Assembly: GCA_029448655.1 (NCBI GenBank)
Contig: JACCLO010000006.1
Location: 1,488,001 to 1,552,000 of the forward strand
Direction of reading: 5' to 3'
From: Wolfiporia cocos
Lineage: Eukaryota; Basidiomycota; Agaricomycetes; Polyporales; Phaeolaceae
DNA length: 64,000 bases
Notes under the pieces: model-generated
The model's database searches: none
Told to the model about the DNA's origin: nothing
The model's input: only the letters and a program-made list of their open reading frames with translations
Shown here: positions 1 through 64,000 of the stretch, piece after piece
How the letters are laid out: every line of letters starts with the position of its first letter
Position numbering within the stretch: position 1 is the first letter of the stretch
Translations under genes and position numbers: made by a program

Positions 1-1574
1 CAGGTGAGCATATGATTACAAATGTAGTGGATACTCCATACTGACGCCAGTTCTTAGTCTGCCGAAGTAGAAGTACGTCTGACTGACTTCGTGGTCGGCT
101 GCGAAATTGCTGACTAGTGCTCAGAACTACATGAGCTCTGTGGAGCGAGGTAATTCTATATCTCACGCGCGTCAGGCTTCCGTTGACACGTGTGGCAGTT
201 ATCGAATACAGTCGGAAGGGCCGTATCGAGCAAGAGGCATCGCATGAGATTCCAGACCGCAAACCTCTTCCAGAATGGCCATCCCAAGGAGCTATCGAGT
301 TCAAGAACGTCGGCATGAGGTACAGGGCAGGACTTCCTCTTGTTCTTACAGGGTTGTCGATGAGCATAAAAGGCGGCGAGAAGATTGGTGTTGTCGGCAG
401 GTCAGTGAAGTGAGGCGGCATCCTGTCGTTATCTCTGACATCCTACACACAGGACTGGCGCGGGAAAATCGACGCTCATGCTGGGTCTCTTCCGTATTGT
501 GGAGTTATCCTCTGGCTGTATCACGATCGATGGGTAAGTCACCAATGCTAAGAAGATGCATATATTCAGTCTAATGGCGAACGGACAGCATCGACATATC
601 TACCATTGGCCTAAAAGATCTGCGGTCCAAGATATCTATCATCCCGCAAGATGTGCGTCCTTCGAGTTAACTCATAACATCGCTTCTGATTCTCCCTCCT
701 CTCAGCCTCTTCTCTTCAGCGGTAAGGCAATAAAGTGTCATACATTGAAAAACTTCCAATGGCCGTTCGACAGGCACAATCCGATCAAATTTGGATCCAT
801 TTGGCCTATATGTAAGTCGCCTCCGATCAACTTCTGTCAGCGATCCTCATTGCGACTTCTTCAGAGTGATGCCCATCTATGGGATGCGCTCCATCGTTCG
901 TATTTGGTAGAGGTTCCGTCGGCAAAAGCGCGTGAAGACGCCGATGGCGCGCAAACTCCTACGAGCCGATTTAACCTCGATACCGTGATCGAGCCTGAAG
1001 GGGCGAACCTCAGCGTGGGAGAGAGAAGTCTTCTGAGCCTCGCGCGTGCTCTTGTGAAGGACAGCCAGGTCGTCGGTACGTCAGAGAAACCAAAGATATG
1101 GGAATCCATCTGAATTTTTGCCAATTTCATTAGTCCTAGATGAGGCAACGTGAGCTGTTTCGTCCTGACCGACTGTCCACCTAGATTGACGCACCACCAG
1201 AGCATCTGTTGATCTGGAGACAGATTCCAAGATCCAACAGACCATCCAGACTCAATTTGGGCACAAGACGTTGCTCTGTATAGCCCGTCAGTATACATTA
1301 TTGCTGCATCTCATTTGGGGATTAAACGGGATCTACAGACCGTCTCCGTACCATTATCTCGTACGACCGAATTCTCGTCCTTGACTCCGGAAATATTGCG
1401 GTACGCGTGGTGCTTGATGCATGATGATCAGATCATTAATGTCTGTTATAGGAGTTTGACACTCCACTGAATCTGTTCAACACTCAAGACGGGATCTTCC
1501 ACGGCATGTGCGAGAGAAGTGGCATCACCGCCGCGGAGATCGAGAAAGCGATCCTCAAAGCGCGTATGCCGTAA
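1..1574 (+). CDS. ABC transporter, ABCC (MRP/Yor1-like) type, C-terminal nucleotide-binding domain (5' partial)
   Basis: This is the second nucleotide-binding domain of a full-size ABCC exporter, which uses ATP to pump organic anions or drugs across a membrane; the rest of the gene lies left of the window. About ten short exons can be spliced by canonical GT-AG sites. They give a linker (SVERVIEY, then WPSQGAIEF), a Walker [10 protein letters not shown] split by an intron near 412-462, a Q-loop region (SIIPQD), an ABCC-style signature ([15 protein letters not shown] near 1012-1053), a Walker B ending VVLDEAT, and the C-terminal D-R-I-L-V-L-D-S-G stretch. The frame stays open through every splice to a TAA at 1572-1574, so this end looks intact. 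It converges with the transcription-factor gene, with about 250 bp between the stops. The ABCC assignment rests on the linker and signature; the substrate cannot be inferred. Confidence 0.9.
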
Positions 1575-1828
1575 ACAGTGCAGACGAACGTAGCAACAAC
1601 GTTCCTACCATTATAGACTTCCGACGACTAGAGATGACAGTCGGATCGATTAGTTTAGATCTGTCATGCTCGCCACGACTGCTAATGATAATGCTTGTTA
1701 TGTGAATGACTCTACTGTGTTCGTGGCAATGATCTACAAGTACATGGTATATGCATCGAATCAATACAGAGATATCGAAATTGGCGTGACTCATTAATAG
1801 CAATAGCAAGACAAAGTTGCAACTGGTC

Positions 1829-4800
1829 TTAATACGAGTAGTGGCCATAACCTGCGCCGCTCAAGCCCATAATTGGCTCATCGACTCTCAAAGCAGGAAT
1901 TGGCTCTGGTTGCATGGACCCCATCCAGTTGAATCCTGTGGGACACATCATGTCAGCGCAAGGCAAACCCATAACAGGGGGAATTTATGTACCAGGCAAT
2001 ACCATATCAGGCCACGCACTGGAATCTGCGACCGACTGCATTGACTGCAGTAGCTCAGAGTCATAGAAGAGTGGCGGGGAGAAGAAACCGGGTGCTTCCA
2101 GATCGGTTGGTGGGGACGGCCGGCTGATAATTGCACCACCCGGCGGCGTCTGTACAGCCTGATAGAATTGTGACGATAGAGGGGATGCGGGTGGTGGAGT
2201 GATAGGTTGTTTCGGGGAATTCGAACTAGAGCTCGTAGGAGGCGGAGAAAGTGAGCCACGAGCAGACAGCGGCAATGCATCACGCGCTGATGGCGATGAT
2301 GTCGACGAGGGTGTCTTCGACGGGGTTCGTCGGTGACCAGGCTCCCTCTTTGGTGGCTGGTAGTCGATCTGTGCGATGGGCATGGAGAGAAGACCGCTCA
2401 AGAACCGTGAATAGAGCTTTGGCCCATGGCGATCGTCAACGGCGACCTCTGGAGATCCAAGCAGGTCGACAACACGCTGAACCAGGTCTCGGATCTCAAC
2501 TCGTTGGGTTCGAGACAGGTATTGAGCGTATTTTGGCTGAAGAAGCTGGATACCGACGGAATAGATCAGTATATATGGAGCACAACAGTCAAACGACGAG
2601 ATGGGGCACCTTGATCAAAAAGGCAGATGCAAACGTCACGAACACACTTTGTGCCTCTGGACCATGACGGAGATAAACCTCTGTAAAATCTTCAGCAAGA
2701 AAGGACTACCTCAATAATGTTCAACCACCCACTTTGCGAGGGAATGCCGATTTCATCGACAATCGCTCTGACGGTGTCCGTGGCCGCGCGCAGACACTTA
2801 AACACATACACATTTAGGCGAATGTACGCATACAAGCAGCGATACCACTCACCCTCCACAGGAAAGGGACCTCTGAAGTGGGCGTCGCCTTTCCGAAGCT
2901 ATGCTGAAAACCAACAGAGAGCACAGACAGACGAGCATAACTGAATGCCAGTTTGAGAAGACCACTGCGGAACTGAGCCTGCTTGTCGTCGGGCCTACTG
3001 GCTGCGCGGACTCGGGGTATCCAAGTCTCCCAGAGGTGCGCGAGACGGTCGTCATATTCCTTTGCAACTTGAGCAAGATCGACATCCTACAAGCCGTAGA
3101 TGAATATTTCTACTCGCACAGATATCAGTGTTCAGGCTCGCCTTGTTCAGCCCGGTAGGGTGGTTCGGGTTGCTATATATGCGCCCGCGAAAGTCAGCCA
3201 TGACCTTGAGTTCCGCATTGTAGCAGCATAAATGCACGTCGAAGCCCTCCATATTATAGAGAGAGCTGCACCACCAGTCCTCCGTGTGGTTCGCCACGTA
3301 GTCGCGATTGTCGATGATCGGGCGCTGGCCATACTGCGACCCGGTTGACCGGTCCAAGTTGAAGCAATTTAGCCAAACTCGCGTCCGGTTCAACATCTCT
3401 CTTGCGTGCATCTCGTTCTGTGCCTTTGGCGCGTTCGCATAATGCAGCTTCAGATCGGTCGCGACGCTTGAGAATACATCTCACATCAGATAATGAAGAA
3501 ATGTCGGCAGAAACTGCTCGCACCGAATCGCTAGGCCAAGGTTAATAAAACTCCTATCGTCCTCCCATCTTTGTGCAGGCACAGGATAAAGACTGAGCAA
3601 GATGTAGGCTTGGACGACCTCGATGTTCTTCTGACCGCCAATGAGCGCTGTGCCTGCAGCCAGCCGGGCATACTTCATCGCCTCTGGATAGAGCTCCGGT
3701 CTCTCAGGGTAATGTCTCGACGCAATCGCACATACTGAGAGCAGGTGATTGATGAGGTGAATTCCATGTAATTAGATATGCAAGGCACTTACTGACTGTG
3801 AACAAGAACGGTGATCGCCAGTACGTCTTCTGCGCCGTATACAGGACAGGATCAAGAAGGGATAGAGAAAGGTTCATGTATTCGAAATATCTGCAGGAGT
3901 TGTGTCAATGCTGTTGTCGAGGGTGCATAACCAACGAACAGGAAACTCACATGTGGAAGAGTTTCTCGGCTTCTACAGGCTTGATGATCCCATTCCTCAG
4001 GATGGCAGGCTGCTGCTGCTCGTCTACCAGTGGCCGTTCTGGAGCAGGGCCTTTGACACTTCGGATTAGCTAGATCCATAGCATAGCATAAAGACACAGG
4101 CTCACTCGCTCTGAAATAATTATCGTTGGCAAGCCCGATACGGGCCTCATGATCGTCCTCGTTGGCATCATTGCGCCCGCGACTTTTCCTGATTGACAGG
4201 CCAGCAAACAGCCCGAACGCCGTGGCCTCGCTGGGTATAGTCGCCAGCTTCTCTGCCGCGCGTCTCGGTGGACCATCTTGTAAGCTCTCCGTGGAGGCGC
4301 GCGAGTATGAGGCGCGGGGTCGACCACCCTCTGAGGTTGCGCTCTCAGGAGAGTCCGCGCTCGCCGGAGCATCTGTATTCTCAACATTCACCCTGGGACC
4401 CTGCTCCGTCTCCTCAAGATCTGGTTCTTCCTCGTACTCGTCGTCGCTTTCTTCTCCCTGTATGCTGCCGTCCTCGCCAAGCATGCCAACTGTCACGCTT
4501 GGCCCGCCCATGTTGATATAGCCGCCGAAGTCCTCCATTGATTGCCGCGCTTTCTTGATCCAGTCCTCAACATCCCGCTCAGGTGGAGGCGTGCTGTGGT
4601 TGATCCCGCCGATCGAGGCAGCAAGCTCGCTGGTAGTGACAGATGAATTACGGCCCCTCGTTGGGCCCGCGGGATGTGGCGTCACCCCGCCGGAGTGTCG
4701 TCGCGCCGCACGCCGGTTTGCATCTTCCAGTTGACGCATAAGGTCCTGTATGCGTGCCGCTTGCTCATTTATTTCCTTTATCAGGTGCTCGCGTTTCCTG

Positions 4801-5904
4801 AGTACCGCGACAAGCGGTCAGATTGCAAGCAAAATGACGCGTGTTTCAAGGCACAGCTACTCACGGAGGCGGACGCCGTTTCTTTCGGCCAGGGACGACG
4901 CATTCATGTCCTCCGTTTTGACAGCGTTTGCAGGAGTCACCAACCATCTCGCAACGAACCTATGTGAATAGGAGCGCGCATCAGCTGAAATCCATCAGCC
5001 CAGCGTCCATGCATACCTTCAACCCCTTACACCGTGCACACGCACCCTGACTGCGCATTATCAATGACGCCTGTTAGTCCATCAAGCATGTAGTCACCGA
5101 CAACTTTAGTACTCACGGTCTCGGCTTCTGCTCCTCTTCCCTACCATGGAATAGATTGCCGCCCTCGGCCTCCCATTCCCCCTCCATCTCGTCGTTGAAC
5201 ATTTCCACTGCGCCAACATCGTCCGCAATGCGCGGTCTCTTTGCAAAGCCAGAGAACTGCACAGACGGTTGGGTGTATTGCATTTGCATCCCGCCGCTCC
5301 AGCCAGTATTTTGAGTCGTTCCTGGTGTCTCGAAGGAAGTCTGAGGTCTGCTCGTAGCCTGCGACTCCATGCCGATCTGTCCCCCATTGGGAGCGAACGT
5401 CGTATGTGGATACATTGTTTGCTGCTGGTGAGCTTCTGAAAAAGGGAATGCATGGGTACCATCATCAAACATCGTCTGATGTTGCGTGTTCGGTGAGGCG
5501 GAGGAGGTCGAAGCAGAACTGAAGTTCCATTCAGGACTGGCAGCGCTGGGTGCGTGGAAAGCAGGAGTGAGATTCTGCGGCGCGGAGAATGCTGGGGAAT
5601 GCGTAGGATTTTGGTACATATTCGTGTTGGGGCTGGTACTTGTATGCGGAGTGTACTGTGTGTAGGCCACCGTACCCTGTGGATTGTGGGGGAATTGGTG
5701 GACATGCTGGATGGCCGCTGTATCAGTCTGTGTATGAGGATGAGTCAAGGAATCTGGGCAAGAGTCTGATATCCATCGTACGTTGGCGCCAAACATGGCG
5801 AACTGCGATGGGTCGATATCGTACTCATTCTCGAGCTGCAGCTGCAGTGGTTGTTGCTGCTGGTGAAGGGCGTGGGCCTGAGGCCACGGATGTGCGCCGG
5901 ACAT
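1829..5904 (-). CDS. Zn2Cys6 fungal transcription factor with fungal_trans domain (PrtT-like)
   Basis: This is a nuclear regulator of about 1,000 residues in about a dozen exons. It has a Gln-rich N-terminus (HQQQQPLQLQLE). A Zn2Cys6 binuclear cluster is split by an intron: CARCKGLK near 5010-5040, then VRCE...SCKRCQNGGHEC at about 4880-4960. A short coiled-coil dimerisation segment (KREHLIKEINEQAARIQDL) follows near 4740-4800, then an acidic Ser/Pro-rich linker. The middle-homology (fungal_trans) region includes YILLSLYPVPAQRWEDD and LNRTRVWLNCFNLDRS. A Ser/Pro-rich tail ends at a TAA at 1829-1831. The start ATG at 5904 opens a long exon before the zinc cluster. The middle region resembles basidiomycete proteins commonly annotated as PrtT-like activators of secreted proteases; that sub-assignment is from memory and less certain than the zinc-cluster call. 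The stretch near 5720-5780 (after VRWISDSCPDS) may be an additional intron. Confidence 0.88.
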
Positions 5905-8105
5905 GGTGCGCGGAGTGCTCGGAGAACGAGATCTGAGAGAAAGCGCTGGGAGCAGCGCTCAGCCGGTCAGCAGACGATAAGGGTATATATGCTGCCGAGG
6001 AGACGGGCGCTCAAGAGAAGACTGGTTCGCGGCAAGCCAATATTGAGATTGGCTGTCAATGGCGCCCGAGTTGCAAGGAAAGATAGGCTCCCGGTAGGGA
6101 CTCAATTGGAGGCCGAGACGAAGTAGAGCGATCGAAATCAGTTTCAGCGTGCAAGCTGAGAAGTCGGGTCAGAAGCCCTGGCTTTAAGGGTCGGATATTG
6201 ACAGCTTACCACGGAAGTCCACCGCTACCGAGGCACGAGAGACGTGACGGCGGGCCTGTCTGCCAAATGCGTAATGCGGCGAATTACTCCCCTTTCGGTA
6301 GACTGAATGATGAGGGCATCAGCGCCATCACAGTCTGTTGCGAGGACGCTCACCTCGTCCTCGTGTGTGGTCCGAGCGAGCCCTTCGTAACGTTGGATCG
6401 AGAGCTGTGACGAAGCTGCAGCTATATAGGTGCGGACCATTCGGGTGGTAAGCTCAGCGGAGCGATGGAATCAATACGCAGGCAGTGCGCGGCAGATGCC
6501 TCCGTGATCGATCACCCGCGAAGCGCTAGTGCCGTGGTAGACGCCTAATTTCCGCCACCAACCTGTGCCTTCACCCCAATGATCACCGCAGATCCATAAT
6601 GTCACACAGCATCAGCGCAGATTTTTGTGCTAGTTGCTGTGCACGTGTGGCGATGGTTGCCAGGCGTGTTTCAAGCATCGCGGGACACGCTCGGAGACCC
6701 ACTCACGCAGCCGACCAGTCGTCGAGCTTTGGATAGCGTCTAACGCTGCTCATCTGAACTTGTCCCTGGCGAAGAGCAGGTGAGGGTCGAGAGCAAGAAG
6801 GGATCGCCGACAGACGTAGCCGATAGGTTTATATACCAGCGCACGGAGAGAAATGGAACTCCGACCGTGTTCTGCAGCTGCCGATGCGATATCTGATAAG
6901 CTCAGAGTGTTTCTTTGAGGCCGAGGGCGCATCAGCGGTCTGCGCCACAATCACATTTTCGGCAAGCGGTTCCCCAAATACGGAAAGCATAGCAGCCATA
7001 GGCGCCGGAGCAGACCCTGCTTGATTCTCGATTCTCGATATCACAGATCGCGCGATGCATCCGTCATCATCCCGATATGATTTGCAGGGCAAATGTATTC
7101 GATGATAGTCACCCGATGCATCTCGTTCCCATCTGGTTTGCGAGGATTAAACATTGAATATGCATCATCCAACGTATATCTACCGGGAGCTACGTTTGTG
7201 CGCAACAAAGCGACCTGGCTCACGGCATCAATAGTTCTGTCCCCAGTACACCCTGACCGAGGTTTCCGGAAAATCATGGGTCCGTTGCACATGTGTCGTG
7301 GTAAGTCATATAACCACATACGCACTGCAAGGAAGGTGAAACACAGTAGGTGCAACTCGACTACGCGGAATACAAGAATAGAATAGCATGACTTCATCAA
7401 GCAGGGGCCTTGTACTTAAAGCGAACATTGTCAGCCTTCCGTAACGCCACAACGGACCTTCAGCGCGAGCTGTGCAAGCTAGCGTGTCTTGCACAGCATC
7501 AGCGGCGTCAAACGCAAGCGCCATCCCCCCGATAGCTCCCTTCCCTCGACAAGCTCAGGGCTCTTGTCAAACGGGTCTCGAACCGCACAAGTTCCGTGCC
7601 CGCTAGCGCGCGCCTTCGCGCCTTCTGCCCTAATTAAAGATCAGCGTCGAGGTAAAAGCCGCACCGCCACCCGCGCCGGCCACAATTTGCCGGGGCTGTC
7701 CAGCGAGCCCTTGTGCTTCTACAATGTAGGCAGGCGCGCTGATCGTTGCCATAGTCCCGCGCAAATCTGCGCTGGCCCCAGGACGGGGCGCCGGGCGTGG
7801 AAGGCCCCCGCCGGACCGGCGCTCGGGTGATCGTCGGTGGACTCGTAGGGCATGCACTGCGCACGTTTCATGCGGGCTTCCTGCCGAAGGCATGCTGCGG
7901 GCCGCGCACCATGTTACGATGCTGCTGGACGGAGATGGCCATCGCTGAATTGTGTGGTTTGATCGCGCTTCCACGCTCTGGCGCTGGCGCGCGCTAGGGA
8001 ATGTGCGAGCCGGAGAAAACCCGTGCGTAAGAGGGATAGCGGGTCGCCGACATGGCCGAGCCTAATACTTGCTAGCCGCAGCTGTCAACAGCATACGGCA
8101 CTTCC
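5905..8105. other. Intergenic region, no gene recognised
   Basis: No reading frame here shows a known domain or a convincing splice pattern, and short frames overlap on both strands. The left end presumably holds the promoter of the minus-strand transcription factor, and the right end that of the NAD(P)-binding gene. A GC-rich block at about 7620-8000 holds a short minus-strand frame starting at 7753 (MATISAPAYIVEAQGLAG, ending TLIFN near 7635) that I could not assign. Confidence 0.4.
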
Positions 8106-9572
8106 ATGGCCAGCAACACACACGTCTTCTTTCTGGGAGCAACAGGTGCCACGCCCGAGCTCCGATGCGCCTCGATGGAGACTCATCGTAAACAGGATAC
8201 ATCGGCGGGGCCGTCCTCACGCGTCTCCTCGCGCACCCTGCGCACTCGCGCCTGTCCGTGACGGCACTCGTGCGCTCGCCAGAGAAAGCCGCACGACTAG
8301 AGAGATTCGGTGTGCGCGCGGTTACAGGGAGCCTCCAGGACACGAGCGCACTTGTGAAGCTCGCCGCAGACGCGGATGTGGTGATCGCTTGTGTGGGTCC
8401 AGGATCTCGGATGCTCAGGTCTGCTGTGCTCATGACACAACGTGCAGGCGGATGCGGACGACCTGCCGGCGGCGCAGGCGATCATCGAGGGAATGGAGAG
8501 GCGGAAGGGGGTGACGGGCAAGGCGCCCGTCTTGATACATACCGTATGTGGTCGAGGCACCCCCAGAGCGGCCCTGATCTGACCGCGCGGCGTACGGATC
8601 AGTCTGGTACTGGTGCGTCATGGTAAAGCTGCTACGCAATTCATGCCATTGAGCGCATCGCCAGGCGTGTTCGGCGACTCCGCCGCGGGAATGCACTCTA
8701 CCGATATCATATACTATGACACGAATCCGGAGCAGATCGAGACGCTCCCGAGGGCGCAGCCCCATCGGGTGGTTGACCTCGCGGTGGTGGATGCTGACAG
8801 CAAAGGCACGTACCTGGAGCCGCAGCAAAAGCAAGTTGGATTGACTTGCCTGTGCACAGGTACAGTAAGGGCTTACATTGTTCTGCCGTCAACAATTTGG
8901 GGCCTCGCGCAGGGTCCCCTGGCAGAAGCGGGGATTATGAACCCACGCTCGCAGCAGATCCCGAACCTCATTCGTGCAAGCCTAGATCGTAGCCAGGCAG
9001 GCATGGTCGGCGAGGGGAAGAATGTCTGGCCGAACGTAAGCATTGACGAAGGTGCGTACTAATTTTGCGAGCCGAATTATATGGCTGCAGGCGTTTGCGA
9101 GTGCCGAGCCGTCTGCCGTAAAGAAACAGTGCTCATAATGCACTCCAGTGGGGGACCTATACATGCTGATCTTTGACAGCGTACTGGAAGAGAAGTCGCT
9201 AGGACATGGACGGGAGGGGTTCTACATAGGAGAGAACGGAGAACATTTACTGTACGATATCTGCAGGAAGATCGGGACGGCAATGGTCGGACTTGGAAAA
9301 GCAGACACAGAGGAGGTCAGGTCATTCTCGAAAGAGGAGCTGAACAAGTATTTCGGTGGCGTAAGTTCCCAGGTCTTATTTTATACGTGACAGGGTTGAT
9401 TGATCATGCTACGGCCATGACGGGTATTCAGTCCACGCGGCTCGGATCCAACGTGCGCTGCCGTGGCGAGCGGTCCAGAGCAATAGGGTGGAGTCCAGTG
9501 AAGACAACAGAAGATATGCTAGCGAGCATTAGGCGGGAGACTGAGAGCATGCTGCAGGTTCTGACCCTGTAG
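8106..9572 (+). CDS. NAD(P)-binding Rossmann-fold protein (atypical SDR / NmrA-like epimerase family), copy 1
   Basis: This is a cytosolic nucleotide-binding protein of about 320 residues. ATG 8106 opens HVFFLGATG, an intron follows, then YIGGAVLTRLL: the glycine-rich GATGYIGG dinucleotide motif of extended/atypical SDRs. Later blocks are SVTALVRSPEKAARLE, GSLQD, ADVVIACV, IYYDTNPEQIE, YIVLPSTIWGLA, GEGKNVWPNVSIDE, DLYMLIFDSVL and GFYIGENGEHLLYDI; the stop is at 9570-9572. A 10-nt micro-exon (8603-8612) supplies the Ser-Gly-Thr before GVFGDSAAG. One intron after DADSKG seems to use a GC donor (near 8804), because skipping it gives the best match to the paralogue at 12897-14329. The family fits an oxidoreductase or epimerase, or a redox-sensing NmrA-like protein; the substrate is unknown. 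The coding frame is intact. The paralogue 3.3 kb downstream is in opposite orientation. Confidence 0.82.
8603..8612 (+). other. 10-nt micro-exon in the NAD(P)-binding gene, copy 1
   Basis: The ten bases TCTGGTACTG lie between an AG acceptor (8601-8602) and a GTGCGT donor (8613). They restore the frame between APVLIHT and GVFGDSAAG, and the paralogue on the other strand has the corresponding micro-exon in the same phase. Confidence 0.75.
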
Positions 9573-10738
9573 CAGAGACAGAGATCAGAATTGGCCAGAC
9601 CTAAGTCCAGGCAGTGGCAGGCAAGACTAACTAAGCCCAGATGCTTGTGCAAACGCAGATCGCCTGAGCTAGAGCGAGCAAGAGCTATGACGGGGACGTC
9701 AAGAGCAGCATAGCAGTGACGAAACAGGCTCTAGCGCTGATGGACGAAAATTGAGTAGACGCCAGAGGCTTAGTATTATGTCACTACGGCCAACGCCGTC
9801 CTGAGAATCATTTGCTAGGGTGGTCGGCGGCTGGCGAATTTGAGTAGTGCCAGATGTAAGACATAGTGTCAACGAACGAGCGCTTGGAGTGAACCAGAAA
9901 GTATGCAAGGGAACACAAAGCCAGATCTAGAGTGGGAGCGCCGGTACATTAGTCAAAGGCACAGCCAAGGAGATACATACCATTGTATTACGTGGTTTGT
10001 ATCACAATCAACTGCGAGAGCACTAAGGTGAAACATATCAACGATGCAACGCTGGCCGGAGAAGTCAGAGTGACTAACGGCGTATCCGAGTGCGGGAAGG
10101 ACGGCTTCGCCGGCCTCCCTGCTCCGCCGGAGAATTGCAGAGTCAACAGTCACTAACGGTGAACACCATGGTCTGTCAATGACTTGGTCGTCATCCGCAT
10201 GAGACCGGTTACACCTGTGTGACATTACTGGGACTAAGAGCCAGTGGTGTGCAAGCCCAGTCCGCGTCAGATGGCAGAGTATAATTTTGCTGTCGCTGCC
10301 CGGCCTGCCTGCGCCTGCAAAGGCAAGGGACCGACGGTCGTCAGGCGGCTGCGCCTGTGATGCGTGACTGTCACAGAATGCGGCGGTCGCTGATTGCCTC
10401 GCGTCACGTTTATAGCGGGCGGCGGTTGCCACATTCTCTATCAACGTCGACGACGACAAGCACGACGTCGAGGCAGCGCAGGGCAGCATCCACAAGCTAG
10501 TCCGGGCGACCTGTTGTTTCTTTATCTTCTCTCTGGTGCGTCCCTGCGCGTTGTCATCACCGTCGATCCCCCGTGTCCCGTTGCTGTTCCGCCGCACATC
10601 TGACTGACCGATGCTCGCAGCGCCCCGCCTTCGTTTGTCCCCAGCTTCGTCGTCCGCCTCTCTGCACTCTCCCTGCGCCACGCAGGGTGTACTCTCTCTC
10701 AAGACGCCACTCTTTACCCCCACTATCCTTTCGCCGCC
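9573..10738. other. Intergenic region and promoter of the membrane-protein gene
   Basis: No conserved gene is recognised. The last ~150 bases before 10739 are C/T-rich with repeated CTCTC tracts, as is common just upstream of fungal start codons. A missing first exon for the downstream protein could lie here (ATG candidate near 10611), because the protein starting at 10739 has no signal peptide. A long minus-strand frame over 9953-10759 has no recognisable domain and is treated as chance. Confidence 0.4.
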
Positions 10739-12106
10739 ATGCGCGTACCATACAGGCACTTACAACAGAAGCGCCAGGTCGCAGATGGTATCATAACTGG
10801 TCTGCCAACTGGTTCGGGCTTCTCAGGTATCTCGGCCATTTCCTCCGACGCGAGCCTCACGTCCAGCTCCCTTATTCTGAATACTGCGACTACGTCCGCT
10901 CCCGAAGTCACCTACCACATCGCTTCCGTAGAGGTCACTATTAGCTCCCCGGCAACAACTACCGCTGCGCCAACCTCATCGTCTGTGTCCGCAAGCGCGT
11001 CTGCTAGCTCGGACCTCTCAGGCGGCTCGACGATTGCGGTTGGCACCGTTATCGGCGCGTGCGTGGGCGCGTTCGCCGGGTTCGGCCTCCTCCTGTGCAT
11101 CTTCTTCCAGTTCTACAAGCGCGCGATCAAGAACGCCGCGAAACGCGGCGCGGGCGGCGACAAGTGGAAGAAGCTAGGGGACGGGGCGTCGGGCTCCTCG
11201 GACAACACGCGGGACATGGAAGAGAAGCACCTGGGCGGCATGTTCAAAAAGTCGTCGCCGAGCATCCGCACCGCGCGCACCAAGTTCTCGGACGACGACC
11301 ACGGGTACGACCTCCCGCAGGTCGAATTCTCCAAGTACCACCCGCACCTCGCGGAGGAGCTCGCGGTCGGGTATCCGAAGCGCCCCTTCGCCGGCGAGGC
11401 CGCGCACCGGAGCGACAGCGGCACCTCGTGGGACGGCTCGACGATGCGCGACGATTCCTTCTTGTCCATGCGCTCAGGGCGCGTCGACTCGGGCACGATC
11501 TCGCCCACGGTGGGCTTCGCCAAGACCACGCCTGCCGCCGAGTCCTCGCCGGTGCACAGGTGGGAGTCTGCGGAGGTGCTTACGATGGAGGAGACCAACG
11601 CCGCAGGCGCGCACGAGCTGCAGAACCCGTTCGCGGACGTCGCCGAGCAGCGCCGCAGCGTCGGCAACCCGTTCTTCAACGCGCAGGAGATGCAGCGCAC
11701 GGGCACCCGCAGCCGCAGCAACAGCCACGCGAGCCGCACGAGCCGCAACCGCGCCTCGACGTTCAGCGACGCTCGCGCGCGGCAGTCGGAGCGCATGTCG
11801 AACCCGTTCGCGGACATCCAGGAGGTCCCCGTCTTCCGCGTCGCGCCGCCGCCCCCCGCGCACTCGCACTCGGCCTCGGTCGCGAGCGGGCAGAGCGGGA
11901 ACATGTTCGGCGAGCACGCGATGAAGTCGCTCATCGATGCGCTCGACCTTACGCAGGAGGAGGTCGAGGAGCGCCTGCGCGCCGTGTCCATGCACGGCTC
12001 GACGTTCTTGCGCCTCTCGGGCGTGTCCGGCCTCGACGACGACGCGGAGATCACGACCGTGCGCGAGTTCCCCATGCCGCCCGCGGACGCGCATGTCAAG
12101 CCGTAA
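10739..12106 (+). CDS. Single-pass membrane protein with Ser/Thr-rich ectodomain (Mid2/SKG6-like architecture)
   Basis: An uninterrupted frame of 455 residues. The N-terminal ~95 residues are rich in Ser, Thr and Ala, as in O-mannosylated cell-surface stalks. A glycine/alanine-rich transmembrane helix at about residues 100-122 (IAVGTVIGACVGAFAGFGLL) is followed by a basic stop-transfer patch (FYKRAIKNAAKR). The cytoplasmic tail of ~330 residues is low in complexity and carries several NPFAD/NPFFN-type motifs (QNPFADV, GNPFFN, SNPFADI), which resemble NPF endocytic sorting signals. The architecture matches fungal cell-wall stress sensors and SKG6-type polarity proteins; this is by shape, not by a conserved domain. 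The sequence KRQVADG near residue 11 suggests a processed mature N-terminus, so a signal-peptide exon may lie upstream of 10739. The gene sits between the two inverted NAD(P)-binding paralogues and is markedly more GC-rich than its flanks. Confidence 0.72.
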   Translation: MRVPYRHLQQKRQVADGIITGLPTGSGFSGISAISSDASLTSSSLILNTATTSAPEVTYHIASVEVTISSPATTTAAPTSSSVSASASASSDLSGGSTIAVGTVIGACVGAFAGFGLLLCIFFQFYKRAIKNAAKRGAGGDKWKKLGDGASGSSDNTRDMEEKHLGGMFKKSSPSIRTARTKFSDDDHGYDLPQVEFSKYHPHLAEELAVGYPKRPFAGEAAHRSDSGTSWDGSTMRDDSFLSMRSGRVDSGTISPTVGFAKTTPAAESSPVHRWESAEVLTMEETNAAGAHELQNPFADVAEQRRSVGNPFFNAQEMQRTGTRSRSNSHASRTSRNRASTFSDARARQSERMSNPFADIQEVPVFRVAPPPPAHSHSASVASGQSGNMFGEHAMKSLIDALDLTQEEVEERLRAVSMHGSTFLRLSGVSGLDDDAEITTVREFPMPPADAHVKP

Positions 12107-12896
12107 CTAACTTATTCGTACTTTTTTACTGTGTCGCTGAGCGTACGCTCGCCTCCGCTTTCGCACCGTTATGCGCTTTTGTTTACCCGCCCTGATGCCC
12201 CTTCGCGTCCGGTGTGCACGCACCGTGTCATGTCTTTATATGCGTTACCGCCCTCCGTTCAATCCCCAGTGCTATATTCCTAGCTTCACCGAAATTGTTT
12301 GGCACGCCTGCTAGATCTGGCACGCCGCTTATCTGGCATCGACGATACGCTCGCCCGCTATAATTCGCCGGGGCGCTCGCTTTTGCGCACCATCGTGTCG
12401 TGTCTACCGCAGCCCGTCTTGTATAAATTCGGCCGCCACGGCCAGTGCACCTCACCACTACATCCATCTATTTATTCCGTGCTGCGTACTGCGGAAGCCT
12501 CGCTTGCCGGTCGATCTGTGCGACAATCGGCGGAGCGGGCCATCGCTAAATGTGATACTCCTAGTGGACTATAGTAGCGCTACAGAAGGTTATGTTTCTG
12601 TCTAGTACGTCTGAACCTGTGATACTTTGTGGGTCCATAATGTAGGTAAGCGGTCCAGAACTTTCGCAACTCAATTATCAAAGGGCGCTCAGAATCGTCG
12701 GCACTTACGGAAGCAGATCAACATCTTGTGCTCGAGATCCTGTCGAAGTCGAAGACGCCACTGCGTGCTGTGCATCCGTTCAGGCACCTGTGCAGATGGT
12801 AGGCTTCAAAACTCCATGTCTGGCATGCCATTGCAGAGTCACCTGCGTACACATTTCGTTATTATCGTACATCTTTCCTTGTGCACTTCAAGCTCC
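12107..12896. other. Intergenic region, no gene recognised
   Basis: This stretch holds the 3' flanks of the membrane-protein gene (stop 12106, plus) and of NAD(P)-binding copy 2 (stop 12897, minus), which converge here. T-rich sequence just after 12106 (ttcgtacttttttactg) could belong to a 3' UTR. Nothing else is supported. Confidence 0.4.
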
Positions 12897-14329
12897 TCAA
12901 CCCTTCACCTCTTCCGGATGCTCTAGCATCCTCTCCATCTCGGGCCTGATACTCACGAGCATGTCCCTCCTCGTCTTCGCCGGCTTCCACCCAATTGCCC
13001 TCGAGCGCTCTGCGCGGCATCGCACGTTCGAGCCGAGGTAGTCAGACTGCTCCCGCATCAGCACCTCCCCCGCACAGCAGGCGAATCCACAAACACTCAC
13101 CCCACTGAAATACTTGTCCAGCTCCGCCCGCGAGAACGTCGACACGCGGTCCGTACGGGCGCGCCCGAGGGCGACCATCGCCTCCCCGATCGCGCGGCTC
13201 ACGTCGTACAGCATATGCTCGCCGTTCTCGCCGATGTAGAAACCATCGCGCCCGTGCCCGATCTTCCTGCCACTCAGAACGCTATCGAGGATCAGGATAT
13301 ACAGGTCCGCCACTGCGACATGTCCATTCAGTACGATGTGAGGGGGAGGGAGGGCAGGGAGGCCCACCTTCGTCGATGTTGACGTTCGGCCACATGTTCT
13401 TGCCATCGCCGGCCATGCCTGCCTCTCCGCGGCCGAGACTCGCGCGGATCAGGCTCGGGATTTGCTGCGAGTGCCGGTTCATGATGCCCTGATCCACCAG
13501 CGGCCCTGTCGCCATGCCCCAGATCGTCGATGGCAGGACAAAGTATGCAGTGATCGCGCCTGAGGGCAGCAACAATAGCTCAGTCACTTCGGTATCCAGG
13601 GCTTCTACATAGGCGAGAGCACCCACCCTTGGCGTCAGCGTTCAACACGGCAAGGTCGACGTTGCGGTGGAGCTGTTGTGGCGAGAGTGACTCGATCTGC
13701 TCGGAATTCGAGTCGTAGTAGATCGTCGAGGTAGGGTACATTCCCGCCGCTGTGTCGCTGAAAACACCTGGATGCACAGCATATTGGCAATTCGCTTCCC
13801 GCGAGGCTGGCGGCCAGACGTACCTGTTCCGGACTACCACAGAGTACAATGTGAATGCTAGCCTTGAACATCCTCAGCAAACCGCGGCTTACAGTGTGTA
13901 TCAGAACGGGCACCTCTCGCGTTGCCTGACTCCGTTTTTGTAGTCCATCGAGGACGGCCTGTGCAGCGGCGAGGTCGTCGGCGTCCGCCTGCGCGTCGGC
14001 TTAGTGGGCTGTTCCATCAATGGCACAGTCAGTGCTCACGCAGGCAATCACAATGTTTGCTTGTTGAGAGAGCTGCATGAGCTTGTCCGAGTCCTGGAGG
14101 CTCCCCGTGACGGCGCGCACACCGAGCTTGTCGAGCTTCGCCGCCTTTTCCGGCGAACGTACCAGAGTGGTTATGGAGAAGCTGGCGCGTTGAGGATGGG
14201 TAAGTAGCCGCGTTAGAACGGCTCCGCCAATGTAACCTGGAATTCATGAGATGCTCAGCAACCCACACACGCTACGCAACTATTTCTACCTGTTGCCCCG
14301 AGCAGTGAGACTTGAGTGTCACTGGACAT
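12897..14329 (-). CDS. NAD(P)-binding Rossmann-fold protein (atypical SDR / NmrA-like), copy 2
   Basis: This is the paralogue of the gene at 8106-9572, on the opposite strand. ATG 14329 opens SSDTQVSLLGATG, an intron follows, then YIGGAVLTRLLTHP; later blocks are SITTLVRSPEKAAKLDKLG, GSLQDSDKLMQL, NIVIACV, IYYDSNSEQIESL, YFVLPSTIWGMATGPL, GDGKNMWPNV, DLYILILDSVL, GFYIGENGEHMLYDV and RAIGWKPAKTRRDML. It ends EEVKG and stop at 12897. Exon phases match copy 1, including the 10-nt micro-exon (13824-13833). The intron after NADAKG uses a normal GT donor here. Coding looks complete at about 320 residues. The pair probably arose by an inverted duplication around the membrane-protein gene; the function is as for copy 1. 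Confidence 0.82.
13824..13833 (-). other. 10-nt micro-exon in the NAD(P)-binding gene, copy 2
   Basis: Read on the minus strand the exon is TCCGGAACAG, between an AG acceptor and a GTACGT donor. It encodes Ser-Gly-Thr in the same phase as the micro-exon of copy 1. Confidence 0.75.
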
Positions 14330-14677
14330 ATTGGCGGCGACAGCGGTGGTGATTGCAAGGATAGTTGAGGAAGCCGGGAGACTCTTGTTAGCTCACTTGC
14401 CTTTGTATGCTGGCCGCCAGTGGCGTATATGACATCGCAGCACCGCGCCGAAGTTCGGCGGAAGCTTTGTGCAAAATGCGCATATGTAGGCAGTGACGTC
14501 AAGCTATTGGGCGCTTCTTCTGCACCGATGCGTGCGATCGCTGTGCCGTCTATGTGATGCACTAGGTCCCCACAGTTGTTCTGTTATTATAAATTTATAA
14601 CCGATGCAATAATGTTCGATTAATCTCAGTAGCGCCTGGAAATTGAAATGTACGTGGAATGAGACATCACCTACCGG
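14330..14677. other. Intergenic region with the promoter of NAD(P)-binding copy 2
   Basis: No gene is seen. The minus-strand gene starts at 14329. The right edge ends in CCGG (14674-14677), the apparent target-site duplication of the LTR element. Confidence 0.4.
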
Positions 14678-15450
14678 TGTAGAAGTAGAAGGGCTGTGCG
14701 GAGATGCAGAGAAAAGCAGGTCGCCGACTATATGCGCGAGAGACCGGAGAGGGTGTGTGCGGGAATGCGAACAAACCCAGCACAAAATACGATGGCCGCG
14801 AACGGTCGCGTAACGAAGATACGTAGATAGACGAAGTGAAACTAATAAAACTAAACGACTAATCGTGCTTACGAGTGACCTTCTACTCGCGCTAAACGTC
14901 TTGCTTCCATTGAGGGGATGGCGTCACCTCGCCAGAACTCAGAGGTAAGCTAGTACGAAAAGCGCGGGAAGAGAGATTCATAACAGTGTGTCAAAGGCCC
15001 AGTTTATATGTTACATGGTGCCAGAATTCGAGAGCCGACTGAAAAGCGACATGACAGAAACTATGATGAAAGGGAGTGGAGAAAGTACCTAATTAAGTAA
15101 AGGATTTGCCATAATAGTATAAACGAGCTGGGGGCCGCGTCATCGGCACAGACGCGTCCGACATACCGTCAGGATTGGTGTACGAAACGCGCGATGGCTC
15201 GGATTCCGTCAACGATGTCAAGACCCCGCCCTATTTACGTGCGCATCTCGCCGCCCTCGAGCGCGGGAACGTCGGTCTGAAACGTTGCGGATCCTACTTC
15301 GCATTCGCGTACCGCTCCCTCGGGACATGTCTCGCGCGCTGGTAGAGTCGAAAGGAATATGACAGTATAGTACGAATAAAATCGAAAATATACCATAATA
15401 GTAAGAAAAGCGAAGAATTGGCCAGTCGCATGGCGTATTTCTCCTCCACA
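14678..15450 (-). repeat. Long terminal repeat, 3' copy of the gag-only element
   Basis: Homologous in blocks to 18252-19840, with shared terminal TG...CA sequence. It contains a short open segment ending GTCLARW (about 15187-15347, plus strand) that is conserved in the other LTR; this conservation probably reflects LTR homology and not a gene. Confidence 0.65.
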
Positions 15451-15521
15451 AGAGGGGGGGACTTTTTGTCTTGCCCTCAAAACCGGAAAACTGAAATCTT
15501 CATCGACGATCCTAACCGAAC

Positions 15522-17364
15522 TCAGCTTGCGTGCGTGACGAGTATCGAGAGGTCGCGGAGAACAAATCCTCGATATACCTGAATCGAAAGGCTCTGTAAG
15601 TTCACTCTATCGTATATACTTAGCTTCGCTAATTCTTGAGCCTCAATGTCTTCAGGGTCTCCGTCAGAAACTGGATGGACAATCTTCAAATGCGAGTTCT
15701 TGAGAGGCTCTATAATAGTGGGAGGTCGATTCTGCAACTCTGTAAACATAGAATCCAGCTGTTCTAAAAGAAGCGTATCATCTCGGCTCAGAACACTCTG
15801 TTTGTCGTCAAACGCATAAAGCCATGTCTCGTATATCAGGTCTCGGATGCGGCTGCTCTGTATGTGCGGGAAAGTCGTCGCATGATGTACTTGCCTGTCC
15901 CTTGGGCTTCTGAACTGAATACTCGTTGTGGCAGTCTTGCACAGGATCTTCGCCACTCGACCCAACTACCTGAGAAATGACATGCTCAGCATGTTCATTA
16001 TCAACTCATACTCATACCTGGTCTGTCGTCGCATCTCCACTGCATAATCTAACCTGCTTGCCCAATTCGGATTGCGCTGCTGCGAAGTGCTAAACACAGA
16101 TAGGTAGCTCACATTACCTATAAGTAGACGTTCGTCATCCACGTAGACTCCAAGGTTATGACATGCTCAAGTCGCTACAGGTGTCATTGGGACTCTGTGC
16201 TCCATGCTTGATTCGAAGCGAAGCTCTTCTCGAAGGACCGCCGCTATCCACCTTTCAAACCTGGAGATACCCAAGGAAGATCAGCTCCATTTGCTCGTAT
16301 GACTTTACCTGTGATTGGCGAGTACATGCACACTTTCTCCTCGATGAAGCGCAACGTTTGCGGGCATCTAGACATTCCTATAGGGTGATCCAAGTCAATA
16401 CCTTCGGTCTTACCACACATGTAGCACATCCTCGGCGTTCCGCTTCGTCCAAAATGTCCCACTGCAGCTGAGTACGAATGCTGGTGCATCAAGTCTGTCA
16501 TATGCTTCTGTCCCTCATCGAGCTGTCGGCTTTGTATGGCTAGCTGTAGCTGATCTAATTGCTCTGTCAGCTCCTCAATCTCGTTCGCATTACCGTCAAC
16601 ATTGGCGTCAACATTGGCAGCCTTGTCCTCGATCTTGATCTGAGTGCGAAACTCTGGCTCCTCGTCGACGCCCTTCTCAGGCTGCTTGTCTGATACTGAG
16701 TCGGAATCGCTATGCTGGTCGTCTGAAAAGTCGCTGCTAGAGTCGTCTGATCTAAAACCCACAGTACCTAGCCCATACTCTATGTTAGACGGACTGAACA
16801 ATGCTCTCACCGCTTCGACTGTCATGCTCTGCTCGAGTGGCGTGTCAGTCGTAATATCTGTACCCATCTTCCTGTTCTAGTCGTCGGCTATCCTGTATCT
16901 CACAAAATGCGGTAAGCCCAGATAAAACAGCAAGTTCACTCATTCTTCGTAATCTGACCCCTAGCAACCACGTCACCTTCTCGCAACGCCGCGAGACCTC
17001 GAACATACCTGTCGAAGGAACTGCGCGAATGAACCCGCTCCTTCTCTCGACACTTCCTTGAATATTCGCGCAGCTCCTCCGGCGTAGATACGTTCCATTC
17101 AGTCTCAGGAGGATAATAGTGGAAAAATACCTCTTTTGTATCACTCCAAGTCTTTGTCTTGAATAGCGGGCGATTCTTGATGATAGTACGTACCCCTGAC
17201 ATCAAAACGTTATCGGACCACCCCGATTCCGGAATGCCGGCAGCGCGTGCCTGTGTCTCAAATGATGTCAGAAACTCTTCGACGTTCTTACCTTTGAAGT
17301 GTAGCGCATCAGGCAATCCGGGGCCCATCATTGGAATGAAGTACATAGGCATAGCGTACGCCAT
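15522..17364 (-). pseudogene. Gag-like polyprotein of the LTR element, broken by a frameshift and a stop
   Basis: The N-terminal part (start 17364) reads MAYAMPMYFIPMMGPG and continues with a retrotransposon-gag-type core (HFKGKNVEEFLTSFETQARA, then W-S-D-T-K-E-V-F-F). After ITKNE (near 16936) the homologous reading continues in another frame, and an in-frame TAG follows near 16880. The downstream segment (16244-16867) is acidic, has a short coiled coil (EIEELTEQLDQLQLAI) and ends in a zinc-knuckle-like CYMCGKTEG...HP...C motif, typical of basidiomycete Ty3/gypsy gag proteins. A third segment (15522-15965) has no recognised domain. In a complete element this protein would form the capsid; here it cannot be made as one chain. 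Confidence 0.68.
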
Positions 17365-17583
17365 AGTAGCTCACACCGAATGAAACATGGAACCTGTACT
17401 AAAACAGCTAAACGATCAGCTGACAAATGGGTGATAACATTCGACTGCTTTGCGTCAGATGCGTTCGCCGTAGTATCACAATACGCGGGTTAACGTCTAC
17501 GAAAACACTTTGGTCTCGCACCTTAGCGCTCTAGTAACGACGTGACAGCCTATATATGCGTGATCGGACGGGATACCCGCAGT

Positions 17584-17601
17584 GCACTGCGGTGGTCACC
17601 A
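17584..17601 (-). other. Putative primer-binding site of the LTR element
   Basis: On the minus strand it begins TGGTGACCACCGCAGTGC. TGG at the start complements the CCA end of a tRNA, and the site would sit 2 nt from the 5' LTR end before the hAT element inserted. The primer tRNA was not identified. Confidence 0.45.
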
Positions 17602-17605
17602 CTTG

Positions 17606-18245
17606 TAGTGATGTGCCAGGCCCGGCCCGGCTCAAAAGCCCCGGCTTTGGCCCGGCTTTGGACGGCCTTGGCTTTTCAAAACCTCAGGCCGGGCCCCCAT
17701 TGACGGCCCAGGGCTTGGCCCGGCCCGGCCTGGGGCTTGCCCGGGGCCTGGCACTGTGAGGATGATCATCACTGTAGCCACAAAAACTCATAATGTACCT
17801 TCTCCAACTATGTTCTGACAAAGCCAAGCTCCAGTATCTTCAATAATTAGTGGATTATAGTGTGAAATCATCATTTCACCGGCACGGTGCTCTGTGGCGC
17901 GCCTTCCAAATGGGGCATCGTATAGGCGCCCAAAAGTGAGCGACAGGCTTCAGCACCAAGAATTCAATCCATGGGACTATCCTTTTGCTTGAATTTAAAA
18001 ATATAGACATACTACATTGGAATATGGCATACTGCTACTATATATATCCTTATATCATAGTTACTAGACATTTTATCTGTTAGAGCTTTCAGGCCCGGGG
18101 CTCACGGCTTGGCCCGGCCCGGCTTGAGACACAAGCCGGGCCCTGGGCCGTCTCAAGCCGTGGTGTAGGGCCCGGCCTGGCCCGGCCCAAGTAGGGCTTG
18201 GCCCGGCCCGGCCTATGGCCCAAAGCCGGGCCTGGCACATCACTA
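17606..18245. mobile_element. Non-autonomous hAT-type miniature element, 640 bp, intact ends
   Basis: Perfect terminal inverted repeats start TAGTGATGTGCCAGGCCCGG and mirror at the right end. They are flanked by an identical 8-bp direct repeat ACCACTTG (17598-17605 and 18246-18253). An 8-bp duplication with TAGTG-type ends is the hallmark of the hAT superfamily. The subterminal zones are dense in GGCCCGG/CCGGGCC words in both orientations, while the core (about 17760-18080) is A/T-rich and non-coding. It has no transposase and would need one in trans. It inserted 2 nt inside the edge of the 5' LTR, so it is younger than the retroelement. Confidence 0.85.
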
Positions 18246-18444
18246 ACCACTTGTGGAAGGGCTGTGCGGAGACGCAGCGAATGACAGGTCGCCGATACGT
18301 AGCGCGAGAGACCGGAGGGACTTCAGTGCCAGAGATGCATCTTTAGAGACACCACAGATGCATCTGGGGCACTCTAAGCAATATTAACGCCCAAGCGTGC
18401 TGCATAGATGCATCTGAATAAAATAAAATGCATCTGCGGAAGAA

Positions 18445-18517
18445 ATACCTGTGTAGGGTTTGAACACTTGACCTGGGATCAACGAAGTCGCAACCTGTAC
18501 CACTTCGCCAAATGGTC
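18445..18517 (-). other. tRNA-like segment (box A/box B), degenerate
   Basis: On the minus strand, box A TGGCGAAGTGG (18500-18510) and a box B-like GTTCAAACCC (18456-18465) lie 44 nt apart, the normal tRNA spacing. The acceptor ends do not pair, so I call it a tRNA-derived remnant, possibly a SINE head, and not a tRNA gene. Confidence 0.4.
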
Positions 18518-18812
18518 CTGGTATCCAACTCACATACATGTTGATACGATCCATTTAATGTCCTTTCATCACCGTAGCTGTTGATTGTCAAGTCACACCT
18601 TAGTGCAATGTTCCATATTGCCCTGTAGGTAATTTATGATAGCATCCTTACCTTATTGCAGATACATATGGGTTGTGGGATACATCAATAAAGAGATGCA
18701 TTCTGAGTTCAAGGAATGAGCTTACTGACATATGAGCAGAATGTTAAAATTTATTACAACCGTTATTATATCGACCACTGACTATATATTTGCACAAGAT
18801 CTTCCTTTCATC

Positions 18813-18886
18813 AACCGCTTTAGCTGAGTGGTTTCAGTCGCTGTTTCACTGAGGTCTCGTGGTTCCTGGTTCGATTCCTGGTTTGC
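18813..18886 (+). other. tRNA-like segment (box A/box B), degenerate
   Basis: Box A TAGCTGAGTGG (18821-18831) and a perfect box B GGTTCGATTCC (18868-18878) are spaced as in a tRNA, and the T-arm can form. The would-be anticodon stem TCAGT/ACTGA encloses 9 nt where a tRNA has 7, and the acceptor ends do not pair. This is therefore a tRNA-derived or pseudo-tRNA sequence. Confidence 0.45.
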
Positions 18887-19840
18887 GATGCTTTATTTTG
18901 GTACTAACGGGCGCCTAATCTCGATGACTTAGTGTGCCCCAGATGCATCTGCGGTGTCTCTAAAGATGCATCTGTGGCACTGAAACTCTAGAGAGACCGG
19001 TATTTATGTGTGGGAATGCGAGAAAAACCCACAACAAAATATACGATTGGCCGCAAACTAACGCGCGCGCAATGACGAATACTAACGCGCGATCGCGCAA
19101 CTAAAAAAACTATAAGACTCACCGGTGATCTCTTCGCCGCGAAGACTCGATCGGCTGCGGTTGAGCTCGGCGTCGCCTCGCTAAGACTCAGAGGACAGCG
19201 TCACACAGAAAATGCGAGGAGAGAGATAGGTTGCGCGCTTCGCGCGGCCGCTGTTATATGTTACAAACGACACAGTTTCGAGAGCCGACCGAAATACGAC
19301 AGAAGAAAAAGTAGTGATACGCGATCGAGAGAAGCGAGTGATCATGTAACTCGATAAGGAAAAATGACTACCATAACAGTCCTGTGGCTATGAGTCCATG
19401 TGAAGTAGTGGAGAAAAACGGATGGGGGCCGCGTCGTCGGCACAGACACGTCCGACATACCGTTAGGATTGGCGTACGAAACGCGCGATGGCTCGGATTC
19501 CGCCAACGATGTCAAGACCCCGCCCTATTTACGTGCGCATCTCGCCGCCCTCGAGCGTGGGAACGTCGGTCTGGAACGTCGCGGATCCTACTTCGCGTTC
19601 GCGTACCGCTCCTTCGGGACATGTCTCGCGCGCTGGTAGAGTCGGTGGAGAGGTTTTAGTATAGTAAGAAAAATAAACGAAAATACCAAAAATAAAATAT
19701 AAGCGCAGGACGACGACCTGTACGCATGATCGAAGAGTTTGAGTATTGAGAAGTTGAGCTTGCTATCTTGTAATCGTCGTTCGAATGGTGATCTTGTGAC
19801 TTATATGGATTTGAGTATAGAGACGCGCTACCCCTCCACA

Positions 19841-20432
19841 CCGGGATCTCCAAACAGTTGATTTCCTAGTGAGGTTTTGTATAACGAATCTGCATCCCGT
19901 GTCGCGGAGTATATGAGTGCTGTCCTCCTTTATTTGCAACTCAAAACCATGTTAGCTACAGGGAATGAGCATCAGAGTGTGCAATATATCCCTCCCAACA
20001 TACATTCCGCTCAGGAGCACTCCAGCGGAACCGGCGACACAGTGTCTGTTGTTGTCAATCTCCTCTCGGCTATGTCCGTAGTGCAGCTACACAGCCGTAG
20101 AGCGTCTGGTTGAGACTAAGGAATCATTAATCAACGCTCAAGCTTTGGAGGGTTAATTCAGCAGTAGATGGCAGCTATGTGCACATCTCATGGTTGTAAA
20201 GTGCGCCTCTGAATCTCCATCACCGATGTTCACTCAACTGAGGTCAAGTTACTTGTCCTGCCTCTCACCCCCTTAGAATATACGACACATAATCCGCTTC
20301 CAAACTCAGACAAAGGAATCGCACTGAATGTGCCAACGCGAAGACAGTGTATTGAAACGGGCAGAGCGACGACTAAATACATGTGCAGGACGGATACTAC
20401 ACAAGTTCGAAGCAGCAGTCGCATATCTAGGG
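19841..20432. other. Intergenic region, no gene recognised
   Basis: Lies between the LTR element and the dispersed repeat. No coding signal or regulatory motif could be supported. Confidence 0.4.
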
Positions 20433-20824
20433 CCAGTGGCCCATCGTCGGCTCACACTTTAGCGCACGTTAGTTTCCCCGTCCGTACGCGTCCAGAGAAT
20501 CGGCCAGCGCACGGACGGGTACTTATCCCGAGGGCCACGCAAAGGCCTGCGCCAGGACCGTATAATCCGGCCTTACCTCGGGGTCACCTGGCCACCCTCT
20601 CCAGCGTGTGACTCCAGGGTGGCCAGGCGGACGCAAGAACCCGGGAACGAATGACCCCAATCTTCCAGCACCTATGGCTCGTCGACACGTTCACGGACCC
20701 TTGCGCCGTCCAACCAAGCAGCCTTGACTCTGCACAGGGTCTATTCCCTGAGGATGGACAACTGCATCAGACGCGCGACGTCAGTCTTCCGCAAGGATCA
20801 GACGAGACGCGAGACGGCAGAACA
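20433..20824 (+). repeat. Dispersed GC-rich repeat, copy at the outer edge of the palindrome
   Basis: About 390 bp closely similar to 30404-30812, in the same orientation, and to its mirror 38803-39211. It starts at the ggccagtggccc word. It contains a self-complementary segment in which ggtggccagg and cctggccacc face each other around the cctctccagcg word. Small indels separate the copies. It stops exactly where palindrome homology begins (after agacggcagaacac). No TIR or coding was recognised. Confidence 0.75.
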
Positions 20825-20922
20825 CAGGTATATTGGAAGCAGATGAAGCATATCCCCTTCCGCGATAATTTTAATTCCATCTCCATCGGCAACAGGATAT
20901 GTAGTATGAGTGGGGACTACGA

Positions 20923-22121
20923 TGCGCTGCGTAGGGGTAGCGTAATGCGCCAGGTCCTATGGGCGCAGGAATGTCAGCAATGACTCCCATACAATTCTCA
21001 AGACACTCAGGCAGCTCAGAGACTTCAAGACTGCTCGCTGTTTGCCATGTCTCGGTTTCTCTTCATCGAAATCGTATTCCATCTCGCCTTCGATTCCTCC
21101 CTACTATGAAACTCGCAATTAACCAACGTCTTGTGCTGGACTGCAGCACGGTCGGTGCTTCCTTTACTTCGCTTCTGATTCTGCTCGCAGCCCTTTCTTC
21201 TGCATTCTGCTATAACGTCTCTATACCGATCACAACGCTCTCGAACGAGAGTGTCCTTACTTCAGGTTCAAGCATATCCCTTAGTAGCTTCGTTTCATTT
21301 TTTCCCCTTCAATGGTACGTGTTTGTTCTGTTCTACTGTACTAAGGTCCTTTTCCACCGAAACTACTAGCATTCGAGCTATGACCGGAGGAAACGGAGTA
21401 CCGACACGGCGTAGAGCCCACGACGATCGAGGGCCTGTAACATGTAATCATTTGGCGGCGTTCAAGTCGTTGCGCGTACCGGATGTTACATGTCACACGT
21501 CACACCCAATGGTAGTCTGCCGATGACGTGGTCTCCACCCGGTATATTATTTTGCTTCGCATGGAAGTGTAGCCACTGGGCTTATATAGTAATTCTACTG
21601 CTCGATTGGGTCATACGATCAGTGCCTTGTACTTCTTTGGTAACGGCTTGGGAAGCGCTGTAATCCCATCTTGCGATTCCCGAGTCTTAGCCTGGCCTCT
21701 GAGTCTAATAGCAAGAGGCCGAGTATCTGCTCAATGTGTGAGATTTGATATTCACTACCCACGCAAGTATACGAGCGGTCGCACGCGACCACTCGTATAT
21801 TTGCTGTGGGGTTTTTGTTCGCTATATACCCTGCATGTGGAAATTGCCCAGCAAGGCCTGAGTCTCGATACTAGAGTCGAGGTGACAAACGTTACAAACT
21901 GCCGGTGAGCCTCAACGCTCCAGCCGGCCTATATACTGATGGGATACCCTGTGTCGCCGCAAGCTTGGCCATCCACACGCCATCCGTCCGCCATGGCCGC
22001 GACATCCAGACGCCACCGGCTGCAGACCACAGATTGTGACACTGCACATCCCTCTTTGGTCTCTCGCGCTTACGTTGTCGGCGACCTGCTTTTTCCTGCA
22101 TCCCCGCTCTTCCATTCCACA
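20923..22121 (-). repeat. Solo LTR-like sequence, arm 1 copy
   Basis: This is the mirror of 47514-48724. Read on the minus strand it starts with a TGTGGAATGGAAG-type end and shares with the LTRs of the 14.7-19.8 kb element the blocks around gcaggtcgccgac, gcgcgagagacc and cggcacagccacgtccg. No second LTR or internal coding is present nearby, so it is probably a solo LTR. It predates the palindrome because both arms carry it. Its outer end is degraded in this arm. Confidence 0.55.
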
Positions 22122-23967
22122 GCAACTAGAGCCGGCCTTCGACCTGCGATATGTTGCAATTCGAGGTCCGAAGGTGTGTGGCTCATTGCCACTTTGCACC
22201 CCACTTACGTTCGACTATTCTATACCGGATGTTCGCCCCGGCAGCCACGGAGTTTCCACATGACATCTAGCAATGCCACCTCCTGAAACAAATATGTAGT
22301 CTCTGGCCTCGGAACACGGTAAATAATATGTTCCACACCTAGCCTATATATGTGCGATTGTTGGAGAGTTGTGATACGCATTCATTAATGGATTGAGTGA
22401 CCCAGACATCCCGGTACTGAGTATGACACCATCGCAAGATCATGTGAAGCACTCTAGCGATTGACGGACATTTGTTCAAAATCAGGACTTACTAGAAGTC
22501 CGCGCGACTTAAGTCTGCGACAGAAGTCTTACCAGCGGAAGCGTCGCTCGATTTGAACTTGATAAATTGACCAGATGACGAATTTGACACTTCGCCATGA
22601 TTCAAGGCTTCGAGCCATTTCAAGTGCGCACGCTTGTAGCACCATATATCATGCATGTCTTGAATCGTTATTGACACCTCTGATCTGGTATAATTTTTGT
22701 ACATTAAAGGATCAAAATTATCAAATTCATTGGATCGATCTACTTCGGCTTTCCCAGATCGATTACTGACGAGGAATTGCTGAACCGTGCAGATCGAGCA
22801 AAATGCAGCCGGTAGATTGAGATCATTGACTGAACTTTGCGGTCATGTGAACAACGTGAATTTGGTTAAGTTTGGCTTGGCGAATGTAGCCTGTAGCTAT
22901 GATCCTAGGCCTAGCTCTCTTGCTGTCTCCTTCAAGTTTGGGCACATTCCTGGTGGTCGACGTTTGGTGCCGAGGTCTTCGCTTCGAACTATTGAGGGGT
23001 AGAAGTCAAAAACTGTATGCGTGGACAGAAGCCATCACCTGCGTGTTAGCCGCTGAGAGGTCATTTCCTGCGAGGGATGTGTGCTTAACAAGTCAGTTAC
23101 AAGATTATTGCCAGCAACGAATGCCACCGCACTATTCTGATATTCTCTAAGCTTCGATACGGTGCGCGAACCTTGTTTATCAGCCAATCGGTCTAGAGTC
23201 GACACCGTCAAGCTCTCATCACAGTTCTCTAGATGTCACATGAGCCGATGATACTTGTTCCTTCTTAGCCTCCTTCTCGTGCAGCTGTGGCTCTAACATG
23301 TTCTTTTGTACTGTAATATCCGAGATCTTGGCACACCTGTTTGAGAATCATAATGGCAGGGTGGACTGCTACAAGGGCCTCTGAAGGGCTGTAAGCATGT
23401 CATAACTTTCTTAGAGAATGATTGCCTGATAAGGGGACTCGTAAGGAGTCCCAGCACTCATAACCCAGATCGGAAATTTCCCAAGAGACCCTTCATTCGC
23501 TGATAGAATCGTCATGATCCGCAAGAGAAGACGAGGAGGTGTACGAGGTGTTCCACTGTTCGTCTTCTATTCCTATGTAGAGACTGGTCCGTGGGTTAGG
23601 GTTAGGCTCATGCCACTTCACAGATGGAGAGGAATGGAAGAATGGAAGGATCTGCATACACGGATGTCCTATGACTGTACCATGATACTACCATTGTTGT
23701 CATCAGAATCCAGCCGCTCTACTCACAACTCGATCCAACGTCACCTGGTGTGCAGACCCTGTGGCGAGCGCCGCACTTCACGGGAATTGTACAGTCCTCA
23801 ATAGTGCATACAGCTAGGGGAGAGAACCGTATATAGTACGGTACCCCGAGTGAACTCAGGACCCATCGCCATCCCGCTCGCAGATAGCTGCTGTACACTT
23901 CTCGAGGTGAATCAGTGTCTCATTGTCCCCTCGCGTTCCACTCGCTGAATTCGACTTGTTTGATTAG
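22122..23967. other. Diverged outer-arm sequence without a recognised gene (arm 1)
   Basis: Short frames such as the minus-strand segment at 22492-22704 (ITIQDMHDIWCYKRAHLKWL) are not preserved in arm 2, where a 10-nt insertion changes the frame. The right end, just before 23968, carries the promoter of the decarboxylase gene and diverges quickly from arm 2. A two-unit gggttagggttagg word occurs near 23594. Confidence 0.4.
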
Positions 23968-25305
23968 ATGTCAACCGACGCCGGAATCCCCGCTAATAAG
24001 CTGGTCCCCTACCGCGTGGGCGGCTGGCTTCCGAGAGACCACCGCATTCTCGAGCGATGGCTTGCGAAGCGTATCGCCAAGGTCGAGGAGCGCTGGGGGC
24101 GTGCTGACGAGTCGCTCCACCCGGTAATTCAGGAGTTCCAGGCTCTCATCGAGGGAGACCCTATAATCTACATGGGCTTCCACGAGATGTTCGAGCAAGT
24201 CCCGACGAAGCCCCCGTACAACAACGACCCGACCGGGAAGCCACAGGTGCGTGTTTCAGTTGGACCTCTCCGACTCTGTCTCCGCCTTGAACTGGTGCGT
24301 GTTCATCAGGTCCGAGACTACAAGCTGATGCTCTACCTCTTCGATGAGATCCTGACCGAAGCCCCCGACTACGAGGACAACGCTCTTGTAGGCTTCCCCA
24401 TTAACGCCATCCTCGATTGGCCGATGGGCACCCCCGCAGGATACTCCATGTTCACGAACGAAAAGGTGAACGTCATGTTCAAGAAGATGTTCGACGTCTG
24501 GGTCACCTTCCTCACCTCCTCCGCGTCTTGCTACGTCCTCACCACGGCCGACAACGGCTGGTTTGGCCCCGCCGCGAGCACGGTGATCCCAGACTTTGCC
24601 CAGACGTTCATCTGCGACCCCGACGCGCAGTACTACGGCTTCAAGTCGTGGGACGACTTCTTCGTGCGCCTCTTCCGTCCCGGCGTGCGCCCTATTCAGG
24701 GCCCCGGCGACGAGTTCGTCACGAGCGCGTGCGAGTCGACCATCTACAAGATCGCGAGCAACGTACAGGAGCGCGACAGCTTCTGGCTCAAGGAGCAGCC
24801 GTACTCGCTCGCGGACATGCTTCACTACGACGAGCTTGTCCCGCAGTTCGTCGGCGGCACCGTCTATCAGGCGTTCCTGTCCGCGACCAACTACCACCGC
24901 TGGCACGCCCCCATCACCGGGACCATCGAGAAGGTCGTGAACGTCCCCGGGACGTACTACGCCGAGTCTCCCGCAGTTGGGATGGACCCCGCTGCCCCTG
25001 ACCTCTCGCAGTCGTTCATCACCGCCATGGCTGCCCGCGCGCTCATTTTCATCCGTGCGGACTACGCCCCGATCGGCCTTATGTGCTTCGTCGGCGTCGG
25101 GATGTCTGAAGTCTCGACGTGCGAGGTGACCGTCAGCGTGGGACAGAAAGTTCAGAAGGGCGACGAGATCGGGATGTTCCACTTCGGAGGGTCGACCCAT
25201 TGCCTGATCTTCCGCCCGGAGACGAAGCTCATATTCAACGCAGACTACGACATCGGCAGCAAAGTACTGCTCAACGCTATTGTTGCGGTCGTCGACACCG
25301 CTTGA
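23968..25305 (+). CDS. Phosphatidylserine-decarboxylase-family protein, PsiD/CsTDC-like (arm 1)
   Basis: This is a pyruvoyl-dependent decarboxylase of 424 residues after removal of one intron (24247-24309, 63 nt, GT-AG). The N-terminal region IQEFQALIEGDPIIYMGFHE and the blocks YYGFKSWDDFF, FVTSACEST, NYHRWHAPITGTI, NVPGTYYAESP and EISTCE-like EVSTCEVTVS follow the order seen in basidiomycete PSD-like aromatic amino-acid decarboxylases such as PsiD. The self-cleavage site that creates the pyruvoyl group is FHFGGSTHC, a Gly-Ser-Thr like the LGST of classical PSD. The conserved HRWHAP histidines are present. There is no mitochondrial presequence or membrane anchor, so a soluble enzyme acting on an amino acid is more likely than a phospholipid enzyme; that substrate call is inference. 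Because the intron has 63 nt and no stop, retaining it would add 21 residues in frame. Confidence 0.85.
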   Translation: MSTDAGIPANKLVPYRVGGWLPRDHRILERWLAKRIAKVEERWGRADESLHPVIQEFQALIEGDPIIYMGFHEMFEQVPTKPPYNNDPTGKPQVRVSVGPLRLCLRLELVRVHQVRDYKLMLYLFDEILTEAPDYEDNALVGFPINAILDWPMGTPAGYSMFTNEKVNVMFKKMFDVWVTFLTSSASCYVLTTADNGWFGPAASTVIPDFAQTFICDPDAQYYGFKSWDDFFVRLFRPGVRPIQGPGDEFVTSACESTIYKIASNVQERDSFWLKEQPYSLADMLHYDELVPQFVGGTVYQAFLSATNYHRWHAPITGTIEKVVNVPGTYYAESPAVGMDPAAPDLSQSFITAMAARALIFIRADYAPIGLMCFVGVGMSEVSTCEVTVSVGQKVQKGDEIGMFHFGGSTHCLIFRPETKLIFNADYDIGSKVLLNAIVAVVDTA

Positions 25306-25849
25306 GGCTCGCGTTTGCTCAGTGTAGGCGGTAGGAATTTATCTACGCTCTTGATGTACTTGTATCTGCGCGCCTGTGATTGTGTTGAGACAAGCGTCTG
25401 ATGACTTCCTGCTTAACATGTATTGTCGCTCGAAAACCCGAAATATCATGGATTTGACTCGGCTCTATAGGCGGATATCAGAGCTGACAGGGCTCGTTAC
25501 AAAGCATAGGTAACAGGGCCGTACTGGCTGCGAGCACATCTCTCCAATTAAACCTCTGCCTTGCTGCTCGTAGTGAATACGTCCTGTGCAGCAAAGGCAG
25601 CATGTAATCATAACAAGAAATATGCGCCGGGAAAGTCTAGCTATGCAGTGAATTCTGAGGGGGGCGCTCTCTCTGATGAGAGAGGTTATGGTGCACGGTA
25701 CTGCTGGAGTTAGTTGTCTTGTACCAACTCCGAGCAAGTATTGGTCCGCTGAACGGCTTCGCCCTTCCAGGCGTCACAAAGTGACGTTGATCCCTTCGCG
25801 AAGGCTCAGATCTTTGCCAAGCTGAAAGTTCTGTACTCAAGGGTTTTCC
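25306..25849. other. Spacer between the decarboxylase and the P450 remnant (arm 1)
   Basis: No gene is recognised. The part nearest 25850 may hold decayed 3' P450 sequence, because the P450 frame ends just to its right, but no heme-binding signature could be read. Confidence 0.4.
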
Positions 25850-26490
25850 TTATCCAATCATCCAATCTGTGACTTTGGAGAGTATATTGGATGTCGTGTC
25901 CATGCCCGCAAACAGAAGGGTTCTATGTGACAGCCACTGATCACTACCCGCCACAACCCAGGGTTGAGCCACTCACGACATCTGAGCAATCATCTCTTCC
26001 TCTGATGTAGTCGATCCTTTTCGGACGCTGCTTGATTGGCCCACACTTCGAAGAGAAGCAGTCAGTATCAATCTCGTGATTAGCCATTATGTCGTGATTG
26101 GCTTACTAAGGATGCTCATGATATCTCGATAGATCTTGCCTCAATACAATCCACGATCTCCGTCATCTTCTTCAGCTGGGGCGACGGAAGTAGTTCCACT
26201 ACCCTTCGTTGCAGCCATTTAGGACCAAGGTTCCACACGTACGGTAGCAGTTGAAGTAGCATTGTCAATTGGTAGTACGTCGGTCTGAGAATCAAGAAAG
26301 GAGTCAGTGACGCAGCGCATCGTGTCAGAACAATCACCCACACTACGGCCTTGATTGCGTCGGCATACTCGTCTGGCTTGTCACGTACTAAGGGGTCAAG
26401 GGAACATCCGAGCCCGGCCTGCGCAATTGTTTCCAAGGAGGCACGTCCCATCCAGCTTAACATATCTAATTCGCGTGGGCCGTTGCTCAA
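25850..26490 (-). pseudogene. Cytochrome P450 fragment (arm 1)
   Basis: This is the middle of a fungal P450 monooxygenase. It reads NGPRELDMLSWMGRASLETI, QAGLGCSLDPL, DEYADAIKAV and LLPYVWNLGPKWLQRRVVEL, then after introns a segment matching SEEEMIAQM and the I-helix motif LLFAGMDTTSN. It then stops at WMIG. The N-terminal anchor and proline-rich hinge are missing, as are the ExxR and FxxGxxxCxG heme signatures, so it cannot make an active enzyme. It lies between the decarboxylase and terpene synthase genes and is identical in arm 2 as far as read. Confidence 0.82.
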
Positions 26491-28080
26491 TCTCGCTTGA
26501 CGTCATTCACGCGTGCAAGATGCGTCAAGGCGTCTCTCCTCACCAGGCTCGATTGCGGTCGGATCCACCGTTGCTCTCGAGCTCTTTACTGGAATTTCCC
26601 GGTACAGCTTGGCTCGTAAAGTATCCATACTTCTGACCACATATACAACTCACCAGATCGTCTCACAGCTGTCTTCATATATAATAGCAGTAACGCGCCG
26701 GAGAAAGATGAACGAAATGCCATCTGAGGCGCATGCGCGCCTGTGAGCGGTCGCAGGGGCCACCGCCTTTACCGCTGGTCATCGGTACGCATATTATCTA
26801 AGCGCCTATGTTTTACAGCTTTGGCTGGAGTCTTCTTTTCGAATCACTACTGTGTGCTGCGTTTTCAGTCGGCTGTAATATTCAGCAGCTACTTGCATAC
26901 CTGGTAGATCTAGTGTACCCAAACATGATTCACACCCTATCACTGCAGTCTCTAACACGTCTGGGACACCCGGACCGAGACACCCCCTGGGCCTGCCCCT
27001 TCTGACGTCCAATCATCACGGTCACATCAGCTTCGCGAAGCTGCCTTGCAAATGCCAGCCCCCCGATGTGGCTGTCCGATCCTTGACTTGAGTGCCATCC
27101 TCTTTTTTTTTTTGCTACCGTAGTACCCTTCCCAAAGTTCACCGGCACCCCCAAGCATCGTGAATGCGTCTGTGCCGAAGACTCCCAAAGCCAGATCTCG
27201 TGATCTCCTGCGCCATACTTATCTCTATGGAAGGTCGTTTCCCACATTCGGTAGCTCGTCACGTATCGCGCACGCCAAACCCCCTGCTGTAAAGATAGGT
27301 TTGTGTCAGACAGAATGGCGTTGCATGTCCACTACCTCATTGTGTGAAACAGGGACAAAGCAGTCGCGCACACGGTATACTACGAGCGAGCGAGAAGATT
27401 TGTAATCGTCGGATGGCCATCGGCCTTTCCATATTATCAAACTGTGTCATATCTCTTCCTCTGTCCACCGTGCTCTCGGCTTCCCAGTGTCCCACCAGTA
27501 GCATCCACGGTAGGCGTCCAAAGTGTGCTTCTCCTTTGACGCGTGGTTTGAAAATTAACCCTTGTCAGCTACAGGGATTCTGAGAGTATGAGAGGCAGGA
27601 CAATAAGCTTTATGACAATATGGTATTCAATATTCACCGCCGTCCGGCTTGAGGCGTGCGGTCACTGCAGTGGCATGTACTGACCTCAGCGCACCATCCA
27701 TAGCTCGCACAATCAACAATCAGCACGTTATAGCTTTCGAGCATGCTGGCATAAGTGTATTGAGTAATGAATGCACGTTTTCCCTGCGCAAAAGTCCGGA
27801 CTGGACCGGACCTCGCGATATCGTTGGCGCTCATCCACCACCCTCCGTTCTCTATCAGGTAGATTGCAGTCATGTTGGGACACGAGAGCTATAGCTAGGA
27901 TGGCATATACTATCTCAAGCAAGAAGATTACCCAAAGTGAGCTCGTTCCTGAGCTACTGGTGGAACGCTTGGTACGGCTAGTGGAACTCACCGATGCCAA
28001 ATAAAAATGTGTAGCTATGAGTATAAAGCCGGTAAAATTCCAGTCGTTGCGAGGCTCATTCGATATCTCTGCCCCTGGAA
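26491..28080. other. Unassigned region between the P450 fragment and terpene synthase (arm 1)
   Basis: Several minus-strand segments look exon-like but could not be joined or recognised. One starts near 28000 with a hydrophobic helix (LWVIFLLEIVYAILAIAL). Another lies at 27640-27873 (ENGGWWMSANDIARSGP) and a third at about 26930-27262 (RMWETTFHRDKYGAGDHEIW). The bases just before 28081 are the terpene synthase promoter. The same sequence is mirrored at 41535-43124 with very few changes, one of which alters V to A in an overlapping frame. Confidence 0.3.
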
Positions 28081-29373
28081 ATGTCGAAGCCTCAGCAGGA
28101 CGAGATTTATCTTCCTGATACTATGGCCAAGTGGCCCTGGCCAAGACGCATCAGTCCCTTGTACCAGGAGATGAAGGCGGAGTCTGATATCTGGCTCAAA
28201 AGCTTCAGACCTTTTACAAGCGAGTCGCAGAGCATCTTCGATTCGTGTGATTTCGGTTGGTAGTTCATGATTGTTGTCTTGATCACGAAATACTGAGCTC
28301 TCGCTATTGCATGTAGGCTTGCTTGCGGGGCTTGCGTATCCGTGGGCTTCCAGAGGTTAACTTTATAAGCTTAGATTTTTGCTCTGCGGCTTGACGATTC
28401 CGTCTAGAGCATCTGCGTACAGCATGCGATCTAATGAACGTACTCTTCGTCTTGGATGAGTACACAGATGTTGAGAGCGCACCGGGCGTTCGTGAGATTG
28501 CGGACATAGTATTGGATGCTCTTCAGAATCCATCCAAGCGCCGACAAGAAGGAGAGATTCTGCTCGGCGAAATGGCAAGACAGTGCGTTGAGTCAATCTC
28601 GTGGTTTTCTTAAATGTTGCTGAGGATACATGCCATGCTCACGAGCAGATTCTGGGAAAGAGCAATTCAAACTGTAACTGTGAGCTCGCAGAAGCATTTC
28701 ATCGAAGCATTCACAAGTTACCTGGATGGTGTGGTCGCACATGCCGTTGTTCGCGGAAATGGTACTGTTCAAACCTTCGACGAGTATCTGAAGATCCGAA
28801 GAGAGGACGTGGGCGTCAGGGTGACCTATGGCCCCTTCGAATTTGGTCTGAACATCCCGGATGAAGTGTTTTACCACCCCATCATCGTTGAGATGTCCGA
28901 ATGCGGGGTCGATCTAACCATCATCGATAATGTATTTGGTTCCGCTTCGTGTGGGGATCTCTCACTCACTATGACGATTGCTCCAGGACATCGCGTCTTA
29001 CAACAAAGAGCAGGCTGCCGGTGATGATGGCTTCAATTCGCTGACCATCATCATGCGTCAGCTGGATGTTGACTTGGCCAGCGCAATCGATTGGGTTGTG
29101 GACTACCATGCTCAAGTTCAGGCGCGATTTCTGAGCGCTTTCAGAAGGGTACCCTCATTTGGAGGCGAGGTCGACAGGGATGTCGAGCAGTACGTCCTGG
29201 GTATAGCAAATTGGATTCGGTCCAACCATTGCTGGAGCTTTGAAGGCGGCCGCTATTTTGGAAGGAAGGGATTAGAGATCCAGAGTACCAGACGTGTCCC
29301 TTTGCTACCGAAAGCGAAACACGACCGCACCCTAAAGAGGCAGCAGGTAATTATACCTGCCGTGGATATATAG
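28081..29373 (+). CDS. Sesquiterpene synthase (class I terpene cyclase), arm 1
   Basis: Cytosolic enzyme expected to ionise and cyclise farnesyl diphosphate. Five exons (28081-28255, 28317-28355, 28408-28582, 28649-28931, 28987-29373) splice cleanly into 352 codons plus stop. The aspartate-rich Mg-binding motif is DEYTD at residues 88-92 (after LMNVLFVL). The second metal site (NSE type) is NDIASYNKE at residues 224-232, created across the last intron. Near the C-terminus an Arg-Tyr pair (GGRYF) matches the diphosphate-sensing pair of fungal sesquiterpene synthases. DEYTD-type motifs and this length fit basidiomycete enzymes including the protoilludene-synthase clade; the exact product cannot be read from the sequence. 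The gene is complete and shows no disabling change. The neighbouring P450 is broken, so any oxidation of the product would need enzymes elsewhere. Confidence 0.9.
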
Positions 29374-29923
29374 AGGGTATTGATTAGATAGCTGGGTAGA
29401 ATGGAGCACCCATGTATACATGAGTTGCGGCTCTTTTCTTCCTCTGTCTCGGTTCGGGCCTCTTGTAGACTGTCTCGGTCGAAATAGGATATAAACACAA
29501 CGTGGAAAACATAATGTCTTACATATTGAAGGGCAGATCCGGAGACGCTGCTGAATGGGGAGCCTTCCTTGAAGTCGGAAAATAAGGCACGATGGCGAGT
29601 AGCGTTTGGAACGGTTATCGGCATGTCCTGAAAGACGTCTGCGCCCAGCGGATGATCCGATATGAGTGGCAACGACAGCATGGCAGTGGCAGGGCCATTA
29701 TTACTTGGTCGCTTCATTCCGTGTTGTCAGGGGAAGGAGCGAGGCTTGAGCGTCGTACCTGGGTGGTGAACTGGGACACAACACTCGAGGTAGTGCGGGG
29801 ATGAGGCTGCAATTCATGGATATGTACGGAGCCACATCCTAGTCCTCGGACTCGAGGTCGGGCGTAATTGACACAAATGCCGTTGACGCCGAGGAAATCA
29901 TTGATTAATGTCATTGTAGGCAT
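29332..29923 (-). CDS. Possible small intron-containing gene, unknown function (arm 1)
   Basis: A minus-strand start at 29923 (MPTMTLINDFLGVNGICVNY) can be spliced over two GT-AG introns to a segment DVFQDMPITVPNATRHRALF and then DFKEGSPFSSVSGSALQY. The likely 3' end overlaps the terpene synthase 3' end on the other strand. No domain was recognised and the third exon is uncertain, so this may be a gene remnant. It is identical in the mirror copy. Confidence 0.3.
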
Positions 29924-30403
29924 GTGGCATCAAGTATTAGACATGTCTCTCTCTGATTCGATTTCCTTTACTGACATAGATTGTAAGTTCGCTTGCATTG
30001 GCGTTGCCGCCTAGCAACACATATCGGAAGTAGGCACGCGGACGCGTAGTTAGTCTAGTCACCCATAGGTAGACTAGCAGTATGCGTACATCGGGAATTA
30101 GACTATCGACACCAAGCGTCCGATGGCCGAAACTGGCTTCGCTTGAGGAGACGGCTTGTCCTTCCTGAAGTGAAGGTAATTCCTATCGGTTATAATATCT
30201 ACAATTGTTTGTATATTGAGGTCAATGGTTAGCACATTGCAATCCTCATCGTATTACTTGTGATTCGCTTCTGAAGTCAGACAAGAGATCGTACTATACA
30301 TGTCAATAGCGCTGTCGAGCGACGCGGGGACGGTTCATCCACACAGGCAGATCAACATATAGATAATCACACGTGCAAAACGGGTACTCTGAAACGCTAG
30401 CTG
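29924..30403. other. Arm 1 spacer, no gene recognised
   Basis: A/T-rich stretch between the possible small gene and the dispersed repeat. It contains an inverted pair tagtctagtcacc / taggtagacta near 30051-30075. Nothing else is supported. Confidence 0.35.
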
Positions 30404-30812
30404 GGCCAGTGGCCCGTCGTCGGCTCACACTTTAGCGCACGTTAGTTTCCCCGTCCGTACGCGTCCAGAGAATCGGCCAGCGCACGGACGGGTACTTATC
30501 CCGAGGGCCACGCAAAGGCCTGCGCCAGGACCGTATAATACGGCCCTTACCTCGGGGTCACCTGGCCACCCTCTCCAGCGTCCAGGGTGGCCAGGCGGAC
30601 GCAAGAACCCGGGAACGAATGACGAGTTGCTTACCACCGGCGCCCAATCTTCCAGCACCGATGGCTCGTCGACACGTTCACGGACCCTTGCGCCGTCCAA
30701 CCAAGCAGCCTTGACTCTGCACAGGGTCTATTCCCTGAGGATGGACAACTGCATCAGACGCGCGACGTCAGTCTTCCGCAAGGATCAGACGAGACGCGAG
30801 ACGGCAGAACAC
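30404..30812 (+). repeat. Dispersed GC-rich repeat, internal copy of arm 1
   Basis: Homologous to 20433-20824 with small indels. Here it continues beyond the agacggcagaacac word into cacaaagccgcc, whereas the outer copy switches there to palindrome-arm sequence. Confidence 0.75.
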
Positions 30813-30854
30813 TCACAAAGCCGCCGCATCGCACGTGCAGTCGCTGGAGCCGTT

Positions 30855-31635
30855 GGGCGTCCTGGTCATCCCATGGCCTACGACGGCTCATCCTCACTGG
30901 GGATCGAGCGCGTAGAACCATGTCACCGTCCGACGGAGCATCCGTCGCTAACTAAGATGCACCGTCGCGCGCTCACCCATCTGGGCTGTCATCCCCCAGC
31001 CGAATACCCTGCACTTGCAAGCAGGTACGGAGGTGGTGACATGCCCGGGTGGCTCGGCTCCACGAGTGCCTTCTCGCTGTCGCACGTCACGTCAGCGAGG
31101 TATGGCGGTGTGAGCGCGAATGGACATACCTGGAGTACGGTGAACCGCGGGCATCTTCGGGGCCACAGCTAAAGTCGTCGATGGCAAACTCAGTGCTGAG
31201 GAGACACGATCGGAGACGTGCGTACTCGGTGGTAAGGATCAGCTTGCTATCCCATTTCCATGTAATGTATGTCATGTTCGGCCCTGTATGTGGCAACGCC
31301 CTTTGGGGCGATATCCGCCTCATGGGCGGGAACGTTAGCGGACGGTGGCAGTCCCGTATCATCCCATGGTTTACGACGACTCATCTTCACACTGGGGCCC
31401 CAACGCGTAGAGCCACGTCACCGTCCGACGGTGCATCCATCGCAAATTAGGATGCCCTCGTCGCGCGCTCGCCCATCTGGGCCGTCATGTTCCAACCGAA
31501 TACCCTGTACTTGCAAGCAGGTACGGCGGTGACGAGCCCGGGTAGCTCGGCTCCACGAGTGCCTGCTCGCTGTGGCCCGTCAGTGACGTTTGTTGGCGTG
31601 CGGACAATACGACATACCTGGAGTACGGTGAACCG
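30855..31635 (+). repeat. Two diverged tandem units, period ~490 bp (arm 1)
   Basis: Unit 1 (about 30855-31149) and unit 2 (about 31345-31635) share blocks in the same order: atcccatgg, gtcaccgtccgacgg, gcgcgctc.cccatctggg, cttgcaagcaggtacgg, ctcggctccacgagtgcc and cctggagtacggtgaacc. The copies are clearly diverged and no reading frame is conserved between them. Mirrored at 37980-38760. Confidence 0.65.
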
Positions 31636-32461
31636 TGATCCTGTTGTGTGTCACAGCTTGATCGTCGTTTAGGAGCGTGGATGCATCACAAGAGGGCGTG
31701 CTCACCCGAAGGACAGATCCCGTCTTCGCCTTTTCGAGGCTTGCGTCGTCTCCCATGCTCGATGGTCTCTCATTCTACGTCTGAACAGCATGATCCACGA
31801 CGGCGATGGCCTCTATGTCGACGTGCGCCGTCAGTCAACATTATACGCCATGGTATGGCACTCACTAATCCGAACGCGAGAGCGATGAACGGAGCAGACG
31901 AGCGCAGGGGAACCGACAGACGACCGTCAGCGGCAGGGCGACAGAGGCATCGAGGGGAGCAGGACCTACCGGTTGTGAGCTGAGGGCGATCGCACCACAG
32001 GGGCAGGCTTATATACTCATTGGCCACGTCGGAATCTTGCTTGATCTCTTATCGGTCACAGCCTCTAGCACCATCGTTTGTGGGCGTACCACACACCGCA
32101 TCTGGCAACTCCCATTGTCCCATTGTCTGGTTCTTCCACGGTGAAGCATGTGAGCGTGTCGCAAGCGAGGATGTTCATAACATCCGTAGCTGCGGCGGAT
32201 CGGGAGGGAGGGCAGGATGAGACGTGTTTGCCTCGTGCCGGTCCTGGATATCCGCCGCCACTCGGTGTGGCGTCACCATGTGCGCGAGCCCACAATTTAT
32301 TGACAGGCTCATGTTTATCATGCAAGATGCTCAAGAGCTCCTCGTAGAGATGTACGAAATTTATGGGGATCCATGGACGGGATCGACGGGGATCTCTTGT
32401 GGACGGTCGCAAGGAGAAACGGTTAAGAGACTAGCGCTCAACGCGTCGCGCGCTGTAACCC

Positions 32462-33160
32462 GTAACGCGATGGTCACGTTTCTGTGATTGCCGTGACCTG
32501 GCGCGTTCTATCTCGATCTCGATATCGATGTTCTAGCTTGCCTCCGTTGCACGCTCTTGCTGCCGGCTGGAATCTGAGCATGTATCCCAGACACAGTCTT
32601 GCCAGCGACATAAAGCAGCTGATAACTCCGTTGCCGTCCCATGGACTGCGATGCGATCACAGATACCACCTGAGCGTGAATATCCAGCTATGAATTCCAG
32701 CGCGTCGAATCGATACCTGGCCCGGTTGTTGCGATAACAGGCTGCGCAGTGCTCGCGTCGTGGCTTGCGAGGATTCCTCGGAAGACGGTCAATCCCACCC
32801 TGCTGTAACGCGATGGTCACGTATCTGTGATTGCCGTGACCTGACGCATTCTACCGATGTTCCAGCCTGCCTCCGTCGTATGCTCTCCTGATCGCTGGAA
32901 CTTGAGCATCTGTCCGTACGCGGTGTGACCAGCGATGTTAGGCAGCTGACGTTACCCCACTGGTTGCGACGCGATCACCCGAGCGTGAACCACAACACGC
33001 AGATGAACATCAGCCACGAATACTGTATTTCGGCGCGTCATATCATTGGTACGTCAGTTTAATCTCTGGCCTGGTCGAGTTGCTGCTGCCATGTGCTGTA
33101 CTAAGCTCGCGCTATGGTTTACAAGAATTCATCGGAACACGGTCAATCCCATATTGCTGA
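32462..33160 (+). repeat. Two diverged tandem units, period ~343 bp (arm 1)
   Basis: Both units begin gtaacgcgatggtcacgt (32462 and 32805) and share ctgtgattgccgtgacctg, gcctgcctccgt-like and ctgagcat/cttgagcatct blocks. Both end near the cacggtcaatccca word. Differences are spread throughout, so the duplication is older than the palindrome. Mirrored at 36455-37153. Confidence 0.65.
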
Positions 33161-33582
33161 TACGCGAGACATGCACCGCCAGATCAGGCGAGCTGCTCAT
33201 ACGAATACCCAGTCTCCTCTAGGGGCAATTAATCTCCGATAGGGCTTCATCATCTCCATGGCATTGTTCGATCTCGTACTCGGACCGGGATCCACGAAGT
33301 CTCTGAACCTCCGATCGACCCGAGCTTGCTGTCTAGGATCGCCGTTCACGAGGTTCACAAATTCGAGCTCACCCGAAGACATATCTCAAGGCAAGCGATG
33401 TGATTAGTCGTATGAGCGAAAGTACATCGAGCTATCGCTGAACATCCATGCTCCGAACACAACACCCAGGTGAAATGTCGAGCTCGGCCGGACAACAACG
33501 GCGGCTGTTGACTTTCTGTCAATGCTTGACCACAGCCAACTGAAGCATCCATGGCCACGTACAAATGTGATGCGCCTCGCGC

Positions 33583-33739
33583 TCACTTGCTCTTTGGTGG
33601 CTCGGCGCAACCACAGGTCGGCCAGGAGCAGGTGCCACCGTTGGCCTGGACGTTCGCGCACTGTGCGGTGTCCTTGGAGCGAGTGTGAGTCAACCCACCC
33701 GTTCGCGCCTCGGCTTTATGTGCTGATACTCACAGACAT
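33583..33739 (-). CDS. 31-residue cysteine-rich peptide, arm 1 copy
   Basis: This is the mirror image of 35876-36032 and identical to it. Exon 1 encodes only Met-Ser, an intron follows, and exon 2 encodes DTAQCANVQANGG, TCSWPTCGC and AEPPKSK. The four cysteines are at positions 7, 17, 22 and 24. There is no signal peptide or membrane segment, so it should be cytosolic unless exported another way. A TATA-like tataaga lies about 95 bp upstream (about 33825-33834, minus). I do not recognise the family; size and CxC spacing allow a metal-binding role, which is speculation. Confidence 0.7.
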
Positions 33740-34643
33740 GCTGGTAAGATGCAGTGAGTAGGTAAGACGATGAGAAGGTGTGTTGGATGGTCGAGGACTG
33801 AGGCATCCAGATAGCTCTCGCGGTCTCTTATACATCCAGTGGCGCTTCATGCAGCGACACATGGTCGTCTCACGACTACTCTATGTAGATAGAGCGCCAG
33901 CTCCGGTATGTAATCGCGAACGTCTCATTGGTGCTGTGAAATTGTAAGCGATCTATTGGTCAGAGCATCTTTATCATTTCATGTTCCGCTCGAGTGTTCG
34001 CGAGATTGGAACCCCTCCGTATGTTCAAGTAGTGCTGGACGACCATGGTCCAGATTCACCTTCCTCATGAACGCTGCTCGAAGGATAAGGCATATAGCTG
34101 TGCTGAGATTACCACGAGAAGAGATCTGCCCGTATTGGTCAGGGCGATCACTATAGTCGGTTGAGTTTTTCATCCCAGAGGTTATCGCTGAGGCTGGAAG
34201 TGTCGAGACCTTACATGCGATGCACGATCACTGACGGTGTATATGAACGCGATAATGATATGCTGCTGGTGGTGTGTACAAAACATCGAAGTCAAAGGTA
34301 TCATGGTACTTCTCCGGAACTCACCGCCGAATTACACATCCCCTCACAGCGAAATGGATGGAACGCGCCAGACACGATATGTCGTATTGCCTTCTATTGT
34401 GACCATGAGGTGGGACCACAATAGCCACATGCTACTCGTTCCGCCGCAGCCTTTGATGGCCAAGGTCCAACCAACGATCAGAGGTTTGTACCAACCCAAT
34501 AGGATGTTTTCCATAACGCGATCCATACATAGACCACCTCATACGTGCTGTCGGTGCTGTGACATCTTGCACAGATATAAAATGCGTTGTTCTCTTCAGT
34601 CAGCCCCCCAGACCTCGACCAATTTTGATCATTCTAACAAGAC
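33740..34643. other. Arm 1 inner edge and left half of the spacer
   Basis: Palindrome homology ends at 34030. Right of it the sequence is unique apart from a short weak match (agtgctgg.cgaccatg) that also follows the edge of arm 2 after 11 extra bases. A TATA-like gatataaaatg at about 34573-34583 lies some 65 bp upstream of the spacer peptide gene. No other gene is recognised. Confidence 0.45.
34573..34583 (+). promoter_or_regulatory. TATA-like element of the spacer peptide gene
   Basis: The sequence gatataaaatg lies about 65 bp before the ATG at 34644, a usual distance in fungi. The arm copies have tgtataagag about 95 bp before their ATG. Confidence 0.5.
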
Positions 34644-34798
34644 ATGTCTGTGAGTTTAGAGCTCCCCGCGCTTGTTGCCAATGGCTGACTAATAAACGTC
34701 TCTAATAGGACACTACTCAGTGCGCAAACGTCCAAGCCAACGGCGGCACCTGCTCATGGCCGACTTGTGGTTGCTCTGAGCCGCCCAAGAGCAAATAA
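34644..34798 (+). CDS. 31-residue cysteine-rich peptide, diverged spacer copy
   Basis: ATG-TCT (34644-34649), an intron 34650-34708 (GTGAGT...TAG), then an exon to the TAA at 34796-34798. The peptide differs from the arm copies only at residue 5 (Thr for Ala) and residue 25 (Ser for Ala). At the DNA level nine further codons differ silently, and the introns are unrelated in sequence though identical in phase and position. That excess of silent change indicates selection on the protein, so this is a real gene family despite its size. All four cysteines (7, 17, 22, 24), the GTCSWPTCGC core and the EPPKSK tail are kept. It lies almost on the palindrome axis (34807.5). Function unknown. Confidence 0.75.
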
Positions 34799-35875
34799 GC
34801 GCTAGCTACAATCTCGCGAAGCCGGTAAGTGCATCCACACTAGTCATCGTGTTTGGTTCGCAAAACGCTAATTAATTCAAACTTGAGGTACAGCCTACCT
34901 ATCGTTCTGAGTATAAAGGGATGGACGGATGAGCTGTAATACGAGTTTCCATTTGAGATACTATATCGTGATTTTAAGCTTGAAGTGCGAATGTGCGCCA
35001 TGATTGCTTGAGACGAGAGGTTGAAGCTGCTCGCAGGTTGTCTGCAATCATTATAAGTGACCATATGCTCACGCAACAGTTGTAATTGCTACCAATCAAC
35101 GACAAATTCGATTTAGATCTTCAGAGCTTAGAAACAGCGGAGTCGGTGTACATTTGAGCCCTAGAGTCTGCGCTTGTCGCGGAATGTAACGTACACGTGA
35201 ATGTGACTGAGCGCGTCAGTTGTGTGTCATGGTGTATGATGCTCGGCCGTCTGAGTAGCATTGAAACTCATTTTACTCACTTCGATTTCCATAAGCATCA
35301 AGCTTGATTACAAAGTGCATAGTTCTTGCATGAACCCAGCTACATCGACTGTAGTTGCACATCCAAACGAGTAATGGTCAACCACAGGCCAGATTGCCGC
35401 GTGTTTGTTCTGGCTTGTATAATTGCTAGTTCACTGTTGATGATGCTGGATATCTCAATGGCATGTCTTTGTACTTGTGCGACTACCCATGGCGGCGATC
35501 TAGTACAACTGCCCATAATCGAGGATCTTCAACCCTGTGTCAGGCAATAACAGGAGCATGGTCGCCCAGCACTGTGAGTGACGCACTTGAACATACGGAG
35601 GGGTTCCAATCTCGCGAACACTCGAGCGGAACATGAAATGATAAAGATGCTCTGACCAATAGATCGCTTACAATTTCACAGCACCAATGAGACGTTCGCG
35701 ATTACATACCGGAGCTGGCGCTCTATCTACATAGAGTAGTCGTGAGACGACCATGTGTCGCTGCATGAAGCGCCACTGGATGTATAAGAGACCGCGAGAG
35801 CTATCTGGATGCCTCAGTCCTCGACCATCCAACACACCTTCTCATCGTCTTACCTACTCACTGCATCTTACCAGC
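34799..35875. other. Right half of the spacer and inner edge of arm 2
   Basis: No further gene is recognised in 34799-35584. Arm 2 homology starts at 35585 with the acttgaacat word. Sequence from about 35600 to 35875 is the promoter of the arm 2 peptide gene, with a TATA-like tgtataagag at 35781-35790. Confidence 0.45.
35781..35790 (+). promoter_or_regulatory. TATA-like element of the arm 2 peptide gene
   Basis: tgtataagag lies 86-95 bp upstream of the ATG at 35876; the identical arm 1 copy is at 33825-33834 on the minus strand. Confidence 0.45.
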
Positions 35876-36032
35876 ATGTCTGTGAGTATCAGCACATAAA
35901 GCCGAGGCGCGAACGGGTGGGTTGACTCACACTCGCTCCAAGGACACCGCACAGTGCGCGAACGTCCAGGCCAACGGTGGCACCTGCTCCTGGCCGACCT
36001 GTGGTTGCGCCGAGCCACCAAAGAGCAAGTGA
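35876..36032 (+). CDS. 31-residue cysteine-rich peptide, arm 2 copy
   Basis: ATG-TCT at 35876-35881, an intron 35882-35942 (GTGAGT...AAG), then an exon 35943-36032 ending AAG AGC AAG TGA. The product has cysteines at 7, 17, 22 and 24 and a CSWPTCGC core, as in the mirrored arm 1 copy. It points away from the axis, in the same direction as the spacer copy. The family is not recognised. Confidence 0.7.
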
Positions 36033-36454
36033 GCGCGAGGCGCATCACATTTGTACGTGGCCATGGATGCTTCAGTTGGCTGTGGTCAAGCATTGACAGA
36101 AAGTCAACAGCCGCCGTTGTTGTCCGGCCGAGCTCGACATTTCACCTGGGTGTTGTGTTCGGAGCATGGATGTTCAGCGATAGCTCGATGTACTTTCGCT
36201 CATACGACTAATCACATCGCTTGCCTTGAGATATGTCTTCGGGTGAGCTCGAATTTGTGAACCTCGTGAACGGCGATCCTAGACAGCAAGCTCGGGTCGA
36301 TCGGAGGTTCAGAGACTTCGTGGATCCCGGTCCGAGTACGAGATCGAACAATGCCATGGAGATGATGAAGCCCTATCGGAGATTAATTGCCCCTAGAGGA
36401 GACTGGGTATTCGTATGAGCAGCTCGCCTGATCTGGCGGTGCATGTCTCGCGTA

Positions 36455-37153
36455 TCAGCAATATGGGATTGACCGTGTTCCGATGAATTCTTGTAAACCA
36501 TAGCGCGAGCTTAGTACAGCACATGGCAGCAGCAACTCGACCAGGCCAGAGATTAAACTGACGTACCAATGATATGACGCGCCGAAATACAGTATTCGTG
36601 GCTGATGTTCATCTGCGTGTTGTGGTTCACGCTCGGGTGATCGCGTCGCAACCAGTGGGGTAACGTCAGCTGCCTAACATCGCTGGTCACACCGCGTACG
36701 GACAGATGCTCAAGTTCCAGCGATCAGGAGAGCATACGACGGAGGCAGGCTGGAACATCGGTAGAATGCGTCAGGTCACGGCAATCACAGATACGTGACC
36801 ATCGCGTTACAGCAGGGTGGGATTGACCGTCTTCCGAGGAATCCTCGCAAGCCACGACGCGAGCACTGCGCAGCCTGTTATCGCAACAACCGGGCCAGGT
36901 ATCGATTCGACGCGCTGGAATTCATAGCTGGATATTCACGCTCAGGTGGTATCTGTGATCGCATCGCAGTCCATGGGACGGCAACGGAGTTATCAGCTGC
37001 TTTATGTCGCTGGCAAGACTGTGTCTGGGATACATGCTCAGATTCCAGCCGGCAGCAAGAGCGTGCAACGGAGGCAAGCTAGAACATCGATATCGAGATC
37101 GAGATAGAACGCGCCAGGTCACGGCAATCACAGAAACGTGACCATCGCGTTAC
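36455..37153 (-). repeat. Two diverged tandem units, period ~343 bp (arm 2 mirror)
   Basis: Exact mirror of 32462-33160, with the same two internal units and the same differences between them, so the arms were homogenised after the tandem duplication. Confidence 0.65.
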
Positions 37154-37979
37154 GGGTTACAGCGCGCGACGCGTTGAGCGCTAGTCTCTTAACCGTTTCT
37201 CCTTGCGACCGTCCACAAGAGATCCCCGTCGATCCCGTCCATGGATCCCCATAAATTTCGTACATCTCTACGAGGAGCTCTTGAGCATCTTGCATGATAA
37301 ACATGAGCCTGTCAATAAATTGTGGGCTCGCGCACATGGTGACGCCACACCGAGTGGCGGCGGATATCCAGGACCGGCACGAGGCAAACACGTCTCATCC
37401 TGCCCTCCCTCCCGATCCGCCGCAGCTACGGATGTTATGAACATCCTCGCTTGCGACACGCTCACATGCTTCACCGTGGAAGAACCAGACAATGGGACAA
37501 TGGGAGTTGCCAGATGCGGTGTGTGGTACGCCCACAAACGATGGTGCTAGAGGCTGTGACCGATAAGAGATCAAGCAAGATTCCGACGTGGCCAATGAGT
37601 ATATAAGCCTGCCCCTGTGGTGCGATCGCCCTCAGCTCACAACCGGTAGGTCCTGCTCCCCTCGATGCCTCTGTCGCCCTGCCGCTGACGGTCGTCTGTC
37701 GGTTCCCCTGCGCTCGTCTGCTCCGTTCATCGCTCTCGCGTTCGGATTAGTGAGTGCCATACCATGGCGTATAATGTTGACTGACGGCGCACGTCGACAT
37801 AGAGGCCATCGCCGTCGTGGATCATGCTGTTCAGACGTAGAATGAGAGACCATCGAGCATGGGAGACGACGCAAGCCTCGAAAAGGCGAAGACGGGATCT
37901 GTCCTTCGGGTGAGCACGCCCTCTTGTGATGCATCCACGCTCCTAAACGACGATCAAGCTGTGACACACAACAGGATCA

Positions 37980-38760
37980 CGGTTCACCGTACTCCAGGTA
38001 TGTCGTATTGTCCGCACGCCAACAAACGTCACTGACGGGCCACAGCGAGCAGGCACTCGTGGAGCCGAGCTACCCGGGCTCGTCACCGCCGTACCTGCTT
38101 GCAAGTACAGGGTATTCGGTTGGAACATGACGGCCCAGATGGGCGAGCGCGCGACGAGGGCATCCTAATTTGCGATGGATGCACCGTCGGACGGTGACGT
38201 GGCTCTACGCGTTGGGGCCCCAGTGTGAAGATGAGTCGTCGTAAACCATGGGATGATACGGGACTGCCACCGTCCGCTAACGTTCCCGCCCATGAGGCGG
38301 ATATCGCCCCAAAGGGCGTTGCCACATACAGGGCCGAACATGACATACATTACATGGAAATGGGATAGCAAGCTGATCCTTACCACCGAGTACGCACGTC
38401 TCCGATCGTGTCTCCTCAGCACTGAGTTTGCCATCGACGACTTTAGCTGTGGCCCCGAAGATGCCCGCGGTTCACCGTACTCCAGGTATGTCCATTCGCG
38501 CTCACACCGCCATACCTCGCTGACGTGACGTGCGACAGCGAGAAGGCACTCGTGGAGCCGAGCCACCCGGGCATGTCACCACCTCCGTACCTGCTTGCAA
38601 GTGCAGGGTATTCGGCTGGGGGATGACAGCCCAGATGGGTGAGCGCGCGACGGTGCATCTTAGTTAGCGACGGATGCTCCGTCGGACGGTGACATGGTTC
38701 TACGCGCTCGATCCCCAGTGAGGATGAGCCGTCGTAGGCCATGGGATGACCAGGACGCCC
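37980..38760 (-). repeat. Two diverged tandem units, period ~490 bp (arm 2 mirror)
   Basis: Mirror of 30855-31635. No coding potential is shared between units. Confidence 0.65.
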
Positions 38761-38802
38761 AACGGCTCCAGCGACTGCACGTGCGATGCGGCGGCTTTGT
38801 GA

Positions 38803-39211
38803 GTGTTCTGCCGTCTCGCGTCTCGTCTGATCCTTGCGGAAGACTGACGTCGCGCGTCTGATGCAGTTGTCCATCCTCAGGGAATAGACCCTGTGCAGAG
38901 TCAAGGCTGCTTGGTTGGACGGCGCAAGGGTCCGTGAACGTGTCGACGAGCCATCGGTGCTGGAAGATTGGGCGCCGGTGGTAAGCAACTCGTCATTCGT
39001 TCCCGGGTTCTTGCGTCCGCCTGGCCACCCTGGACGCTGGAGAGGGTGGCCAGGTGACCCCGAGGTAAGGGCCGTATTATACGGTCCTGGCGCAGGCCTT
39101 TGCGTGGCCCTCGGGATAAGTACCCGTCCGTGCGCTGGCCGATTCTCTGGACGCGTACGGACGGGGAAACTAACGTGCGCTAAAGTGTGAGCCGACGACG
39201 GGCCACTGGCC
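38803..39211 (-). repeat. Dispersed GC-rich repeat, internal copy of arm 2
   Basis: Mirror of 30404-30812 and homologous to the palindrome-edge copy 20433-20824. No matching copy was found outside the outer edge of arm 2 (48823 onward). Confidence 0.75.
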
Positions 39212-39691
39212 CAGCTAGCGTTTCAGAGTACCCGTTTTGCACGTGTGATTATCTATATGTTGATCTGCCTGTGTGGATGAACCGTCCCCGCGTCGCTCGA
39301 CAGCGCTATTGACATGTATAGTACGATCTCTTGTCTGACTTCAGAAGCGAATCACAAGTAATACGATGAGGATTGCAATGTGCTAACCATTGACCTCAAT
39401 ATACAAACAATTGTAGATATTATAACCGATAGGAATTACCTTCACTTCAGGAAGGACAAGCCGTCTCCTCAAGCGAAGCCAGTTTCGGCCATCGGACGCT
39501 TGGTGTCGATAGTCTAATTCCCGATGTACGCATACTGCTAGTCTACCTATGGGTGACTAGACTAACTACGCGTCCGCGTGCCTACTTCCGATATGTGTTG
39601 CTAGGCGGCAACGCCAATGCAAGCGAACTTACAATCTATGTCAGTAAAGGAAATCGAATCAGAGAGAGACATGTCTAATACTTGATGCCAC
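39212..39691. other. Arm 2 spacer, no gene recognised
   Basis: Mirror of 29924-30403; nothing supported beyond the arm homology. Confidence 0.35.
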
Positions 39692-40283
39692 ATGCCTACA
39701 ATGACATTAATCAATGATTTCCTCGGCGTCAACGGCATTTGTGTCAATTACGCCCGACCTCGAGTCCGAGGACTAGGATGTGGCTCCGTACATATCCATG
39801 AATTGCAGCCTCATCCCCGCACTACCTCGAGTGTTGTGTCCCAGTTCACCACCCAGGTACGACGCTCAAGCCTCGCTCCTTCCCCTGACAACACGGAATG
39901 AAGCGACCAAGTAATAATGGCCCTGCCACTGCCATGCTGTCGTTGCCACTCATATCGGATCATCCGCTGGGCGCAGACGTCTTTCAGGACATGCCGATAA
40001 CCGTTCCAAACGCTACTCGCCATCGTGCCTTATTTTCCGACTTCAAGGAAGGCTCCCCATTCAGCAGCGTCTCCGGATCTGCCCTTCAATATGTAAGACA
40101 TTATGTTTTCCACGTTGTGTTTATATCCTATTTCGACCGAGACAGTCTACAAGAGGCCCGAACCGAGACAGAGGAAGAAAAGAGCCGCAACTCATGTATA
40201 CATGGGTGCTCCATTCTACCCAGCTATCTAATCAATACCCTCTATATATCCACGGCAGGTATAATTACCTGCTGCCTCTTTAG
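39692..40283 (+). CDS. Possible small intron-containing gene, unknown function (arm 2)
   Basis: Mirror of 29332-29923. Start MPTMTLIND at 39692. Candidate introns run from about 39857 to 39980 and from about 40092 to 40146. The last exon overlaps the terpene synthase 3' end, which is convergent. No domain is recognised. Confidence 0.3.
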
Positions 40284-41534
40284 GGTGCGGTCGTGTTTCG
40301 CTTTCGGTAGCAAAGGGACACGTCTGGTACTCTGGATCTCTAATCCCTTCCTTCCAAAATAGCGGCCGCCTTCAAAGCTCCAGCAATGGTTGGACCGAAT
40401 CCAATTTGCTATACCCAGGACGTACTGCTCGACATCCCTGTCGACCTCGCCTCCAAATGAGGGTACCCTTCTGAAAGCGCTCAGAAATCGCGCCTGAACT
40501 TGAGCATGGTAGTCCACAACCCAATCGATTGCGCTGGCCAAGTCAACATCCAGCTGACGCATGATGATGGTCAGCGAATTGAAGCCATCATCACCGGCAG
40601 CCTGCTCTTTGTTGTAAGACGCGATGTCCTGGAGCAATCGTCATAGTGAGTGAGAGATCCCCACACGAAGCGGAACCAAATACATTATCGATGATGGTTA
40701 GATCGACCCCGCATTCGGACATCTCAACGATGATGGGGTGGTAAAACACTTCATCCGGGATGTTCAGACCAAATTCGAAGGGGCCATAGGTCACCCTGAC
40801 GCCCACGTCCTCTCTTCGGATCTTCAGATACTCGTCGAAGGTTTGAACAGTACCATTTCCGCGAACAACGGCATGTGCGACCACACCATCCAGGTAACTT
40901 GTGAATGCTTCGATGAAATGCTTCTGCGAGCTCACAGTTACAGTTTGAATTGCTCTTTCCCAGAATCTGCTCGTGAGCATGGCATGTATCCTCAGCAACA
41001 TTTAAGAAAACCACGAGATTGACTCAACGCACTGTCTTGCCATTTCGCCGAGCAGAATCTCTCCTTCTTGTCGGCGCTTGGATGGATTCTGAAGAGCATC
41101 CAATACTATGTCCGCAATCTCACGAACGCCCGGTGCGCTCTCAACATCTGTGTACTCATCCAAGACGAAGAGTACGTTCATTAGATCGCATGCTGTACGC
41201 AGATGCTCTAGACGGAATCGTCAAGCCGCAGAGCAAAAATCTAAGCTTATAAAGTTAACCTCTGGAAGCCCACGGATACGCAAGCCCCGCAAGCAAGCCT
41301 ACATGCAATAGCGAGAGCTCAGTATTTCGTGATCAAGACAACAATCATGAACTACCAACCGAAATCACACGAATCGAAGATGCTCTGCGACTCGCTTGTA
41401 AAAGGTCTGAAGCTTTTGAGCCAGATATCAGACTCCGCCTTCATCTCCTGGTACAAGGGACTGATGCGTCTTGGCCAGGGCCACTTGGCCATAGTATCAG
41501 GAAGATAAATCTCGTCCTGCTGAGGCTTCGACAT
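40242..41534 (-). CDS. Sesquiterpene synthase (class I terpene cyclase), arm 2
   Basis: Mirror copy of the gene at 28081-29373, with the same five exons, 352 codons, DEYTD (residues 88-92) and NDIASYNKE (224-232) motifs. I found no coding difference between the copies. Both are complete, so the locus appears to carry two working doses of one enzyme, transcribed in opposite directions. Product and pathway limits are as for arm 1. Confidence 0.9.
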
Positions 41535-43124
41535 TTCCAGGGGCAGAGATATCGAATGAGCCTCGCAACGACTGGAATTTTACCGGCTTTATACTCATAG
41601 CTACACATTTTTATTTGGCATCGGTGAGTTCCACTAGCCGTACCAAGCGTTCCACCAGTAGCTCAGGAACGAGCTCACTTTGGGTAATCTTCTTGCTTGA
41701 GATAGTATATGCCATCCTAGCTATAGCTCTCGTGTCCCAACATGACTGCAATCTACCTGATAGAGAACGGAGGGTGGTGGATGAGCGCCAACGATATCGC
41801 GAGGTCCGGTCCAGTCCGGACTTTTGCGCAGGGAAAACGTGCATTCATTACTCAATGCACTTATGCCAGCATGCTCGAAAGCTATAACGTGCTGATTGTT
41901 GATTGTGCGAGCTATGGATGGTGCGCTGAGGTCAGTACATGCCACTGCAGTGACCGCACGCCTCAAGCCGGACGGCGGTGAATATTGAATACCATATTGT
42001 CATAAAGCTTATTGTCCTGCCTCTCATACTCTCAGAATCCCTGTAGCTGACAAGGGTTAATTTTCAAACCACGCGTCAAAGGAGAAGCACACTTTGGACG
42101 CCTACCGTGGATGCTACTGGTGGGACACTGGGAAGCCGAGAGCACGGTGGACAGAGGAAGAGATATGACACAGTTTGATAATATGGAAAGGCCGATGGCC
42201 ATCCGACGATTACAAATCTTCTCGCTCGCTCGTAGTATACCGTGTGCGCGACTGCTTTGTCCCTGTTTCACACAATGAGGTAGTGGACATGCAACGCCAT
42301 TCTGTCTGACACAAACCTATCTTTACAGCAGGGGGTTTGGCGTGCGCGATACGTGACGAGCTACCGAATGTGGGAAACGACCTTCCATAGAGATAAGTAT
42401 GGCGCAGGAGATCACGAGATCTGGCTTTGGGAGTCTTCGGCACAGACGCATTCACGATGCTTGGGGGTGCCGGTGAACTTTGGGAAGGGTACTACGGTAG
42501 CAAAAAAAAAAAGAGGATGGCACTCAAGTCAAGGATCGGACAGCCACATCGGGGGGCTGGCATTTGCAAGGCAGCTTCGCGAAGCTGATGTGACCGTGAT
42601 GATTGGACGTCAGAAGGGGCAGGCCCAGGGGGTGTCTCGGTCCGGGTGTCCCAGACGTGTTAGAGACTGCAGTGATAGGGTGTGAATCATGTTTGGGTAC
42701 ACTAGATCTACCAGGTATGCAAGTAGCTGCTGAATATTACAGCCGACTGAAAACGCAGCACACAGTAGTGATTCGAAAAGAAGACTCCAGCCAAAGCTGT
42801 AAAACATAGGCGCTTAGATAATATGCGTACCGATGACCAGCGGTAAAGGCGGTGGCCCCTGCGACCGCTCACAGGCGCGCATGCGCCTCAGATGGCATTT
42901 CGTTCATCTTTCTCCGGCGCGTTACTGCTATTATATATGAAGACAGCTGTGAGACGATCTGGTGAGTTGTATATGTGGTCAGAAGTATGGATACTTTACG
43001 AGCCAAGCTGTACCGGGAAATTCCAGTAAAGAGCTCGAGAGCAACGGTGGATCCGACCGCAATCGAGCCTGGTGAGGAGAGACGCCTTGACGCATCTTGC
43101 ACGCGTGAATGACGTCAAGCGAGA
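41535..43124. other. Unassigned region between terpene synthase and the P450 fragment (arm 2)
   Basis: Mirror of 26491-28080. Plus-strand exon-like segments start at 41615 (hydrophobic helix), 41742 and 42353. A run of eleven A lies at about 42501-42511. No domain is recognised. Confidence 0.3.
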
Positions 43125-43765
43125 TTGAGCAACGGCCCACGCGAATTAGATATGTTAAGCTGGATGGGACGTGCCTCCTTGGAAACAATTGCGCAGGCCG
43201 GGCTCGGATGTTCCCTTGACCCCTTAGTACGTGACAAGCCAGACGAGTATGCCGACGCAATCAAGGCCGTAGTGTGGGTGATTGTTCTGACACGATGCGC
43301 TGCGTCACTGACTCCTTTCTTGATTCTCAGACCGACGTACTACCAATTGACAATGCTACTTCAACTGCTACCGTACGTGTGGAACCTTGGTCCTAAATGG
43401 CTGCAACGAAGGGTAGTGGAACTACTTCCGTCGCCCCAGCTGAAGAAGATGACGGAGATCGTGGATTGTATTGAGGCAAGATCTATCGAGATATCATGAG
43501 CATCCTTAGTAAGCCAATCACGACATAATGGCTAATCACGAGATTGATACTGACTGCTTCTCTTCGAAGTGTGGGCCAATCAAGCAGCGTCCGAAAAGGA
43601 TCGACTACATCAGAGGAAGAGATGATTGCTCAGATGTCGTGAGTGGCTCAACCCTGGGTTGTGGCGGGTAGTGATCAGTGGCTGTCACATAGAACCCTTC
43701 TGTTTGCGGGCATGGACACGACATCCAATATACTCTCCAAAGTCACAGATTGGATGATTGGATAA
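43125..43765 (+). pseudogene. Cytochrome P450 fragment (arm 2)
   Basis: Mirror of 25850-26490. It retains the helix C-to-I portion (LSWMGRASLETIAQAGLG ... LLFAGMDTTSN) and ends at a TAA at 43763-43765. The N-terminal anchor, the ExxR motif and the heme-binding cysteine region are absent, so it is non-functional. Confidence 0.82.
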
Positions 43766-44309
43766 GGAAAACCCTTGAGTACAGAACTTTCAGCTTGGCA
43801 AAGATCTGAGCCTTCGCGAAGGGATCAACGTCACTTTGTGACGCCTGGAAGGGCGAAGCCGTTCAGCGGACCAATACTTGCTCGGAGTTGGTACAAGACA
43901 ACTAACTCCAGCAGTACCGTGCACCATAACCTCTCTCATCAGAGAGAGCGCCCCCCTCAGAATTCACTGCATAGCTAGACTTTCCCGGCGCATATTTCTT
44001 GTTATGATTACATGCTGCCTTTGCTGCACAGGACGTATTCACTACGAGCAGCAAGGCAGAGGTTTAATTGGAGAGATGTGCTCGCAGCCAGTACGGCCCT
44101 GTTACCTATGCTTTGTAACGAGCCCTGTCAGCTCTGATATCCGCCTATAGAGCCGAGTCAAATCCATGATATTTCGGGTTTTCGAGCGACAATACATGTT
44201 AAGCAGGAAGTCATCAGACGCTTGTCTCAACACAATCACAGGCGCGCAGATACAAGTACATCAAGAGCGTAGATAAATTCCTACCGCCTACACTGAGCAA
44301 ACGCGAGCC
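43766..44309. other. Spacer between the P450 remnant and the decarboxylase (arm 2)
   Basis: Mirror of 25306-25849. It may contain decayed P450 3' sequence; no gene is supported. Confidence 0.4.
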
Positions 44310-45650
44310 TCAAGCGGTGTCGACGACCGCAACAATAGCGTTGAGCAGTACTTTGCTGCCGATGTCGTAGTCTGCGTTGAATATGAGCTTCGTCTCCGGG
44401 CGGAAGATCAGGCAATGGGTCGACCCTCCGAAGTGGAACATCCCGATCTCGTCGCCCTTCTGAACTTTCTGTCCCACGCTGACGGTCACCTCGCACGTCG
44501 AGACTTCAGACATCCCGACGCCGACGAAGCACATAAGGCCGATCGGGGCGTAGTCCGCACGGATGAAAATGAGCGCGCGGGCAGCCATGGCGGTGATGAA
44601 CGACTGCGAGAGGTCAGGGGCAGCGGGGTCCATCCCAACTGCGGGAGACTCGGCGTAGTACGTCCCGGGGACGTTCACGACCTTCTCGATGGTCCCGGTG
44701 ATGGGGGCGTGCCAGCGGTGGTAGTTGGTCGCGGACAGGAACGCCTGATAGACGGTGCCGCCGACGAACTGCGGGACAAGCTCGTCGTAGTGAAGCATGT
44801 CCGCGAGCGAGTACGGCTGCTCCTTGAGCCAGAAGCTGTCGCGCTCCTGTACGTTGCTCGCGATCTTGTAGATGGTCGACTCGCACGCGCTCGTGACGAA
44901 CTCGTCGCCGGGGCCCTGAATAGGGCGCACGCCTGGACGGAAGAGGCGCACGAAGAAGTCGTCCCACGACTTGAAGCCGTAGTACTGCGCGTCGGGGTCG
45001 CAGATGAACGTCTGGGCAAAGTCCGGGATCACCGTGCTCGCGGCGGGGCCGAACCAGCCGTTGTCGGCCGTGGTGAGGACGTAGCAGGACGCGGAGGAGG
45101 TGAGGAAGGTGACCCAGACGTCGAACATCTTCTTGAACATGACGTTCACCTTTTCGTTCGTGAACATGGAGTATCCTGCGGGGGTGCCCATCGGCCAATC
45201 GAGGATGGCGTTAATGGGGAAGCCTACAAGAGCGTTGTCCTCGTAGTCGGGGGCTTCGGTCAGGATCTCATCGAAGAGGAAGAGCATCAGCTTGTAGTCT
45301 CGGACCTGATGAACACACATCAGTTCAAGGCGGAGACAGACGAGTCGGAGAGGCCCAACTGAAACACGCACCTGTGGCTTCCCGGTCGGGTCGTTGTTGT
45401 ACGGGGGCTTCGTCGGGACTTGCTCGAACATCTCGTGGAAGCCCATGTAGATTATAGGGTCTCCCTCGATGAGAGCCTGGAACTCCTGAATCACCGGGTG
45501 GAGCGACTCGTCAGCACGCCCCCAGCGCTCCTCGACCTTGGCGATACGCTTCGCAAGCCATCGCTCGAGAATGCGGTGGTCTCTCGGAAGCCAGCCGCCC
45601 ACGCGGTAGGGGACCAGCTTATTAGCGGGGATTCCGGCGTCGGTTGACAT
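44310..45650 (-). CDS. Phosphatidylserine-decarboxylase-family protein, PsiD/CsTDC-like (arm 2)
   Basis: Arm 2 copy of the decarboxylase, 424 residues after removal of a 66-nt intron (45306-45371; 63 nt in arm 1). The self-cleavage motif FHFGGSTHC and the HRWHAP histidines are intact. Against arm 1 I see one amino-acid change (LMLFLFDE for LMLYLFDE), several silent changes (for example in the codons for VIQ, GWFG, VIPD and RPG), and a cluster of differences inside the intron. This is the outermost gene of the nearly identical zone, and differences increase towards its 5' end. The intron again has no stop and a length divisible by three. Likely activity as for arm 1. Confidence 0.85.
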   Translation of the reverse strand: MSTDAGIPANKLVPYRVGGWLPRDHRILERWLAKRIAKVEERWGRADESLHPVIQEFQALIEGDPIIYMGFHEMFEQVPTKPPYNNDPTGKPQVRVSVGPLRLVCLRLELMCVHQVRDYKLMLFLFDEILTEAPDYEDNALVGFPINAILDWPMGTPAGYSMFTNEKVNVMFKKMFDVWVTFLTSSASCYVLTTADNGWFGPAASTVIPDFAQTFICDPDAQYYGFKSWDDFFVRLFRPGVRPIQGPGDEFVTSACESTIYKIASNVQERDSFWLKEQPYSLADMLHYDELVPQFVGGTVYQAFLSATNYHRWHAPITGTIEKVVNVPGTYYAESPAVGMDPAAPDLSQSFITAMAARALIFIRADYAPIGLMCFVGVGMSEVSTCEVTVSVGQKVQKGDEIGMFHFGGSTHCLIFRPETKLIFNADYDIGSKVLLNAIVAVVDTA

Positions 45651-47513
45651 CTAATCAAACAAGTCGAATTCAGCGAGTGGAACGCGAGGGGACAATGAGA
45701 CACTGATTCACCTCGAGAAGTGTACAGCAGCTATCTGTGAGCGGGATGGCGATGGGTCCTGCCAGTGAGTTCACTCAGAATACCGTACTATATACTGTTC
45801 GCTTGGGCGTTCTCATAGCTATATGCACTACTGAGAGCTTGTACAAACCCCGAGCTGGATGTGTCGTGAAGTGCGGCGCTCACCACAGGGTCTAGCGAGT
45901 AGAGTGGCTGGATTCTGATGGCAACAATGCTAGCATCATGCTGCGGTCATAGGACATCCGTGTATGCAGATCCTTCCATTCTTCCATTCCTCTCCAACTA
46001 TGAAGTGGCATGAGCTTAACCCTAACCTACGGATCAGTCTCTACATAGGAATAGAAGACGAACCGTGGACAACCTCGTACACCAATAGCCGCGCCAGCCT
46101 GTAGCTCATCGTCTTCTCTTGCGGGTCATATCGATGCTATCAGCGCTCTTGGGAAGTTTCCAATCTGGGTTATGAGCGCTGAGACTCCTTATGAGTCCCC
46201 TTATCAGGCAATTACATCATGAGGTTTCTCTGAGATTATAACATGCTTACAGCCCTTCAGAGGCCCTTGTAGTCCACCCTGCCATTACAAAAACAGGTGT
46301 GTCAAGATCTCGGATATTACTGTACAAAAGAACATGTTAGAGCCACAACTGCACGAGAAGGAGACTTAGAAGGAACAAGTATTACTATTAGTTCATGTGA
46401 CGTCTAAGGAACTGTAATGAGAACTTGACGGTGTCGACTCTAGACCGATGGGCTGATTCTCGCACCTTATTGAAGCATAGAGAACATCAGAACAGTGCGG
46501 AGGCATTCGTTGCTTGCGATAGTCTTGTTACTGACTCGTTAAGCACACATCCCTCGCAGGAAATGACCTCTCAGCGGCTAACACGCAGATGGTAGCTTCT
46601 GTCCACGTATACAGTTTTTGACATCTACCCCTCAATAGTTCGAAGCGAAGACCTCGGCACCAAACGTCGACCACTAGTGGTACCAGGAATGTGCCCAAAC
46701 TTTAAGGAGACATCAAGAGAGCTAGGCCTAGGATCATAGCTACAGGCTACATTCGCCAAGCCAAACTTAACCAAATTCACGTTGTTCACATGCTCGCAAT
46801 GATCTCAATCTACCGGCTGCATTTTGCTCGATCTGCACGGTTCAGCAATTCCTCGTCAGTAACTGATCTGGATAGCCGAAGTAGATTGATCCAATGAATT
46901 TGATAAATTTGATCCTATAATGTACAAAAATTATACCAGATCAGAGGTGTCAATAACGATTCAAGACATGCATGATATATGGTGCTACAAGCGTGCGCAC
47001 TTGAAATGGCTCGAAGCCTTGAATCATGACGAAGTGTCTCTCAGCCGTAAATTCGTCATCTGGTCAATTTATCAAGTTCAAATCGAGCGACGATTCCGCT
47101 GGTAAGACTTCTGTCGCAGACTTTAAGTCGCGCGGACTTCTAGTAAGTCCTGATTTTGAACAAATGTCCGTCAATCGCTAGAGTGCTTCACATGATCTTG
47201 CGATGGTGTCATACTCAGTACCGGGATGTCTGGGTCACTCAATCCATTAATGAATGCGTATCACAACTCTCCAACAATCGCACATATATAGGCTAGGTGT
47301 GGAACATATTATTTTCCGTGTTCCGAGGCCAGAGACTACATATTTGTTTCAGGAGGAGGCATTGCTAGATGTCATGTGGAAACTCCGTGGCTGCCGGGGC
47401 GAACATCCGGTATAGAATAGTCGAACGTAAGTGGGGTGCAAAGTGGCAATGAGCCACACACCTTCGGACCTCGAATTGCAACATATCGCAGGTCGAAGGC
47501 CGGCTCTAGTTGC
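45651..47513. other. Diverged outer-arm sequence without a recognised gene (arm 2)
   Basis: Mirror of 22122-23967 with many substitutions and indels, including a 10-nt insertion near 47040 that changes the frame of the only longer open segment. No gene is supported. Confidence 0.4.
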
Positions 47514-48724
47514 TGTGGAATGGAAGAGCGGGGATGCAGGAAAAAGCAGGTCGCCGACAACGTAAGCGCGAGAGACCAAAGAGGGATGTGCAGTGTCACA
47601 ATCTGTGGTCTGCAGCCGGTGGCGTCTGGATGTCGCGGCCATGGCGGACGGATGGCGTGTGGATGGCCAAGCTTGCGGCGACACAGGGTATCCCATCAGT
47701 ATATAGGCCGGCTGGAGCGTTAAGGCTCACCGGCAGTTTGTAACGCTTGTCACCTCGACTCTAGTATCGAAACTCATTTGCTGGGCGATTTCCACATGCA
47801 GGGTATATAGCGAACAAAAACCTCACAACAAATATACGAGTGGCTGCGTGCGACCGCTCGTATACTTGCGTGGGTAGTGAATATCTTACACATTGAGCAG
47901 ATACTCGGTCTCTTGCTATTAGACTCAAAGGGCAGGCTAAGACTCGGGAATCGCAAGGGGGAAGACGGGATTAAAGCGCTTCCCAAGCCGTTACCTATCT
48001 CATACTATAGGAGGGACAAGTTGAAGAGACAACCGGAAGAAGAAATGGATCAACTTGAAGAAGAAGAAGGCAATGATCATATGACCCAATCGAGTAGTAG
48101 AATTACTATATAAGCCCAGTGGCTACACTTCCATGTGAAGTAAAATAATATCCCAGCATCGGCACAGCCACGTCCGTTGTACCGTTGGGTGTGACATGTG
48201 ACGTCCGCTATTCTCGCTGCTCTCGAGCGCGTGACGTCGATCTGGATCGTCGTGGGCTCTACGTCGCGTCGGTACTCCGTTTCCTCCGGTCATAGCCTCG
48301 AATGCTAGTAGTTTCGGTGGGAAAGGACCTTAGTATAGTAGAACAGAACAAACACGTACCATTGAAGGGAAAAAATGAAATGAAGCTACTAAGGGATATG
48401 CAACGGACACCCTCGTTCGAGAGCGTTACGATCGGTATCGAGACGTCATAGAAGAAAGGGCTGCGAGCAGAAATCAGAAGCGAAGTAAAGGAAACACGGA
48501 CAGTGCTGCAGTCCAGCGCAAGACGTCGGTCGATTGCGAGTTTCATAGTAGGGAGGAATTGAAGGCGAGATGGAATACGATTTCGATGAAGAGAAACCGA
48601 CACATGGCAAACAGTGAGCAGTCTTGAAGTTTCTGAGCTGCTTGAGTGTCTTGAGAATTGTATGGGAGTTATTGCTGACATTCCTGCGCCCATAAGACAT
48701 GGCGCGTTACGCTGCCCCTCCACA
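47514..48724 (+). repeat. Solo LTR-like sequence, arm 2 copy
   Basis: Starts TGTGGAATGGAAG and ends CCTCCACA, the same end types as the LTRs at 14678-15450 and 18252-19840. It shares their blocks (gcaggtcgccgac, gcgcgagagacc, cggcacagccacgtccg, cttagtatagta). It has no internal region or partner LTR. A strong hairpin (tatacgag...ctcgtata) lies at about 47832-47866. No clear target-site duplication was found. Confidence 0.6.
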
Positions 48725-48822
48725 TCGTAGTCCCCCCTCATACCACATATCCTGTTGCCGATGGAGATGGAATTCAAATTATTGCAGAAGGGGGTATGCT
48801 TCATCTGCTTCCAATATACCTG

Positions 48823-50540
48823 GCAACTTTATTGGTGTGGATGAACGTATTCGTCTTCTGACCAACCTCTGTAAGCTAGCATGGATCAGCTCGTCGCTCG
48901 CATCACCCTTTCTATATCCCTCCCATACGACGTGCGCCATACAGAGTTCTCTGGGTGAGAGTTGAGGATAGGCCCTGGGCAAATGAACGATTTGAGGTGA
49001 GCGATATGAGTTCGAACTCATTGCTGAGATGCTCAGCAGGAAGCAAATCCGAGTTCTATAATTTCATAGGGTTTTACATCGGATTCACCGATGATATAGA
49101 TGATCATATGATGTGTTGTATCATGTCCAGCCCTGAAGTGCGAGGGTTGACGTCCGCGTCAACCCTTGTGATCACAATGTTGGCAAACGGCGGCCAAAGT
49201 CCGGCCAGCCACGTCAATTACTGACCACCACTCGGGATTTAGGTACAAACGAGCAAAGGTACGCTACCCTAGTACCACTCCTTTTATACCGTTGCTAACT
49301 ACAGGGCAGGCGGCGCAGCTCGCTTAACCGCGCGCCTCCGGCTATTCCGCCAACACACAACCGCTTGGACAGTTGAATCAGTCCTTCACACTTGCACTGT
49401 CAAGGGCACGGATGAAGGGGGTATGGGTTGAGCGATTAGTCTTGTGGTTCCCAGGCATTGCCGAGCATGGGACGCCGTGGCGGATCAATATAGATGAAAT
49501 CCCCTATTAAGACCATCGGGGCAAGCGACATAGTGGATTATCCTTGACACGGTGGGGACTTCGACGTCTTGAAGTGTGTCAGATTATCACAGCGTAAATC
49601 GCCGGCGACAGAGCCGGCATATATGGCGTCTGTGCAGCCTTCGAATCCCTGCCATGGCCCATTGGTGGCAAGAATAACGCACCAGGAAACAGCTTTTCCC
49701 ACAACAGGAACGTATCAAGTCTAAGGAAGTCTCGCCGTGTAAAGTTGGCTGTAGAAAACAGAGACCCTACCGATGGGACCCCAGTCATCGCTGTGTCACC
49801 GGATCAATACGAACCAGGCTCATTCAAAGTGAGCTATCGCACTGACCAATAACTCTCGGGTGTGTCACTGTGGGCTCATACACGAACGCCCCAGTTGTAC
49901 TGCTGCGAAGTCAGGGACAGACCTTTATGCGCTTGAGAATGCAGTAAGCAGATCATTGGCAACAGCAAGATGGCCCATCGTCTCAGCATTTGGTAGGCAG
50001 CCGGACATCCTCCACTTTGAATGTTACATCTGCCTGGGGTTTTGAGACTGTCGGTTCCGACACCCCTCCTTTTTACGAGTGTCACTGTTAGCTGATCATG
50101 AGTTAACAGGATGACCAGGTGGGGATTGTTTGCTGACGCATTTGACACCTGGTTTATACGTTGGTGCAAGTCATGCTTGCTGAAGCCACACAAGAGGGTT
50201 CGATGTCTCGAATCTTGTTTCTAAAATCAATATATTCCACAACTTACGCCGACTCTTGAGATCACCGTACAAGTGCTTGTGAGTGTTCGTAAATGATCAT
50301 TGCGGCCTCGAGTGGCTGACATTGACAAGGTTCCCTTACCTTCTGAGCCTGCCCGTAAACTTCATCCATACGCTGAAGGCGTATTGGTGAGATGTCCAGT
50401 CACAGTATCCACGCAATCGTAGTGTGGAAAATAGGCACAGTAGTGTGATAAAAGCAGATGTGATAAATCAAGTCAGAGTCTATAAATCAAATGGACATCG
50501 AGATCAATATAGATCAAGGGGGAAATATTGACCGAAACTG
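48823..50540. other. Region outside arm 2, no gene assigned
   Basis: Several short frames occur, such as a minus-strand segment at 48850-49000 (ELCMAHVVWEGYRKGDASDE), but none has a recognised domain or a supported exon structure. A short palindrome (gggttgacgtccgcgtcaaccc) lies near 49144-49165. Confidence 0.35.
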
Positions 50541-52776
50541 TCAACGCCGGCTGCCATAGCTTCCAAAACTTCCTAATAATGAACCCGTCTTCCCAAATAC
50601 AGACTTCTGAGGTATGGTCCCTTCTTTGACTGGGGACAGCTCTGTTGGAATATCCAGGCCACCACCAGGCTACGACATTTAGGTACGGTATTAGAACATC
50701 ACATACTACTTTGATGCTTACGAACGCACCTTCGGCAGTTGGTCCCAGTCGAAGCTTGTCGTCTGCGCAGTAGAGAAGATGTTGATCTTCCGTTTCTTCT
50801 TTTTCGGTGTCGTTGCCACGTCCTCCCCCATATCTCCTGTCGTCATGCTCGCACTTGCACTTGCATTGGCACGTGACTGAGCTGACTTGCTCAGCGTACG
50901 TCCGGTCGATTTTGCAGTTTCTGCTGCGGTTTTACTATTGGTACGTGCTTTCGGTTTTGGTTTCGGCTTCGCAGGTGGTTCTTCATCGTTGTCCTCTGCC
51001 ACAGCGCGCTTCTTGCGCTCCCGCTTTTTAGGCACTTCGTCGTCATCAGAGTCTCCATCTGCAGGTCTCGCCTTCCGTTTGCCCTTATTTTTGGGCTGCG
51101 CCGCACCAGCATCATCTTCCTCCTCCGCATCTTCGCTCTTCTTTGCCTTGCTCTTCGCTGTTCCCCGACCCGCTTTCTTCGTCTTCTTGCTATGCTCACC
51201 CTTGTTGGTATCCATGCTTTCCTCCTCATCACTCTTTTCCATCGTCCTATTGGCTGGCATTCCTGACCGACCAGCAGGTTTGGGCGATGGACGGCTCTTC
51301 GACTTTGGCGGAAGAGAGGACAATGGAGGCGGGGACGGTGATTCAGCAAGGACACCTTCAATCTCGTATGCAGAGGCACGACCTTGACCGTCCGTTGCAC
51401 TAGCCCTCCCGGACTATATTCGATCCCATTGGGCTGGATGCGCATGAGTGATACGACGAGCAAACATACCTGTTTCAATGTTTGACTCCCCGCTGTGTTA
51501 CGTAGTGCAAGCTGTTGCCTCTCTAATTGTGCCTTGAGGGTTTGTATCTGCTCCTCCGCCTCCCGCAGACGCTGGTTGGCCGCATTCGCGTTTGCCTCAG
51601 CTTGGTCGGTTTCCTCATGCGCCTCATCGATGGCTTTCTACGTGATTTCTGCTGCATCAGTCCGATACACATCGCGCCGGACGGATAGAAAGCACGATGA
51701 GACGACTGACTTTGTGTTCGTCAAGTGCATCCTTATATTTCTCTAGCTTCTTTGACAGCTTCTCATGCGCAGCCTCCGTATGCCGTGCAGTGGCCTCTGC
51801 TTCTTCCAGCTTCGTATCTAGCTCCTTCACCCGAACCTCGAGGTTGATGCGCTCGCGTCGCAACGCCTCCATCTCTGCGCCCTCACGGCTCTCCAGATTG
51901 CGCCACTTATCCAGCTGTCGTCTGAGGTCCGCCACAGTGCGTTCCACTTCAGCATGCTTTGTCTCGAGCTCAGCGTGCGATGATTTGAGACCCTCCAAAT
52001 GCAGCGTGGTACGCTCCAAGTTGGTCACGGTGCTGCTTGAAGTCGCTTGAAGAGTGGTGTGCTCCACTCGTAGTTTAGAGAGCGCATCCTGGGTGTAAGC
52101 AAGGAAAGGAGACGGCGGAGCAACGTCTGGCATTCACATCTGCGTGGACATACACAGCTGCTGTACATGAACGCACCTCTGCTTTCTCTTTCTCCTTCAA
52201 AGCAGCTGCCAGCTCATCCGACGTCTCGCGCAACTGTGCCGCCAGGTCCACGCACCGGGCCTCCAGCACACCTGCCTTCCCTGCCAGCTGCTCCTCCAGT
52301 TCTCTCAGCTCGTCTTCATGATCTGCTCTCGAGTCCTTGAGCTCCCACTCCAGCTCAGATATCCTGTCCTCCAGCTCCGACTCCCTCTGTTGAAACGTCA
52401 AAAGACGGTAATCGCGCTGCGCCTTTGCCAGCCGCTCAGCCCGCGTTTTCTCGCGCTCGACAATAACCGCCATTCGTTCTTTTTCGAGGTCGATCGCAGT
52501 GTGCAGGTGCGCGGCACGATACGCGCTTTGGAGTGAGTCGCATCCCTCACGCCATTCTGCGCGTTCCTCTTTCCAGCGCTGATGGAGGGCCGCTACAGCT
52601 TCTTTACCGCGATCCTGTTCTTCTGCTAAAGCTTGGCGGAGTTTTGTAATTGTGTGCTCTAAGGTGCGATTCTGTGCGAGCAGGTCCTCGATGTCGCTCT
52701 GCTTCTTCGCGATCATAGCCTCGAGAGGGGCCGACGAGGGTGTCGAGCGCAGCGGTGTAGGGGCCCTCAAAGACAT
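50541..52776 (-). CDS. Long coiled-coil protein with basic/acidic nuclear-type tail
   Basis: Start at 52776 (MSLRAPTPLRSTPSSAPLEA). Heptad-rich coiled coil runs through exon 1 (for example KKQSDIEDLLAQNRTLEHTI, then SELEDRISELEWELKDSR), exon 2 (about 51713-52085) and a short exon (REAEEQIQTLKAQLERQQLA, about 51480-51640). The next exon (50730-51390) is low-complexity with alternating Lys-rich and Glu/Asp-rich blocks and several KKKRK-type nuclear signals. After a last intron the C-terminus reads GGLDIPTELSPVKEG and ends SYGSRR with a TGA at 50541-50543. The conserved-looking C-terminal DWDQLPK...IPTELSPVK suggests a fungus-wide family, but I cannot name it. A chromosome or spindle scaffold role would fit the architecture; this is inference. 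Confidence 0.72.
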
Positions 52777-53159
52777 GTTGTACTCAAGTTACGCGAGTGC
52801 TGTCAATGCAGAGCAGTTGAAGTCTCATAAGTAGCGGAGTCTACAACGAGGACGCTGTAATAGACAACGTATACAAGGATAGCAAAGAGCATCCGAACGC
52901 CGTACGCGAGGTCAACGCGGTCACGTGATATTCAACCGATTACAAATCAAGTTTGTACAGCGGCGGTTGAGAATCTTGGAGGCAATAGAGGTGATTTGTT
53001 TTCGATAATTATGACTGTGGCACCAAATTTTTGAGCTCCACTGCCAAATTTTCGAAAGGGGGCGGCGGAGCGTAGTCATTGACACCATAGACCTGAGCAT
53101 TGCATCAGATGCCAATTGGCCTGTGTGAAGCTCACACGTTCAGACCCAGCGAGAATCCA

Positions 53160-53420
53160 ACGTATTTAAATGTATCCAGATGCATCAGATACATTTGGAT
53201 ATAACGCGAACCATAGACTACATTAGGATACATCGTAGACGCTCACACAATGTATCTCATCTACACTAGATGTATCCAAATGTATGTCGGATAATTTTTG
53301 AAACATCAAATATATCTGAATGTATCTTTAAGATTGCATAAGAAGGTCCAGAGATATCCTTCAATGTAGCTCAGTATAGCTCACTACATCAGGATATGTA
53401 TTCAGATGTAGCCTAATGTA
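53160..53420. repeat. Interspersed tgtatcca / agatacat words
   Basis: At least eight copies of tgtatc(c/t) or its complement occur in 260 bp without a fixed period. The same word in mainly opposite orientation recurs at 54760-54870, so the two zones could be decayed ends of one element. Confidence 0.45.
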
Positions 53421-53989
53421 CACAAAAGTATTGACATTATACTACCCAAATGCACCCCAGAAATATCCCAATCTACCCACATCCATGCTCCACCCATGCT
53501 CACTCCCTGCCCCCAATCCCTGCTACGGAAAACTGTCAGTTTTCGCATGTTCACACAATTGTATTGCATCTGAACTGTATGAATGAGTATATTTCGAAGT
53601 TATGAGAATACGTACTGTTGAGGGTGCGGGCGCGGCGCACAGGTGTAATCTCGTCGCCACAGTGGGGAAAGACCTAAAAGGGAAGGTGGCGGAGTGAGCC
53701 CAGACCGGAAGGTGGTGCAATACGCACCTGGTTACGGAAAAGGGGCGCGCAGGGTATATAGTCAAGGAACGAAAATGTACATACCTTACGCATTTGCTGA
53801 GATTCCATTACATTCGAACTAGAGGAATGCCAGGCAGTATTAATAGCTGAAATAGGTGCTGCCTGAACTTCAACACGTACCAGTCTATTCGCTGCGGCAG
53901 TTACATCTCGCAATGGGAACGGTCATGTACTGACTGAATGTAGGTAGACAAGACAAAATTAAATAAAAAATAATGACTCAAATACTCAC

Positions 53990-54340
53990 GGGTGGACGTC
54001 TACTCACATGTGGTCGTTTGGCTCCTCTCGAAGCTGGAGGATGGTGATGCCCCACCAGGACCCAGAGACTGTATGAGAAAAACACAGGGAGAAGACAAGA
54101 TTGCACCACGCCACAAGCCTGCTTATGTGTAGCGAGAGAGATAAAGTTCAAGGGGCGACAGAGTAGGTGAAGGAACCTAAAACGAAGCCATTAATGGAAG
54201 ACGACGTAGTGACGCTAGGTAAGAGTAAGAGTAAGAGCATTGCCATAAAGGGATGTGGCTACAACGCCACAATGCCATAGGAAGACAAGGACTCGGACGG
54301 GAACCGCGTTATCGGCATAGACACATTCGCTGTATTCTTA
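53990..54340 (+). repeat. LTR-like relic, degenerate
   Basis: Weak but ordered similarity to the LTRs further left: a ggtga.g.c.cacc block followed by cagag, then a terminal block in which ccgcgttatcggcatagacac corresponds to the ccgcgtcatcggcacagacgcgtccg region. Neither end could be placed. Confidence 0.35.
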
Positions 54341-55385
54341 CATAAGAAATGAAAAACTCAACATGCATGCAATGGCTCTGTTGCCCAAGCGAGTGAGCTC
54401 AAAACTTGGCATGGCTGCAGTAGGTACCTTTGGTCACAAAATGCAGATCTCTCTTTGGGAACTGTTGATTGCAGCCACAAAAATATACCTTGTTCCTTTG
54501 TTATCAATTTTATATACGAAGGCTCGAAGCATTGTGAGTTGTGATTATCTTGGTAGGGGTATGGAGGGATGCGCATACAGTAGTACGGCGGTATGAAAGT
54601 GTAACGACATAAGCGCATGGATCCGAAGCAATCTACGTGGGGATCCTTTACATGTAACTACCTTACGTGTATGCAACGCTAACGCGTTACGCAAAGGCCT
54701 TATGGTAAGATCTGTCGCTCATTGGCACATGTCAATCTGCTCACCAGGTCACATGAGCTGCTGGATACATTTCGATTGCGCTGTATACATTTTGATATGT
54801 TGAACTTTTGTGGATACATTTACTTATATGAGGATTCATTTGGATATTTTTTAATACATCAGATTTTCACTGGGGTTCAGACCCTGCTTTCTGGAATGTT
54901 ACTTGGGGACGGGAATAACTCTGAGACCATTCATGCTGCCTAGATGATGCTGGAGAATCAAGCTCAAGCTGGAGTCAAGACATAAGTTTTAGAGGTAGTG
55001 TTTTGGCACTGGACTTGCGGCTGACTGGCAAAACATTCTGAGACTAGCGCCGTAGGGTATTTATGATGCCATACTCCACAACTCCCTCCACAACTCCTTG
55101 TTTTCATAATTTTGCTCCATCTCGGATAAAGCCAAATCATAATTATCAACAACAAATCACCTCTAATGTCAATATAACACAATATGGAAAAGTAGTAAGG
55201 GTCTGTGGTCAGGACGCAATCTTGTATACTTTTGACTTGAATTCATACAAGAACCCACTACTGCAGTAACGAGAATAGGCCTTGTGAGGACGTGCCACTG
55301 GCATATCAGGTAAAGCGGAGCTGGACAATATGCGACATCGTCAGACCCTTATGAGAACGTATCGTAGGAGATTGATTGACCGTAG

Positions 55386-56854
55386 CTACAGTCCACGTCG
55401 TTCTTCATAATGTGACTCTCCTATCCTGTGTGAATCACGCAGAATATACAGAATGCCCTCAACTGAGAGGTCCAACTTGACACCGGCAGCACGAGCTTTT
55501 GCCAGCCGGGGAGGTATAGCCTCCGTCATGTTGTCCATCCAGCCGTCGAGGCGCCGAGAGGCAAGGTGCAGATGGAAGACAGACAACACGGGCGATCTAC
55601 GAGCGAGCGACTCTAGCTCATTATCGACGAGGTCCCAGTCAAGTATATCCAGACTCCATTCAGTGACAGGCAACGCGTTCGAGAACTCGCTGAAGCGGAG
55701 TGTGATGGAGCGAATGCAAGGAGATTGGATCGTGGAGAGTAGCGTGGGCACCCATGTTTGCTTTGCTTTGCGGCCTTGATCGTCTCGACCCTCTATTTCG
55801 ATGTCAAGACTTACGAGCTGACCGTTACATGACAAATTCAGATCTCGCAGATACGGTACTGTATTGAAGTGAGCAATTGAATGCAGTCGTTGCAACTACA
55901 ATACGTACCTGTATAGTTGGCAGGGATCATCGAAGATAGTTTCAATGCCTTGAGCTGGCCGCCACTCGTCGTGAGCAGCTGGTGGAACGCGTGAAGGCCA
56001 ACCCATGAGCCCTCCCACTGTAAACTACGTAGACCCATGCTGAAAGGTGGCTGTAGAAGCCATTTGTAACAATATCTTGGAGCGGGTCTTGAGCGAAATT
56101 GCCGTAAGGTTAAGTGCGCAATTCTTATGGTGGCCTTTTCAGATGCAGCCATGAGTAGCTGCAGGCTCGAAGCGTCGAACCCATTCAAATGGAGTGTACT
56201 GAGGCGCGGATAAGCTGTAATCAATCGCATGCAGTCATCAGGAGTCCCAAAGTTGGCCCACTCGACCGCCAAGGAGGTTATCGTTGGTGAGAGCGTCAGA
56301 AGGAACGAACTACGTTCTCTGGACTCGGGCGTTTGCCAGTCCATGTCATAAATTGACAGATGTTCTATGTGCTCCAACCTCGACAATAAGGGCTGTACAT
56401 AGTCCTCGAGCCAGCGGGGGTATAGGTTGGCGCTGACAATCACGTCACGAATATAGGATGCGATCCCCGTGCGCGCAGCGTCAGATATGTACAAGAGTTC
56501 TCTAAGACGATCGCCGTCTGCATGAAGAACAAGTCTCGCGTTGTGAAAGAGGAACAAGCGGGTTGGGCGAACCCAGGCCTGACAAGTCAAGCTGCACGAT
56601 TTCAGAGTCTCGATGTCATTGCTGAGACATTCGAGGATTACTTGATGTAGCTCTGGTGGTGAATAGACCAGGGACATGAGACCATTGACACGACGGCGCA
56701 CACAGGCAGAGCTGATGGGAAATGGTATGTACGCTGTGTGAAATGTCGAGAGCTCTACAGCCGCACTGCAGCGACTGTGTTTCAGCGCACCTTTGAGTCC
56801 GTGTCGACGCCACCACCTGCGCCAAGTGTCCGCGATGGGCAGATACGATGTCAA
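55386..56854 (-). CDS. F-box protein with LRR-like repeats
   Basis: The F-box motif SPPELHQVILECLSNDIETL, then KSCSLTCQAWV and PTRLFLF, indicates a substrate receptor of an SCF ubiquitin ligase. It is followed by irregular leucine-rich segments (HIEHLSIYDMDW, LSTLHLNGFDASSL, LRSLQWEGSW), as in the large F-box families of Agaricomycetes. One intron (55859-55908) joins NYT to VPYLRDLNLSCNG, and the gene ends EERRGL at 55386. The frame is open from 56854, but the F-box immediately follows the internal Met at 56677 (MSLVYSPPELHQ), which is the more likely start and gives 413 residues. The substrate is unknown. Confidence 0.8.
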
Positions 56855-56985
56855 TAACTTGTGTCGATGTGGCGTTCCAAAGTGTGCAAGCGCCCAGTAA
56901 CGTGCGCCGGCTTCGCTTCAGCTTGCACCGTTAGCGCCATCAGCTTAGTTGCACCAGCCACATTCCGCTACGATATCCTCCCGCT

Positions 56986-57926
56986 ATGTCTCCCACTACC
57001 AGGCCCGTTAAAAACATAAAGGTTAAAGTTCCTAGACATAACTCTCAGCGCCTTGGGCCAGCAGTCACAGCACAGGTCGAGACGTTCGCACGTGAAGATC
57101 GCATACGCGTCGATGTACGCCAGACAGCATATGATCCATCCAGTGCGCTTGCTCAGGCTATCGTGAGCATCGTGCACCTTCGGTAATCTCAACACTAACT
57201 CTACCTGCCTCCAGGAGAGTGCTTCGGACTGGAACTCGTTACTATTGAACGCCCGCGCTGAGAGGGGCCCACAATGGGACATCGGCACGCAGCAGTATGT
57301 CTTGGCATTTATCGAACTAAAGCAGCTCTTCACGTAATCCCAGGTTCCTAGTCGAGGAGTATTCTGATCTCTACTATGACCCAACCCCTCTACTTGCATA
57401 CCAGAAAGAAGGCCAATCGTCGACAGACAACGACGAAACTTCGAAAGCAAACGCGCAGACCGACAAAACACCACAAGACTTCCCAAGCACACCAAAGCCC
57501 CCGTCCCACATCCAAATGCACCGCACGCTGTCCCAGTCTACACCCGTTCACACCCCACACCACGCACAGAACCCGGCGCAGTTCTTCGGAGGGAGCGCGC
57601 CCCCGGGCATGTCCTCGCCGCGGCATCCATTCACCTCGCCCGTGCAGGCTGGGCAGGGGATGGGATTCAACAACATGGGCATGAGCCCAATCCCGGCTCC
57701 GCAGTTCTACGGCGCGGGCGCTGACTCGCCCATGCGCATGGGCAACCCCGCGATGGCGCAAATGGGCGGCATGGGCATGAATATGCCGAACATGGGGATG
57801 GGCATGGGGATGGGCATGCATGGGGATGACATGGGGATGGGCATGGGCATGAACTCGCCGGACCCACGACGGCGCATCACGCGCGTGATGAGCGGGGATG
57901 GTGGATTTGGCGGCATGCATGGATGA
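56986..57926 (+). CDS. 279-residue protein with Met/Gly-rich C-terminus, unknown function
   Basis: Start MSPTTRPVKNIKVKVPRHNS at 56986. Introns lie at 57163-57214 and 57295-57343; with these removed the frame is open for 280 codons. The middle reads WNSLLLNARAERGPQWDIGT and FLVEEYSDLYYDPTPLLAYQ, then a Gln/Pro/Thr linker. From about residue 175 a Met-Gly-Asn-Pro low-complexity tail has repeated MGMGMGM and NMPNMGM runs and ends RRRITRVMSGDGGFGGMHG. The short N-terminal half looks conserved and globular, while the tail looks like a transcription-coactivator or condensate-type disordered region. I do not recognise the family. The second intron is called because GTATGT at 57295 is a strong donor; without it the frame breaks. 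Confidence 0.7.
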
Positions 57927-58222
57927 GCATCATTACGGATATATTTATGAGACCTGTTCCGAAGAATGGTTGCAGGTTGCTGGTGGACACGATTTGTGTA
58001 GTGTATTGACGGTCAGTGGTACACACTTCCTACGGTGACCGTTCTGAGGGGTGCTCCGTTTGTCCAGAGTACTTGATTGATGGCTCCTCGTTACCACGGT
58101 AGTGGTATTGTGATAACAATTGAGGTAGAACCTCAACCCGGAGCACCGAATGCGCCGACTCGGCCGTAGGACTCGGCGTTTCTCATAGGCGCATTCCAAG
58201 GTCTATGAGACGGCGCTCAGCT
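57927..58222. other. Intergenic region, no gene recognised
   Basis: This is the 3' flank of the Met/Gly-rich gene. A decayed segment (gagcaccgaatgcgccgac...ggactc near 58140) resembles one at 61682-61715. Confidence 0.35.
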
Positions 58223-58687
58223 TTAGGATCCACTCACGCAGAAAGCAAGACACCTAAGCGCTATGTGTAGCGTTCTCACCATTGTAAGTTGACCACTAGC
58301 GCATTCGCTAGTGCTGACGCGCTTCGCGCCGTCCCTTTTCATAATGTGTTTAAGCCCGATATTGACTCTCCTTCTTCTGGGTCTACGCCTGCGTTGCCCA
58401 CATTCTATGGGTGTGGGTGGCAGCGCTCCGTCTTGTCCACCTCTTGCCAAGCAATCAGACGACAGAGAGCAAGGACAACTTTTGGTGTCCATATTCATGA
58501 TATCGTCTAGTCTGCCACATGCAGCATTGCGGACATTCCGTTCGCTTTCGGCCCTCAGTGAGCCAGGCAGATCGTAAACACATTCGAGCTCGTGAACGTT
58601 TTGCGGGAACATTGCGATGGAAGATCTGATCGCGTGCACGAAGGTAATCGGTCCCTGAACATTGTTCCTTGTTATACAGTGGCGCAA
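58223..58687 (-). pseudogene. Conserved but unassigned frame in the duplicated block, left copy
   Basis: The minus-strand frame contains IRSSIAMFPQNVHELECVYD and matches the frame at 62402-62821 (IRSCIAMLPQNVHELECVYD) over most of its length, with frame-preserving and frame-changing differences. The LxxLxCxYDL pattern vaguely resembles the leucine-rich part of local F-box proteins, but no F-box is present. Probably a gene remnant. Confidence 0.35.
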
Positions 58688-58845
58688 TACGCAAAATTCT
58701 AACCTCCTGGCAACCTCGCACAGTCATTTGCCACAAAGATACATCAGCGCCCCATTCAGACTATCTTCACAACCTGCAGGAAGCCAACTGCATAGCAATA
58801 TGTTCACAGCTACGCCTCACTTGCGGCACAGGACCTCCCCGTGCT

Positions 58846-59266
58846 TCACCGCATATGCATCGCCTGCGCCATGCGATTAAGGTGATCCTGCGTGCCATAT
58901 CCGAGGCTGATGAAACTTTTTGCGAACGAGGAGTACCGGAGGCGGTCAACCGACAAGCCCGCCCACCTGTAGCACGTCGCCGACGATGAACTTGACGTTC
59001 GACACGCCGCGCGTGGCCGCGCTCGAGTTGAACTCCTCCCGCGTCGTCGTGGACGCGCCGAGACCAATGACCTGTCCTTAAGCCACCCGTGCCGCGAAGT
59101 CGACAGTGATTGTGCCCGGGCCGCAGCCGATGTCGAGGATGTGCATGCCCGGACGAAGGACCCTCAACAAATGAGCGGCCGAGTTCTCATTCGCGCGCCA
59201 GCTGTGCACGCGCAGGACGGACTTATGGTGCCCGTTCATGTAAGATCCATTCTCTGGTGCAGTCAT
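58846..59266 (-). pseudogene. SAM-dependent methyltransferase, broken copy
   Basis: The start at 59266 reads MTAPENGSYMNGHHKSVLRV, and motif I (HILDIGCGPGTITVDFAARV) is intact. A stop then replaces the Gln that follows in the intact copy (CAA to TAA, near 59080). After GDVLQ about 350 bp are deleted compared with the intact gene, joining directly to the segment for VDRLRYSSFAKSFISLGYG in another frame. The protein cannot be made. The intact relative is at 63019-63843. Confidence 0.85.
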
Positions 59267-59780
59267 ACTGCTATATCTACGTCAAACGGCCGCTACTTCA
59301 GCGTACAGCGAAGATAGGAATTCGTGGATCATATGGTGAGTTCTATGGCCTCGGAGACGGGAGATGCAAAGAAGGATGTATTGACTACATGATATCACAT
59401 CAGGAAGAATCCTTCAATATGCGTAGCTATATGTAGCCCTTGTACAGGCTGTAGCTCGGTAGCCCACCCTCTTTCCTATAGTCATTCGGAGGTAGCCAAA
59501 GTAGATCCCTAGAATCATGGCGGTGTATCAGAATATATCAATGTCAATCTCTGTCGGAGTATCAGGGTGTACGTCGTATCCTTAGGCATGCATACCATCC
59601 GTCACCCTTAGAGTGCGATACCAACGGTCGAGATACGGCTGCGTCGCTTTCCATGCACTCGGTTCGGCATTCAATGCTCAAAAAAAGCCCTCGTCAAAAA
59701 GTCTGAGATAAACATCCACACGAGTCCTGCAGAATGGCAAGCTCCATCATGAAATGACACACTCATCGGACGACATCCAC
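59267..59780. other. Intergenic region, no gene recognised
   Basis: Contains the right end of the duplicated block (to about 59390). Nothing else is supported. Confidence 0.35.
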
Positions 59781-61078
59781 TCACCGCAGTACTCCTCGCT
59801 CAAGCAATTTCCGCATCCCGGCCTCCAGCAGGGATGACCATTGAGTCGCGTCCGGTATGGCTTGATTGGGGCGAGCGCAGAAGACAATGTCAACGTGGCA
59901 TAGCTTCTTATAGTCCTTGTTGGAGAACAGCTCGTTGAGTTGAGGACACACGTCCTTCCTGAGAGCGGATACAGTCTTTTGTTATTCCCCGCATCCCCAC
60001 TGTACCGCGGCCTGTCCATAACAATCAAAACCTCACGCAACTTCTTCGATACGTTGGATTCCAGAACACGGCGCATCCAGGCATACCCGACCTCCTCAAA
60101 GTTCAAACATTCCAACGCAACCGTCTCCAGGCTGCCACAATTTGTGAGATTAAATACGGATGCTGTTACGAGTACACTCTCAACGTGAATATTTGCAGTT
60201 GGCGGAAGTCATATCGTAGACGTACCGATTGTACTAGAAATCACATCTGTCTGAATATCCTTGCCTGGATGTAGATCGGGAGATAATCTCAGGTTGCGGA
60301 GAGACCGGCTGCACTGCTCGAGAAGCTCATGGAGGGGCTCTCTATAAGCATCTAGATATTTGCTCTCGGAGGACGCCCATGCACGGAACTCGAACCTCTG
60401 GAGGGCTGCAACCACTCCCGTGGCACATAGGTGCGAAATCAGCGCCTTGTTTGCTTCGACATTAGAGGAAGTCTCGTTGGCGGAAAAGATAACCAGGTCG
60501 GTCAACCTCGGAGACGGTGCACTGCGCGTGATGGCAAGACTTGCATAGGGTGCTGTGCTCGTGAACAGCACATTGGCACATCTGAGGCGGACGAGGCCCG
60601 GAAGTGCGCAGATGAGACGGCCAAACTCGCGCACCTTTGTGAACGTGACGTTGGCCAGCCTGAGCGCCGTGACAGAAGAGAATGCAGGGAGGTAGAGGAA
60701 GATGAGGGGGTGAAAGTCGCTGGGCCTCCAAATCGCATAATTAATGTCGAGGCGCCACACGAGCTGCAGCTTCGCGGCACTCATCATGGCGAATGTGCCC
60801 AGGTGCGGAATTGGCGCCCGCTCGCCTTTGTTCGCTCCACCCACGAAGGCCACCGATCTCGCTTGCTGTAAGAGTTGTGGCTGTGCCCGCGCTCGCCTCG
60901 CATGTCCTTGTGCGTGGCTCCGATCCCACAAAAAGACATGCCGCTGCATCTGGTACCGACACCTCGGCGTCCACGCCTTACATACCAGTGCGCATTTCGA
61001 TAAGGTCCGAGTGTCATCCCACAGCCAGTCGATAATGCGCTCGCAGACCTCCGTTGGCAGCTGCGGTCGCCTTCTCAA
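59781..61078 (-). CDS. F-box protein
   Basis: Start at 61078. The F-box is LPTEVCERIIDWLWDDTRTL, then SKCALVCKAWTPRCRYQMQRHVF, at residues ~6-50. Leucine-rich segments follow (FLYLPAFSSVTALRLANVTF, LPGLVRLRCANVLF). An intron near 60170-60226 joins SSTI to ESVLVTASVFNLTNCGSLET, and at least one more intron precedes the last exon (LNELFSNKDYKKLCHVDIVF), which ends RGVLR with a TGA at 59781-59783. Expected role: substrate adaptor of an SCF ubiquitin ligase. The exact position of the last intron is uncertain. It belongs to the same broad family as the gene at 55386-56854 but is not a close copy. Confidence 0.75.
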
Positions 61079-62401
61079 GGGGCGGTCTGGGACGCGTCTG
61101 ATGCCGCCGAGCTCTGTATCTGCGTCTATCCTTCAGTTGTCTCTCTACGGTGTAGATGGCTCACTTCTGAACCCATGTGCTCCCGCAGCTTTCTTCAACG
61201 TCTTCTTCGGCGCTGAGGACCGTTCACTTCGAACTTCTTTTCTTGCTGTTGTCGGTCCTTTATGTTGCACTATCTTATTCCGGTATTGGGCGGTGGCGAC
61301 AACGGGAGGTCCCATGATGGCAGGATTGAATCGAGCAGGTTGGTCTTCATGAATCCCTCACCCATTCATATTAGGGCATCTATCACGCCTCGTTGTGATA
61401 GACACTCGATGGCCACACGGGCGCTGCAGCCATACATGCCTCGATATCCACATTAAAGCTATGTGGACGACACCCACATCCTCCTCGGTGCGAGAGATAA
61501 ATCCATCCATTAAGCGTGCAGAGCAAACATTTCAGGACTGATTTGAGTGCCAATCAACAGCACAGGATGTGCGTGAGAAGTGGCCGTTTTATGGGCGCTC
61601 AGATCTCAGACCCAGCATCTATCACACAGCCCGGCCAAGCGGCGATGGAATATTGAGGAAAAGGGCGCCGAAAAACTCGTGAGCACCGAAATGCGCTGAG
61701 CAAAGGGACTCAGTAGGCCGTAGCAAACGCATGAAGTAAGTACAGGGCTCGGTGACTCAACCACTACCTACGGGCGCCTAGCGCGATCGCCGACGCCATG
61801 CGCTGACTTCAATATGAATCACGCGCGCTGCAGCCATACACGGGCACCCCTTCGCTCACATCGCCCTCAGCGCGTAGATTACTTTGATCCGCCTCGCTTG
61901 CAAAGTAGCTATACAACAAGGGTCAATTTGAGCGCTTGGCATCACTCAGTACAGACTCTGCGTGAGTAGTAGTCTTTTTGCAGGTGCTCAGTGCGGTGTT
62001 AGCGCTTTATGCAGTGTGGCTGGAGATGAAAATAGGAATACAGGTACGCCTGGCGTATATGGCTGCGGTGCCAGCCGTCGAACTTTAAGTATCGTAGGTG
62101 AACACTCGCTACTCTAGGCCATCGAGGCGAGGACAGTGCAGGTGCGATGCGGTGCCTACGTGGGTGACTTCAATTGTGACGGCGATATGTGCGCATAACT
62201 GGGAGGCATGATATACAGTGGAAGATGCTGAGAGTAGTCTGGAGCGTCGTGTTTGCGCTAGGGTCTCCCGAATACCGTGATCGATTTGGCTCTGTAACAT
62301 CATTTCATCAACAATGAAGATTACAGTCACAATGCAAGGTGTTGTGAGTGCTGTTGTGGTCATTCACATTACCATTATGCAAACCGGTGATAATACAAAT
62401 T
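61079..62401. other. Intergenic region, no gene recognised
   Basis: This region contains a loosely repeated word (gcgctgcagccatacatg at about 61422; gcgcgctgcagccatacacg at about 61825), suggesting an old ~400-bp duplication. No coding is supported. Confidence 0.35.
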
Positions 62402-62821
62402 TCAGGGACCACTCGCGCAGGAAGGAATACACCTGAGCGCTATGTGTAGCGTTCTGATCATTGTAAGTTGACCACTAGCGCATTCGCTGGCGGTGAAGCG
62501 CTTCGCACCGCCCTTTTTCATAATGCGATTGAGCCCGATGTTGACACTCCTCCCTTCTGGGTCCACGCCTGCGTTGACCACATTATATGAGTGAGAGTCT
62601 GCAGCGCTACGTCTTATCCAACCTCTAGCCAAGCAATCGATCAGTAGAGAGCAAGGACAGCTTTTCATGTCCATACATGTGATATTGTCGAGTCTGCCAA
62701 ACGCAACATTGCGGATGTTCCGTTCGATTACGGCCCTCAATGAGCCAGACAGATCGTAAACACACTCGAGCTCGTGAACGTTTTGCGGGAGCATCGCGAT
62801 GCAAGATCTGATCGTGTGCAC
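62402..62821 (-). pseudogene. Conserved but unassigned frame in the duplicated block, right copy
   Basis: Partner of the frame at 58223-58687, sharing the SECASGQLTM, RTLHIALRC and NVHELECVYDL segments. No start with upstream support and no known domain; probably a decayed gene of unknown type lying 3' of the methyltransferase. Confidence 0.35.
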
Positions 62822-64000
62822 GAAGGTGGTCGGTCCCTACTAAACATTGTTGCTCGTTATACAGTGGCGCAATACGCAACAACATCCTAACTTCCTGGCA
62901 ACTTCGTTCAGTCATTTTCCCCGAAGAGATATCAGAGCATCATCCAGACTATCTTCACAGCCTGCAAGCACTGTATAGAACCCAACTGCATAGCAATATG
63001 TACATTCACAGTAACGCCTTACTTGCGGCACAGGATCTCCCCACTCATCGCCGCATACCAGCCATCCTCGCTTGCACTCCACTTCTGCATCGCCTGCGCC
63101 ATTCGATCGAGATCATCCTGCGTGCCATACCCGAGGCTGATGAAACTCTCTGCGAACGAGGAGTACCGGAGGCGGTCGACCCACAGGCCCGCCCACCACG
63201 CGCGCTCCTCGGGCGTGCTGTAGCACCATGCGCTCGCAGTCGCCGTGATTGCCGCACGATCGAACCCGGCCTCGCGGGCCCACGCGATGAGCCTGCGCCC
63301 CGCATTGGGCTCGCCGCCATTCGCACGGGCGACACGGTAATGCGCGTCGATCCAGTCCTGCAGGCCGCGCAAGCCCTCCTCCGGGTACCACGTTAGGCTC
63401 GCGAAGTCTCCCTCGCGCACGGCGACGAACCCGCCTGGCTTGGTGACGCGCCGCATCTCGCGCAACGCGCGTGTCGGGTCTGCGATGTACTGAATGACTT
63501 GGTGCGCGTGCACGACGTCGAACGTGTCATCCGGGAAGTCGAGCTGTAGCACGTTTCCGACGACAAGCTTGACGTTCGACACGCCGCGCATGGCTGCGTT
63601 TGACTTGAACTCCTCCTGCGTCGCCGTAGTCGTCTCGAGACCGATAACCTGTCCTTGAGGCACCCGTACTGCAAAGTCAACGGTAATTGTGCCCGGGCCG
63701 CAGCCAACGTCGAGGATGTGCATGTCCGGGCGAAGGACTTTCAGCAAATAAGCGGCCGAGTTTTCGACTGTGCGCCAGCTGTGCGCGCGCAGGACGGACT
63801 CATGATGCCCGTTGATGTAAGTTCCCTTCTCTGGCGCAGCCATACTGCTATATCTATGTCAAACGGCCGCTACTTCCGCGTAGTCAGCGTACAGCGTAGA
63901 CAATATTTCATGAATCATGTGGTGAGCTCACATCTCTTGCTGGCTATATGCGCTATGCTCTACACTTTGGAGACGGGAGATGCAGAGAAGGATGTATTGG
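62404..64000. repeat. Segmental duplication, right copy (runs off the window)
   Basis: Direct repeat of 58223-59390 with the complete methyltransferase. Similarity is still visible at the very end of the window (gagacgggagatgcagagaaggatgtattg), so the unit may extend beyond 64000. Confidence 0.8.
63019..63843 (-). CDS. Class I SAM-dependent methyltransferase (UbiE/COQ5-like fold)
   Basis: Intronless gene of 274 residues. Motif I, HILDVGCGPGTITVDFAVRV at about residues 43-62, binds S-adenosylmethionine. An acidic loop (GQVIGLE) follows, then motif II-type FDVVHAHQVIQYIADP and motif III-type REMRRVTKPGGFVAV. The C-terminal part has an aromatic-rich segment (SAWCYSTPEERAWWAGLW) that could shape the substrate pocket, and the protein ends GEILCRK. 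Fungal members of this family methylate small molecules; the substrate here is unknown. The start at 63843 (MAAPEKGTYINGHHES) is supported by its conservation in the broken duplicate at 59266. Confidence 0.85.
   Translation of the reverse strand: MAAPEKGTYINGHHESVLRAHSWRTVENSAAYLLKVLRPDMHILDVGCGPGTITVDFAVRVPQGQVIGLETTTATQEEFKSNAAMRGVSNVKLVVGNVLQLDFPDDTFDVVHAHQVIQYIADPTRALREMRRVTKPGGFVAVREGDFASLTWYPEEGLRGLQDWIDAHYRVARANGGEPNAGRRLIAWAREAGFDRAAITATASAWCYSTPEERAWWAGLWVDRLRYSSFAESFISLGYGTQDDLDRMAQAMQKWSASEDGWYAAMSGEILCRK

What the first reader, a model, noticed from the sequence alone, without database searches (positions are those of the whole stretch)
20825..48822. 28-kb palindrome with near-identical inner arms and diverged outer arms
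Seen directly: features in 23.97-34.03 kb and 35.59-45.65 kb pair with coordinates summing to 69615, while the sum drifts to 69647 at the outer ends and substitutions and indels rise outward from the decarboxylase 5' end. A fresh duplication or an assembly fold-back would give uniform identity. The step in divergence is better explained by an old inverted duplication whose inner 10 kb has been re-homogenised by arm-to-arm gene conversion, as in mammalian Y palindromes. Two joined haplotypes are another possibility.
Basis: partly seen in the sequence, partly recalled or inferred. Interest (0 to 1): 0.9.

Follow-up and report, generated by a model that had tools for sequence, protein, structure and literature searches.

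The report
Mushroom palindrome with self-copying arms
A mushroom chromosome carries a 28,000-base mirror-image repeat whose inner arms are 99.99% identical while more than half of its outer parts differ by 8-10%, and a second copy of the same mirror on that chromosome, with its own matching arms, indicates that the arms have likely been overwriting each other, as on mammalian Y chromosomes but here about two million bases from the nearest mating-type gene found.

Summary
The palindrome is in the sequence: arms 20825-34030 and 35585-48822, spacer 34031-35584. Arm-to-arm divergence is a mosaic: 1 substitution in 9349 bp (inner), 1.1% (23881-24681), 8.4%, an island of 0.5% (21914-22663), 9.7% at the outer end. 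The deciding evidence lies outside the window. A paralogous palindrome about 85 kb away on the same contig (C56:1417660-1423829) has the same arm/spacer junctions and a homologous spacer (12% different). Its inner arms are 99.5% identical to each other but 89.4-89.6% identical to the window's; 119 of 124 variable sites are 'arms agree within a locus, loci differ', none is an old left/right split. That is concerted evolution, most simply arm-to-arm gene conversion in both. Assembly statistics match the published homokaryotic Wolfiporia hoelen SS20, which makes joined haplotypes unlikely. The arms carry the only two PsiD-like decarboxylase genes found in the genome and two identical sesquiterpene synthases. 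Known process, new setting: the paper searches, which saw open papers and partly truncated lists, showed no arm-converting palindrome in a fungus. Conversion is inferred; no reads or second strain were available.

The parts
20825..34030 (+). left arm of the palindrome
   Evidence: self-BLAST and arm alignment
35585..48822 (-). right arm of the palindrome
   Evidence: self-BLAST and arm alignment
34031..35584 (.). 1.55-kb spacer; a homologous spacer (177 of 1476 aligned bases differ) lies at the centre of the second palindrome, C56:1418830-1420380
24682..34030 (+). inner homogenised block, left copy (1 substitution in 9349 bp)
35585..44933 (-). inner homogenised block, right copy
23881..24681 (+). 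intermediate block, 1.1% different from the right arm; pairs with 44934-45737
22664..23880 (+). diverged block, 8.4% plus 15 indels; pairs with 45738-46960
21914..22663 (+). near-identical island, 0.5%, likely an older conversion tract; pairs with 46961-47721
20841..21913 (+). outer diverged block, 9.7% plus 13 indels; pairs with about 47722-48806
23968..25305 (+). PsiD-like decarboxylase, left copy (PF12588 and PF02666), with an in-frame 63-nt intron-like insert 24247-24309 absent from the W. cocos protein
44310..45650 (-). PsiD-like decarboxylase, right copy; exons differ from the left copy at 6 bases, 5 of them at third codon positions
28081..29373 (+). sesquiterpene synthase (PF19086), left copy; open multi-exon models exist, exact splice sites not settled
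40242..41534 (-). sesquiterpene synthase, right copy, identical DNA
   Evidence: mirror of 28081-29373
30250..32600 (+). repeat 'U' in the left arm (further copies mostly on C56 at 1.29-1.42 and 1.87 Mb, one on C4); mirror copy 37015-39365
20420..20825 (+). fragment of repeat U abutting the left outer edge; apart from gaps it has 4 mismatches against 30395-30812; marks a rearrangement junction with one shared base

Best explanation
This is a 28-kb palindrome, in what is likely the Wolfiporia hoelen genome, whose inner 9.3-kb arms are 99.99% identical, most likely because arm-to-arm gene conversion has repeatedly overwritten one arm with the other. Shown: the structure, the mosaic divergence, and a second palindrome on the same contig with the same centre, in which each palindrome's inner arms agree with each other and not with the other palindrome's. 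Inferred: the common ancestor of the two loci was already a palindrome; the loci then diverged by 10-12%; since then intrachromosomal homologous repair, in which the arms pair as inverted repeats and one serves as template, has erased arm differences within each locus, over at least 9.3 kb in the window and about 1.2 kb in the second locus. The 0.01%, 0.5%, 1.1% and 8-10% blocks of the window are read as tracts of different age. A likely consequence is that the two copies of the decarboxylase and of the sesquiterpene synthase are kept the same.
For: Second palindrome C56:1417660-1418829 / spacer / 1420381-1423829: inner arms differ at 6 of 1170 aligned bases; against the window arms at 120-123 of 1155; of 124 variable ungapped sites 119 are arms-agree-within-locus, 0 are shared left/right splits, 5 are private to one arm of locus 2; all 23 gap columns also follow the locus. 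Arm/spacer junctions coincide on both sides of the spacer and the spacers are homologous, so the palindrome likely predates the locus split. The window's diverged outer blocks differ by 8.4-9.7%, close to the 9.9-12% between loci, while the inner block differs by 0.01%. The near-identical island inside diverged sequence exceeds all 2000 shuffles, and about 300 of its 750 bp match dispersed repeats on other contigs, so selection on a gene is a poor reason at least for that part. In the distal segment the window arms and locus 2's right arm are split from locus 2's left arm and an outside copy with support 100/99, which fits overwriting of one window arm.
Against: One assembly was examined; no reads, other strains or sister-species DNA were available. 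Short-read correction, if used, could have erased a few real differences in the inner arms. A single long repair event could explain the inner 9.3 kb without repeated conversion. GC-biased conversion was not detected: 19 AT->GC against 18 GC->AT changes in the window arm, 13 against 26 in locus 2, Fisher p = 0.16. Outside about 1.2 kb, locus 2's arms are only 81% alike, so homogenisation there is limited. The tree of the inner segment could not be built, as only 3 distinct rows remain.
Confidence: 0.83

Rival explanations
1. The palindromes arose independently and recently at two already separated paralogous loci, because the same site is prone to fold-back or template switching; the arms are alike because they are young.
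For: The spacer carries a ~96-bp element (34707-34802) that is an inverted copy of one in the left arm, a possible template for fold-back. Inner arms within each locus are nearly identical.
Against: Junctions coincide on both sides of the spacer in the two loci. The window's outer blocks differ by 8.4-9.7%, so that inverted duplication is not young. Locus 2's outer arms differ by 19%.
Confidence: 0.08
2. One recent long break-induced replication event copied about 9.3 kb from one arm to the other; there is no continuing arm-to-arm conversion.
For: The inner block is one continuous tract with 1 difference in 9349 bp. The left outer edge shows a template-switch-like junction to internal repeat U.
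Against: Two further blocks of other ages exist in the window (0.5% and 1.1%), and locus 2 was homogenised on its own. This is a form of gene conversion and overlaps with the main reading.
Confidence: 0.2
3. Assembly artefact: fold-back contig or two nuclear haplotypes joined.
For: Near-perfect inner arms are what a fold-back gives; a later paper says that chromosome 1 of the SS20 assembly may be incorrectly assembled (PMC11354754, passages seen).
Against: Two outer blocks differ by 8.4-9.7% with 28 indels, and the flanks beyond both edges do not match each other. The assembly matches the homokaryon SS20 in size and longest contig. Mean PacBio read length worked out from the paper's figures is about 14 kb, longer than the 9.35-kb identical block, so each arm could be anchored between spacer and outer arm. 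A second, diverged palindrome has the same centre.
Confidence: 0.04

Closest known systems
Palindromes of mammalian X and Y chromosomes
   Same: Large inverted repeat with arms over 99% identical kept so by gene conversion (PMC8981503, start of abstract seen in the listings); short spacer and edge divergence are recalled.
   Different: Not near a detected mating-type gene; 13-kb arms; the comparison here is between two loci of one genome, not between species; the genes are metabolic.
Salix purpurea W-chromosome palindromes (PMC7023750, passages seen)
   Same: Conversion limited to part of the arms; two palindromes related to each other; the test used there (differences between lineages without arm-to-arm variants) is the one met here.
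   Different: Sex-linked, spanning 200 kb, compared between species and with read depth.
Divergently oriented pheromone genes of Cryptococcus MAT loci (PMC12510652, passages seen)
   Same: Basidiomycete inverted gene copies for which repair by gene conversion, likened to human Y palindromes, is proposed.
   Different: There proposed with the words 'if confirmed', for single genes inside MAT; here 13-kb arms away from the mating-type genes found, with sequence evidence of conversion.

Membership tests
Arm-converting palindrome (sex-chromosome type) | two long inverted arms around a short unique spacer | tested here: met
Arm-converting palindrome (sex-chromosome type) | arm identity over 99% | tested here: met
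   inner 9.35 kb 99.99%; not met in about 2.2 kb of the outer arm at 8.4-9.7% divergence and in 0.8 kb at 1.1%
Arm-converting palindrome (sex-chromosome type) | differences between lineages shared by both arms | tested here: met
   119 of 124 variable sites, between two paralogous palindromes instead of two species
Arm-converting palindrome (sex-chromosome type) | lies in a sex- or mating-determining region | tested here: not met
   nearest STE3 match on C56 is about 1.98 Mb away (12 of 12 candidates scored), the two homeobox_KN matches are on C3 and C12 (6 of 6 scored); other homeobox and pheromone genes were not searched; so not filed as a sex-chromosome palindrome
Arm-converting palindrome (sex-chromosome type) | suppressed allelic recombination | not testable with these tools
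   needs population or cross data
Assembly fold-back or haplotype join | even arm identity, or alleles of one locus with the same flank | tested here: not met
   (40 of 208 candidates scored)
KDZ transposon (the insertion in palindrome 2) | KDZ transposase domain inside | tested here: met
   PF18758 at C56:1413651-1414455, inside 1396590-1417659; the genome has 129 such matches, so by density about 0.04 would fall in 21 kb by chance
[quoted passage not shown]
   1173-bp TIRs with 1 mismatch and an 8-bp TSD; that KDZ-type elements make 8-bp TSDs is recalled

The most novel reading that the evidence does not exclude
Fungal autosomes hold families of palindromes that undergo continuing arm-to-arm gene conversion, and such a palindrome keeps two copies of metabolic genes identical, here the genome's only PsiD-like decarboxylases, in the way Y palindromes guard male genes, without any sex linkage.
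Probability: 0.35. Interest if true: 0.75.

Novelty: new variant of a known kind. Interest (0 to 1): 0.62.

Why it matters
Arm-to-arm conversion is best known from sex chromosomes and is often explained by the lack of a recombining partner. A case in a basidiomycete, away from the mating-type genes found, beside a second palindrome that serves as an internal clock, makes it testable whether palindrome conversion is a general repair outcome of inverted repeats. A fungus with several sequenced homokaryons would allow conversion rate, tract length and direction to be measured directly. It also suggests a way by which duplicated secondary-metabolite genes stay identical.

Tried and rejected
Mating-type linkage: not supported, the STE3 and homeobox_KN matches lie far away or on other contigs. 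Selection for identical coding sequence as the cause of the identity: rejected for most of the inner block, which has no recognised gene; in the decarboxylase third codon positions differ at 5 of 425, all within the first 217 codons (1.1% block). The idea that the KDZ insertion in palindrome 2 stopped conversion beyond it: not supported, since the arms stay about 97% alike over the 69 bp next to the insertion and then fall to about 80%, and those outer arms differ more (19%) than the two loci do (10%). GC-biased conversion: not detected. Rfam at gathering thresholds and tRNA scans of the window: nothing. Pfam on ten other ORFs of arms and spacer: only weak, unconvincing matches. The inner-segment tree failed for lack of distinct rows, and a first sesquiterpene synthase splice search found no model; a wider one gave 48 and 45 open models under two assumptions, so splice sites are not settled. 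One search oriented some loci wrongly (6787 and 2180 conflicts) and was redone; I use only a group without conflicts. One search, with a 15.6-kb query, did not list the window itself and scored 39 of 141 candidates, so it is not a complete repeat count.

Full report
Where it is. The window is C56:1488001-1552000 of a 64,431,438-base, 76-contig genome. The decarboxylase's best database match is Wolfiporia cocos MD-104 SS10, 90% identity over 97% (7999 candidates scored). The published homokaryotic assembly of Wolfiporia hoelen strain SS20 has 64.44 Mb, 78 contigs, a longest contig of 5.29 Mb and a contig N50 of about 3.76 Mb (PMC9503964; passages seen, part 1 of section 4). Among the contigs listed for G000, C1 has 5,289,744 and C56 3,770,006 bases. 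I infer that the window comes from SS20 or a near-identical version of that assembly. SS20 is reported as a homokaryon.

The structure. Arms 20825-34030 and 35585-48822 flank a 1.55-kb spacer. Divergence between arms is a mosaic: 1 substitution in 9349 bases (24682-34030); 9 in 801 (23881-24681); 97 in 1152 with 15 indels (22664-23880); 4 in 750 with 2 indels (21914-22663); 98 in 1010 with 13 indels (20841-21913). The outer block holds an event-free run of 364 columns; the largest in 2000 shuffles was 155. At the left edge the arm abuts a fragment of an internal repeat, 20420-20825, nearly identical apart from gaps to 30395-30812, with one base shared at the join.

The second palindrome. Searching the whole genome with the left arm found related DNA at C56:1417660-1424409 (39 of 141 candidates scored). 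It is a palindrome with the same centre: 1417660-1418829, spacer 1418830-1420380, right arm 1420381-1423829, about 85 kb from the window's palindrome. The arm/spacer junctions agree on both sides of the spacer and the spacers are homologous (177 of 1476 aligned bases differ). A search with the core 33000-35600 found only these two palindromes, besides short repeats (20 of 20 candidates scored).

The test. In the inner 1.16 kb the window arms are identical (0 of 1163), the second palindrome's arms differ at 6 of 1170, and the loci differ at 120-123 of 1155. Of 124 variable ungapped sites 119 separate the loci with arms agreeing, none separates left from right in both loci, and 5 are private to one arm of locus 2; all 23 gap columns follow the locus. 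If the palindrome is older than the split of the loci, as the shared junctions indicate, arms that evolved independently would differ by at least as much as the loci. They do not. The willow palindrome paper uses the same logic between species (PMC7023750, passages seen); here it is applied to paralogous palindromes.

Age and tracts. The window's diverged outer blocks differ by 8.4-9.7%, about as much as the loci differ from each other (9.9-12%). So the inverted duplication is old and the identity of the inner block is young. The 0.5% and 1.1% blocks are best read as earlier conversions, though the 1.1% block is coding and may be partly constrained (5 of its 6 exon differences are at third codon positions). 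About 300 of the 750 bp of the 0.5% island match dispersed repeats on other contigs (40 of 62 candidates scored), which speaks against selection as the cause there. In the distal segment the window arms and locus 2's right arm (90.1% alike) are split from locus 2's left arm (81%) and a further copy at C56:1.873 Mb with support 100/99; the root was drawn at the midpoint. A simple reading is that one window arm was overwritten by the other.

An insertion in palindrome 2. Its left arm is split by 21,070 bases (1396590-1417659) with 1173-bp terminal inverted repeats (1 mismatch) and an 8-bp target duplication. I guessed a KDZ transposon from these features, from memory; the KDZ domain was then found inside, at 1413651-1414455 (129 matches in the genome, about 0.04 expected in 21 kb by density). 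The two palindrome 2 arms are 97% alike over the 69 bp beyond the insertion point and then fall to about 80%, so homogenisation there probably preceded the insertion and was short.

Genes. Each arm carries a PsiD-like decarboxylase (PF12588 and PF02666; related to solved L-tryptophan decarboxylases) and a sesquiterpene synthase (PF19086). The genome search finds PF12588 at two places only, both in these arms (2 of 2 candidates scored). By my grouping, the 19 PF19086 matches form 12 loci, 8 of them on C56 between 1.446 and 1.891 Mb. The two decarboxylase copies differ at 6 exon bases, 5 at third codon positions, and both are open. What these enzymes make is not known from these calls.

Artefact. 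A fold-back would give even identity, and a haplotype join would give one flank twice; neither is seen. The flank stretch 50001-53139 gave no second copy (40 of 208 candidates scored). SS20 reads average about 14 kb (21.02 Gb in 1,497,235 reads; my division), longer than the identical block. Short-read correction could have removed a few differences in the inner arms. I could not examine reads.

Literature. Seven searches of openly licensed PubMed Central papers bear on this: 6 of 6 papers listed; 7 of 7; 4 of 4; 10 of 164; 3 of 3; 10 of 50; 3 of 3. No title or abstract start in those listings describes an arm-converting palindrome in a fungus. For Cryptococcus pheromone genes such repair is proposed with the words 'if confirmed' (PMC12510652, passages seen). 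The main text of the SS20 paper has no occurrence of 'palindrom' or 'gene conversion', though a figure plots large duplications. Subscription papers were not searchable. I recall reports of palindromes on Microbotryum mating-type chromosomes; one search did not show them.

Verdict. It works like a Y palindrome; it is not filed as a sex-chromosome palindrome, because the tested location feature is not met.

Noticed in passing
C56:1396590-1417659 (ends in loci L011 and L008): 21-kb KDZ-containing insertion with 1173-bp near-identical TIRs and 8-bp TSD, inserted in the left arm of the second palindrome.
   Followed up: partly
window 30250-32600; C56 1.29-1.42 and 1.87 Mb; C4 442-443 kb: A diverged repeat family U, found mostly on one contig, of unknown nature.
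   Followed up: partly
C56:1445832-1891187: 8 of 12 sesquiterpene synthase loci found in the genome lie in this 445-kb stretch, which also holds U repeats and the window palindrome.
   Followed up: no
window 33579-33674, 34707-34802, 35941-36036: ~95-bp repeat present in the arms and, inverted to the left-arm copy, in the spacer; more copies on C56, C12 and C2.
   Followed up: no
window 26119-26502 (mirror 43113-43496): Looks like a cytochrome P450 fragment by eye (no Pfam match); 85-95% relatives at C56:2446.2-2446.9 and 2516.9-2517.6 kb, which lie in an inverted 2.9-kb pair about 70 kb apart.
   Followed up: partly
window 18314-18991: MITE-like element with 57-bp inverted ends; 94% copy near C56:1.872 Mb.
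   Followed up: no
window 17606-18245: Dispersed repeat, 94-96% copies on C4 and C3.
   Followed up: no
window 58226-59305 and 62406-63882: Direct duplication at 81-85% that includes a methyltransferase ORF.
   Followed up: no
window 8307-9054 and 13365-14125: Short diverged inverted repeats, pieces at about 76-91%.
   Followed up: no
window from about 53140 to at least 54000: Part of a multicopy element with copies on other contigs (40 of 208 candidates scored).
   Followed up: no
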